DNA of 38,859 nt from a virus. Every line of letters begins with the position of its first letter. Positions within the stretch are counted from its first letter, which is position 1. Below the pieces are notes generated by a model. The model saw only the letters and a program-made list of their open reading frames with translations. It was not told where the DNA came from and did not search any database. Made by a program: the position numbers and the translations under genes. Where the stretch lies: the IMG/VR virus record IMGVR_UViG_3300030061_004292, positions 1-38,859 of that record. One strand, 5' to 3'. This document shows positions 1-38,859 of this stretch, in pieces.

Positions 1-3000
1 ACGGTGCTAGTAGCAGTCCTACTTTGAGTAGGGGTTCTCGTTCTAGTTGGAGATTGTGTACGTGTTTGAGTCTGTGTAGGTGTTTGTGTCCTAGTTTTAG
101 TTTGTGTAGGTGTTCTTGTTTGCGTCGGTGTTCTTGTTTGTGTGCGTGTTTGAGTCTGGGTAGGAGTTTGTGTTCTGGTTTTTGTTTGTGTTCTAGATTG
201 TGTAGGTGTCTGTGTTCTGGTTTTAGTTTGTGTAGGTGTTCTTGTTTGAGTAGATGTTTGTGTTTGTGTTGGCGTTCTTGTTCTTGTAGGTGTCTGTGTT
301 CTAGTTTTAGTTTGCGTTCTAGTTCTAGTCTGTGTACTAGTTCTTGTAATAGTTTTTGTAGCAGTTTGAGTAGGTGTTTGAGTTCTGGTTTTAGTATTAG
401 TAGGTGTTCTAGTTTGTGTAGGTGTTTGTGTTTGCGTCGGTGTTTGAGTCTGTGTAGCTGTTTGAGTCGGTGTTTGTGTTTGTGAAGGTGTTCTAGTACG
501 TGTTGCAGTCTGTGTAGTTGTTCTTGTTTGAGTAGTTGTTCTTGTTTGAGTAGGAGTTTGTGTACGAGTACCTGTTTGTGTGGTCGTTGGAGATTGTGTT
601 CTAGTTTTGGTTTGAGTAGCCGTTCTAGTAGGCGTTCTCGTTTTCGTTTTTGTCTGGGTTGGTGTCTGGGTTGGTGATAAAGATCTAGTAGGTGTTTGCG
701 TTCTAGTTTGTGTTGGTGTCTGGGTTCTTGTACGAGTAGGTGATTGTGTTCTAGTTTGTGTTTGTGTTGCTGTTCTAGTTTGCGTGGGTGTCTGTGTTCG
801 TGAAGCTGTTTGTGTTGGTGTTCTTGATTGAGTAGGTGTTTGTGTTCTTGTTTTAGTTTGTGTAGGTGTTCTTGTTTGTGTTGCCGTCCTAGTTCTTGTA
901 ACGGTATTAGTTGGAGTTTGAGTTTGTGTTTGAGTTGGTGACTGTGTCGGTGTTTGTGTACGGGTTTTAGTTTGCGTTGGTGTTCTTGTAGATGTTTGAG
1001 TAGGAGTACGTGTTCTGGTTTTCGTCTTGGTTGCTGTAGCTGTTTGAGAAGGTGTTCGTGTTGGTGTAGATCCAGGCGTATCCGTTCTTGTTATAGTTCT
1101 GGTTTGTGTAGGTGTTTGTGTTCGTGTCGCTGTTTGAGATTGAGTAGGAGTTTGTGTTCTCGTTGTAGTTTGAGTAGGTGTCTGAGTTGGTGTTTGTGTT
1201 CTTGTTCTCGTAGGTGTTTGGGTTCTGGTTCTAGTTTGTGTAGTTGTTTGTGTAGATGTTTGAGTAGGTGTTCTTGATTGAGTAGGTGTTTGCGTTCTGG
1301 TTCTAGTTTGTGTAATTGATTTTGTAACTGTTGGTGTTCTTGTTTGTGTAGGTGTTTGTGTTCGAGTTTTAGTCTGCGTTCTAGTTTGTGTTTGAGATGG
1401 TGTTCTAGTTTGTGTGGCTGTTCTTGTTCTTGTTCTTGTTTGTGTAGGTGTTCTAGTTTGAGTTGTAGTTCTTGTCTGTGTTTGTGTTGGTGTTTGTGTA
1501 GGTGTTTGCGTTCTAGTGGCTGTTTGAGATGGTGTTCTTGTATTAGTAGGTGTTTGTGTTCTGGTTTTAGTTTGTGTTCTTGTTCTTGTACTTGTGGCTG
1601 TTCTAGATAGTGTAGGTGTTTGAGTCCTAGTTGGTGTTTGTGTTCTTGTTTTAGTTTGAGTAGCCGTTCTAGTTTGAGTTATAGATTTAGTCCTAGTCTG
1701 GGTTGGTGTCTGGGTTGGTGAAAGCGTTCTAGTTATTGTTTGTGTAGGTGTTCTTGTTTGTGTAGACGTCTTTGTAGTTGTTTGAGTAGCTGTTTGCGTT
1801 CTTGTTCTTGTCTGTGTTTTAGTTTGTGTTGGTGTTCTTGTTTGTGTAGAAGTTTTTGTACTAGTTTGGGTTGGTGTTTGTGTTTGGGTAGCTGTTTGTG
1901 ATGGTGTTTGTGTCCTCGTTTGTGTTGGTGTTTGTGTTTGAGTAGCTGTTCTACTTGGTGTAACAGATTGAGTAATTGATTTTGTTACTGTTTGTGTTGT
2001 TGTTTGTGTTGGTGTTTGTGTACGTGTTTTTGTAGGTGTTTGTGATCTTGTAGATGTTTTTGTTGGTGTTGCACCTTGCGTTTGGGTTTGAGTAATTGAT
2101 TTTGTTACTGTTTGTGTAGTGGTTTGAGTCTGTGAAGGAGATTGTGTTCTCGTCTTTGTTTGTGTAGGAGTTCTTGTAGAAGTTTGGGTAGGGGTTCTTG
2201 TTTGAGTAGATGTTCTTGTAGGAGTTTGTGTACTTGTTTTAGTTTGGGTTGCTGTTCTACTTGGTGTAACAGATTGAGTAATTGATTTTGTTACTGTTTG
2301 AGATGGTGTTCTTGTATTAGTAGGTGTTTGTGTCTGTGTTTGAGTCTGTGTAGCCGTTCTAGTTGACGTTCTCGTTCTTGTTTGTGTAGGTGTTCTACTT
2401 TGTGTAGGCGTTTGTGTAGGTGTCTGTGTTTGTGTCCTGGTTGGAGATTGAGATCTTGTTGGTGTTTGTGTTCTAGTTCTAGTTGCTGTCCTTGTAGGTG
2501 ATTGCGTTCTAGTTTGTGTTTGAGATGGAGTTCTACTACTTGTTACTGTATTTGTAGGTGTTTGTGTTGGTGTCTGCGTTCTTGTTTTTGTTTGTGTGGG
2601 TGTTTGAGTTTGTGTTTGAGTGCTCGTTTGTGTTGGTGTTTGTGTTTGAGTACCTGTTTGTGTTGACGTTCTTGATTGCGTTGGTGTTTGTGTTCTGGTA
2701 GATGATTGCGTTGGTGTTCTTGTTTCTGTTGGTGTTCGTGTGCTTGTCGCTGTTTGAGTCGGTGTTCGTGTGCTCGTCGCTGTTGGAGATTGAGTTGGTG
2801 TTTGTGTTCTCGTTCTTGTAGGTGTTTGTGTTTGGGTTGGTGTTTGAGTAATAGATTTTGTAGGTGTTTGTGTTTGTGTACTCGTTTGTGTTGGTGTCTG
2901 GGTTGGTGTTTGTGTTGGTGTTTGTGTTCTTGTTTTTGTTTGTGATGGGGTTCTGGTAGCTGTTGCTCCTTGAGTTTCAGTTTGTGATGGTGTTCTGGTA

Positions 3001-3890
3001 CTTGTTGGGGTACGTGTTTGTGTAGCTGTCTGTGTCGGGGTTTGTGTTTGTGATGAGGTTCTTGTATTTGTAGCTGTCTGTGTCGGTGTCTGAGTTCTAG
3101 TTTTGGTTGGTGTTTGGGTTCTAGTCTGGGTTCTTGTTCTTGTATTTGTAGGTGATTGAGTAGGTGTTTGTGTTTGAGATGCTGTTCTAGATTGTGTAGC
3201 TGTTCTAGATGCTGTTACTGTATTGGTTGGTGTTTGAGTTCTAGTCTGGGTAGGTGTTTGGGTTCTTGTCTGGGTAGACGTTTGTGTTGGTGTCGCTCCT
3301 TGTGTCTCTGTTCTGGTTTGAGTAGACGTTCTAGTAGTTGTACGCGTAGAGGTTTGAGTTTGTGTCTGTGTTTGAGTAGATGTTCTAGTCTGAGTTGGTG
3401 TCTGTGTTTGAGTAGCTGTTCTACTCTGAGTAGCTGTTCTAGATTGGGTTGTTGTCTGTGTAGGTGTTTGAGTTCTGGTTTTAGTATTAGTAGGTGTTCT
3501 GGTCTGAGTAGGTGTTTGAGTTTGTGTTACTGATTGAGTTGGTGTTTGTGATCTGGTAGATGTTTGAGTTTGTGTTCTAGTCTGAGTAGGTGTTCTTGAA
3601 TTTGTCGCTGTTTGAGTTGGTGTTTGAGTTGGTGTTGCTCCTGGAGTATCTGTAGGTGTTTGTGTTCTCGTTTGAGTCTGTGTAGCTGTTTGAGTCGGCG
3701 TTTGTGTTTGTGTACGCGTTCTTGTTTGTGTTGCCGTCCTAGATTGTGTAGCAGTATTTGATGGTGTTAATGTTTGAGTAGGAGACTGTGTAGGTGTTTT
3801 TGTTTGTGTTGTTGTTCGTGTTTGTGTTTGAGTAGGTGTCTGTGTAGACGTTTTTGTAGGTGTTGTTGATCTCGTAGGGGTAGGTGTAGG
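1..3890. repeat. Degenerate Thr/Pro/Gln codon repeat array
   Basis: The plus strand is almost entirely G and T (gtgtttgtgtaggtgttc units) because the minus strand repeats ACN, CAR, CCN and AGR codons. The unit is a 6-base Thr-X pair arranged in longer 12-36 base phrases. A block of about 50 bases starting gctgttctacttggtgtaac occurs identically near 1946 and 2252, which points to recent internal duplication. Length variation between isolates is expected. Confidence 0.9.
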
Positions 3891-4517
3891 TGTAACAGAA
3901 CTATCATAAATCTTCATCGGCAAAAAGCCTTCTAATGCAGACCCCGCTGATAATGCTTGATTTTTAAAAAAGGCAATATAACTGCTATTTTGTTTTATTA
4001 ATGTAAAACCTTGAAGAAACTCAGGTGCTCCGGGTTGATATACTGCATAACTAGGTGATGTTAAATCGTCATTTGCTGCAACCAAAAATACTCTATTTGT
4101 GTAATTGGAAGCGCTTAATACTGCAAACGCAGACGTTACAAGCCCGGTTCCTGTAAAAATATTAGGTTCACCTGCTGTAGTTGACGTAAAAAACGAAACC
4201 CCTGTTTTAAGAATTAATTGTTCATCATCGTTATCATCAGAAGGTGGTATAAAGTCCACACTAGTAGCACCACTTAAAGGTAACGATGATGTACCTCTAA
4301 CAAACATCATATAGGAACTACCAGGAATAAATTGCGTAAATCCTTGCAAGAATTCCGGTGCACCTGGAGTGTATTTTATCAAAGAAGCGTTTGTAATAGC
4401 TTCACCCGCAAACATTGAATTAATGTTAGAAGCGGCAGCGAATAAAGTATCGGAAACAGTTAATTCTGTATTGCCTACATATCTGCTTACTTGACCGGTA
4501 TAAAATACTTGCCCCAT
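1..4517 (-). CDS. Giant mucin-like Thr-rich repeat protein (partial, C-terminus outside window)
   Basis: The reading frame starts at ATG 4517 and stays open to base 1, so at least 1,505 codons are present and the end is missing. About 204 residues of ordinary globular-looking sequence come first. They hold two related modules, each with the motif PGAPEFLQGFT (about residues 51-61 and 159-169). The rest is Thr on every second position alternating with Pro, Gln, Arg, Ser, Lys and Ala ([11 protein letters not shown] style). I infer a surface-exposed virion fibre or whisker whose long, unfolded, glycosylatable stalk resembles a mucin. A late-type element AATAAATA lies 6 bases before the ATG and there is no Shine-Dalgarno. 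It is the first of four proteins of this type on this strand. The exact function is unknown. Confidence 0.85.
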   Translation of the reverse strand, partial: MGQVFYTGQVSRYVGNTELTVSDTLFAAASNINSMFAGEAITNASLIKYTPGAPEFLQGFTQFIPGSSYMMFVRGTSSLPLSGATSVDFIPPSDDNDDEQLILKTGVSFFTSTTAGEPNIFTGTGLVTSAFAVLSASNYTNRVFLVAANDDLTSPSYAVYQPGAPEFLQGFTLIKQNSSYIAFFKNQALSAGSALEGFLPMKIYDSSVTPTPTPTRSTTPTKTSTQTPTQTQTRTTTQTKTPTQSPTQTLTPSNTATQSRTATQTRTRTQTQTPTQTATQTQTRTQTPTDTPGATPTQTPTQTATNSRTPTQTRTQTQTSTRSQTPTQSVTQTQTPTQTRTPTNTKTRTQTPTQTTTQSRTATQSRTATQTQTPTQTRTSTQTQTQTQTSTRTTTRTSTQTRTETQGATPTQTSTQTRTQTPTQTRTQTPTNTVTASRTATQSRTASQTQTPTQSPTNTRTRTQTRTQTPTKTRTQTPTQTATNTRTSSQTQTPTQTATQTRTPTSTRTPSQTETQGATATRTPSQTKTRTQTPTQTPTQTPTQTSTQTQTPTKSITQTPTQTQTPTRTRTQTPTQSPTATSTRTPTQTATSTRTPTETRTPTQSSTRTQTPTQSRTSTQTGTQTQTPTQTSTQTQTQTPTQTKTRTQTPTQTPTNTVTSSRTPSQTQTRTQSPTRTATRTRTQTPTRSQSPTRTQTQTPTQTPTQSRTPTQTRTRTSTRTATQTQTQTQTPTNTRTPSQTVTKSITQSVTPSRTATQTKTSTQTPTRTSTQTRTPTQTSTRTPTQTKTRTQSPSQTQTTTQTVTKSITQTQTQGATPTKTSTRSQTPTKTRTQTPTQTTTQTVTKSITQSVTPSRTATQTQTPTQTRTQTPSQTATQTQTPTQTSTKTSTQTRTPTQTKTQTRTRTQTATQTTTKTSTQTRTPTQTITRTLSPTQTPTQTRTKSITQTRTATQTKTRTQTPTRTQTPTLSRTATSTRTRTQTKTRTQTPTNTRTPSQTATRTQTPTQTPTQTQTRTTTQTRTPTQTRTRTRTATQTRTPSQTQTRTQTKTRTQTPTQTRTPTVTKSITQTRTRTQTPTQSRTPTQTSTQTTTQTRTRTQTPTRTRTQTPTQTPTQTTTRTQTPTQSQTATRTQTPTQTRTITRTDTPGSTPTRTPSQTATATKTKTRTRTPTQTSTRTPTQTKTRTQTPTQSPTQTQTQTPTNTVTRTRTATQTRTPTQTKTRTQTPTQSRTPTQTASRTQTPTQTRTATQTQTRTQSPTRTRTQTPTQTRTQTPTRSLSPTQTPTQTKTKTRTPTRTATQTKTRTQSPTTTQTGTRTQTPTQTRTTTQTRTTTQTATRTRTPSQTQTPTQTATQTQTPTQTQTPTQTRTPTNTKTRTQTPTQTATKTITRTSTQTRTRTQTKTRTQTPTRTRTPTQTQTSTQTRTPTQTKTRTQTPTQSRTQTKTRTQTPTQTQTRTQTRTPTQTRTPTQTKTRTQTPTQTQTRTQSPTRTRTPTQSRTATST

Positions 4518-4523
4518 TGACTA

Positions 4524-4531
4524 TATTTATT
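4524..4531 (-). promoter_or_regulatory. T4-type late promoter element
   Basis: AATAAATA on the minus strand, 6 bases before the ATG at 4517. It matches the T4 late -10 consensus TATAAATA at 7 of 8 positions, and the transcript would be almost leaderless. Confidence 0.65.
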
Positions 4532-4533
4532 CT

Positions 4534-4812
4534 TTAGTTAAGATGTATATTGCTATTAGTCAACTTAAATGTATATTCTTTAGAATTAGCTCTATCAAAG
4601 TAAGTAACATCAGCATCTTTATATTCATTATTACTCCAGTTTATGAAGCATTTTGGTTGGTTGTTAACATAAACACCGGTACTATTAATACCAGCATCTC
4701 CTTCAACAATAGGTTTAAATTCTAATGTATCATCTTTACCTGCTTGAAAAGTAACACCATGTGAATTTACATGCGGTGCACCACCTGTTCCTATTAATTT
4801 TACTTTTTCCAT
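4534..4812 (-). CDS. Small GTGGAPH-module protein, accessory to Thr-rich fibre
   Basis: 92 residues with no signal peptide. The first 35 residues (GTGGAPH near residue 8, then VTFQAG) resemble the C-terminal module of the 463-residue protein encoded just upstream, which has GTGGAPHPTQD followed by VTFQSAGGD. The two genes share bases: TAATG joins the stop of the upstream gene to this ATG, so translation is probably coupled. I infer a free copy of the fibre tip module, perhaps a capping subunit. It matches no family that I recognise. Confidence 0.75.
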   Translation of the reverse strand: MEKVKLIGTGGAPHVNSHGVTFQAGKDDTLEFKPIVEGDAGINSTGVYVNNQPKCFINWSNNEYKDADVTYFDRANSKEYTFKLTNSNIHLN

Positions 4813-6203
4813 TAGAAAGCTCTTGTTCCATCCAAGAATGTACTACTATAAAACGTACCAGCAATTTGAACTCTAAAGTTCTGACCGGTGTAGTTTGATA
4901 TAGAATATGGTACAATAGATTTAATTACCCCACTAACTGTAATAGTCATTGAAGCTACTGTAGGTGTTCCAGTTCCGATACAATCATATTCAAATACATC
5001 ACCACCAGCAGACTGGAATGTAACACTGTCTTGTGTTGGATGAGGTGCTCCACCTGTTCCGGTTAAAGCGCATGTATATGAAGTAATTGGGGTACGTGTT
5101 TGTGTAGGTGTTTGTGTGGTTGTTGGTGATTGTGTTATAGATACTGAAATAGTAGATGTCTGAGTAGGTGTTTGTGTTGTTGTAGGTGACTGTGTAATAG
5201 ATTTTGTTAGCGTAGGAGTAGTTGTTGGTGTCTGAGTTTGAGTTTGGGTAGGTGTCTGAGTTGGTGTCTGTGTCTGTGTTTGAGTTTGTGTAGGTGTAGG
5301 TGATTGAGTTTTTGATACAGAAATAGTGGATGTTTGTGTTGGTGTTTGAGTTTGTGATTGTGTAATAGACTTAGTTACTGTCTGAGTAGGTGTTTGCGTA
5401 GGTGATTGAGTAATTGTTTTAGTTTGTGTTATAGATACTGAAATAGTAGATGTTTGTGTGGGTGTCTGAGTAGGTGTTTGAGTTTGTGATTGTGTTGGTG
5501 TTTGGGTTTGTGATTGCGTAGGGGTTTGTGTTGGTGATTGTGATATAGTTTTTGTTTGTGTAATTGATTTAGTTACCGTTTGGGTAGGTGTCTGTGTTTG
5601 TGATTGTGTACGTGTTTGTGTAGGGGTTTGAGTTGCTGTTGCTGCTGCTGTTGCTGATCTTGTCTGTGTAGGTGTTCGTGTTCTTGTCTGGGTAGTTGTT
5701 TGTGTCGGTGTTTGTGTTGGCGATACAGCAGGTGAAGCTGATTGGGTAATTGATTTTGTAGGTGTTTGGGTAACTGTTTGTGTTGGTGTCTGAGTTTGAG
5801 TTTGGGTAGGTGTCTGTGATTGAGTAATTGATTTTGTTGGTGTTTGAGAAGCCGTATTTGTAATTGTTTGTGAAACTGTTTGAGTCTGGGTTTTTGTCCT
5901 AGTTTGTGTGGGTGTTCTAGTTTTTGTAACGGTACTTGTAGGTGTGGTGCCCCGGGTATTAGAGACTGTAACTGTTTGAGTAGGAGTGGGTGACGCACCG
6001 TATCTCTCGGCAAAAGGTACTTTATGTTTCTTCTGAGGGAGACCTATAGGAATTAACCCACCTTGCATACTACTACGTTGCGCTTGAGGGTTTGGATCGA
6101 AAATATTCGGATTTATAGATCGATTCCGATCAACTTTTCTTACAGGACCTTGATTTGGGTCAGATCTATCAAGGGGACTTCCTCTGTCAAAATATTTAGC
6201 CAC
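4812..6203 (-). CDS. Mucin-like Thr-rich repeat protein with C-terminal GTGGAPH module
   Basis: 463 residues starting at GTG 6203. Residues 1-70 are unique and basic (MAKYFDRGSPLDRSD). About 71-377 are Thr-X repeats with recurrent phrases TKSITQS and TISVSITQ. About 378-463 form a globular module starting CALTGTGGAPH. The late-type element AATAAATA lies 5 bases before the GTG and no Shine-Dalgarno is seen. I infer a virion fibre or appendage with an N-terminal attachment part, a mucin-like stalk and a tip domain. The tip shares sequence with the 92-residue protein that follows. Confidence 0.85.
   Translation of the reverse strand: MAKYFDRGSPLDRSDPNQGPVRKVDRNRSINPNIFDPNPQAQRSSMQGGLIPIGLPQKKHKVPFAERYGASPTPTQTVTVSNTRGTTPTSTVTKTRTPTQTRTKTQTQTVSQTITNTASQTPTKSITQSQTPTQTQTQTPTQTVTQTPTKSITQSASPAVSPTQTPTQTTTQTRTRTPTQTRSATAAATATQTPTQTRTQSQTQTPTQTVTKSITQTKTISQSPTQTPTQSQTQTPTQSQTQTPTQTPTQTSTISVSITQTKTITQSPTQTPTQTVTKSITQSQTQTPTQTSTISVSKTQSPTPTQTQTQTQTPTQTPTQTQTQTPTTTPTLTKSITQSPTTTQTPTQTSTISVSITQSPTTTQTPTQTRTPITSYTCALTGTGGAPHPTQDSVTFQSAGGDVFEYDCIGTGTPTVASMTITVSGVIKSIVPYSISNYTGQNFRVQIAGTFYSSTFLDGTRAF
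5090..5960. repeat. Thr-X codon repeat array
   Basis: G/T-rich plus strand encoding TPTQTPTQT phrases on the minus strand. It includes a short Ala-coding run (gttgctgttgctgctgctgtt near 5634) and repeated TISVSITQ phrases. Confidence 0.85.
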
Positions 6204-6208
6204 AATAT

Positions 6209-6216
6209 TATTTATT
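6209..6216 (-). promoter_or_regulatory. T4-type late promoter element
   Basis: AATAAATA on the minus strand, 5 bases before the GTG start at 6203. Confidence 0.6.
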
Positions 6217-6232
6217 CAATTGTGGTCAATAA

Positions 6233-7354
6233 CTATGATGTTGTACCTGTTTGAGTTGGTGTTCTGGTTCTCGTCCTTGTTTGTGTAATAGATTTTGTTC
6301 TGGTTTGTGTAGGTGTTCTGGTTCTCGTTGCCGTCGCACTTGAGTTCTGAGTAGGTGATAAAGATACAGTTACTTCAGGCGTTCCAGTATTTGTCTTTGA
6401 TTTCGTTCTCGTTGGTGTTGCTGATGCCCCGGTAGATGGTGTATATGTCCTTGTACGTGTAGCTGTTTGAGTTTGTGTAGGTGTCCTCGTCCTTGTTTGT
6501 GTAGGTGTTTCGGTTGCTGTTTGTGTAGGTGTTTGAGTAGCTGTTCTAGACCTCGTTGCTGTCTGTGAAGGTGTTCTTGTTCTAGTTTGCGTTGATGTTT
6601 CGGTTTGAGATTTAGTTTGTGTGGGTGTTCTTGATCTTGTAGGGGTTTGCGTTCTCGTCTTTGTTTGTGTAGGCGTTTGGGTAGGCGTTTCGGTTGTTGT
6701 TTGTGTAGGTGTTCTTGTTTTAGTCCCTGTAGGGGATTGTGTTACAGTTTGTGTTGGTGTTCTTGTTCTTGTAGGTGTAGGTGTAACAGCAGTGGTGCCT
6801 GTTTTTGTTTTAGTTAGTGTAATTGATTTAGTTACTGTTTGTGTCTGTGTCTGAGTTTGTGTTTGTGTCTGTGTTTGAGTCTGTGTTTGCGTAGTTGTAG
6901 CTGTTTGTGAAACTGTTTGAGTCTGAGTTTTTGTCCTAGTAGGTGTTTGTGTTTGAGTTTGAGTGACACTTACTGTCACGGTAGGAGATACAGTAACTGT
7001 TTGGTCCTGTGTTGGAGTAGGTGTTGGAGATTCGTTTGGGGTTGATGTTGTTGTTCTCGTTTGAGTTGATGTAGGTGTAACGCTTTTCGTTACAGTAGGT
7101 GTCGGTGTGGGTGTTGCAAATGTTAGGGTTGCAAACGGAGTAGGGGTTCTTGTTTTTGTTTGGGTTTGTGAAGACGTTATTGTTGTTGTCGCGGTTGCTT
7201 CCGGTGTTCCTGTGACTGTTTTTGTAGTTGTAGCTTCAGGAGTAGAGGTAATTGATTGAGTAACCGTGGGTGTTTGAGTAACCGCTGGTGTTGGGGTAAC
7301 AAATTGTTGTACCCCTAGGTTTACATAATCAATTACATTGCGTTTCTTTCGCAC
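6233..7354 (-). CDS. Mucin-like Thr-rich repeat protein
   Basis: 373 residues from GTG 7354. A short unique N-terminus of about 20 residues (MRKKRNVIDYVNLGVQQFV) is followed by Thr-rich sequence to the end. The first part is TPEATTTKTVTGTPEAT-like, and the later part is TQTPTQTRT-like as in its neighbours. No globular C-terminal domain is present. The short N-terminus probably anchors the stalk to the particle. The late element AATAAATA lies 5 bases before the GTG. There is no signal peptide, so display on the virion is more likely than export. Confidence 0.82.
   Translation of the reverse strand: MRKKRNVIDYVNLGVQQFVTPTPAVTQTPTVTQSITSTPEATTTKTVTGTPEATATTTITSSQTQTKTRTPTPFATLTFATPTPTPTVTKSVTPTSTQTRTTTSTPNESPTPTPTQDQTVTVSPTVTVSVTQTQTQTPTRTKTQTQTVSQTATTTQTQTQTQTQTQTQTQTQTVTKSITLTKTKTGTTAVTPTPTRTRTPTQTVTQSPTGTKTRTPTQTTTETPTQTPTQTKTRTQTPTRSRTPTQTKSQTETSTQTRTRTPSQTATRSRTATQTPTQTATETPTQTRTRTPTQTQTATRTRTYTPSTGASATPTRTKSKTNTGTPEVTVSLSPTQNSSATATRTRTPTQTRTKSITQTRTRTRTPTQTGTTS
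6240..7310. repeat. Thr-X codon repeat array
   Basis: G/T-rich plus strand encoding the Thr-rich stalk on the minus strand. Perfect TQ runs (tgtgtctgtgtttgagtc units) occur near 6840-6900. Confidence 0.85.
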
Positions 7355-7359
7355 AAATA

Positions 7360-7367
7360 TATTTATT
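7360..7367 (-). promoter_or_regulatory. T4-type late promoter element
   Basis: AATAAATA on the minus strand, 5 bases before the GTG start at 7354. Confidence 0.6.
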
Positions 7368-7417
7368 CTTCACACCCTATCTTCAACAGATGTGAAAAAG
7401 ATAAAGGTGTATATTTA

Positions 7418-9340
7418 TCAAGGTGTAGCTGATGGTGTTCTTGTTCTGGTTCTTGTGTGTGATGCAGTTTGTGTAGGAGTATTTGTCTTTGATTTCGTTC
7501 TCGTTGGTGTTTGTGTAGCTGTTGGTGTTTGACTTCTAGTTCTCGTTCTCGTCCTTGTTTGAGTAATAGATTTTGTTCTTGTTTGTGTAGATGTTTGTGT
7601 AGGTGTTCTTGTTCTCGTAGGTGTTTGTGTTCTTGTAGATGTTTGTGTTTGAGTTGGTGTCTGTGTTGTTGATTGTGTTTGTGTCTGTGTTGGAGTTGCA
7701 TCTTGTGTTCCAGATGGTGTTCTCGTTCTAGTAACTGATTGTGTAATAGATTTTGTTCTGGTTTGTGTTTGTGATTGCGTTGGTGTTTGTGTCGGAGTTG
7801 CACCTTGTGTTCCAGAAGGCGTTCTCGTTCTTGTAGGTGTTCCTGTAGCCGTTCTTGTTGTTGTAGCTGTTCTAGTTTTAGTATTTGTAGGTGTTACGGT
7901 AGGTGTTTGTGTTGGTGTTTGTGTTTGCGTCGGTGTTTGTGTAGGTGTTCCAGTTGGTGTTTCAGTTGGTGTTTGTGTTCTAGTTTGTGTAGGTGTTTGA
8001 GTTGGTGTGGATGTTTGTGTTTGCGTCGGTGTTTGTGTAGGACTAACCACTGGTGTTGGTGTTTCAGTTTGAGATGGTGTCCTGGTTCTTGTAACAGTAT
8101 TAGTAGGAGTTTGAGTCTGAGTCGGTGTTTGAGTTTGAGAAGATGTCTGCGTTGGGGTTCTAGATTGCGTTCTCGTTTGTGTTGGTGTTTCAGTTTGAGA
8201 TGGTGTCCTGGTTCTAGTTTTTGATTGTGTTGGTGTTTGTGTTTGTGTAGCTGTTTGTGTCTGAGTCTGTGTTTGTGATTGTGTAGGTGACTGAGTTCTA
8301 GTTTGTGTAGGTGTTTGTGTTGGTGTTCTAGTTGGAGTAGACGATTGTGTCTTAGATTTAGTTACTGAAGGCGTAACTGTTTGTGATGGTGTTCTTGTTC
8401 TTGTTGGAGAAGCCGTTTTAGTAGAGGTTTGTGTTTGTGTAGACGTTCTAGTACGTGTTGCAGTCTGTGTTGCAGTCTGTGTTTGCGTTTGTGTCTGTGA
8501 CTGAGTCTGTGTTTGTGTTTGAGAAGCTGTTCTCGTTTGTGTTGGTGTTTCAGTTTGAGATGGTGTTCTAGTTCTTGTAACTGATTGTGTAATAGATTTT
8601 GTTCTGGTTTGTGTCGGTGTCCGTGTACTTGTTTGTGTAGATGTTCTGGTTTGTGTTGGTGTTTGTGTTGGGGTAGCAGAACTCCCATAGGTTGCAGATA
8701 CAGTTACTGATGGTGTTTGAGTTGGTGTTCTAGATCTCGTTGCTGTCTGAGTCTGTGTCTGAGTCTGAGTTTTTGATTGAGTAGGTGATTGTGTTGTAGT
8801 ATTAGAAGGGGTTCTAGTTCTTGTTGTAGAAGGTGATTGAGTAGGTGTTTGTGTTTGTGTAACTGTTTGGGTAGGTGTTCTAGTTTGTGTGGGTGTTCTT
8901 GTGTAGGTGATTGTTTGTGTTTGTGTTTGTGATCTGGTTCTTGTTTGCGTAGCTGTTCGAGTGACCGTCCTTGTAGGTGTATTTGAACTAGTTGCTGTTT
9001 GTGATGGGGTTCTTGTTCTTGTTGGAGAAGATGTTTTAGTACATGTTGGCGTTCTCGTCTCTGTTGGTGTTTGTGTCTGTGTTTGAGTTTTAGTTTTTGT
9101 CTGGGTGGCTGACCTTGTGGGTGTTTGAGTAGTAGTTTGAGAAGGTGTCCTGCTTATTGTCGTTGTTTGAGTAGGTGTTCTTGAATTGGTAGGTGTTTGT
9201 GTAACCGTTCTTGTTTGTGTTGGTGTTTCGGATCTGGTTGGTGTAGCCCCAGCACCAAGAGGAAATTTACCTATATCACTCTGAATAACCGGAATCGCCT
9301 TTCCGTATTGTTTAATTAATTCTGGTACTGTTATAGGCAC
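7418..9340 (-). CDS. Mucin-like Thr-rich repeat protein
   Basis: 640 residues from GTG 9340. About 32 unique residues ([19 protein letters not shown]) are followed by about 600 residues of TPTQTRT, TQTPTET and RTRTPSQT repeats up to the stop. It has the same architecture as the 373-residue neighbour: a different head joined to the same kind of stalk. This suggests that the stalk is a module shuffled between virion proteins. The late element AATAAATA lies 5 bases before the start and contains the stop codon of the preceding gene. Confidence 0.83.
7430..9245. repeat. Thr-X codon repeat array
   Basis: G/T-rich plus strand over about 1.8 kb. Recurrent phrases encode [15 protein letters not shown] and [15 protein letters not shown] on the minus strand. 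Confidence 0.85.
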
Positions 9341-9345
9341 TAAAA

Positions 9346-9353
9346 TATTTATT
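9346..9353 (-). promoter_or_regulatory. T4-type late promoter element containing a stop codon
   Basis: AATAAATA on the minus strand, 5 bases before the GTG at 9340. The TAA within it (9349-9351) is the stop codon of the upstream 119-residue gene. Confidence 0.65.
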
Positions 9354-9708
9354 TAGAAAGCTTTGCAATAAAAGATAAAACTTCAGGATCAGTTTGATTA
9401 TGTGTGACACTTGACAATGTATTGAAATCTGTAGTGCTAATAAATTTCTTTTTATTGTTTCCAAATATTATCTCTGTAATAAGATTTTCATCTAATTGTG
9501 GTAAATCGCTAATGGTATCTTCATCACACAATTTTTCTCTAACACTATCAATACTATTACCTAATCTTAATAGTTTTTTAGCTTCTTTGCATATATATGT
9601 TGAATGTAGTTTATCTTCGTCACCAGCTTTTTCTACTTTTTTCAGATAATATGAATTTGCTATGGTTAAAGTTCTACCACTAACGATGCACGAAAGTTTT
9701 TTTGCCAT
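9349..9708 (-). CDS. Conserved small protein, KL-S/T-CIV-S/T-G family
   Basis: 119 residues. The N-terminus [15 protein letters not shown] resembles MSPKLTCIVTGKSRPT of the 148-residue protein at 22584-23030. Both continue with a YLxKK segment and a later CKEA or SREA motif, so they look like paralogues. The CIVSG start with spaced Tyr and Lys suggests a small nucleic-acid-binding fold, but this is a guess. TATAAT lies 7 bases before the ATG, giving a nearly leaderless sigma70-type start in an otherwise late region. Confidence 0.7.
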
Positions 9709-9743
9709 TAATCATATTATAGAATGGTTCTTTAATACTCAAG

Positions 9744-9751
9744 TATAAATA
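9744..9751 (+). promoter_or_regulatory. T4-type late promoter element
   Basis: TATAAATA, a perfect match to the T4 late consensus, 5 bases before the ATG at 9757. Confidence 0.75.
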
Positions 9752-9756
9752 TCTAT

Positions 9757-10443
9757 ATGGCAGATCAGATTACAAAGATCTTAATAAGAAGTGGTACAAC
9801 AGAAGAAAAAGATACAATCACTTTGGATGCCGCTGAATTAGGTTACGCAACAGATTCTAAAAAACTTTGGGTTGGGGATGGCGAGACTAAAGGCGGAAAT
9901 ATTGTTGGGCAAAAATTTTATATTAGTAACCTAAACACTGACCTTAACAAAACTAATACAATTCAATATGCAGTATCTGGTGATTTATGTTTTGATTTGC
10001 AAGACAATACCTTAAAAGCTCTATCTGGTTCAAATGCATTAACACCAGAAGAGTGGGCTATAGTTGCAAATGCTAGAGGAGATAGTGCAACAGAAGGAAC
10101 AGTTACCGAAATATTTACAGGTAATGGGTTAATGATTAATGGTGATACATCTAATACAACAACACTTATGACTACAGGAACGGTGGGTGTTAATATAGAT
10201 AATATTTCAACCGGATCAAAACCAGAAATTCTTCAATTAAGTTTATCGGGAATAAGAGCTGACTGGGGTGTACTATATCCTATAGGATCAGTTATATGGT
10301 CTAGTGATATTAATTATTCTAGCAACCCAACTGAGGTAGGTAATTGGTTAGAAGGATCTGGCCTAGTTTGGGCTCCAGCAGGTACGTCTGAAACATTAGG
10401 ATCAGGTGCTTCATCACTATCTGCATGGAAACGTACCGGATAA
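9757..10443 (+). CDS. Tail fibre / receptor-binding protein
   Basis: 228 residues. The N-terminus (IRSGTTEEKDTITLDAAELG then DSKKLWVGDG) matches the start module of many phage tail fibres, of the kind seen in the Bordetella phage major tropism determinant. The C-terminus (YPIGSVIWSSDINYSSNPTE, then WLEGSGLVWAPAG and a final WKRTG) matches the collar/fibre end typical of T4-like and other tail fibres. The middle is Thr/Asn/Gly-rich and probably beta-structured. It probably contacts the host surface. A perfect late promoter precedes it and it starts the plus-strand block. Confidence 0.8.
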   Translation: MADQITKILIRSGTTEEKDTITLDAAELGYATDSKKLWVGDGETKGGNIVGQKFYISNLNTDLNKTNTIQYAVSGDLCFDLQDNTLKALSGSNALTPEEWAIVANARGDSATEGTVTEIFTGNGLMINGDTSNTTTLMTTGTVGVNIDNISTGSKPEILQLSLSGIRADWGVLYPIGSVIWSSDINYSSNPTEVGNWLEGSGLVWAPAGTSETLGSGASSLSAWKRTG

Positions 10444-10444
10444 A

Positions 10445-10452
10445 CATAAATA
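10445..10452 (+). promoter_or_regulatory. T4-type late promoter element
   Basis: CATAAATA, 5 bases before the ATG at 10458 and directly after the stop of the tail-fibre gene. Confidence 0.6.
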
Positions 10453-10457
10453 ACAAT

Positions 10458-11231
10458 ATGGCACGTTACGACGATTTAATCAATAACCTTTTAGGTAAGT
10501 ATATTATCGGAGAAGGCAACCGAGATGTAAGAGATAAAAAGAATAAACCCAAAAGATCCAAAGGCGCTCCGGAGCAGAAATTCGATAAAGACGAACCGGA
10601 TGATGATGATACCACATTAAGGAAACATGGCCTTAAAGAAAATATTGAAGGTGTCGGTCTTGCAGGGATTATGGGAATGGGTGGTACTGGTGAAAAGTAT
10701 GCACCTCCAGGATGGAGCTTTGTTCATGATGAAGATGCTGAAGAGCATGACAAAACAGGCCATCTTTCAGATAAAGAGCTATTAGCACAAGTTCGTAAAA
10801 GAGGAACAGCAGGTAAGGCTTTACTTGCACGTGCAAAAAGCGAAATCAGAAATCACAAAAGTATTACACCTGAAACAAGAGATGCATTAGCAAGAGATTT
10901 ATATGCACCTTGGGCAGATGAAGATGAATCCCATAAAGAAAAGACTTTTGGCGGTAACAAAGGTGACAGAGTACGTCGTTATAATAAAAAAACAGGACGT
11001 AAGAGCGAAGTAAGAGATTACGGTAGCGGTAGTCATCCTGAAGAGAGCGAAGAAAGACCTTCTGCGGGCCTGTCAAAAAAAAAGAAAAGCGCGGTAGCTA
11101 AGAAAGCCAGGGCTGGTGGCGACATAGGCAAAAAAGGAAAAGGTTTTGATAAAGTAGCTAAAGCAGCCGGTGGTGGTGAAAAAGGACAAAAGATAGCAGC
11201 TGCGGCAATGTGGAAAAACGTTAAGAGGTGA
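10458..11231 (+). CDS. Highly charged late protein, possible head core/internal protein
   Basis: 257 residues starting MARYDDLINNLLGKY. The ATG is chosen because the late element CATAAATA sits 5 bases upstream. The sequence is dominated by Lys, Asp, Glu, Arg and Gly. It has an acidic stretch (DEPDDDD), a Gly patch, a segment with alternating charges, and a Lys/Ala/Gly-rich basic tail near 215-257. The basic tail suggests DNA binding inside the head, and the amphipathic start resembles capsid-targeting leaders. I recognise no enzymatic motif. Confidence 0.7.
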   Translation: MARYDDLINNLLGKYIIGEGNRDVRDKKNKPKRSKGAPEQKFDKDEPDDDDTTLRKHGLKENIEGVGLAGIMGMGGTGEKYAPPGWSFVHDEDAEEHDKTGHLSDKELLAQVRKRGTAGKALLARAKSEIRNHKSITPETRDALARDLYAPWADEDESHKEKTFGGNKGDRVRRYNKKTGRKSEVRDYGSGSHPEESEERPSAGLSKKKKSAVAKKARAGGDIGKKGKGFDKVAKAAGGGEKGQKIAAAAMWKNVKR

Positions 11232-11590
11232 TATCGTTCGAAAAATTTTACCTAACAGAAGTAGGTAATGCATCGGGGCATTTTGATAGAGTCAAAAATG
11301 GCCCCGATATTTTAGCTGTAGGTAGACCTCTAGGTAGTCTCAAAGCAGGGCAAGGAGGGTTTAAAGGAGGGGGAAATATTCACGTGCCAGATGTTTCTCA
11401 AATTAATATACCCACTGAATTATTAAAAGGTAAAAAATGTAAGCGTTGTGAAATGCTTAAAAAGAAGAAAAATAAAAAGGATAGTGTAGCTCCTGATAAA
11501 TTAGATGCACAAGCCGTAGTTGATGAACCAATGAAAAATACGCCTCAATTTATTTCTACTAATGCAGGAACCCAAGGCGGTTGGTATTAA
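11228..11590 (+). CDS. Late protein with capsid-targeting-like leader and CxxC motif
   Basis: 120 residues from GTG 11228. It overlaps the upstream stop in GTGA and has an AAGAGG ribosome site. The start MISFEKFYLTEVG resembles T4 internal-protein leaders, which are cut after [IL]-x-E. Gly-rich sequence and a KCKRCEMLKKKK segment follow. The function is unknown, and a head-internal or core protein is my inference. The 3' end overlaps the convergent lysozyme gene by 4 bases. Confidence 0.65.
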   Translation: MISFEKFYLTEVGNASGHFDRVKNGPDILAVGRPLGSLKAGQGGFKGGGNIHVPDVSQINIPTELLKGKKCKRCEMLKKKKNKKDSVAPDKLDAQAVVDEPMKNTPQFISTNAGTQGGWY

Positions 11591-12411
11591 GGTAAATTTA
11601 ATTCTTGTCCAATTTGAAGTTTTTTAGGATTAACTCCAGGGTTAGCTTTTATTAAATCGTTTACATTAACTCTTTGAATATTTGCAATTTTAGTAAATGT
11701 ATCGCCTTGTTTAACTATAACAGAAGTTTCTTCAGAATCTTTTTTGCCTTTAGATGGATCAACAAATTGTCTATCTTTTAAAAATAAATCAAAGAACATT
11801 TTATTTCTTCTAGTTAACGGTTTACCTTGAGCAGATCTTTCATATTCTTTTACCATCCCATCAATATTATTAGCTAACGCTGCTCTCGTAAATTTCGGAA
11901 ATTCTTTTACAAATTTAGGTCCTAAATTATATGCAAAATCTATAAACATTTGTTTTCTTTTCATATCTAGATTTTCATACTCTTTTCCTAATTTTTGCTT
12001 TACAATATTTTCAGCATTCATTAAATCTCTTTTAAGAAGATTTTCTGCATCACTATTAGATATTCCTTGAGAATACCTTTCCGTTCTTCCAAGTTTATGA
12101 CCATAAGCTATTGTATCTGTTCCGCCTTCATAGCTAGCATGTGGATACCACCTACCATTTTTAAAGCCTGTTTTACCGGCATTTTCTGCTGATTTAATAT
12201 ATTCAACAAATTCTCTATCCATTTTTGGATCCATCTCACCTATTGGTTTTTCTATAGCAGTATTGGCTACATCAGAAGCAGTTAAGTTATTAGCACCCAC
12301 CATAGAACCTAAACCTATTGCTGCAGCTGCTCCAGCGCCTTTAATTATATCTTTCAATCCTTCTTCTTGAACTGTATAAGCTTCATAGATAAGATAATTA
12401 TCTTTGTTCAT
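11587..12411 (-). CDS. Lysozyme (GH24-like) with C-terminal LysM domain
   Basis: 274 residues. Residues 1-12 (MNKDNYLIYEAY) carry a possible [IL]-x-E leader site. About 22-40 are Ala/Gly-rich. About 62-205 resemble T4-type lysozyme: EYIKSAENAG with the likely catalytic Glu76, then GGTDTIAYGHKLG with Thr100 and the TIxYGH signature. The Asp equivalent to T4 Asp20 is not obvious. About 230-274 form a LysM domain (VKQGDTFTKIANIQRVNVND) that binds peptidoglycan. The LysM part and the leader suggest a virion-borne wall-degrading enzyme, though a lysis role is equally possible. The late element AATAAATA is 6 bases upstream. Confidence 0.85.
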   Translation of the reverse strand: MNKDNYLIYEAYTVQEEGLKDIIKGAGAAAAIGLGSMVGANNLTASDVANTAIEKPIGEMDPKMDREFVEYIKSAENAGKTGFKNGRWYPHASYEGGTDTIAYGHKLGRTERYSQGISNSDAENLLKRDLMNAENIVKQKLGKEYENLDMKRKQMFIDFAYNLGPKFVKEFPKFTRAALANNIDGMVKEYERSAQGKPLTRRNKMFFDLFLKDRQFVDPSKGKKDSEETSVIVKQGDTFTKIANIQRVNVNDLIKANPGVNPKKLQIGQELNLP

Positions 12412-12417
12412 TTAATA

Positions 12418-12425
12418 TATTTATT
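12418..12425 (-). promoter_or_regulatory. T4-type late promoter element containing a stop codon
   Basis: AATAAATA on the minus strand, 6 bases before the lysozyme ATG. Its TAA (12421-12423) is the stop codon of the phosphoribosyltransferase gene. Confidence 0.65.
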
Positions 12426-12900
12426 CCCACGGAAAGACTAACCATGATTTAGGATCAGTTATTTGAGAATAATATGTTGGTTTTACTCTTGGTTCATACG
12501 AATCATTCTTCTTCAAATATAGTACAGCAGTATCAAAATCGTAGGTAAGTTTGTTTCTATATTTGAGATATCCGAGGATCTTTTCTACTTCATATATTGT
12601 TTCTCCTCTATCTATTAGATCATCAATAACCAATATTCTTTTTCTGCCCTTTAAGTCACTCCAATTAATAGATGTAATAAATTGAACATCATGAGCAAAT
12701 TCATCAACATATGATTTTAATGATACTGTTAATACGTGTTTAATCTTTAAAGCTTTTGCTATTATGCAAGTAGGAACTAAACCACCATTTGCTATACCCA
12801 ATATACAATCATAATCTTTTTCGGATGCTTTAATTTTTGATACTATATTGTCAGTATCTTTTTTAATATCGGTCCAAGTAAGTATAGTTTTTTCTGACAT
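12421..12900 (-). CDS. Phosphoribosyltransferase-like protein
   Basis: 159 residues from ATG 12900 (MSEKTILTW). A GTG at 12918 is a possible longer start. The motif ILVIDDLIDRGET at residues 89-101 is the PRPP-binding loop of type I phosphoribosyltransferases, with its paired Asp. GIANGGLVPTCIIAKAL near 35-50 matches the usual early loop, and the whole is closest in style to xanthine/guanine salvage enzymes. It would move phosphoribosyl from PRPP to a purine base in the cytoplasm, as nucleotide salvage during infection. It follows the small lipoprotein gene by 4 bases. Confidence 0.8.
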   Translation of the reverse strand: MSEKTILTWTDIKKDTDNIVSKIKASEKDYDCILGIANGGLVPTCIIAKALKIKHVLTVSLKSYVDEFAHDVQFITSINWSDLKGRKRILVIDDLIDRGETIYEVEKILGYLKYRNKLTYDFDTAVLYLKKNDSYEPRVKPTYYSQITDPKSWLVFPWE

Positions 12901-12904
12901 CAAC

Positions 12905-13051
12905 CTATGATAAAACACTAACCGGGGGTATCAAGACGTATTCTGGAGTTGTATCAAATTCATCTTTTGATTTGCAACCGGCAATTAATATTATCATAAT
13001 TATCATTATACCTAAAATAATACCACACTCTTTTTTATCACATTTTTTCAT
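12905..13051 (-). CDS. Small lipoprotein, possible spanin-like
   Basis: 48 residues. A basic N-terminus (MKKCDKKECG), a hydrophobic segment, and a clear lipobox LIAGC with Cys26 are followed by about 22 residues ending PPVSVLS. This predicts a membrane-anchored lipoprotein. It overlaps the upstream gene in ATGA, so it is translationally coupled. The size and the Pro pair resemble outer-membrane spanin subunits (Rz1 type) near a lysozyme, but the sequence is too short to be sure. Confidence 0.65.
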   Translation of the reverse strand: MKKCDKKECGIILGIMIIMIILIAGCKSKDEFDTTPEYVLIPPVSVLS

Positions 13052-13527
13052 ATCAACACAAAAAATATCGATTCTTTTTCGCTCTTGGATAGCTCTACTT
13101 CTTTGCCATCTTGAGGTTCTATAAATCTAACAGTTAGTTTATCGTCAACTTTTGTTACGATAATATTAATAGCATGACCACCTCTTCCATCCCTTTCATA
13201 CCAAATAACACCCACAGCTACAGATTGTTTTTTTGAATTGTCATCTTTATCAGTCTGAGCTTTAGAATGAACTATTTGCATAAACACTCTAAAAGCTTCT
13301 GCGTAATTATCGCAATCGAATGTATGTCTCCATCCTAATATACCTCTCTTGAACAACCAATCTTTAAATCTTGAATATCCTTCGCCTTTAATATAGTCTA
13401 AAGAATAAAGAACATAATTGGCATCTGGAGCATGTATTATAGGAGTATTAATGCCTCCTTGTGCGTTGAGAACTCGTGTGAGTTCTGATCTCGGTAATCT
13501 GGTCATTTCTGTATTAACTAATAACAA
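13048..13527 (-). CDS. Papain/transglutaminase-like cysteine peptidase fold protein
   Basis: 159 residues from TTG 13527; an ATG 21 bases downstream is an alternative. The pattern is RHTFDCDNYAEAF (Cys, residues about 67-79), GRGGHAINIIVT (His, about 115-126) and RFIEPQDGKE (acidic, about 135-144). This Cys-His-Asp/Glu order is that of transglutaminase-like and papain-like folds found in phage and bacterial cell-surface proteins. The role could be a protease or a peptide cross-linker. No signal peptide is seen. ATTAAATA lies 8 bases before the TTG. Confidence 0.6.
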   Translation of the reverse strand: MLLVNTEMTRLPRSELTRVLNAQGGINTPIIHAPDANYVLYSLDYIKGEGYSRFKDWLFKRGILGWRHTFDCDNYAEAFRVFMQIVHSKAQTDKDDNSKKQSVAVGVIWYERDGRGGHAINIIVTKVDDKLTVRFIEPQDGKEVELSKSEKESIFFVLI

Positions 13528-13535
13528 ACTTTAAG

Positions 13536-13543
13536 TATTTAAT
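13536..13543 (-). promoter_or_regulatory. T4-type late promoter element (variant)
   Basis: ATTAAATA on the minus strand, 8 bases before a TTG start at 13527. Confidence 0.45.
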
Positions 13544-13569
13544 AAAAAAAGCGGCCATAAAGGCCGCTT
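13543..13569 (-). terminator. Rho-independent terminator
   Basis: On the minus strand AAGCGGCC, loop TTTAT, GGCCGCTT, then a T run. It lies just downstream of the 172-residue lipoprotein gene. Confidence 0.85.
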
Positions 13570-13590
13570 ACAATATGATATGTACTATTA

Positions 13591-14109
13591 TTAGAGTGTA
13601 AAGTCTGTATAGCCTTTCAAAGGATTCTCTAAAGCATTTGTATCACCCGATACTGGATCAACACCAGCTTCAATTCCAGCTGCTATAGCTTTTAAAACTT
13701 TAACTGCTTTGTCTTTATTTGCAATATTATCTTTAACATTAGCAGCATAAAAACCATTATATGCAGATAATCCTAAATCTAATGCACCAATAACAGCAGT
13801 ATTAAAAGGTACAGGGACCTTTTCATTAATACCATCAGATAAATATTTTTTTACCACTGTAGGTTCTACTTTTCCGTCAGTTACTAAACCGTTAAGAATA
13901 GAAGCTGCGTCCGTAAAATACCCTCTTACTTTTTCTTTATCTTGAACTGTTGCAAGATAAGTTTTAGTAGAGAATGTAACACCATTTTCAACAACAAGCA
14001 AAATAGTATTTAATTTTTTCTCCGCGGCTTGTTCGGGAGTTAAGTTTTCGTTGGAAGTACATCCAGTTAAAAACAGAGCCAACAGGGGTAGTAAAAGTAA
14101 ATTTCTCAT
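13591..14109 (-). CDS. Lipoprotein
   Basis: 172 residues. The signal MRNLLLLPLLALFLTGC has a strong lipobox LTGC (Cys17). The rest is largely helical with Lys, Ala and Val and no recognised domain. It is expected to be anchored to the host envelope, for instance for superinfection exclusion or lysis control (inference). It has its own late-type element GATAAATA 8 bases before the ATG and a strong terminator behind it, so it forms a complete single-gene unit that may be highly expressed. Confidence 0.8.
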   Translation of the reverse strand: MRNLLLLPLLALFLTGCTSNENLTPEQAAEKKLNTILLVVENGVTFSTKTYLATVQDKEKVRGYFTDAASILNGLVTDGKVEPTVVKKYLSDGINEKVPVPFNTAVIGALDLGLSAYNGFYAANVKDNIANKDKAVKVLKAIAAGIEAGVDPVSGDTNALENPLKGYTDFTL

Positions 14110-14117
14110 ATCAAAAG

Positions 14118-14125
14118 TATTTATC
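14118..14125 (-). promoter_or_regulatory. T4-type late promoter element containing a stop codon
   Basis: GATAAATA on the minus strand, 8 bases before the ATG at 14109. The TAA inside it (14121-14123) ends the upstream 101-residue gene. Confidence 0.6.
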
Positions 14126-14426
14126 TAATATTGCTAGATAAACGCTGTTCTAGGTCAGCTAATTTAGATATCACGTTATCTATTTCAGCTGTATTCATAC
14201 CTTTTTGTCTATGAGTTTTTAAAAATTCAATAATAGTTCCTGCGGTTGCCTTTTCTTTTGATATTGGTCCGTGGTCCTCTTCACCTTCTGAGGCTGCAGT
14301 GCTTCTATACTCTGCCGGAGTTAATCCTTGATTAGTATGCTGTTGGCTGTTACCCGTTTGCGCATCTTGGGTTTGTAAAGAATCAAACCCTTCTTGGTGG
14401 ATAGTCCACAATTCGTCAAACTTCAT
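14121..14426 (-). CDS. Small late protein, possibly head-associated
   Basis: 101 residues starting MKFDELWTIHQEGFDSL. The middle is Gln, Asn, Thr, Ser and Glu-rich and looks disordered. The C-terminus (EIDNVISKLADLEQRLSSNI) is a predicted coiled coil. The function is unknown. The start overlaps the end of the upstream gene by 11 bases, but a separate late element (ACTAAATA, 5 bases before the ATG) is present. The N-terminus resembles the charged amphipathic starts of other possible head proteins in this window. Confidence 0.65.
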   Translation of the reverse strand: MKFDELWTIHQEGFDSLQTQDAQTGNSQQHTNQGLTPAEYRSTAASEGEEDHGPISKEKATAGTIIEFLKTHRQKGMNTAEIDNVISKLADLEQRLSSNIR

Positions 14427-15252
14427 AATTATATTTAGTCAAAGCACCATTAACAATCTTATCAAACATTTTAGTGTTATAGTTAATTGCATCCATTTGA
14501 TCGTCAGTTATTTCAACATCAATTTGCTCAAATAGTTTTAATTTTGGTTTATCATCCATACCAAAATCACCATTATAATAATTTTCTTCAATACCAACCG
14601 TAACCGGATTTGATGTATCAACAGATCTAATATTATAAATGTCATTCTTTCGATACCACGAAAACTCTCTTGCTAAAGAACAACCTAACAAGTGATGAGG
14701 TTTATCCCAATTCCAATGCCCTTCATCAATAAGTCTTTGCACTAGTTGTTGTCGTCCTGATGCGCATTTTTCTAGTATTGTTCTTCCCATACCTGTAACA
14801 CCATACATACTAAAATCAAAACTAATTCCAATATAGTCAGCCCAAGTTGACATAAACTTATAACAATCTACTACTTCTTGCCAACAGCTCCCTTGTACAA
14901 CCCCAATAGCTTTACCCGGTACGTTATCAAAATTGGTCATAAAAGTTTCATACTTATGAATAGTAGAATAGCCATCTTCTAAAACATCAGGTACAATATA
15001 AAAATTAGGTTTAATTATTCTAGCCCACTCTACATATTTTTCTGAATCAAAAGATTCACCTAACTCAAAAATTGAATTATCTAAAAGTATTTGACCATTA
15101 GGTCTTAGAGCTCTATATCTTTCAGTAAACCACTCTCTATATTTCTCTTGTTCTTCCAACAAGTGGACTAAACAATATTGATAGTCATTAAACACTAACG
15201 ACTCTTCTAAAATCGAAACTGGGCATTCATGTGAAACTAATGTTCTGTTCAT
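14416..15252 (-). CDS. TGT/DpdA-like TIM-barrel protein (tRNA or DNA base exchange)
   Basis: 278 residues. LLDNSIFELGES (57-67), FYIVPDVLED (84-93), GKAIGVVQGS (113-122), ADYIGISFDF (138-147), HHLLGCSLARE (186-196) and IRSVDTSNP (208-216) follow the strand-loop pattern of tRNA-guanine transglycosylase and phage DpdA-type enzymes. Those exchange guanine for 7-deazaguanine bases. If it is DpdA-like, the target would be phage DNA; partner genes for preQ0 synthesis are not in the window. An early-type promoter places TATAAT 6 bases before the ATG. The assignment rests on motif style only. Confidence 0.5.
   Translation of the reverse strand: MNRTLVSHECPVSILEESLVFNDYQYCLVHLLEEQEKYREWFTERYRALRPNGQILLDNSIFELGESFDSEKYVEWARIIKPNFYIVPDVLEDGYSTIHKYETFMTNFDNVPGKAIGVVQGSCWQEVVDCYKFMSTWADYIGISFDFSMYGVTGMGRTILEKCASGRQQLVQRLIDEGHWNWDKPHHLLGCSLAREFSWYRKNDIYNIRSVDTSNPVTVGIEENYYNGDFGMDDKPKLKLFEQIDVEITDDQMDAINYNTKMFDKIVNGALTKYNYEV
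14432..14439 (-). promoter_or_regulatory. T4-type late promoter element (variant)
   Basis: ACTAAATA on the minus strand, 5 bases before the ATG at 14426, inside the 3' end of the TGT-like gene. Confidence 0.5.
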
Positions 15253-15258
15253 ACGTCT

Positions 15259-15286
15259 ATTATAGATTAAAACTGAATAACGTCAA
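15259..15286 (-). promoter_or_regulatory. Sigma70-type promoter, leaderless junction
   Basis: TTGACG (15286-15281), 16 bp spacer, TATAAT (15264-15259), 6 bases, ATG at 15252. The stop codon of the upstream gene (15283-15285) is inside the -35 hexamer. The spacer lacks the GGGAAC box. Confidence 0.7.
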
Positions 15287-15732
15287 TTAGGAAAAGGCCA
15301 TACATATTCTAGATCATCTTTTTCTTGAGGCCAAACTTGTCTATAAAAGTCAGGTTGTTTTTGAATTAGCCTACTCCTATGCGATTGATGAATATCTTTT
15401 CTTCCTAACCATTTAGGGTATACATGGGGTTTATTTTTATTATAATGTGCACCTATTTTATGAAAACATGTGTCTTTATATCCTCTTTCTTTCCATGCTA
15501 TACAAACATCTAATCCGTATTCTACTAAAGCATTAGAATAGTCGTGTTTATCTTTAATATACCACATATGTCTGCAAGGATGATTTTTCCATCCTTTGTA
15601 AGGTGTACCTTCCTTTGAAGCTTTGATTGAATTTAGGAGTTGTAAAACTTCAACTCTTTGTTTACCTAATCTTTTTTGATCAAGCACTTTAGCGCTTTTG
15701 TAAAAATTATTATAAGGCAAAAACGTTTGCAT
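15283..15732 (-). CDS. Pyrimidine-dimer DNA glycosylase-like protein (MSMEG_6728-type)
   Basis: 149 residues. MQTFLPYNNFYKSAKVLDQK, RLGKQRVEVLQLL, HPCRHMW and IHQSHRSRLIQKQPDFYRQ match the conserved signature of small proteins annotated as MSMEG_6728 family or endonuclease V-like pyrimidine dimer glycosylases. T4 encodes a related function (DenV). The likely role is base-excision repair of UV damage. TATAAT and AAGG lie directly before the ATG. Family membership looks good; the enzymatic role is by analogy. Confidence 0.75.
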   Translation of the reverse strand: MQTFLPYNNFYKSAKVLDQKRLGKQRVEVLQLLNSIKASKEGTPYKGWKNHPCRHMWYIKDKHDYSNALVEYGLDVCIAWKERGYKDTCFHKIGAHYNKNKPHVYPKWLGRKDIHQSHRSRLIQKQPDFYRQVWPQEKDDLEYVWPFPN

Positions 15733-15746
15733 TACCTTATTATAAA

Positions 15747-16067
15747 TTAATCCTCAAAATTTTCAATAGCATTCTGCTTCATGAATCTATTGTAAATTAT
15801 TCTTCCTAGTTCCGCGGAGTATTTTCTAACTTTATATTCAGGTTCATCGAAAAAAAAGGCATGAGTAATTTCTTCAATAATAACGTTTAGTTTGCGCCTT
15901 TTTCCTAATGATTCGTCTACAATAATTTTTCTTTCGTTTGAAGAAGGATCATAACACCACCCATCCGCTCGTTCATCTATATCTATTGACTCAAAATAGA
16001 TAGGTATTCTAATTCCATCCCATCTAGTAATATAATGTTGCGGCTTACGTTTCTTTTTTTTATTCAT
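15747..16067 (-). CDS. Small metallopeptidase-like protein
   Basis: 106 residues. A Lys-rich start (MNKKKKRKPQ) is followed by LNVIIEEITHAFFFDEPEY. This has the spacing of a zinc peptidase helix (E-E-x-x-H), and a later acidic helix could supply a third ligand. The first position of the usual HExxH is Glu here, so activity is doubtful. Minimal Zn-protease-like proteins of this type occur in many tailed phages. It is probably transcribed with its neighbours. Confidence 0.55.
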   Translation of the reverse strand: MNKKKKRKPQHYITRWDGIRIPIYFESIDIDERADGWCYDPSSNERKIIVDESLGKRRKLNVIIEEITHAFFFDEPEYKVRKYSAELGRIIYNRFMKQNAIENFED

Positions 16068-16112
16068 ACCCGAACGTATTGGTTTATTCTATTTAAAAAT
16101 GGTATAAAAAAA

Positions 16113-16544
16113 TCAATGAAGATATTCTGCATCTTCTTCCCAATCAGGTCTCCAACCCGGTAAATATAAATCTAATATATCTTTAGCTGCTTCTCTAGAT
16201 TCTTTATCAAATTTTCCAGGCGAGAGATAAACATAATGTAAAAATTGAGTTATTTCATTCCATTTTTCGGGGTTATCAGCTGCTATTTTTTCGACAAACT
16301 CTTCAAATTGAGTCATCATTCCTGAATCTATAGACGATTCAGTACTTGACCCAAAAGTTCTATACATTATTATTGTCTTAGCACCTAACCCGTCCGGATC
16401 TTTTCTAAAAGTTATCTTTTTATCCCCCACTATATCAGAAGTAAAAGGAGGCAATCTATGTCTATCAGAACCACCTCTTCCAGGGTCTCCTGTCATTACT
16501 TTTTCTGCTAATACGTAAATGCTTTTTTGGTCTTTATCGAACAT
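16113..16544 (-). CDS. Hypothetical late protein
   Basis: 143 residues with no signal peptide or membrane segment. A Gly/Arg/Asp-rich region (GDPGRGGSDRHR) is followed by an alpha-helical acidic C-terminal half with several Trp (WNEI, WRPDWEED). I do not recognise the family. A perfect TATAAATA lies 9 bases before the ATG. That element overlaps the start codon of the divergent plus-strand gene, so the two promoters may compete. Confidence 0.65.
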   Translation of the reverse strand: MFDKDQKSIYVLAEKVMTGDPGRGGSDRHRLPPFTSDIVGDKKITFRKDPDGLGAKTIIMYRTFGSSTESSIDSGMMTQFEEFVEKIAADNPEKWNEITQFLHYVYLSPGKFDKESREAAKDILDLYLPGWRPDWEEDAEYLH

Positions 16545-16547
16545 AGT

Positions 16548-16555
16548 TTTAAATA
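16548..16555 (+). promoter_or_regulatory. T4-type late promoter element (variant)
   Basis: TTTAAATA, 5 bases before the plus-strand ATG at 16561. It overlaps the divergent minus-strand element at 16554. Confidence 0.45.
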
Positions 16556-16561
16556 TTTATA
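16554..16561 (-). promoter_or_regulatory. T4-type late promoter element, overlapping divergent pair
   Basis: TATAAATA on the minus strand, 9 bases before the ATG at 16544. It covers the first base of the divergent gene's start codon. Confidence 0.65.
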
Positions 16562-16728
16562 TGGTCACTTGCCAAAATTGTAAAATGGAAGTGCCAAATG
16601 AACTACATTTAATGCTTTTTACAAGACATGAATGGGGAAAGTTAAAATCTGGACATGGGGTACAAAAATTTATTTGTAAAGAATGTATAGATAAATTCAG
16701 TAAAAAAGATACAATTAGTAATGACTAA
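16561..16728 (+). CDS. Small zinc-ribbon-like protein
   Basis: 55 residues starting MVTCQNCKMEV. Two Cys pairs (CQNC near 4-7 and CKEC near 43-46) could bind one zinc ion, as in small zinc ribbons. The start at 16561 fits a late element 5 bases upstream. It overlaps the next gene by 8 bases (ATGACTAA), which implies coupled translation. The function is unknown. Confidence 0.6.
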   Translation: MVTCQNCKMEVPNELHLMLFTRHEWGKLKSGHGVQKFICKECIDKFSKKDTISND

Positions 16729-16927
16729 AGATCAATTATTAATAAAAGTAAACCATATGGTTTTTAACAAACTGGTAATGATTTTTTCAGGTTTTGTTTT
16801 TGGAGTCATAATAGGGAGTATCACGACATACTATTTAACTGATCAGGAAAGTGACGACTACATAAAAGGGTATACAGACGCCATGGTGAATATTTATGAA
16901 AACGAACCTAAAGTACAAACTGAATAA
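16721..16927 (+). CDS. Small single-pass membrane protein
   Basis: 68 residues. One strong transmembrane helix (LVMIFSGFVFGVIIGSITTY, about 19-38) is followed by an acidic C-terminal tail. It is coupled to the zinc-ribbon-like gene. A holin, antiholin or envelope role is possible but cannot be told from the sequence. Its TAA stop lies inside the late element for the next gene. Confidence 0.65.
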   Translation: MTKDQLLIKVNHMVFNKLVMIFSGFVFGVIIGSITTYYLTDQESDDYIKGYTDAMVNIYENEPKVQTE

Positions 16928-16930
16928 ATA
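16923..16930 (+). promoter_or_regulatory. T4-type late promoter element containing a stop codon
   Basis: AATAAATA; its TAA (16925-16927) is the stop of the preceding gene. The next start is 55 bases on, so unlike the other late units this mRNA would have a leader. Confidence 0.55.
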
Positions 16931-16985
16931 TTTGTGTCTAGAGGAACAAGATTGTCTGCTTGTTACCTTAATAGAAAGAAAAAAA

Positions 16986-17564
16986 ATGAAAACATTAATC
17001 AAAGTAGTCGCTCTAGCAGTTACGCTAGCGGTAGCGACTTCAGTTAACGCACAGGTAAAACCTGATAAGGGACCGAAGGGTAAAGATAAAGTTACCCATC
17101 GCGATGGAAAGAAACCTTCTAAAGAAGATATTAAAAAACGCTTAGAATCAGCTAAAAAGAAACGCGCACAAAAGCAAAGAGATGCTAAGAAACGCGGTTC
17201 AAAAGTTAGCGAACGTAAAAACAGCCCTCGTGGTAGATCATTTGGAAGGCTAGTTCGTTCTGATGATAAACTTGCTGGACTCGTAAAAGAGTGGAGAGGT
17301 AAGGAAACAGAACTTAAAAAGAAGAGCAGAGCTCTTTGGGAGAAGTTAAAGAAGTCTGATGACGATGCTGTAAAAGCTAAGCTTAGAGCAGCTCTTGGAG
17401 AGTTAAGAAAGTCACATGGAGATGCATCTAAGAAACATCGTGAAGAAATCGGTGCTCGTTTAAAAGAACTAGGTAAAGGTGATTGGTTTAAAAATGATCG
17501 TAAGAAACAGCTCGATAATGAGCGTAAAGGTGATCGCAAACGTCGCGGTAAACCTGGAGAATAA
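16986..17564 (+). CDS. Exported, highly basic helical protein
   Basis: 192 residues from ATG 16986. The start is chosen because a good signal peptide follows (MKTLIKVVALAVTLAVATSV, cut after NA). The mature part is about 170 residues with roughly 40% Lys plus Arg, predicted long helices, and a segment around 95-155 with regular charged heptads. GC content and use of CGT/CGC codons are higher than in neighbours, suggesting acquisition from a bacterium. Export of a basic helical protein could serve envelope or outer-membrane disruption, or binding of nucleic acid or polyanionic glycans. These are guesses. A strong terminator follows. Confidence 0.75.
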   Translation: MKTLIKVVALAVTLAVATSVNAQVKPDKGPKGKDKVTHRDGKKPSKEDIKKRLESAKKKRAQKQRDAKKRGSKVSERKNSPRGRSFGRLVRSDDKLAGLVKEWRGKETELKKKSRALWEKLKKSDDDAVKAKLRAALGELRKSHGDASKKHREEIGARLKELGKGDWFKNDRKKQLDNERKGDRKRRGKPGE

Positions 17565-17587
17565 TTAAACTATCAGAAAATAATCGA

Positions 17588-17613
17588 AGAGCCCCTTAGG
17601 GGGCTCTTTTTTT
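17588..17613 (+). terminator. Rho-independent terminator
   Basis: AGAGCCCC, loop TTAG, GGGGCTCT, then a run of T. It ends the transcript of the basic exported protein. Confidence 0.9.
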
Positions 17614-17625
17614 GACCGCTATTAA

Positions 17626-17633
17626 CATAAATA
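17626..17633 (+). promoter_or_regulatory. T4-type late promoter element
   Basis: CATAAATA, 8 bases before the ATG at 17642. Confidence 0.6.
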
Positions 17634-17641
17634 GTAACATC

Positions 17642-18745
17642 ATGGAAGAACATGTCAGTCAAAGTATAATTTTTAAAAACGGAATAGGTCACCTTCCCTT
17701 AACTGAAGGATGGGGTGTATACACTACATCGGTAAATGCAACATTATTTGGGCCAGGTGGTGTTTGGATAAGAGACGTTGCTGATGATGGTATAGATTTT
17801 GAAACTGATTCAGAAGACCCCAATGCTGAAGCTTCTGTTTATTGGGTAGGTAGTTGGCCGGAAGTAGGGGATGACGATCCTGATGGACAAGAATATGATG
17901 TTGAATTTGATGTCGATTATAACAACTGCGGAACAGACCCAGAAATAAGCGCAGGTGGAGTAAGTTTTGGTTCTGCAGGAAACGTAAAAGCAGGAAGAGC
18001 TTGTTCTAAATTAGGTTATAAAAATATATCTAAAATAGAAGCTGATCTTGATTTATCAGGTCTTGCTCAACGATCAGGATTTACAGGTGATTGGTTGAAT
18101 GCAGCTTTTTATGCTGTTACAAGTGATACACAGCCTAAAGGAAATGGTAACTATTGTGATGCTGAATTTGAACCTAAACCAGGCGACCCAGGTTACCCAT
18201 GCCCGTTTTGTAATGAAATTGATTTCATAGAAACAAACGGACAAAAAATGTTTCAACATACTTTACATTTAGCAGATGCTAAACAGGGACCTCAAAGATA
18301 TGAAGTTTCGTTTACTGATGCAGCTAATACAGATTGTTGGGAATGGGATGAAATGCAAGCTGCAGCTGGTTCACCAGGTGTGCATGATTTGGTAGGTAAA
18401 ATTGATCCAAATAAATCATTCCATATGGAAGTAGTCTTCAATGCTGACTATACTAATATGACCATATCACTTTCTCAAGGTGGAGGAGATCCTATTACAG
18501 TATTTGATATGAACGAACAAGCTTACCCTGGTAGTGATACTTTAGATATGAGTAAGTTGAAAGACGCCATGGAAGTTGGTTGGTGGTTCACTCCTTCATA
18601 TCATGGTGATTGGTCACCAGGTGTAAATGTACCACATTGGTATAAAGATTGTGGCGGAGATTGTAGTCATGGTACTTTATGCGGTGATGGTGGAGGCTGG
18701 AAACTTGCTAATTTGAAAGTTACAGCTCAAGGAACAGTTGGATAG
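17642..18745 (+). CDS. Concanavalin-like glycanase, clan GH-B (GH16/GH7-like)
   Basis: 367 residues from ATG 17642, set by the late element 8 bases upstream. EIDFIE at residues 192-197 matches the clan GH-B catalytic motif E-x-D-x-(x)-E of GH16 glucanases and GH7 cellulases. LNAAFYAVTSD and NYCDAEF upstream of it, paired Cys residues (YPCPFC, CGGDC) and THL-like sequence after it resemble GH7 most. It lacks a signal peptide, so it is probably a virion enzyme or depolymerase acting on host surface or algal beta-glucan. A UUCG terminator follows. Fold assignment is fairly good; substrate is unknown. Confidence 0.65.
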   Translation: MEEHVSQSIIFKNGIGHLPLTEGWGVYTTSVNATLFGPGGVWIRDVADDGIDFETDSEDPNAEASVYWVGSWPEVGDDDPDGQEYDVEFDVDYNNCGTDPEISAGGVSFGSAGNVKAGRACSKLGYKNISKIEADLDLSGLAQRSGFTGDWLNAAFYAVTSDTQPKGNGNYCDAEFEPKPGDPGYPCPFCNEIDFIETNGQKMFQHTLHLADAKQGPQRYEVSFTDAANTDCWEWDEMQAAAGSPGVHDLVGKIDPNKSFHMEVVFNADYTNMTISLSQGGGDPITVFDMNEQAYPGSDTLDMSKLKDAMEVGWWFTPSYHGDWSPGVNVPHWYKDCGGDCSHGTLCGDGGGWKLANLKVTAQGTVG

Positions 18746-18773
18746 AACTTGTTCAGAGATATAAGTTAACGTT

Positions 18774-18799
18774 AAGGCGATCTTCGGATCGCCTTTTTT
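18774..18799 (+). terminator. Rho-independent terminator (UUCG loop)
   Basis: AAGGCGATC, loop TTCG, GATCGCCTT, then a run of T, 28 bases after the glycanase gene. Confidence 0.92.
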
Positions 18800-18811
18800 C
18801 TTACCGCGAGC

Positions 18812-18819
18812 ATTAAATA
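18812..18819 (+). promoter_or_regulatory. T4-type late promoter element (variant)
   Basis: ATTAAATA, 8 bases before the ATG at 18828. Confidence 0.5.
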
Positions 18820-18827
18820 TTCTTATC

Positions 18828-19052
18828 ATGTCAGAAGATTTTCATACAACACCTGATTCTACTTCAGCTCCCAGTGGTTCAGGATCTATCGGTTATGAGC
18901 ATAGAGGTGTTAGTAACACCCCTGAGACAACATCAGCTCCAAGTGGTGCAGAACCTACAGGATCTGGGTCAATTCAAGCTGATCGTTCTACCCCTGCACC
19001 TACTTCAGATGTTAGCGGGTCTGGTTCTATCGGTTACGATCATAGAGTGTAA
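18828..19052 (+). CDS. Small Ser/Gly/Pro-rich repeat protein
   Basis: 74 residues with an internal repeat: SGSGSIGYEHRG near the start and SGSGSIGYDHRV at the end, with a partial copy (TGSGSIQADRS) between. TSAPSG also occurs twice. It looks disordered and repetitive, has no signal peptide or domain, and follows the glycanase gene with its own late element. It may be a minor virion or linker protein. The matching terminal repeats could assemble as beta strands. Confidence 0.6.
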   Translation: MSEDFHTTPDSTSAPSGSGSIGYEHRGVSNTPETTSAPSGAEPTGSGSIQADRSTPAPTSDVSGSGSIGYDHRV

Positions 19053-19127
19053 TGGTTGTTCTCCGAAGGAGATCTTTTGTCTCCTGCAGTTTAAACCATA
19101 AACTATATATCTGTATACATACATCAA

Positions 19128-19223
19128 ATGGAACCAGAAAAACCTGATTATGAATTTTGGGTAATTTGCACGGTATTATTAGTAACAGCTGTTTGGATAC
19201 TAATGCAAAGAATAATGATGTAG
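19128..19223 (+). CDS. 31-residue single-pass membrane peptide
   Basis: An acidic N-terminus (MEPEKPDYEFW), one hydrophobic helix (VICTVLLVTAVWILM) and a short basic end (QRIMM). Its size and layout fit tiny phage membrane peptides. It ends 12 bases before the convergent methyltransferase gene. It is small enough to be chance, but the transmembrane composition and the position favour a real gene. Confidence 0.45.
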   Translation: MEPEKPDYEFWVICTVLLVTAVWILMQRIMM

Positions 19224-19235
19224 ATTATTCTTTTA

Positions 19236-20066
19236 TCAAGGAGTAAAAGCATTAGTTATTGAAAATTTTCTAGTAGGCCCACTTGGAGTACGTTTTAAAA
19301 TAAGATTACAATATGTATCTTTTTGGTAACATTCATAATAATAATCTTTTATTTCTTCAATTGAAGAGGGATTAACAATAGGTCTGTTATTTACATTAGA
19401 ATCAAGAGGAATTTTAAACACGGAAAACATATGTTCCTTAATAAAATCAAAAAACCAATTAATATCTTGGTTATTATTATGTAACCAATAAGGAGCATAC
19501 TCTAAAAATATGGTTCCGTTAAAAGGTTCCTTAAAACAATTACTTGCTCCCTGTAAAATGCTAATTTCTGAGCCTTGGGTATCCATTTTTATGAACTTTA
19601 TCTTGTTCCATTCAAGGCCAATAGTGTTATTATTAGTAAAAAAGTCGTCTAAAGTTGTTTGATTAACAGTTTCTTCTTCAAATAATTCATTTTCAAACAC
19701 ATGACCCCTACAATCCCCCATATTTTTAGGGTTAATTATGTATTGAGATTGTTTAGATTCGTGACTTACAGCAGCATTTATAGCTAATACATTGTTTTCT
19801 AAGTTATGTTTCTTTACATTTTGGCATAAAACATCATAATTCTTAGACATTGGCTCGAAAGCAACAAGTTTACCATTAGGAACTAGGTGCTTTGCAAAGT
19901 TGACAGTATGTAATCCTATGTTTCCGCCGATATCTAACACGTGATCACCGTTTTCAATCATCTCACATGAGTATCTTATCTCAGCATCTTCACAATTATT
20001 ACATATAATCTGGCCAGAAGTAATATCACCACCACCGTGCGTTATAAGATCATAGATAACATTCAT
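19236..20066 (-). CDS. FkbM-family SAM-dependent methyltransferase
   Basis: 276 residues. VLDIGGNIGLHT at 43-54 is the SAM-binding motif I. KLVAFEPMSKNYDVLCQNVK and IKFIKMDTQGSEISILQGA are the FkbM signatures. FkbM enzymes usually O-methylate sugars or polyketides. Near a fucosyltransferase-like gene and mucin-like fibres, a glycan-methylating role is plausible. The start is coupled to a 34-residue membrane gene by ATGA. Confidence 0.85.
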   Translation of the reverse strand: MNVIYDLITHGGGDITSGQIICNNCEDAEIRYSCEMIENGDHVLDIGGNIGLHTVNFAKHLVPNGKLVAFEPMSKNYDVLCQNVKKHNLENNVLAINAAVSHESKQSQYIINPKNMGDCRGHVFENELFEEETVNQTTLDDFFTNNNTIGLEWNKIKFIKMDTQGSEISILQGASNCFKEPFNGTIFLEYAPYWLHNNNQDINWFFDFIKEHMFSVFKIPLDSNVNNRPIVNPSSIEEIKDYYYECYQKDTYCNLILKRTPSGPTRKFSITNAFTP

Positions 20067-20167
20067 TTTTTAAATTCTTCTTTTATGGTTTCAATAAAAG
20101 AGCATATTAAAATACATATTAACTGAAAAGGCAATGTCAATATTACCCAAACAGGCGGCATTGGCAT
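20063..20167 (-). CDS. 34-residue single-pass membrane peptide
   Basis: MPMPPVWVILTLPFQLICIL is followed by a charged end (IETIKEEFKK). One transmembrane helix is clear. It sits between the LRR and methyltransferase genes, overlaps the latter's start by 4 bases (ATGA) and begins just after the LRR stop, which supports it being a real coupled gene. Confidence 0.55.
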   Translation of the reverse strand: MPMPPVWVILTLPFQLICILICSFIETIKEEFKK

Positions 20168-20168
20168 A

Positions 20169-20864
20169 TCATTCTTCGTATTTTTCATTTGATTTAGCTG
20201 GTTCTTCAACGCCAACTTTAAAATTAGGGTTTAACTGACCAGCAATAACATTACTTTGATATGTAGCCCGTAGAAATTTACCTTGCTTTATGCTTCCTAA
20301 TGCAGGTTTATTAAATCCTGTAGTAATTTCTAAGTCATCATTACCACCTATTGCCTCCATCTTACCTCTAAACTCATTTGCTGCGTCCCAAGTAACGTCA
20401 GTTAGTCCTACATGCAATTGCTTAAGTTCTTGCAAATCAATAAGATAGGTTAATCCTTTATTTGATATACCGGTATTGAATAAATTAAGTCTCACTAATC
20501 GAGGAAAATAAAGAGCAATCTTTTTACATGCTAAGTCAGTAACTAATTTATTATTTGACAAATCTAAGTAGCGTAATTGGTCTTGATCTTTAATAGAATC
20601 AATAGCATTATGTGTTAACATACCACCTCTTGTTCTTAGCTGATAAATTTTATTTGATCCAGTTTCATTTATAGCTAGAACAAAATCTTCATCATCAAGC
20701 TTAACTCTTACATCTTCACCAATAATTGTTTGACCATTTAATAAGAGATAATATAAATTTAAATTTTGTTCTGATATAGGCATAAAAAGGCCATTATACT
20801 TTTTTACTATTGGTCCAGCAGTTAATGTGCATAGTAGGCACAAATATAATACTAATGTTTTCAT
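20169..20864 (-). CDS. Exported leucine-rich repeat protein
   Basis: 231 residues. A signal peptide (MKTLVLYLCLLCTLTAG) is followed by a compact N-terminal domain. Several LRR units then run from about 95 to 165: LRYLDLSNNKLV, LVRLNLFNTGIS, LKQLHVGLTDV. The GLTYL style is common in secreted proteins of Planctomycetes and Verrucomicrobia. It would act outside the cytoplasm in protein or glycan binding, perhaps to block receptors or bind envelope enzymes (inference). The gene before it overlaps its start by 71 bases. Confidence 0.75.
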   Translation of the reverse strand: MKTLVLYLCLLCTLTAGPIVKKYNGLFMPISEQNLNLYYLLLNGQTIIGEDVRVKLDDEDFVLAINETGSNKIYQLRTRGGMLTHNAIDSIKDQDQLRYLDLSNNKLVTDLACKKIALYFPRLVRLNLFNTGISNKGLTYLIDLQELKQLHVGLTDVTWDAANEFRGKMEAIGGNDDLEITTGFNKPALGSIKQGKFLRATYQSNVIAGQLNPNFKVGVEEPAKSNEKYEE

Positions 20865-20982
20865 TTCTTTTTATAAATTGGAGCGCGGCCAGGGTACCGC
20901 CCCCTGCTTCGATGGTTTTGCAGACCACGCCGTTCACTTGCTCGGTCGCCGCGCCAACGCCAGAACCATACTGTATAGTCAT
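20794..20982 (-). CDS. Small protein spanning a GC-rich island
   Basis: 62 residues from ATG 20982 with a GGGGTGAAG ribosome site, starting MTIQYGSGVGAATEQVNGVV. Its N-terminal half is encoded by about 87 bases at roughly 68% GC, while the rest of the window is strongly AT-rich. The C-terminal part runs in another frame through the first 71 bases of the LRR gene. It looks like an inserted or captured fragment fused to local sequence. It could be a true short gene or a remnant. Confidence 0.4.
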   Translation of the reverse strand: MTIQYGSGVGAATEQVNGVVCKTIEAGGGTLAALQFIKRNENISIIFVPTMHINCWTNSKKV

Positions 20983-21015
20983 CTTCACCCCAATCAATGG
21001 GTAATATGTCGTATT

Positions 21016-21315
21016 TTATCCGCATTCTGTTGGCCAGTATTTTTGTTCTTCTGGATCATGAACACTGTTAATGGTTTTGACTTCAAAAAATTCTCTTAAA
21101 GAGTCTGATAACTCTATTGCTTGGTCCTTAGTAAAGTAAAGATCATATTCAACTTCTTTATTTTCTTCTACAGCATTATTAAAAAGTTCTATATGTAACA
21201 TATCATCATCCACCCATTTAAACACTTTCATGAAATGTGAACCGCAACGGCATTCAAATAGCTTTGCCATTAGCTCATTATCATTTGGGTTTGCTTCTAC
21301 AAGGTCCATACTCAT
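21016..21315 (-). CDS. Hypothetical protein with CxC motif
   Basis: 99 residues, acidic, with CRCGSHF near 23-29 and predicted beta-alpha content (MLHIELFNN, EYDLYFTKDQAIELSDSL). It follows the GT11 gene closely, with a perfect AGGAGG ribosome site overlapping that gene's stop region. It is an example of normal Shine-Dalgarno use inside an operon. The function is unknown. Confidence 0.7.
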   Translation of the reverse strand: MSMDLVEANPNDNELMAKLFECRCGSHFMKVFKWVDDDMLHIELFNNAVEENKEVEYDLYFTKDQAIELSDSLREFFEVKTINSVHDPEEQKYWPTECG

Positions 21316-21329
21316 ATTATAATAACCTC

Positions 21330-22127
21330 CTATGAATAAACAAGATTATAATGATTTACTTTCTTACCAGGTATATCGTTTAACTTAACATAATCATAAC
21401 CAGTACCATAATCACTAGGCATAAAAACCTCCTCAGCATGACCCAGATAAGCAGCCCACCAAGAGAATGTAGAATTAGTAATTATTAACTTCTTATATGA
21501 CATTATATCTGCAAAGTCCTTATCCGGCTCGCAGCTCTCACGGCACACTACTTTCGGCGAGAAATGAGCAAAGTGGTTTAGATAGCCTATATCATATGTA
21601 TCGGTAACAATAGTAAGATTGTCAAATTGTAAATTATCTAATACACCCAGCACACCGTTCGGCTCCGGCACGAGACCTAAGCTCTTAAAATCACTACCCA
21701 ATCTTAGACTTACACATACACCATCTACGGGATCTACTTCCGGTATATTGAAATAACTTTTTACTAGCTCTGTATCTTCATATAATGCACTATCTTGGAA
21801 GTAACCTGACAACTGAGCATCTCTGCTTACCTTCTGGCCTTTCCAGTAATGCAGGTAGTTACGCTCATCTTTAGGGTCTAGTCCATGCTGGCAGATCTCT
21901 CCGAATAACGGCATTCGATGAATCCCGAATGGTGCTTTATGCATCGCTTCACCATATAGACCTTCATGTTCCATATCTAACATATCATTGAGAAATTGCT
22001 GATGTTTCTGCTCGAATGTCGGTAACCGAGGAGTCATATTGCAGCGATTAGCAAATAATCTCATTAATGCATATTGGAAAAATATATTTCCGTAATTACC
22101 AATAGGTTCAAATGATACGTAATTCAC
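21330..22127 (-). CDS. GT11 family alpha-1,2-fucosyltransferase-like protein
   Basis: 265 residues from GTG 22127. GNYGNIFFQYALMRLFANRC is the family start (G-N-x-x-F-Q-Y-A). VSLRLGSDF near 141 replaces the usual HxRRGDY, and NSTFSWWAAYLG at 218-229 is the strongest GT11 signature. The enzyme would transfer a deoxyhexose from a GDP-sugar to a glycan. The change in the RRGD region may alter donor use. Codon use here (GGC, CGG, CTC) is somewhat more GC-rich than its neighbours. The target could be host LPS or the Thr-rich virion stalks. Confidence 0.8.
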   Translation of the reverse strand: MNYVSFEPIGNYGNIFFQYALMRLFANRCNMTPRLPTFEQKHQQFLNDMLDMEHEGLYGEAMHKAPFGIHRMPLFGEICQHGLDPKDERNYLHYWKGQKVSRDAQLSGYFQDSALYEDTELVKSYFNIPEVDPVDGVCVSLRLGSDFKSLGLVPEPNGVLGVLDNLQFDNLTIVTDTYDIGYLNHFAHFSPKVVCRESCEPDKDFADIMSYKKLIITNSTFSWWAAYLGHAEEVFMPSDYGTGYDYVKLNDIPGKKVNHYNLVYS

Positions 22128-22131
22128 GTGA

Positions 22132-22338
22132 TTAGTCTTTACTAGCGTCGCGTCGTTTACGTTGCCTTTGTTTCTTCTCGTTTACCAGACATACAGACCC
22201 CCAGCAAAAAAGGAACATTACTATAGTGATCCCAACTTCTGTCATGTAATTAATTATTAGGAACGCAGCGATACCAACCATGACCCAACTCAATATGCCG
22301 TACCATAACCACCATTTTAACTTATCCAAATCTTCCAT
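22132..22338 (-). CDS. Small two-helix membrane protein, holin-like
   Basis: 68 residues: MEDLDKLKWW, helix WYGILSWVMVGIAAFLIINY, short turn, helix GITIVMFLFCWGSVCLV, and a very basic end (EKKQRQRKRRD). This layout fits class II holins, though many small phage membrane proteins look alike. TATAAT lies exactly 6 bases before the ATG, giving a leaderless mRNA. Confidence 0.6.
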   Translation of the reverse strand: MEDLDKLKWWLWYGILSWVMVGIAAFLIINYMTEVGITIVMFLFCWGSVCLVNEKKQRQRKRRDASKD

Positions 22339-22411
22339 ACATCTATTATATTATCAAACCGCGGGGTATATATAGGCCGAAAAAATCGCCAAAAATTTTT
22401 TTTGGGGCATG

Positions 22412-22440
22412 CCCTCACCATGGTTCCCAACCAATGTCAA
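22412..22440 (-). promoter_or_regulatory. Orphan -35 plus GGGAAC box without a -10
   Basis: TTGACA (22440-22435) and the 17-base spacer TTGGTTGGGAACCATGG match the early promoter family. The -10 position reads TGAGGG instead of TATAAT. The box forms the palindrome-like GGTTGGGAACC. This could be an operator without a promoter, or a dead promoter. It lies about 70-100 bases upstream of the membrane gene's start. Confidence 0.45.
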
Positions 22441-22507
22441 TATATATGTTTCTCCGTTACCCGGTGCTCTGAGCAAAGCTTCTCTCTCGAACTTTGTGCA
22501 GAGAGAC

Positions 22508-22566
22508 AAAAACCCCCTCTCGCAAACAAAACATTCTAGCGAATGAAAACAAAATCGAGAGGGGGC
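22508..22566 (-). terminator. Long hairpin terminator or structured RNA
   Basis: On the minus strand CCCCCTCTCG (22565-22556) pairs perfectly with CGAGAGGGGG (22522-22513), followed by TTTTTG. The 33-base interior is U-rich and holds a second small hairpin, CATTC GCTA GAATG. It lies just after the 148-residue gene. Confidence 0.75.
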
Positions 22567-22583
22567 TTATCTAGAGAACGGTA

Positions 22584-23030
22584 CTAGCTTTGACCACCTA
22601 CAGTCGCAATTACCTCTTCTTCGTCTTCGTCCCAAACCTGCTTCTTAATCGCCGCTACAGCCTCTTTGCCTATCAGCTCTTCCTTCTGTTGCTCATAAGC
22701 TTCTGTCTCTGGACTCAGCTTAGACTCTACGACGGTCGTCGCAATGTTCTTCTCTTTAGCAGTCACATTACGCTTAGAGGCCTTACCTCTGGTATTCAAT
22801 TGAACGATATCAAGCCATGGCTTCTCTGTCGTGATCTTATCGAATGCCTCTATGTCTGCTACTACATCTTTAACGTCTGCATTCTTACAACGCGTCAATG
22901 CTTCACGACTCACATAATACTTTTGTAGATCTGCTACTGTAGTACCCAACCTAGTCGCTTTCTTCTGTAAGTAGTCGTACGTGGTTGGTCGACTCTTACC
23001 CGTTACTATACATGTTAACTTTGGACTCAT
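22584..23030 (-). CDS. Conserved small protein, KL-S/T-CIV-S/T-G family (paralogue)
   Basis: 148 residues. MSPKLTCIVTGKSRPTTYDY and the YLQKK segment are related to the 119-residue protein at 9349. The C-terminal half is longer, Lys/Glu-rich and probably coiled, ending WDEDEEEVIATVGGQS. This part of the window has higher GC content and more TCG/GCC codons than the tiny-gene region next to it. The function is unknown. It starts 10 bases after the preceding gene, and a strong hairpin terminator follows. Confidence 0.7.
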   Translation of the reverse strand: MSPKLTCIVTGKSRPTTYDYLQKKATRLGTTVADLQKYYVSREALTRCKNADVKDVVADIEAFDKITTEKPWLDIVQLNTRGKASKRNVTAKEKNIATTVVESKLSPETEAYEQQKEELIGKEAVAAIKKQVWDEDEEEVIATVGGQS

Positions 23031-23040
23031 AATTTAAATT

Positions 23041-23232
23041 CTAACCGTTCAATTCACTAACAACCTCTACACTATCTGCATCAATTGTAAAACCATCACC
23101 TAATTCAATAACGTCTATCCTACCATCATCGAACCCACACACAATACCATCTTCAATATCCTCACCTTTCATCTTGACGATACTACCAATTCTAATCTCT
23201 TTACCCTCTTTATCTTTTATCATATCTTCCAT
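23041..23232 (-). CDS. Small early protein with SH3/KOW-like barrel pattern
   Basis: 63 residues. IRIGSIVKMKGED, IVCGFDDGRIDVIEL and FTIDADSVEVV suggest a small beta barrel like SH3 or KOW domains, which often bind RNA or protein. It is acidic. The ATG is exactly 7 bases after the -10 hexamer of an early promoter, so the mRNA is probably leaderless. Confidence 0.65.
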   Translation of the reverse strand: MEDMIKDKEGKEIRIGSIVKMKGEDIEDGIVCGFDDGRIDVIELGDGFTIDADSVEVVSELNG

Positions 23233-23238
23233 GCTATA

Positions 23239-23267
23239 ATTATATTGTAGTTCCCAATCTCAATCCA
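23239..23267 (-). promoter_or_regulatory. Early promoter with GGGAAC box
   Basis: Weak -35 TGGATT, spacer with GGGAACTAC, TATAAT, TATAGC, ATG. The stop of the upstream gene (23260-23262) touches the -35. Confidence 0.7.
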
Positions 23268-23691
23268 CTAGCTTCTCAAATGATTCTTCTACTAATTCAA
23301 CCCATTCTTCCCATAAGGAACCATCATACTTACCATTACTAAAATCTACCTCTTTCTTAACACTATCTAAATTCAACTCATCTACTTTACTATACCACTT
23401 ATTACCCTCTTCAATAACCAATAACATATCTTCTTCACCATAACTAATAAACCCTACCCCTTCACATACACCACAAACCTCATACATCTCTTCACCATCA
23501 TCACTAAACTCTTCCCAATCATCTGCCCTCATCTTATCAACAACATATTTCTCAAATACATCATCAACAATATTCTTAATCTCCCCTCCAAACCTATCTT
23601 CTTTTATCCAACTAATACTATTTTCACCATAACCAGTATAAACATCGACAATTTTAATATTTCTCATTTCAGTTTTTCTTATTTGCAACAT
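23260..23691 (-). CDS. Acidic early protein
   Basis: 143 residues from ATG 23691; an in-frame ATG at 23667 (MRNIKIVDVYTG) is also possible. Very acidic, with CGVCEGVGF near the middle and repeated WxE and EExxEKL patterns. High negative charge and small size are typical of phage DNA mimics or host-takeover proteins, but nothing specific is recognised. The promoter lies directly upstream with a leader of only about 7 bases. Confidence 0.65.
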   Translation of the reverse strand: MLQIRKTEMRNIKIVDVYTGYGENSISWIKEDRFGGEIKNIVDDVFEKYVVDKMRADDWEEFSDDGEEMYEVCGVCEGVGFISYGEEDMLLVIEEGNKWYSKVDELNLDSVKKEVDFSNGKYDGSLWEEWVELVEESFEKLVD

Positions 23692-23704
23692 TTGCAATAC
23701 AATA

Positions 23705-23733
23705 ATTATAAGCTGGTTCCCAATCCTATTCAA
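23705..23733 (-). promoter_or_regulatory. Early promoter with GGGAAC box
   Basis: TTGAAT, 17 bp spacer with GGGAACCAG, TATAAT. The upstream TAG stop (23726-23728) overlaps the end of the -35. Confidence 0.75.
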
Positions 23734-23920
23734 TGTCATTCTCATCAACTGTAATACCCTCTTCACCTAGCTCCATCATCGAATAGCTCACATTACCATC
23801 ATCATCGACATCGACACCTACCACTATGAAATCAGACCCCTCATGCAGATCTTCTGCTGGTATGATATCCCCTTTATCGAATCGAGTCTCAAAGCGTATT
23901 GCACCACGAGTAAACGTCAT
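23726..23920 (-). CDS. Small acidic early protein
   Basis: 64 residues. MTFTRGAIRFETRFDKGDII and IVVGVDVDDDGNVSYSMMEL suggest a small beta-rich fold. It has a strong GAGGAGG ribosome site and overlaps the preceding 33-residue gene in ATGA, so it is the second gene of a two-gene unit. The function is unknown. Confidence 0.65.
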   Translation of the reverse strand: MTFTRGAIRFETRFDKGDIIPAEDLHEGSDFIVVGVDVDDDGNVSYSMMELGEEGITVDENDIE

Positions 23921-24018
23921 TTAGCCTCCTCTTCTTTATTGGTTGCTTCCAGCTCAGAGAGGTCTGTATCAAACATCTCTTCCAACTCAATCTCAGCTAA
24001 TCTTAGCATATCTTCCAT
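23917..24018 (-). CDS. 33-residue acidic leaderless peptide
   Basis: MEDMLRLAEIELEEMFDTDL, then SELEATNKEEEAK. One amphipathic acidic helix. The ATG follows the early promoter -10 by 6 bases, and the stop overlaps the next start in ATGA. The ideal promoter and coupling make this a convincing tiny gene. Confidence 0.65.
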   Translation of the reverse strand: MEDMLRLAEIELEEMFDTDLSELEATNKEEEAK

Positions 24019-24024
24019 GCTATA

Positions 24025-24053
24025 ATTATATGGTGGTTCCCTATTTGGGTCAA
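24025..24053 (-). promoter_or_regulatory. Early promoter with GGGAAC box (divergent pair, minus arm)
   Basis: TTGACC, 17 bp spacer with GGGAACCACC, TATAAT, TATAGC, ATG at 24018. It faces away from the plus-strand copy at 24080. Confidence 0.85.
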
Positions 24054-24079
24054 GCTTGCCCTTGGGTGGGAATTCCACG

Positions 24080-24108
24080 TTGACTCGAATTGGGAACTAG
24101 CTTATAAT
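24080..24108 (+). promoter_or_regulatory. Early promoter with GGGAAC box (divergent pair, plus arm)
   Basis: TTGACT, 17 bp spacer with GGGAACTAGC, TATAAT, then TGTAGA. This is the only plus-strand member of the family in the window. The transcript would start near 24115 and run against the gene direction of this region. Confidence 0.85.
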
Positions 24109-24114
24109 TGTAGA

Positions 24115-24243
24115 ATACTGCGAGTATCACCACTCCATCTAGGCCACGGGCCTGGCGAAAACTCTCTTTTTTTAGCGGCTGGGGGTAAAGTAAAGAACAT
24201 ACTACTTGATATGCTCTTGGATTGTTCATATAATAAACACTAG
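24115..24243 (+). ncRNA. Candidate small RNA or non-AUG leaderless ORF
   Basis: The RNA from the plus-strand early promoter begins with hairpin ATACT GCG AGTAT, then AGGCC ACG GGCCT, then CGAAAACTCTC and a run of seven T near 24172. That fits a short structured RNA of about 60 bases. Alternatively, from the predicted +1 an open frame of 42 codons (ATA CTG CGA...) runs to TAG 24243, two bases before the next ATG. The start would then be ATA or CTG. The sequence alone does not decide. Confidence 0.4.
24206..24234 (+). promoter_or_regulatory. Sigma70-type promoter without GGGAAC box
   Basis: TTGATA, 17 bp spacer, TATAAT, on the plus strand, 11 bases before the ATG at 24246. Confidence 0.6.
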
Positions 24244-24245
24244 TT

Positions 24246-24413
24246 ATGTCAGTAAACCTTAATGAAAACCAGAACCCGCCTAAAGGGGGGGCTTTTCCGA
24301 GTGTGAGTCCTGATCTGGATCTTCGGAATCTTTTTTCTTTCTCTGGAGTGCTTAAACTTAATACAACTCTATTCTTTGTGCTGGTTAGTGCTCCATGTAA
24401 ACCCCAGCATTAA
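24246..24413 (+). CDS. 55-residue plus-strand ORF
   Basis: MSVNLNENQNPPKGGAFPSV, then a moderately hydrophobic stretch (VLKLNTTLFFVLVSAPC). It lies behind a good promoter and directly after the 42-codon open frame. There is no Shine-Dalgarno. Its composition differs from the acidic minus-strand proteins, so it may be non-coding or an antisense transcript. Confidence 0.35.
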   Translation: MSVNLNENQNPPKGGAFPSVSPDLDLRNLFSFSGVLKLNTTLFFVLVSAPCKPQH

Positions 24414-24447
24414 AATGTATTTTAAGTATTACTTTTCTCTCTAACCG

Positions 24448-24588
24448 CTAACATACATTCGGAAACCGTTTTTTGAGCATTCTATTTCTTTTTAGTGAAT
24501 ATTTGTTACTTTTTCTATCTGAATCAGTTGTTTTCCAATTGATAAAACTAGCTATCACAAACCATATCCATCTTTCTAACGCTTTCAT
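24448..24588 (-). CDS. 46-residue basic protein
   Basis: MKALERWIWFVIASFINWKT, then a Lys/Arg-rich end (RKSNKYSLKRNRMLKKRF). A short hydrophobic or amphipathic N-terminal helix with Trp and a basic tail suggest membrane or nucleic-acid contact. It is the last gene of the minus-strand operon that begins at 25805. Confidence 0.5.
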   Translation of the reverse strand: MKALERWIWFVIASFINWKTTDSDRKSNKYSLKRNRMLKKRFPNVC

Positions 24589-24635
24589 CTCTGCTATACC
24601 TTTATTATATTACCACAAAAACTATTACCATAAAC

Positions 24636-24872
24636 CTATTCTTCATCTATCTCTCTTGGCTTCTGGTCTGGGCATGCTCCATCATTATCATAATTGTCTA
24701 GTTCTTCTCCATAGACATCTCCTCCTAATACCTCTATGATAAATCGCATTTCTTCTAACTTTAAGAACACTGGAGAGCCAACAGCTTTTATATCATGCAA
24801 GTTATCCATTAACCTTGCTTTCAGAATTGCCTCTTGTAGCTTATCAATTAACTTAAACTTTAAGGTCTTCAT
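24636..24872 (-). CDS. Small early protein
   Basis: 78 residues. A helical N-terminal half (LIDKLQEAILKARLMDNLHD) and an acidic end (ELDNYDNDGACPDQKPREID). TATAAT lies 6 bases before the ATG (TATAATATCAGATG) but no matching -35 is clear, so it may be read both from the operon and from its own weak promoter. The function is unknown. Confidence 0.6.
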   Translation of the reverse strand: MKTLKFKLIDKLQEAILKARLMDNLHDIKAVGSPVFLKLEEMRFIIEVLGGDVYGEELDNYDNDGACPDQKPREIDEE

Positions 24873-24894
24873 CTGATATTATATAATCCCTCTC

Positions 24895-25125
24895 TCATGC
24901 AACTCTACTCTTTTCTAGAATCTTTACAACTCTCTCTGTGCTCTTTACTAGGTCTTTCAAAGCATCATTATGCTCTTCCAAAGCTTCTATATACTCTTCC
25001 AGACTTAATGTATAATCGTTATCATACTTCTTATCCTTTTTTAGAGCTTTATACTTCTTCTCGATATCCAAGTAATATTGAACCGACTTATCTTTCTTTT
25101 TAGCTTTTATCTTTTTTGCATTCAT
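24895..25125 (-). CDS. Small Lys-rich coiled-coil protein
   Basis: 76 residues from ATG 25125; a GTG at 25134 is an alternative start. MNAKKIKAKKKDKSVQYYLD is followed by long charged helices with heptad Leu (LEEYIEALEEHNDALKDLVK). The basic N-terminus and acidic coiled C-terminus suggest a dimeric adaptor or DNA-binding protein. It sits inside the operon starting at 25805. Confidence 0.6.
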   Translation of the reverse strand: MNAKKIKAKKKDKSVQYYLDIEKKYKALKKDKKYDNDYTLSLEEYIEALEEHNDALKDLVKSTERVVKILEKSRVA

Positions 25126-25136
25126 AACAATCACAC

Positions 25137-25295
25137 TTACTCAACCGGCCTATCATCTTGCTTATCTCTATTTGGATCCACAATGATTTCGACTTTCGTC
25201 CCATTCTCTTTAGCACATTTCTCAGCCAATTCCTTATCATAAAATATACTAATTCCTTTTCCTATCTTTTTATTTTTTACTCTATAATTGCTCAT
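25137..25295 (-). CDS. 52-residue small protein
   Basis: MSNYRVKNKKIGKGISIFYD, then ELAEKCAKENGTKVEIIVDP and a charged end. The pattern is beta-alpha-beta with a basic start. Its ATG lies inside the end of the upstream gene, and its stop is followed at once by the next start, so the spacing is that of a compact operon. Confidence 0.55.
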   Translation of the reverse strand: MSNYRVKNKKIGKGISIFYDKELAEKCAKENGTKVEIIVDPNRDKQDDRPVE

Positions 25296-25422
25296 CTAAA
25301 ATCTTTAATCTCTTTGGCAGAGGCATTCTTTTCCAATTTTCCCATTTTGGTCTATTCTTCAGAGGAACTCTCTTCCATTCGACCATCATCTTCTTTCGAG
25401 CTTCTATATTCTTATTCGTCAA
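25282..25422 (-). CDS. 46-residue basic protein with KRMPLPKR motif
   Basis: Begins at TTG 25422 with AAAGG upstream, or at ATG 25389 giving 35 residues. An internal repeat is visible: EWKRVPLKNR and NWKRMPLPKR, each preceded by Trp-rich basic sequence. The repeated W-K-R-x-P-L pattern may bind RNA or DNA. It overlaps both neighbours by a few bases, as expected for a coupled operon. Confidence 0.5.
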   Translation of the reverse strand: MTNKNIEARKKMMVEWKRVPLKNRPKWENWKRMPLPKRLKILDEQL

Positions 25423-25591
25423 AACTAACCTTTACTTTATTACCAACTCTATCTTGATATGATTCATACAAAAATGCTATTTCATCCTTACTACCATGCT
25501 CTATTAGATTTAACATATATGCTTCTGCATGTTCATACAATACACTTACTTTTTGATCTTCAGTTATCATCTTCAAATACTCAATGTCCAT
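25412..25591 (-). CDS. Small helical early protein
   Basis: 59 residues from ATG 25591 (MDIEYLKMITEDQKVSVLYE). Acidic and helical throughout, ending VGNKVKVSFDE. The start overlaps the stop of the upstream gene (ATGGACATTGA). The function is unknown. Confidence 0.6.
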   Translation of the reverse strand: MDIEYLKMITEDQKVSVLYEHAEAYMLNLIEHGSKDEIAFLYESYQDRVGNKVKVSFDE

Positions 25592-25805
25592 AATCTTTAT
25601 GCGCTCCAGCCTCTTCGTTATCATCATAACCTGCATGATACTCTGCTATTTCTTTTGGAGTCATATCTGTCTGCTTAAATCTATTTCCGCCATTCTTATG
25701 ATCTATCCAATGAGGATTACGGCTGCGATAATACCAGCTATCAGCTGCACCCCTATCATATGGGCTTCCGTGCTCTCTTCCTTCTGGCTTCTTCATAACT
25801 TCCAT
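25581..25805 (-). CDS. Small early protein, first of a six- or seven-gene operon
   Basis: 74 residues. It is rich in His, Gly, Tyr and Asp (HGSPYDRGAADSWYYRSRNP, then HAGYDDNEEAGAHKDYGH). The basic-acidic mix and many aromatic residues give no clear fold. The ATG follows the early promoter -10 by 6 bases. The genes at 25591, 25422, 25295, 25125, 24872 and 24588 lie behind it with overlaps or short gaps, so this promoter probably drives them all. Confidence 0.65.
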   Translation of the reverse strand: MEVMKKPEGREHGSPYDRGAADSWYYRSRNPHWIDHKNGGNRFKQTDMTPKEIAEYHAGYDDNEEAGAHKDYGH

Positions 25806-25811
25806 GCTATA

Positions 25812-25840
25812 ATTATAAGGTCGTTCCCAATCTCAATCAA
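25812..25840 (-). promoter_or_regulatory. Early promoter with GGGAAC box
   Basis: TTGATT, 17 bp spacer with GGGAACGACC, TATAAT, TATAGC, ATG at 25805. The upstream TGA stop (25833-25835) overlaps the -35 by one base. Confidence 0.85.
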
Positions 25841-26030
25841 GAGCATAATCACTCAGATCTTCAGTAATCTTGATATCATGCATTCTTGTAATCCATTCAA
25901 TAGCTCTGAGAGATTCATCTCCTCCCATAAATCTAAAGAGCTCTTCAGCCAGCTTCTCTTGAAAGAACTCATGGCTGGTTGTCTCTTTGAGCTCTTCTAA
26001 TATCGCAAACACTTTATTCATTTCAGTCAT
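25833..26030 (-). CDS. Small acidic helical early protein
   Basis: 65 residues, MTEMNKVFAILEELKETTSH, helical and acidic, ending ITEDLSDYALD. It overlaps the preceding gene by 8 bases (ATGACTGA) and has no promoter of its own. The function is unknown. Confidence 0.6.
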   Translation of the reverse strand: MTEMNKVFAILEELKETTSHEFFQEKLAEELFRFMGGDESLRAIEWITRMHDIKITEDLSDYALD

Positions 26031-26187
26031 TATTATTGATCTTGTCGAAGTTTCTTACTATAATATTACAAATGTCAGTGATATGCTCATCTTTGATCTG
26101 TGGAAAGTCATCAAAATATGTTATGATATCCTCTTGGATTTGCTCTCTTGCTTCGATTACCTCTCTTGCATCTTTCATATTCATCAT
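26023..26187 (-). CDS. 54-residue leaderless early protein
   Basis: MMNMKDAREVIEAREQIQED, then YFDDFPQIKDEHITDICNII. The start at 26187 is set by the early promoter, whose -10 lies 6 bases upstream; a longer frame to 26226 would read through the promoter itself. Helical and acidic, function unknown. Confidence 0.65.
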   Translation of the reverse strand: MMNMKDAREVIEAREQIQEDIITYFDDFPQIKDEHITDICNIIVRNFDKINNND

Positions 26188-26193
26188 GCTAAA

Positions 26194-26222
26194 ATTATAT
26201 GGTAGTTCCCAATACGAGTCAA
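26194..26222 (-). promoter_or_regulatory. Early promoter with GGGAAC box
   Basis: TTGACT, 17 bp spacer with GGGAACTACC, TATAAT, TTTAGC, ATG at 26187. The upstream stop (26219-26221) is inside the -35. Confidence 0.85.
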
Positions 26223-26542
26223 TCAATTACTCCGAATTCATACAATCCTCTATCTGTCTTTGGAAGATCCAGATTACAAGCATCAAATCCACAAACCTCT
26301 CCATTCTTGAATTCAACATAATAGGTTGTGTAACATCTTTTCCAATCACGAATACGCTTTCCATCAGGAGTACTAACTGCAATAACTCTTCCTCTCCGAC
26401 CTTCAAAAGATTGTCTCCTTTTGCTATTCCAATCAGCTTTAACATCCTCATTCACAATTGCGTGCAATCCTGGAAGGAACTTACTATTGAAATGTCCCCA
26501 ATTCCACAATACTCGCGCTCTGATATCTTGCTTTCTCATCAT
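26219..26542 (-). CDS. Basic early protein with SH3/Tudor-like pattern
   Basis: 107 residues. MMRKQDIRARVLWNWGHFNS, then FEGRRGRVIAVSTPDGKRIR, then YYVEFKNGEVCGFDACNLDL. Alternating short strands with Gly turns suggest a small beta barrel that may bind nucleic acid. It is basic at the start. The start codon follows the promoter -10 by 6 bases. Confidence 0.65.
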   Translation of the reverse strand: MMRKQDIRARVLWNWGHFNSKFLPGLHAIVNEDVKADWNSKRRQSFEGRRGRVIAVSTPDGKRIRDWKRCYTTYYVEFKNGEVCGFDACNLDLPKTDRGLYEFGVID

Positions 26543-26548
26543 GCTATA

Positions 26549-26577
26549 ATTATAATGTCGTTCCTTACCTCAATCAA
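26549..26577 (-). promoter_or_regulatory. Early promoter with AGGAAC box variant
   Basis: TTGATT, 17 bp spacer with AGGAACGACA in place of GGGAAC, TATAAT, TATAGC, ATG at 26542. The upstream TGA stop (26570-26572) overlaps the -35 by one base. Confidence 0.8.
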
Positions 26578-26824
26578 GCAGAGTTAATCCATCCGCATTA
26601 AGAACATTCTTGAGACCTTCCCAAGATCCATTAGATTTCGGACAAGCAAGATCATCATCATCCATTATAATCAAAAGATCATGAAGAAGTATATTCACAT
26701 CCAAGTCCTTATTCTCTCTCAGACTCAAGCTGACATATGCATAAATCTCTTTCGCTACAGAATACGTATTCTCGATGCTCTTCTTGCATTCGCCTCCATC
26801 ATCATAATCTCTTATCGCTCTCAC
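26570..26824 (-). CDS. Small early protein with non-AUG start
   Basis: 84 residues if GTG 26824 is used. The promoter's -10 is followed by TATTGT and then ATT GTG AGA in frame, so translation may even begin at the ATT at +1. A longer frame with an ATG at 26857 would have to read through the promoter and is rejected. The protein is helical and acidic with DYDDGGECKKSIENTY near the start. The function is unknown. Confidence 0.6.
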   Translation of the reverse strand: MRAIRDYDDGGECKKSIENTYSVAKEIYAYVSLSLRENKDLDVNILLHDLLIIMDDDDLACPKSNGSWEGLKNVLNADGLTLLD

Positions 26825-26833
26825 AATACAATA

Positions 26834-26862
26834 ATTATAAGGTCGTTCCCTATTCACCTCAA
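26834..26862 (-). promoter_or_regulatory. Early promoter with GGGAAC box
   Basis: TTGAGG, 17 bp spacer with GGGAACGACC, TATAAT, followed by TATTGTATTGTG rather than ATG. Confidence 0.8.
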
Positions 26863-26869
26863 CTGGTAT

Positions 26870-27619
26870 TTACCAAGAGTTTTGATATCCTCCGTTAATC
26901 GAAAGATGTTCTGTCTGCTGAACATTCACATAGCCTTCTTTATACTTCATACCTAAATTCATACCAATATCATCACCATAAAGAACGCTTGACGTCATAA
27001 AAAGTTCATCATATAATTCGTCAGTATACGAAATCGTTACGTTATTTTTTACACCATCATCAGTCTTTGCCCCATAATAGGTGAGCTTAACTGGGAAAGA
27101 ATAGTCAGGGATAATATTGAGGGTGGGATTACTCCATGAACCAACTAATGAAAAAACTATCGGGCCTGTATCAATCTGCTGATTTAATCTCATGAGACCA
27201 AACGCTGGATCTTCAAAAATAGTATTAGGACCAAAAGAGGGAAACTCATATCGTGGATTGGACTTGAAGATTTTCTTGTATCGCTCTTTAACGTTCTCTG
27301 GTAAGATATACATAAGTGGCGATTCCTCCTCCACCTTATCACGATCTTTTGGGAGCGTTAGACTATCTAAGAGCAATCTATCTTCTCTGTTGTTTAGGTC
27401 TAATGGGTTGAAAGAAGGAGGAAGATATTTTAGTCCTCCTCCCTCAATCACACTTCTTTCTAGATTGATAATTTCGTCGAGTTTAAACTTGTCCTCCAGG
27501 GTCGTCTGGACGTGGTGTTTTAGGAGGTTTGATGCGATTGCAGATTTGTTTTGCCAAATATATCCCCCTCCAAAAAATATCAGAGAGAAAATTACCCACA
27601 ACATCCAAACTGCTTTCAT
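26870..27619 (-). CDS. Membrane-anchored or exported hypothetical protein
   Basis: 249 residues. An N-terminal hydrophobic helix (WMLWVIFSLIFFGGGYIW, about 5-22) is followed by a soluble domain with many Pro and Asn (LPPSFNPLDLNNREDRLL, RYEFPSFGPNTIF) and beta-rich C-terminal half. It probably sits in the inner membrane facing the periplasm. The first 137 bases overlap another open frame on the same strand (27483-27797). No family is recognised. Confidence 0.65.
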   Translation of the reverse strand: MKAVWMLWVIFSLIFFGGGYIWQNKSAIASNLLKHHVQTTLEDKFKLDEIINLERSVIEGGGLKYLPPSFNPLDLNNREDRLLLDSLTLPKDRDKVEEESPLMYILPENVKERYKKIFKSNPRYEFPSFGPNTIFEDPAFGLMRLNQQIDTGPIVFSLVGSWSNPTLNIIPDYSFPVKLTYYGAKTDDGVKNNVTISYTDELYDELFMTSSVLYGDDIGMNLGMKYKEGYVNVQQTEHLSINGGYQNSW

Positions 27620-27797
27620 TAAAATACTTATCCTCTTTGTTGCTCATACGGATCATTTTGTTAATACTTTTAAGAGTTTCTTCATCAGCACTCCAACGTT
27701 CTTCATCAGACCAACTAAAGACTGTGACCTTCAGTTCAGAGCGTTCATCGCGCTCGCTGCTGTCAGTGCTGCTGTTAGTTTCTCTTTTGCTACCCAC
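27483..27797 (-). CDS. Overlapping ORF between RadA-like and membrane genes
   Basis: An open frame fills the gap between the RadA-like stop (27731) and the membrane gene start (27619), then runs 137 bases into the latter. Possible starts are GTG 27797, a CTG joined to the RadA stop, or ATG 27656. The sequence LKVTVFSWSDEERWSADEET looks protein-like, and the end (NRIKPPKTPRPDDPGGQV) is Pro-rich. A pair of this type, a membrane protein with an overlapping Pro-rich partner, recalls nested spanin genes, but no lipobox is visible. The exact start is unresolved. Confidence 0.4.
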   Translation of the reverse strand: MGSKRETNSSTDSSERDERSELKVTVFSWSDEERWSADEETLKSINKMIRMSNKEDKYFNESSLDVVGNFLSDIFWRGIYLAKQICNRIKPPKTPRPDDPGGQV

Positions 27798-28684
27798 TTC
27801 GCTGTTGGCCCTCTCCCTATTTTATTTAGCTTACCTTCAGTAGTCAATTCCCTTAGAGCTGTATTCACATATACATCACTAACGTTATACTTTTCTACGA
27901 GCTCTTTAACCGTTACACTCTTTCCGGTCTTAATGATCTCAGTCTTGATATGCTCTTTCTTATTAGCTTTACCAACATGCTTCTTTGCATTATCTACAAC
28001 GATCTTTGCGCTCATATCAAACCCTTTAGCAGTCATAAACAAGTCAACACTATTAGTTGGTCCGAATCGATTCTTCGAAAACCAAATCGTACGAGCTTCA
28101 TCATCTACTTCTGGATTAGGAGCTATATTAAGATTTGCATCTACCGTATGAGGCACAACAGTCGAGCCTTTCAGCTTACCTGCTTTAGTCAAATGCATCA
28201 CAAAGCAAACACAGCACTCATTCTTCTGACCAGCCTTAACAAGCTGCTGCACTGCATAACGCTCCTTAGCCATAAAGTTCATCTTCTGCTTTGTAGTAGT
28301 AGCCTGAAAGCTATCAACTACCAAGAAGTCGAGATTCTCAGTCAACTTTGCAAGCTCGTCAATATCGCTCAAGTTAGCAATACTCAAAGAAGTTGCTCCG
28401 ATTCGCTTACAAGTAAATGTAAGCTGGTATACATTTTCTTCACCAGAACAATAACCCACCTTATACCCATTCTTTGCCAAACCATCCAACAACTGCACCA
28501 TAAAGGTAGTCTTACCACAACCAGCCTGTGCGGTAATTGTCATAGACGATCCTGGGAGGAATCCTTCCTGCAATAGATCATTATCTATCACATTGATCCC
28601 TGTTGTCATCCTTCTGTAGAAGATATCCGGTACAACTATTTCATTTACCGGCCGTAATTCTGTTTGTTTAAACCCTAGATTCAT
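27731..28684 (-). CDS. RadA/Sms-like ATPase with C-terminal winged helix
   Basis: 317 residues. Walker A AQAGCGKT at 52-59, Walker B LDFLVVDSF at 118-126, and KNRFG at 204-208, the motif specific to RadA. RadA is a RecA-fold, DnaB-like motor that drives branch migration and D-loop unwinding. The zinc finger and the Lon-like domain of bacterial RadA are absent. Residues about 255-305 instead resemble a winged helix-turn-helix (VTVKELVEKYNVSDVYVNTA). This is probably a phage recombination/replication motor. A sigma70-type promoter and a good ribosome site (AGAGGAG) lie upstream. Confidence 0.75.
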   Translation of the reverse strand: MNLGFKQTELRPVNEIVVPDIFYRRMTTGINVIDNDLLQEGFLPGSSMTITAQAGCGKTTFMVQLLDGLAKNGYKVGYCSGEENVYQLTFTCKRIGATSLSIANLSDIDELAKLTENLDFLVVDSFQATTTKQKMNFMAKERYAVQQLVKAGQKNECCVCFVMHLTKAGKLKGSTVVPHTVDANLNIAPNPEVDDEARTIWFSKNRFGPTNSVDLFMTAKGFDMSAKIVVDNAKKHVGKANKKEHIKTEIIKTGKSVTVKELVEKYNVSDVYVNTALRELTTEGKLNKIGRGPTAKWVAKEKLTAALTAASAMNALN

Positions 28685-28702
28685 ATCAATTTAACTCCTC
28701 TT

Positions 28703-28730
28703 ATTATAGTTGGTTCCTTTCGATCGTCAA
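28703..28730 (-). promoter_or_regulatory. Early promoter, AGGAAC variant with leader
   Basis: TTGACG, 16 bp spacer with AGGAACCAAC, TATAAT. Unlike most family members it is followed by a leader carrying a Shine-Dalgarno before the RadA-like ATG. Confidence 0.75.
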
Positions 28731-28744
28731 GTGGAAAATTCCTC

Positions 28745-29029
28745 CTATGCAACATACTCGTTTTTTGGCTTGAATGCCTGTCCCCAAGTAGTGCAGAATC
28801 CGGAGTCATGTTCCTCTTCAATAAACTTCTCCACTAAATCATAATCAACCTCTACAGGCATATCCTCCAGAGATTGGAGATGAAAGAATGTCTTGGACTT
28901 AAATGTTTCCAGATCCATTCTTGACCCAGCCTCAAATTCATACCTCCAATTGTTATAAAAAGCTTCATTCAACAACTTCAATATTTGGCTATCAAGCTCC
29001 GTCAATCCTTTACCATCTACATTTAACAT
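28745..29029 (-). CDS. Small acidic early protein
   Basis: 94 residues. MLNVDGKGLTELDSQILKLL, then FYNNWRYEFEAGSRMDLETF and a C-terminal GFCTTWGQAFKPKNEYVA. Leaderless start 6 bases after the early -10. Mixed helical fold, function unknown. Confidence 0.65.
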   Translation of the reverse strand: MLNVDGKGLTELDSQILKLLNEAFYNNWRYEFEAGSRMDLETFKSKTFFHLQSLEDMPVEVDYDLVEKFIEEEHDSGFCTTWGQAFKPKNEYVA

Positions 29030-29035
29030 GCTATA

Positions 29036-29064
29036 ATTATAAGGTAGTTCCCAATACGGCTCAA
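29036..29064 (-). promoter_or_regulatory. Early promoter with GGGAAC box
   Basis: TTGAGC, 17 bp spacer with GGGAACTACC, TATAAT, TATAGC, ATG at 29029. The upstream stop (29061-29063) lies inside the -35. Confidence 0.85.
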
Positions 29065-29372
29065 GCCCATTCTCTTCTGAGATTATCTAATTTCATCTCA
29101 ATGATCTCTAATTCCGCCACAGCAACATATGGACTATCTGCTCTTGATGCAAATTTAGATTTGAAATAATCCAAATGATCTTCAATAGATTCGCATGTCA
29201 TGTCCATATGATAATCTAAAGCATTCATCTCATTTTCAGAAGGATCATTTGCAACATCTTCAAGAACATTTTCTTTCATTATTTTGGCATGTTCATCAAT
29301 TTGCCTTCTGTTCATCCTACCCAATTTAAGTTGTTCACTTGCAGTCATATTCTTTTCTTTACAAATTATCAT
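29061..29372 (-). CDS. Helical early protein
   Basis: 103 residues from ATG 29372 (TAATG overlap with the upstream stop). The protein is charged and helical (LGRMNRRQIDEHAKIMKENV), with Met-rich His/Asp sequence DYHMDMTCESIEDH in the middle. The function is unknown. Confidence 0.6.
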   Translation of the reverse strand: MIICKEKNMTASEQLKLGRMNRRQIDEHAKIMKENVLEDVANDPSENEMNALDYHMDMTCESIEDHLDYFKSKFASRADSPYVAVAELEIIEMKLDNLRREWA

Positions 29373-29668
29373 TATGCCCACCCTAATGGATTTACTGACA
29401 AGTTTGGCATACCGCTAACTTCTTGATCAATATTGCAATGGGATGTGCTTCGAGAATCTGTAGGTTCCATGCTTGGAGGAGCATCAACTGCATTTGTAGC
29501 CATTCCTCTCGTAAATGCTATACCGTATAAATGTGTAAAAACATTATCAAGACTATCCTTATCAACTGTCACTTGATTGTACATAATATGATCCCAATTA
29601 TTTTTGATACCATATTTTTCTTTCAACATTTCAACCAATTCCTCTCTACTCGTATACATACTTTCCAT
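29372..29668 (-). CDS. Small early protein
   Basis: 98 residues, MESMYTSREELVEMLKEKYG, then a segment rich in Ser, Pro and Asn. The leaderless ATG lies 6 bases after the -10. It ends in TAATG overlap with the next gene. The function is unknown. Confidence 0.65.
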   Translation of the reverse strand: MESMYTSREELVEMLKEKYGIKNNWDHIMYNQVTVDKDSLDNVFTHLYGIAFTRGMATNAVDAPPSMEPTDSRSTSHCNIDQEVSGMPNLSVNPLGWA

Positions 29669-29674
29669 GCTATA

Positions 29675-29703
29675 ATTATAAGGTAGTTCCCAATCCTGGT
29701 CAA
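29675..29703 (-). promoter_or_regulatory. Early promoter with GGGAAC box (best match)
   Basis: TTGACC, 17 bp spacer with GGGAACTACC, TATAAT, TATAGC, ATG at 29668. The upstream stop (29700-29702) lies inside the -35. Confidence 0.88.
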
Positions 29704-30428
29704 GGGGTTACTCCATTAGTCTCAGAAAAAGCAAGCCCTTGATTGATGTGTTTATTCTTTTTGAAAAATTTACTAAAGCAATGTCCCATCTCTACGCATT
29801 CTGTGTAAAGATCATTTCTGTATTCTGATATCAACAAATCAAACAAATTATTAAACTCCTCTGCAAATTTAAGTTCTTTATCACAAAATGTTCTTTTTAA
29901 ACCCCAGAACCTCTCAATTGGAAAAATTATCTGACCTTTTTCATTTTTCATAAACTCAACTTCAAAGCCAAGATTTCTAATCTGTCTTATTCTTTTGAAA
30001 GTATGCTCCTCTATGTCTTCTTCTTTGTCGTATGTATGACAAAGTTCATGATAGAATCCTTCTTGATTAAACACAACATCAAACAACTCATTATAAAGAT
30101 GTGCTAGCATGTCTCCATCTACATAGAAAAGAAAGTCGTTTATGTCGACATAGAGGGCCTCGATGAAAGCACGAACTTTAATACAATCGTTATCCCTATA
30201 ATCTTTTTCTTCTATCTTATAGTGATCAAGTATTGGAGAGAAGTCAATTGTGTTAATACAGAGAGGGCTTTCTTTAAAAGTTTCTTCACAATACTCCACA
30301 TGGTTTGTTGCTATCCAAATTTTGGTCTCTTTAGGTAATGATAATAACTCATAACTTTTTATTACCTTACTAAAATAATCTATGTACGGTTTACCTACAC
30401 AGACGGTTACAAAAGAGAGAGACTGCAT
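29700..30428 (-). CDS. GT-A type glycosyltransferase-like protein
   Basis: 242 residues. The start VTVCVGKPYIDYFSKVIKSY and the metal-binding DxD motif in FLFYVDGDMLAHL (DGD at 104-106) fit family GT-A sugar transferases. Further acidic and aromatic residues (HELCHTYDKEED) could bind acceptor. It is probably part of a pathway that modifies host or virion glycans together with the GT11-like enzyme. The late element TCTAAATA lies 5 bases before the ATG, so it is likely made late, when virions assemble. Confidence 0.65.
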   Translation of the reverse strand: MQSLSFVTVCVGKPYIDYFSKVIKSYELLSLPKETKIWIATNHVEYCEETFKESPLCINTIDFSPILDHYKIEEKDYRDNDCIKVRAFIEALYVDINDFLFYVDGDMLAHLYNELFDVVFNQEGFYHELCHTYDKEEDIEEHTFKRIRQIRNLGFEVEFMKNEKGQIIFPIERFWGLKRTFCDKELKFAEEFNNLFDLLISEYRNDLYTECVEMGHCFSKFFKKNKHINQGLAFSETNGVTP

Positions 30429-30433
30429 TCAAA

Positions 30434-30441
30434 TATTTAGA
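30434..30441 (-). promoter_or_regulatory. T4-type late promoter element (variant)
   Basis: TCTAAATA on the minus strand, 5 bases before the ATG at 30428. Confidence 0.55.
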
Positions 30442-30444
30442 AAG

Positions 30445-30481
30445 AAAAGGAAGGATGTCTATTAAACTTACCCTTCCTTTT
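30445..30481. terminator. Bidirectional hairpin terminator
   Basis: AAAAGGAAGG and CCTTCCTTTT form a 10 bp stem with a 17-base loop and T-rich flanks on both strands. On the minus strand it ends the 49-residue gene just before the glycosyltransferase. Confidence 0.7.
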
Positions 30482-30533
30482 GTATGACCCTTTACCCTTT
30501 TTAGGTGTTTGAATCCTCGTGCCTGTATTAAAT

Positions 30534-30683
30534 CTAATCAGGAACCTTGTCTTTATTATCTTTTTCATCTCTTACCTTCTTTTTATCTTCTTCACTCCGT
30601 TTATTATAGGAGAGATCCGTAGCAGAGTCAAGACTTTCCTCGCAATCACAAGAAGGGCATTTATGTTCGTGTTTTTGTTTCAT
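30534..30683 (-). CDS. 49-residue Cys-cluster protein
   Basis: MKQKHEHKCPSCDCEESLDS, then a Lys/Asp-rich tail. HEHKCPSCDC may bind zinc. It overlaps the upstream gene by 23 bases. A perfect TTGACT-17-TATAAT sequence occurs inside it (about 30601-30629) without a suitable downstream gene. The function is unknown. Confidence 0.5.
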   Translation of the reverse strand: MKQKHEHKCPSCDCEESLDSATDLSYNKRSEEDKKKVRDEKDNKDKVPD

Positions 30684-30825
30684 TTTTTTTACCTAATTTC
30701 TTTTTTTTATCTATTCGTGCTTGGGCAAGCTCTTGAAGTACCTCTTGAAATCTTGCATGAGGTTCTCCATGACTCGTTAATGACTCTGGTATGCTCTCTG
30801 GCTTTTTCGTTCGTATCTTCTTCAT
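30661..30825 (-). CDS. 54-residue basic protein
   Basis: MKKIRTKKPESIPESLTSHG, then RFQEVLQELAQARIDKKKKL. One central helix between basic ends. The late element AGTAAATA lies 5 bases before the ATG. The function is unknown. Confidence 0.5.
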   Translation of the reverse strand: MKKIRTKKPESIPESLTSHGEPHARFQEVLQELAQARIDKKKKLGKKNETKTRT

Positions 30826-30829
30826 ATTA

Positions 30830-31087
30830 TTATTTACTTAAATCAAAGAAAGAACTATACGTAGATCTAAAGTCCCAGTTAAGATATGTGATCCATAAAA
30901 TGAGCATAATTATACCCATAAAGGTTCCTCCTGCTATAATAACATAAGCTTCCCACGTTTTATTGAATTCTTGTTTTATATAATAAAAAAGGGATCTTTT
31001 TATGCGCGCATTTCTTTCGTCGAGTTCTTTTTTGAGTGCCGCAGCTCGAGCTTCTCTTCTTTTTTTATACCAAAATTCATCTTCCAT
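30830..31087 (-). CDS. Small membrane protein with coiled N-terminus
   Basis: 85 residues. A highly charged helix (WYKKRREARAAALKKELDER) leads into one transmembrane segment (AYVIIAGGTFMGIIMLILWI) and a short tail. The layout with a basic cytoplasmic helix fits a C-tail-anchored phage membrane protein. It follows a 48-residue membrane gene by 3 bases. Confidence 0.6.
   Translation of the reverse strand: MEDEFWYKKRREARAAALKKELDERNARIKRSLFYYIKQEFNKTWEAYVIIAGGTFMGIIMLILWITYLNWDFRSTYSSFFDLSK
30831..30838 (-). promoter_or_regulatory. T4-type late promoter element (variant)
   Basis: AGTAAATA on the minus strand, 5 bases before the ATG at 30825. It overlaps the TAA stop of the upstream gene. Confidence 0.5.
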
Positions 31088-31090
31088 TAT

Positions 31091-31237
31091 TCACAGTCTT
31101 GATAACCAGATAAATAACAGGGTAACTGCCCAAACGCAACCAATAAAGAAAAGAACGTAATCTTTAGTTCCAAGTATACGTTTCTTTATTCGATATAATT
31201 CGAATTCGTCAGTTGTCTCTTTTTTTTCGCCACTCAT
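31091..31237 (-). CDS. 48-residue single-pass membrane protein
   Basis: MSGEKKETTDEFELYRIKKR, then one clear helix (YVLFFIGCVWAVTLLFIWL). It overlaps the end of the upstream PulC-like gene by 29 bases. Together with the next gene it makes a pair of small membrane proteins with charged cytoplasmic starts. Confidence 0.55.
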   Translation of the reverse strand: MSGEKKETTDEFELYRIKKRILGTKDYVLFFIGCVWAVTLLFIWLSRL

Positions 31238-31952
31238 CGTACTGTCGGCGTCGCTCGTTTCTATCTATTTCAGACTTTATCTGGTACTGGCCTGATTGTA
31301 ATGACTCCATCCTCTTCAACAAAGCTTCTTTTTTCTCTCCATCTTCCATTCTTGAAAGATACTCTAAACCCTTTTCAATAATTTTCGGACTAACTTCCGG
31401 ACGACGTGATGGTACTTTTATAATACTTGGTCTAGGTGTCGATTTTTTAATTTCTTTCTTTTCTTCTTTTTTATCAGAACTCCTTCTCCTATCATCCTTC
31501 TTTACTATAGTTGGTCCTTTTGTTTTTGGAGTAGGACCTAATATGGTAGGAAGTTTGTGAGTGTCGAATGTCAATACTTCGACAACATTGTTCTGCATTA
31601 TTCTAACTTGCCCTCTCATGACGCTCAATAAAGTAATACCACTATCATGATCACCACCTGGCTTGTTGGTGGATAGAGTTATAAACTTTTTTGGTAAATC
31701 TTTTGAAAACAAATACACATTAGTTCTATTATGATATTTCATAATGCCTGTAAGGTGTACTTTGATAGGTTGAACTTGTACCAAATTTGTTATTGGTGGT
31801 AGTATTGGAAGATCCGATGTCAAAGAAAATGCATTTCTTTTAACTATAACATCATATGGATTATCTTGCGTATCTGAACTTGCTGTATTTGTATAACAAA
31901 AGTACAACAACGTGATAATAAAACAGGCAAATATTCTTTTTTCTAAACTCAT
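31209..31952 (-). CDS. Exported PulC-like protein with charged C-terminal tail
   Basis: 247 residues. A signal segment (RIFACFIITLLYFCYTNTAS) is followed by YDVIVKRNAFSLTSDLP and PIKVHLTGIMKY, which resemble the periplasmic HR-like domain of type II secretion PulC proteins as found in PVC bacteria. From about residue 140 the chain is Lys/Arg/Glu-rich and helical (RRRSSDKKEEKKEIKK). Probably host-derived; it may bind the host secretion or envelope machinery. Coupled to the HMA gene by ATGA. Confidence 0.6.
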   Translation of the reverse strand: MSLEKRIFACFIITLLYFCYTNTASSDTQDNPYDVIVKRNAFSLTSDLPILPPITNLVQVQPIKVHLTGIMKYHNRTNVYLFSKDLPKKFITLSTNKPGGDHDSGITLLSVMRGQVRIMQNNVVEVLTFDTHKLPTILGPTPKTKGPTIVKKDDRRRSSDKKEEKKEIKKSTPRPSIIKVPSRRPEVSPKIIEKGLEYLSRMEDGEKKEALLKRMESLQSGQYQIKSEIDRNERRRQYDEWRKKRDN

Positions 31953-32251
31953 AATTTTTTATACTCTATTGAATATACCTCATATCCAGAATCTTCAACC
32001 ATCTTGTTTATTTCAACAGATTTTATTTTCTTATCATCTCTTAAATGATCCAAATATAACTTCTGTGTTTTTGTATCCATGTATAGCTTTTTCACTAAAA
32101 AATGCTTCTTGAATATTTTTTTTACTCCAAGTGCGCAACTAGAGCAAACCATTCCTTTTACGGTAACAACTGTATCATACTTTGACTTATCTAATGCATA
32201 TACGCTAGTTGAAAAACATAAAGCTACATACAATGCTATAATTAACTTCAT
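31949..32251 (-). CDS. Exported heavy-metal-associated (HMA) domain protein
   Basis: 100 residues from ATG 32251. A signal peptide (MKLIIALYVALCFSTSVYA) is followed by an HMA fold: VTVKGMVCSSCALGVKKIF with the metal-binding CxxC at about residues 34-37, and a C-terminal SGYEVYSIEYK strand. HMA proteins carry copper or related ions. In the periplasm it could buffer copper or supply it, which is unusual for a phage. The late element GTTAAATA lies 5 bases before the ATG. Confidence 0.75.
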   Translation of the reverse strand: MKLIIALYVALCFSTSVYALDKSKYDTVVTVKGMVCSSCALGVKKIFKKHFLVKKLYMDTKTQKLYLDHLRDDKKIKSVEINKMVEDSGYEVYSIEYKKL

Positions 32252-32255
32252 ATTA

Positions 32256-32711
32256 TTATTTAACAGGAAATTTAAATTGACAGGCATACTCACCCTTTTT
32301 CTGCAAATAATCTGCGTAAACTGTTTGCCAGCTACCGTCTTCGCCTGGTCGCCCGCATTGATGAATTTCTGTTATACCACTAAACCCTAGCTTGGGCATA
32401 TGCTTATGATCTTCAACAACAAGATTGATATTTTTTGGATACTTTTGCTTAAAGAAACTTTCCACCTCTTCAGCTATAGCTTTAGTTTCACAAATAATGG
32501 TACATGAAATTTTAATATCATAGTCTTCGTATTGTTTAGGTTCTACTTTGAATCTATCTTCTGCATTTTTAAAAGTAGTTACTCCAAACTTGTGGAATAT
32601 TGTTGCTCTATCTAATCCTTTTTTATCATTCTTCTTTGTGAACTTTGCAATGTAAAATTTGCAATGATCTCCTTTATACTTTTCGAATGACTTATGCGTA
32701 TATCTTTTCAT
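32256..32711 (-). CDS. T5orf172/GIY-YIG-like nuclease-related protein
   Basis: 151 residues. FYIAKFTKKNDKK, then IFHKFGVTTFKNAEDRFKVE, later EEVESFFKQKYP and ITEIHQCG. This order (Y-I-x-K-F, K-x-G-x-T, R-F, E) resembles the T5orf172/MUG113 branch of GIY-YIG domains. It probably cuts or binds DNA. A second GIY-YIG protein lies about 1.3 kb upstream in the transcription direction. Confidence 0.5.
   Translation of the reverse strand: MKRYTHKSFEKYKGDHCKFYIAKFTKKNDKKGLDRATIFHKFGVTTFKNAEDRFKVEPKQYEDYDIKISCTIICETKAIAEEVESFFKQKYPKNINLVVEDHKHMPKLGFSGITEIHQCGRPGEDGSWQTVYADYLQKKGEYACQFKFPVK
32257..32264 (-). promoter_or_regulatory. T4-type late promoter element (variant)
   Basis: GTTAAATA on the minus strand, 5 bases before the ATG at 32251. 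It overlaps the TAA stop of the upstream gene (32256-32258). Confidence 0.55.
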
Positions 32712-32895
32712 CTTTTTGTTTAACTAGTTGGTACTCCATACTGATTGGAGCGATAGAAGGGCCGTTTACCATCTCATAGAATTGTCTTTTAGCATCCTTG
32801 TCATCAATTGCCCAGAAATAAATATAACTCCAATAATTAGAGGCTGATTTGTTTCTATACTTCTTAGCGTATCTGCTCTTTGCTATCTGCTCCAT
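32692..32895 (-). CDS. Small basic early protein
   Basis: 67 residues. MEQIAKSRYAKKYRNKSASN, then NYWSYIYFWAIDDKDAKRQF, an alpha-beta pattern with many aromatics. Leaderless start (TATAAT, ATAAGC, ATG). It overlaps the next gene by 20 bases. The function is unknown. Confidence 0.6.
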   Translation of the reverse strand: MEQIAKSRYAKKYRNKSASNYWSYIYFWAIDDKDAKRQFYEMVNGPSIAPISMEYQLVKQKDEKIYA

Positions 32896-32901
32896 GCTTA
32901 T

Positions 32902-32930
32902 ATTATAGCTACATCCAATAAAGAAGTCAA
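32902..32930 (-). promoter_or_regulatory. Early-type promoter without GGGAAC box
   Basis: TTGACT, 17 bp spacer (TTATTGGATGTAG core), TATAAT, ATAAGC, ATG at 32895. The upstream stop lies 1 base beyond the -35. Confidence 0.75.
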
Positions 32931-32931
32931 G

Positions 32932-33246
32932 TTACCATAATTCAATTATTCGAAAAAAACATTTGCCTGGAGGTAATTGATACCAATGAAACAAAGGACT
33001 GTTTGTATCCGTTTTTACAGAACCAAAATTATACAAATGAGACCAAGTCTTCATATCATGAGAGTACTGTACAGCATAAAGAATAAAAGGGTGTATATTT
33101 GTATGTTTAAAATATACCCCTCCTGGAGAACCATATGGGTGACCGGTTGCTTCAACTACTTTTTGATGCACACGATGTATTTCTATCTTTGGAGCTGCTG
33201 TTACAGCAACACTGCTTAGTAATAGAATTGTAATTAGTTTCTTCAT
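32932..33246 (-). CDS. Exported protein with YSxDxKxW motif
   Basis: 104 residues. A signal peptide (MKKLITILLLSSVAVTAA) is followed by a small beta domain with YAVQYSHDMKTWSHLYNFGS and a final CFFRIIELW. The pattern Y-S-x-D-x-K-x-W and a closing F-F-R are common in beta-sandwich domains of secreted verrucomicrobial proteins. It is probably host-derived and acts outside the cytoplasm. Coupled to the previous gene by ATGA. Confidence 0.65.
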   Translation of the reverse strand: MKKLITILLLSSVAVTAAPKIEIHRVHQKVVEATGHPYGSPGGVYFKHTNIHPFILYAVQYSHDMKTWSHLYNFGSVKTDTNSPLFHWYQLPPGKCFFRIIELW

Positions 33247-33419
33247 TTAAAGGTTTTTCTAAACTTCGATAGTTTATATTCCTCCCAAGTAGGTTTAGGT
33301 TCAGGTAATTGTTCCCATTCCTTCTTGATCTTCTTTCGCTCTTGTTCTAAAAATTGACTTGAACTCATTCTAGTTTCTATATATTCTCTATTGTTATCTG
33401 TTAATACGCATAAACACAT
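33243..33419 (-). CDS. 58-residue charged protein
   Basis: MCLCVLTDNNREYIETRMSS, then SQFLEQERKKIKKEWEQLPE and PKPTWEEYKLSKFRKTFK. Basic helical sequence with Trp. It overlaps both neighbours (TAATG before, ATGA after), so it belongs to a coupled operon. The function is unknown. Confidence 0.55.
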   Translation of the reverse strand: MCLCVLTDNNREYIETRMSSSQFLEQERKKIKKEWEQLPEPKPTWEEYKLSKFRKTFK

Positions 33420-33577
33420 TAGGTCGTAAGAGGTGTTGATTCTTCGTTAAACTCTGCAAGTAATTGAGTAAATGCTAAACTGTATCCAGCATCAAAATCA
33501 TCCATTACTTCTCTCTCAACAATTTTCTTTGCTGCCTCCATTACTTTATCGAATATTTCTAATTGTTTATTACTCAT
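33419..33577 (-). CDS. 52-residue acidic helical protein
   Basis: MSNKQLEIFDKVMEAAKKIV, then DDFDAGYSLAFTQLLAEFNE. Two amphipathic helices. It overlaps the GIY-YIG gene's stop by 4 bases (ATGA) and the next gene in TAATG. The function is unknown. Confidence 0.55.
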   Translation of the reverse strand: MSNKQLEIFDKVMEAAKKIVEREVMDDFDAGYSLAFTQLLAEFNEESTPLTT

Positions 33578-34041
33578 TTTTTAAATTTCTTTCTGGTAAA
33601 CTTTCTAGGTCTGTTTCTAAATACATCTTTGCGATTTAGCTTTGGCTTAAGCATACTAATTAAAGTTTGCTCTATTGCCACATATGGGTTAACTGTAATA
33701 GTTTCTGATACAACTATTTTTTCTGGCATATGAATAAAAGTGCAAATATCTGAAGAAGGCTTCTTCTTAAATTCTTCGTTAAAATACTTTCTTACTCTTT
33801 CATTTGTTATGCCAGGATGGCAACAATAAAAGTTCATCCTTCTTTTTAGAAGATCAGAACTCTCTCCAATATAAACTAATTCATCGTTGACATAATGAGC
33901 ATAGATATAATGTCTACTATCACCATCCATTCTTTCTTCTTCATTAGGAGTGACTCTGCATCTTAAATGATTTTTTTCATCCTTATAAAACTCAGTTAAC
34001 CTATAAAAGTCTAACCCTTCTATGTACCTTTTTTGTATCAT
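33574..34041 (-). CDS. GIY-YIG family nuclease
   Basis: 155 residues from ATG 34041. HYIYAHYVNDELVYIGESSD, then LLKRRMNFY and the later catalytic Glu in AIEQTLISMLKPKLNR follow the GIY-YIG order (Y-I-Y, Y-I-G, R, E, N). These nucleases cut DNA and are often mobile or act in host DNA degradation. The basic C-terminus (RPRKFTRKKFKK) should bind DNA. The preceding gene overlaps in ATGA. Confidence 0.75.
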   Translation of the reverse strand: MIQKRYIEGLDFYRLTEFYKDEKNHLRCRVTPNEEERMDGDSRHYIYAHYVNDELVYIGESSDLLKRRMNFYCCHPGITNERVRKYFNEEFKKKPSSDICTFIHMPEKIVVSETITVNPYVAIEQTLISMLKPKLNRKDVFRNRPRKFTRKKFKK

Positions 34042-34379
34042 AAACAAAACTCTCTGAGAAACTTTCCGGGTACTCTCCGGACATCATCACCATCACAAAT
34101 GGTGTAGACAATTTCTCTTCTGTTATTTCTAATTCTTTCGTCTATGTCAATCAAGCTAACAAATCGATTTTTAAACATAGCAGTTTTATAAAGAGCTTTC
34201 TTTCCAAACCTCTTTCTCTTCTCAGGCCACTCATAGCTATTCCAAGGCAGCTCCCACTCTTCTTCCACATTTGGTTCTAATATGTTACCACCTGGTGCTT
34301 TATCATGCGGATAAAAAGAAGCGGGCTTAGGCTTGCCAGGCCTAAACCACTGCTTGTTATTTTTCTTATACTTGTACAT
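34038..34379 (-). CDS. Small basic protein with Pro/Trp-rich N-terminus
   Basis: 113 residues from ATG 34379. MYKYKKNNKQWFRPGKPKPA, then PNVEEEWELPWNSYEWPEKR, and a helical basic end (IDERIRNNRREIVYTICDGD). Possibly nucleic-acid-binding. It starts one base after the DUF932 gene stop, within the same operon. No family is recognised. Confidence 0.6.
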   Translation of the reverse strand: MYKYKKNNKQWFRPGKPKPASFYPHDKAPGGNILEPNVEEEWELPWNSYEWPEKRKRFGKKALYKTAMFKNRFVSLIDIDERIRNNRREIVYTICDGDDVRRVPGKFLREFCL

Positions 34380-34380
34380 C

Positions 34381-35409
34381 TTAGTTAAGAGCAAACTCTG
34401 GCTTATCTACGAGTTGGAACTTATCCTTCAAGAGTGTATTAAACGCTCTATGCTTCAAGTTGTTGTTCATTCCGCCTGTCATATTACTAATAAACCGGCG
34501 CTCAAAAGTCTTGCGATTATCTCGCTTCTCGACTTTCTCACTCTCCATTGATTTAGTAATACGCTTCGAACCTGCATGGTGATCCAAATACTCTGTCACA
34601 GCATTAAATGCATCCCATCTTGTCTTGCCTTGATTACCAAGACCGCGGTGAAAAAGATTTACAATCTCCTCGCGTTTCTTTTCCTGGCTTGTTGCGTGAA
34701 CCCTCTTCTCATCCTTCTTTCGAATATCTGGAAAGATCACATTTGCAAAACCACGAACTTCCTTTTCAGAGATTTTAAACTTCAAAAGCTTCTCTGCCTT
34801 CTTCATGAAAGTCTTGTTACCTTCCATAGCTTTATAAAAAGCACCTCGAACATTATCGAGCCTGTCTTTCCAATTCTTGTGATGTCTAATTGACAACCCA
34901 GAGCGCTTAGCTGTTTGGGTAAAAGAATAAAACTGATTGTTACAAGCAGCCCTATCAGTGTAAGGAAAGATTGCATTGCAACCCATACCAGAATGATCGA
35001 CAATCAACATGGCATAACTCGCCATAATATCACCATCACTCTTATGATCCTCAAACTTCAATTCCTCTGGAAGCTTTGCCTGAACCCAGATCTTGCTTCC
35101 ACCGTGCAATGTACCTGCATTTGTATAGGTAGCATTTGTCTCTTTTACAATTTCATCAAACGGTTGAAGAATTTCTTCCGTTTGAATAACCTCATAATTA
35201 CCACGTACAATATTAAAGACGTGGTTGTTGTCAGTACGCTTCACAGCGTAATAGCCATCTAGAGATCGATCTAGATTGCCTAGATCATCTTTAACAACAT
35301 CGTACTGCATTTCCGCACGACGCATAATCTCTTTTGGTCCGCTCAATCCGTCACAGTCCTTAATACCGATCAGGTCCTCTAAGTTATGTAATTTGTCTCC
35401 AATTAACAT
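34381..35409 (-). CDS. DUF932 / phage-plasmid primase-like family protein (TIGR03299-like)
   Basis: 342 residues. The N-terminal half holds YYAVKRTDNNHVFNIVRGNY, EILQPFDEIV, TLHGGSKIWVQAKLPE and DRAACNNQFYSF, all characteristic of DUF932 proteins found in phages and plasmids. The function is not proven for the family; roles in replication or anti-restriction have been suggested. The C-terminal half is basic and helical. It is coupled by TAATG to a 74-residue gene and has a GAGG ribosome site. Confidence 0.75.
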   Translation of the reverse strand: MLIGDKLHNLEDLIGIKDCDGLSGPKEIMRRAEMQYDVVKDDLGNLDRSLDGYYAVKRTDNNHVFNIVRGNYEVIQTEEILQPFDEIVKETNATYTNAGTLHGGSKIWVQAKLPEELKFEDHKSDGDIMASYAMLIVDHSGMGCNAIFPYTDRAACNNQFYSFTQTAKRSGLSIRHHKNWKDRLDNVRGAFYKAMEGNKTFMKKAEKLLKFKISEKEVRGFANVIFPDIRKKDEKRVHATSQEKKREEIVNLFHRGLGNQGKTRWDAFNAVTEYLDHHAGSKRITKSMESEKVEKRDNRKTFERRFISNMTGGMNNNLKHRAFNTLLKDKFQLVDKPEFALN

Positions 35410-35633
35410 TATATTTCCTCGCTGTTATCTAAATTTTGATAAAAATCTTCTCCGTCTATATTTTCTTTTTTTAATAGACCTGCCTCAACCAAGTTATCAA
35501 GTAAAGTCTGAAGTTCTTGTAAATTTACATCTTCAGCTTTCTGTGCTTGATCAACTAACTCATCTTGATTTACAGTGCAATGATCAAGTAGCTGATCTAC
35601 TGATCCTGTAAATATTTCGTTTTTGTTACTCAT
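35409..35633 (-). CDS. Small acidic early protein with wHTH-like pattern
   Basis: 74 residues. NKNEIFTGSVDQLLDHCTVN, then LQELQTLLDNLVEAGLLKKE, a short helix-turn-helix-like pattern ending in acidic sequence. It could regulate the DUF932 gene that it precedes. An early promoter lies directly upstream, with a 12-base gap from -10 to ATG. Confidence 0.6.
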   Translation of the reverse strand: MSNKNEIFTGSVDQLLDHCTVNQDELVDQAQKAEDVNLQELQTLLDNLVEAGLLKKENIDGEDFYQNLDNSEEI

Positions 35634-35642
35634 GACTCAATA

Positions 35643-35671
35643 ATTATAGGGACGTTCCCAAAGTAAATCAA
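35643..35671 (-). promoter_or_regulatory. Early promoter with GGGAAC box
   Basis: TTGATT, 17 bp spacer with GGGAACGTCC, TATAAT, then TATTGAGTC and ATG at 35633. Confidence 0.8.
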
Positions 35672-35674
35672 CCA

Positions 35675-36010
35675 CTATTTTGTATATACGCCTTCGAGAT
35701 CTTCCCGATTAGCTTCCTCTTGTTCTAATGCACAACCCAGATGTAAATTAGGATGAACCAAATAATCATAATCAGTCTCAAATGTACTCTTACCGCATTC
35801 AACACAAATCCAATGCTTTTTTTCTTCCTGTATATTACGTTCATCTTCCGACATTCGCATTTTATCTACATGCTTAAAGATCTTATCGAGTTGATCTTGA
35901 TAATGTTGTCTTGTCCAGCCATCATTATATGAGCTGCTTGCTTCCAATGCCCAATTGCCCATTTCGCTTATAATTGATTCTGGAGCTATTCTTGTTATTC
36001 CTCCGCTCAT
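35675..36010 (-). CDS. Zinc-finger-like early protein
   Basis: 111 residues from ATG 36010 (ATGA overlap with the upstream gene). An N-terminal helical part with Trp (EMGNWALEASSSYNDGWTRQ) and a C-terminal zinc-ribbon-like pattern: CVECGKSTFET, then HPNLHLGCA, two Cys, His and Cys. It probably binds nucleic acid or protein. The function is unknown. Confidence 0.65.
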   Translation of the reverse strand: MSGGITRIAPESIISEMGNWALEASSSYNDGWTRQHYQDQLDKIFKHVDKMRMSEDERNIQEEKKHWICVECGKSTFETDYDYLVHPNLHLGCALEQEEANREDLEGVYTK

Positions 36011-36198
36011 TTCAGCATCTCCTTTACTTGTTCGTATGATTGCTCTACCATTAGAGTACCGCGTCTTAGATTGATTTGGCAATTATTTGTTCTTTCTACG
36101 GGGTAAAAAGATGATATTTTATCCACGTTAATAGTAATCAATCTCTTTTGACCTGCTGTTAGTCCGCCTGTTGTTACTTCTTTCAATTCAATAAACAT
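36007..36198 (-). CDS. Small FlbD-like beta protein
   Basis: 63 residues. MFIELKEVTTGGLTAGQKRL, INVDKISSFYPV, CQINLRRGTLMVEQSYEQVK. This resembles the short FlbD-like domain that begins IxLT, with a middle V-x-x-I and a final G-x-x-x-x-V-x-E-S-x-x-x-V. The role in phages is unknown. It overlaps the next gene in ATGA. Confidence 0.6.
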   Translation of the reverse strand: MFIELKEVTTGGLTAGQKRLITINVDKISSFYPVERTNNCQINLRRGTLMVEQSYEQVKEMLK

Positions 36199-36204
36199 AT
36201 CTAT

Positions 36205-36232
36205 ATTATGTAAAGTTCCCTTTTTTAATCAA
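36205..36232 (-). promoter_or_regulatory. Early promoter with GGGAAC box (16 bp variant)
   Basis: TTGATT, 16 bp spacer with GGGAACTTTA, CATAAT, then ATAGAT and ATG at 36198. The upstream stop (36229-36231) is inside the -35. Confidence 0.7.
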
Positions 36233-36381
36233 GAGTCTTTTTTGTAAAAATTCTCAAAACTTTTAGGAGTAAATTTTTTCTTTTTACTAATTGGTTCGAA
36301 TTCTTTTTCTTTTGGTTCGAATTCTTTGCTGCTTACCACTTTACCTTGTTTTGGCTTTTTAATGGTTTTAATCTTTTTCAT
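36229..36381 (-). CDS. 50-residue Lys-rich repeat protein
   Basis: MKKIKTIKKPKQGKVVSSKE, then FEPKEKEFEPISKKKKFTPK. EFEP occurs twice. Basic and probably disordered, suited to DNA or RNA binding. It overlaps the upstream gene by 14 bases (TATGAAAAAGATTAA). Confidence 0.5.
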   Translation of the reverse strand: MKKIKTIKKPKQGKVVSSKEFEPKEKEFEPISKKKKFTPKSFENFYKKDS

Positions 36382-36628
36382 AAGAATACTTATAATTTTC
36401 TTCTTCTAGATAGTCGCAAAACTCCGCAACATCTTTCCAATTATTATCTTCAATATCTTTCAAAATGATCTTTTTTATCTTTTTCAAGTGCGGATATAAT
36501 TCATCAATACAACATTCTAAATCATCAAAATTTCTATTTAGATTTGCTGCCCACTCTTTGATCATCCAGATAAGATTAAGAGCTTTTGTGTTCTTTAACT
36601 CTTTTGATCTTGCATTGTCCCTTATCAT
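36368..36628 (-). CDS. Helical early protein
   Basis: 86 residues. MIRDNARSKELKNTKALNLI, then EWAANLNRNFDDLECCIDEL. A charged helical protein. Leaderless start 6 bases after the -10 (TATAAT, TAAAGC, ATG). It ends in SYEKD in an overlap with the next gene. Confidence 0.6.
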   Translation of the reverse strand: MIRDNARSKELKNTKALNLIWMIKEWAANLNRNFDDLECCIDELYPHLKKIKKIILKDIEDNNWKDVAEFCDYLEEENYKYSYEKD

Positions 36629-36634
36629 GCTTTA

Positions 36635-36663
36635 ATTATAGGGTGGTTCCCTACATTAGTCAA
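36635..36663 (-). promoter_or_regulatory. Early promoter with GGGAAC box
   Basis: TTGACT, 17 bp spacer with GGGAACCACC, TATAAT, TAAAGC, ATG at 36628. The upstream TAA stop (36656-36658) overlaps the -35. Confidence 0.85.
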
Positions 36664-36877
36664 ACTGTTTCTTGAGATGATCATGAAAAGCATCCAAATG
36701 AGAATGTGCAAACTTTGACATCATGAGCTTATGTTGAAATTCCTGGTAAAAATCATCTTGCATATTGTGATCTTCTATGAGCTTTTCTACATCAGAATAG
36801 TAAGAGAGAGCTCTCTTATGGTTACTGAGAGCTAACTTTTTTAATCTCATAAGTTCTTGTCTTTTAGTCTTTTTCAT
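36656..36877 (-). CDS. Basic helical early protein
   Basis: 73 residues. MKKTKRQELMRLKKLALSNH, then a His/Phe-rich helix (QDDFYQEFQHKLMMSKFAHS). The start overlaps the exported protein's stop by 14 bases (TATGAAAAAGACTAA). The function is unknown. Confidence 0.6.
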   Translation of the reverse strand: MKKTKRQELMRLKKLALSNHKRALSYYSDVEKLIEDHNMQDDFYQEFQHKLMMSKFAHSHLDAFHDHLKKQFD

Positions 36878-37631
36878 AACTCGTCAATTTGATATCGGGC
36901 ATGCCGCCAGATTCTTTCATATTGACTTTTTTAACTTTATACCATTTAACTGGGTATCTATATCTATTTAACCAAGATTCATATTCGAGATAGGTATCAA
37001 AAGAAGCAACCTGAGGAGTTGCATCCGGTAATTTTACTTCTACAACCCAATTATAGTCTTTATCTACTTGTTTAGAACGTTTTACAGCATTACTTATATC
37101 AACGCTTTTAAACGTTTTTACAGCATGTTGAAATGAAACTCCATCCCTTCCTAACTGTCCATAGTCACCATGAGAGTAATGATCTGAAGATAGATCACCG
37201 TCTGGTGTGATAGCAAAAATGGTATATTGTCCGTTTGTAAATTCTGACGTCGTGTAAACATTATTCCTGCCTTTAAAAGCATGTGCTGGAGTACCTTCCC
37301 CTCCTACAATATTAACGTAAATCCTTTTATTTTTTTCGCGAGCTTCAATAGTTGCTTTCTTTGCTACTTGAAACAAAGCTCTATTGTAGTAGTTCAAAGA
37401 TTGCATAAAAGCTTTTCGAGCCGCTGTCATGTGGACAAAAACAGTCCTTTCTGATAGTATATCATTGATAGGGAAGTAGTTACCGTCTGTAGTGGCTGTG
37501 TTTATTTCTTCTCTAGTCAGCACCTTTTCATGTAAAACAGGAGGTAATATTTTTTTCATTGGTGCATGCGGAGGGGTATTTTCTGCATATGCAGAACCGA
37601 CAAGTAAAAAAGGTATTATGTATCTAACCAT
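36864..37631 (-). CDS. Exported hypothetical protein
   Basis: 255 residues. The signal peptide (MVRYIIPFLLVGSAYAE) is cut near AYA-E. A Pro-rich linker (NTPPHAPMKKILPPVLHE) leads to a globular domain with FVHMTAARKAFMQSLNYYNR, GGEGTPAHAFKGRNNVYTT and many aromatic residues towards the end. No family is recognised. It is probably periplasmic or surface-bound. Confidence 0.65.
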   Translation of the reverse strand: MVRYIIPFLLVGSAYAENTPPHAPMKKILPPVLHEKVLTREEINTATTDGNYFPINDILSERTVFVHMTAARKAFMQSLNYYNRALFQVAKKATIEAREKNKRIYVNIVGGEGTPAHAFKGRNNVYTTSEFTNGQYTIFAITPDGDLSSDHYSHGDYGQLGRDGVSFQHAVKTFKSVDISNAVKRSKQVDKDYNWVVEVKLPDATPQVASFDTYLEYESWLNRYRYPVKWYKVKKVNMKESGGMPDIKLTSYEKD

Positions 37632-37676
37632 GAGATAAGGATAGGATATCTCTCTAAAAAATCAACTGTAAAAGGA

Positions 37677-37684
37677 ATTAAATA
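37677..37684 (+). promoter_or_regulatory. T4-type late promoter element (variant)
   Basis: ATTAAATA, 5 bases before the plus-strand ATG at 37690. Confidence 0.5.
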
Positions 37685-37689
37685 ACTAC

Positions 37690-38055
37690 ATGGATGCACC
37701 AAAAGTTAATGATGATACGAGTCTGGGTATCAATTTAAAATGGTTAATACAGATAGTAGTTGTAGCAGCGATGGCAGTATGGGGATACTTTGGAATTCAT
37801 TCCAAGATTGGTCAATTAGAAATTGATGTATTGAGGATGAAAGATTCTGTGGAAATGAATTCAGAGTTTAGAGTTAAATGGCCTCTCGGTCAGTTGGGTG
37901 CTCTTCCTGATGATGCAGAACAAAATATGCGTCTAAGGTTTATTGAAAAAGATATAATAGTAATGGAGGCTCACGTCGACGACCTCAGAATTAAATCTGT
38001 ACAACACCAAGAAGTAGGTACCCCTAAAAAACTAGAACCGGGGTCTATTAGATAA
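37690..38055 (+). CDS. Membrane protein with one helix and periplasmic coiled coil, holin/spanin-like
   Basis: 121 residues. A short polar start is followed by one transmembrane helix (WLIQIVVVAAMAVWGYFGIH, about 18-37) and a long charged region with heptad pattern (IGQLEIDVLRMKDSVEMNSE) and RVKWPLGQLGALPDDAEQNM. A single helix plus a coiled periplasmic tail fits an i-spanin or a holin-accessory protein. I have an impression of similar proteins in marine T4-like phages but cannot confirm it. The gene ends 8 bases from the convergent next gene. Confidence 0.6.
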   Translation: MDAPKVNDDTSLGINLKWLIQIVVVAAMAVWGYFGIHSKIGQLEIDVLRMKDSVEMNSEFRVKWPLGQLGALPDDAEQNMRLRFIEKDIIVMEAHVDDLRIKSVQHQEVGTPKKLEPGSIR

Positions 38056-38063
38056 GAAAGAAG

Positions 38064-38729
38064 TTACGCGAAGTGGTCGTCTTTATGGACGTTTCGTTCT
38101 AACAATTCATGAAATGATTCGTTTTCAAAATAAGGTACCATTTGAGAATTGTATACCCAAAATCTTTTTTGTCTTCCATCTGTATCAGAATGATAAAAAT
38201 AACCTGGATGATTTTTAATCATCATTCTGATTAACTTGTCATATAAAGAAATTCTATTTTTTTCATCAGACCAAGCAGTTATAAGAAGAACATGCGGTTG
38301 TTCTTTAACTACAAATTCCCCTACGATGTTTAATATTGTACTAATTACTCTATTTGCTTTATGACCAGCTTGAGCATTCTTTCCAATCATACCATTATCA
38401 TCTTGAAAATGAAATTCAGTTACTTTTGCATTTTCTGGCTTTAGTGCATCGGGATAAAATTCTGCTGCAAAATGTTTTGCGTAGTCTCTATTTTGACCAA
38501 CTACATAATTTAGAAGTATATCTTCTTTATTAAAAACATTATCTACTCTATAAGGATTTTCTACATCGTCTACTTCAAAACTGATTACTTTTTGATAAGG
38601 GTCTTCTGGAGCTACACCTATAACATTTTTACCAACTTTTCGTCGATCGATATCATATTCATAATCATAAGGCTTATCAAAAGCTTCATTTACATAAGTT
38701 TCAAATATTAGTTGTGTGTCTTTATTCAT
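38064..38729 (-). CDS. Probable head protein with capsid-targeting-like leader
   Basis: 221 residues from ATG 38729 (MNKDTQLIFETYVNEAF). The first 12 residues match the lysozyme's start (MNKDNYLIYEAY) and carry an [IL]-x-E site (IFE), like the leader that targets T4 internal proteins to the prohead. The body has KNRISLYDKLIRMMIKNHPG and YFYHSDTDGRQKRFWVYNSQ. The function is unknown. The start overlaps the next partial gene's stop by 8 bases. Confidence 0.65.
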   Translation of the reverse strand: MNKDTQLIFETYVNEAFDKPYDYEYDIDRRKVGKNVIGVAPEDPYQKVISFEVDDVENPYRVDNVFNKEDILLNYVVGQNRDYAKHFAAEFYPDALKPENAKVTEFHFQDDNGMIGKNAQAGHKANRVISTILNIVGEFVVKEQPHVLLITAWSDEKNRISLYDKLIRMMIKNHPGYFYHSDTDGRQKRFWVYNSQMVPYFENESFHELLERNVHKDDHFA

Positions 38730-38859
38730 CTTTATAAAAATCAGTAAATTTAATAACCCCTTCTTTAGGTACAAACTCTTCGAGATCATCATCCCATACC
38801 CAACCTATATTCTGCCCATCATGAGTAACGGCAATCCTACCCGGGGCTATACCCGATTG
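38722..38859 (-). CDS. Partial gene, C-terminus only
   Basis: 45 codons before the right window edge: GQNIGWVWDDDLEEFVPKEG, then VIKFTDFYKDE. The acidic, aromatic end is open upstream. Its TAA overlaps the ATG of the head protein (ATGAATAA). Confidence 0.6.
   Translation of the reverse strand, partial: QSGIAPGRIAVTHDGQNIGWVWDDDLEEFVPKEGVIKFTDFYKDE

Follow-up and report, generated by a model that had tools for sequence, protein, structure and literature searches.

Middle promoters of T4 pair a sigma70 -10 box with a MotA box that is centred near -30 and takes the place of the -35 box, and leaderless middle and late transcripts have been reported for Thermus phages such as P23-45. Leaderless genes in which a -10 element adjoins the open reading frame (ORF), or which carry TA-like signals, are found in Deinococcus-Thermus and Actinobacteria (PMC12340547, PMC3160421). 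As summarized in PMC4503421, the PeSL cassettes of T4-like phages consist of a promoter and a terminator stem-loop between genes and were proposed to act in gene shuffling (Comeau et al. 2014). The window analyzed here, the whole 38,859-nt IMG/VR virus record IMGVR_UViG_3300030061_004292 from an uncultured T4-like phage, has promoters that run directly into start codons. A literature search, with subscription papers mostly outside its reach, found no phage report of such junctions.

Fused junctions in the window

The pattern TTGA-N17..20-TATAAT-N6-ATG occurs exactly at 10 sites in the window against 0.03 expected from shuffles, and all 10 lie on the minus strand, co-oriented with the genes (table 1). 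When the ATG is not required there are 20 sites against 1.3 expected, 15 of them on the minus strand within 15252-36663, in agreement with an earlier note on this DNA that counted at least 15 such junctions. An ATG at gap 6 follows a weaker box at two further sites, 23230 (GGGAAC and TATAAT intact, TTGA misplaced) and 36196 (CATAAT as the -10), giving a total of about 12 where the note had claimed a fixed 6-base gap in about 11. Other members of this promoter family lie farther from the start codon, with gaps of 9, 13, or 18 nt (35643, 26834, 23705, 28703).

Conservation extends into the spacer and is not confined to the end boxes, the window consensus being TTGA-N8-GGGAAC-N5-TATAAT-N6-ATG, with TATAGC the commonest sequence of the six bases between TATAAT and ATG. 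Allowing up to three mismatches, GGGAACNACCNTATAAT has 13 matches in the window against 1.1 expected. Shuffles and reversed-pattern controls rule out a chance origin of these units. With the A of ATG counted as +1, GGAAC occupies -22 to -18, and the -35 and -10 boxes of the window are separated by about 17 bp, as in sigma70 promoters. The proposal that sigma70-type promoters with a leaderless start are regularly fused here appears sound as judged from the sequence.

Table 1. Promoter-like junctions in the window
Position (strand)	Elements	Gene or start codon	Remarks
15250..15286 (-)	TTGA-TATAAT-N6-ATG, without GGGAAC	14416-15252	stop of 15283-15732 inside TTGA; junction recurs in relatives L001 and L018
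15730..15766 (-)	TTGA-TATAAT-N6-ATG	15283-15732 (Pyr_excise glycosylase)	
23230..23255 (-)	GGGAAC-N5-TATAAT-N6-ATG, without good -35	23041-23232	
23705..23733 (-)	TTGA-GGGAAC-TATAAT promoter	next ATG at gap 13	
24016..24053 (-)	TTGA-GGGAAC-TATAAT-N6-ATG	small ORF 23917-24018	
24080..24108 (+)	full TTGA-GGGAAC-TATAAT copy, reverse orientation	no start codon nearby	
25803..25840 (-)	TTGA-GGGAAC-TATAAT-N6-ATG	25581-25805	stop of 25833-26030 at hexamer edge
26185..26222 (-)	TTGA-GGGAAC-TATAAT-N6-ATG	26023-26187	stop of 26219-26542 inside TTGA
26540..26577 (-)	TTGA-AGGAAC-TATAAT-N6-ATG	26219-26542	stop of 26570-26857 at hexamer edge
26834..26862 (-)	TTGA-GGGAAC-TATAAT promoter	GTG start at gap 9	
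28682..28730 (-)	TTGA-AGGAAC-TATAAT	helicase-like gene	18-nt gap contains SD-like GAGGAG
29027..29064 (-)	TTGA-GGGAAC-TATAAT-N6-ATG	28745-29029	stop of 29061-29381 inside TTGA
29666..29703 (-)	TTGA-GGGAAC-TATAAT-N6-ATG	29372-29668	stop of 29700-30428 inside TTGA
32893..32930 (-)	TTGA-TATAAT-N6-ATG, without GGGAAC	32692-32895	
35631..35671 (-)	TTGA-GGGAAC-TATAAT, ATG at gap 9 (TATTGAGTC ATG)	35409-35633	same 9-nt gap in L019
36196..36232 (-)	TTGA-GGGAAC-CATAAT-N6-ATG	36007-36198	stop of 36229-36381 inside TTGA
36626..36663 (-)	TTGA-GGGAAC-TATAAT-N6-ATG	36368-36628	stop of 36656-36877 at hexamer edge
6201..6214 (-)	late-type TAAATA-N5-GTG	4812-6203	alike before 6233-7354 and 7418-9340
9746..9759 (+)	late-type TAAATA-N5-ATG	9757-10443	

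Ten stop codons of preceding genes had been placed in or touching the -35, and all are located as claimed. TGA lies inside TTGA at five window junctions (15283, 26219, 29061, 29700, 36229). At 23726, 25833, 26570, and 36656 the stop spans the 3' boundary of the -35 hexamer, and at 23260 the TGA falls within a misplaced TTGA, 4 nt too near the -10 for a real -35. Among 151 distinct leaderless GAAC promoters, a long upstream ORF runs into the promoter at 107, ending between -40 and +8 of TATAAT in all but three cases (104/107). The stops peak at three places: 21 are TAA before GGAAC, 10 are TAG overlapping GGAAC, and 16 directly adjoin TATAAT. A stop triplet offered at -13, -12, or -3 is used in 31-45% of cases, with about one third expected from reading frame alone. 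Because the promoter sequence supplies stop triplets and genes end at the in-frame one, the fusion looks mostly like dense packing and not necessarily like a coupling device. The merging of stop, promoter, and start is real and regular, but a stop purpose-made for functional coupling is unsupported, the triplets being used about as often as reading frame predicts.

Promoter geometry across a T4-like clade

Relatives were found via the helicase-like gene at 27731-28684, whose alignment (A1) yielded 50 loci, the majority sharing 41-93% identity with the gene of the window. The close relatives by this gene are G001 (locus L001) and G002 (L011, L018, L019); the same search among isolated phages gave weak matches only. 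A gp20-type portal in the relative G003, outside the window fragment, places the group among the T4-like phages, and a gp55-family late sigma is encoded in another relative, again not in the window fragment.

Across 877 kb from about 45 related contigs, the gap between TATAAT and ATG is 6 nt 200 times; bins other than gaps 5-7 hold about 42 each, which makes an approximately 5-fold enrichment. GGAAC lies exactly 5 nt before TATAAT 243 times against 0-6 for any other spacing. The late box TAAATA shows a peak of its own at gap 5 (189 against about 22 per bin). The GGAAC peak and the TATAAT gap-6 peak are both absent from the comparison sequences of T4 (75 kb) and HTVC008M (97 kb), the latter having a small late-box peak at gap 5 (11). 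The strict GGAAC unit turns up in 91 viral contig stretches, and a single stretch can hold as many as 10 copies. The earlier note knew of no phage with such regular merging; the pattern extends over the related contigs and is not the property of one phage alone. It had also named a lack of conservation of the 6-base gap in relatives as a refuting outcome; the gap is conserved, although not invariant, since 5, 6, 7, and 9 nt are seen.

Its core motif, TTGA-N17-TATAAT, holds for the window, but the core of the clade is GGAAC-N5-TATAAT-N6-ATG and most relatives are without a -35 box. Of the leaderless promoters beyond the close group, 121 have GAAC alone, 32 a -35 TTG alone, 21 both, and 30 neither, so that the two elements are alternatives (odds ratio 0.16, p = 1.7e-7). 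In most relatives GGAAC stands in for the -35 box, and the subgroup of the window often carries both. The distant relative G007 is without GGAAC and repeats TAG-TTGC-N19-TATAAT-N6-ATG many times, together with a second series in which TATAAT-N6-ATAACAACAATTAACAAC precedes ATG.

Most lineages retain GGAAC-N5-TATAAT before the helicase gene; about 17 of 40 have the ATG at gap 5-7, and in the rest it lies farther away. Leaderless expression is common, not obligatory; two observations count against a leaderless reading: over half of the lineages have a helicase leader, and gaps can be 9, 13, or 18 nt. The designation of the junctions as early type can be kept as a presumption only, given that the GGAAC class also drives this replication gene, of a kind that is often middle in T4. 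Many genes carry neither promoter signal and may be expressed as downstream members of operons.

Shine-Dalgarno (SD) sequences are lacking in the clade. When the close group is left aside, 6% of genes have a 4-base SD core in front of them, equal to the 6% background, compared with 53% against 8% in T4, 44% against 4% in HTVC008M, and 54% against 17% in the part of P23-45 examined. The start codons of the fused genes are genuine: residue 1 of the pyrimidine dimer glycosylase gene (Pyr_excise, 15283-15732) aligns with position 1 of the Pfam model, and several orthologs in L001 and in L018/L019 share the same starting ATG. In three ortholog pairs (29029 and 25805 vs L001; 36628 vs L019) the N-termini differ in length, yet in both phages the start immediately follows the promoter, an indication that the ATG is part of the promoter unit.

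Predicted leaderless transcription and its alternatives

We propose, with a probability of roughly 80%, that transcription from these compact promoters begins at the A of the start codon, giving mRNAs that would be leaderless, or begin about 3 nt before the AUG, and be translated without an SD. The sigma70 -10 box ends at -7 and the T4 late box at about -6, so that gaps of 6 and 5 nt, respectively, would place +1 on the A of ATG for both promoter classes. Two boxes with two gaps, each fitting its own factor, are in our view the strongest sequence argument for leaderless transcripts. RNA polymerase (RNAP) with a sigma70-type factor from the host would read TATAAT at -12 to -7, while in some relatives the sigma may be a phage-encoded RpoD-like protein. 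A second contact at GGAAC is expected to replace that with the -35 TTGA, or to supplement it in the window subgroup, and may be made by a phage factor or by an RNAP or sigma surface over the spacer. Late genes would use a TAAATA box of the T4 gp55 type, with the start codon at the corresponding 5-nt gap. We predict that actual transcript 5' ends fall at the ATG, and a message starting at its start codon would not need a ribosome-binding site. Promoter stop triplets would end the incoming gene inside the promoter, compressing stop, promoter, and start into about 30 bp, and the unit, start codon included, may have spread as a module reused before small genes.

The leading alternative, which we regard as very unlikely, is that TATAAT-N6 and GGAAC serve translation rather than transcription, as an A/U-rich site and a distant UAAGGA SD on polycistronic mRNAs, with reinitiation after the overlapping stop. 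The units are located at co-directional junctions, and TAAGGA, similar to the SD complement, is often abutted by stops. However, GGAAC lies 17 nt upstream of the ATG, beyond SD range, TATAAT is retained as an exact hexamer at a fixed gap, a -35 box at a 17-bp distance is present in addition in the window and in G007, and late genes have a different box with a different gap.

Still less weight is given to ordinary sigma70 promoters with short leaders, in which the first ATG is unused and the true starts lie downstream. Gaps of 9-18 nt do exist and a second ATG follows a few codons downstream in some units (ATGGAAGATATG), but Pyr_excise homology runs from the first ATG onward, orthologs keep that ATG, later ATGs are not preceded by an SD, and the gap-6 peak is sharp. 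A recent multiplication of a single promoter unit in the window genome, with gap and GGGAAC under no functional constraint, draws on the close similarity of the window copies (TTGGGAACTACCTTATAATTATAGCATG) but is barely credible, such repeat expansion within one genome being largely refuted by the relatives: GGAAC, TATAAT, and the gap persist while adjacent bases vary in phages with helicases only 41-50% identical, and G007 shares the architecture with unrelated sequence.

Leaderless transcription from compact promoters, as preferred here, leads to a broader and more tentative proposal, for which we would offer slightly less than even odds: GGAAC-N5-TATAAT may be a new promoter class, with a phage-encoded or core-RNAP contact at -22 to -18 instead of -35, in a whole T4-like clade that would have abandoned SD sequences for leaderless early/middle and late mRNAs and acquired portable, start-codon-bearing units that end the preceding gene. 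RpoD-like sigmas spanning regions 1.2 to 4 are encoded by two relatives (G010, G017) and are candidates that could serve these promoters. No link was found between a phage RpoD-like sigma and specific reading of GGAAC, region 4 keeping the standard VTRERIRQIEAK helix, and GGAAC is rejected as a -35 of ECF sigmas because it is 5 nt from the -10 rather than about 16 nt. Profiles of MotA and AsiA (PF09114, PF09010) had no match in these records, which are fragments in which the control profiles also matched nowhere.

Low SD use is found in Planctomycetes, Bacteroidetes, and Cyanobacteria. A DUF1552 gene in L001, with an ORF of the same length in L018, hints weakly at a Planctomycetota/Verrucomicrobiota host; scans of genome contigs found nothing. 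If leaderless expression is confirmed, many genes in a large, uncultured group of T4-like phages are expressed without 5' leaders, hosts with little SD use would be indicated, and start-codon calling in such contigs should change. A compact promoter of about 30 bp would also become available, and what contacts GGAAC, which lies between the -35 and -10 positions, is a testable question.

Comparison with known systems

As in Deinococcus-Thermus and Actinobacteria, the -10 is about 12 nt upstream of the start codon, SD sequences are missing, and there is usually no -35, with leaderless mRNA predicted here. Those are cellular genomes, whereas the present promoters belong to T4-like phages, possess the GGAAC element, include a late class, and are fused to a stop. 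Repeated early-promoter units between small genes of T4-like phages recall the PeSL cassettes as outlined in the summary cited above; compared with that outline, here the stop abuts the promoter, the ATG ends the unit, and no stem-loop fits at fused junctions because the stop is in or touching the -35 and the ATG follows the -10. The Thermus phage P23-45 is unrelated and has an SD before about half its genes in the part examined. T4 middle promoters likewise have TATAAT without a -35 and another conserved upstream element, near -30 for MotA but at -22 to -18 in this clade. The nearest known basal element is the zipper-binding Z-element at -17/-18 (PMC5101437), which adjoins or barely overlaps GGAAC. 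The TAAATA-type box, and the gp55-family sigma of a relative, resemble the gp55-read late promoters of T4, although a start codon 5 nt after the box is found in many clade genes and in none of the T4 genes tested. A T4-like clade in which both promoter classes are fused to the start codon, with GGAAC at -22 to -18, appears to be a new variant of the known start-adjacent promoters.

Leaders at promoter-start junctions

In the distant relative G007, a second promoter series carries a repeated, CAA-rich leader of ~26 nt (TATAAT-N6-ATAACAACAATTAACAAC... upstream of the ATG) from which an SD is absent, and these leadered copies are interspersed with leaderless copies of this promoter. The helicase gene of the window is preceded by an SD-like GAGGAG, and few other window genes have an SD-like site. 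This gene is predicted to be leaderless in ~17 of 40 relatives.

Opposite-strand promoter copy and sigma factors

A complete TTGA-GGGAAC-TATAAT lies on the opposite strand of the window with no start codon nearby, and is possibly an antisense or small-RNA promoter. Two relatives encode their own RpoD-like sigma factors.

Features in the window and its relatives
Feature	Location	Strand	Remark
Thr/Gln/Pro-rich protein genes	window 4812-9340	-	
Opposite-strand promoter copy	window 24080-24108	+	
GAGGAG before helicase gene	window 28682-28730	-	
DUF1552 (HXXSHH) gene	L001:10007-11254	-	Pfam match 1.8e-80
ORF	L018:11177-12424	+	
Second promoter series	L033, L034 (G007:C1 about 63-84 kb)	-	
RpoD-like sigma, phage-encoded	L085:991-2142	-	G017; regions 1.2, 2, 3, 4
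RpoD-like sigma, phage-encoded	L086:985-2148	-	G010; regions 1.2, 2, 3, 4

DUF1552 and repetitive proteins

The DUF1552 gene of L001, a locus in a close relative, may be host-derived; an ORF of L018, in another close relative, is equal to it in length. The window also encodes long repetitive proteins rich in Thr, Gln and Pro, which are probably tail-fibre-like, and their genes have TAAATA-N5-GTG junctions of the late, T4 gp55 type.
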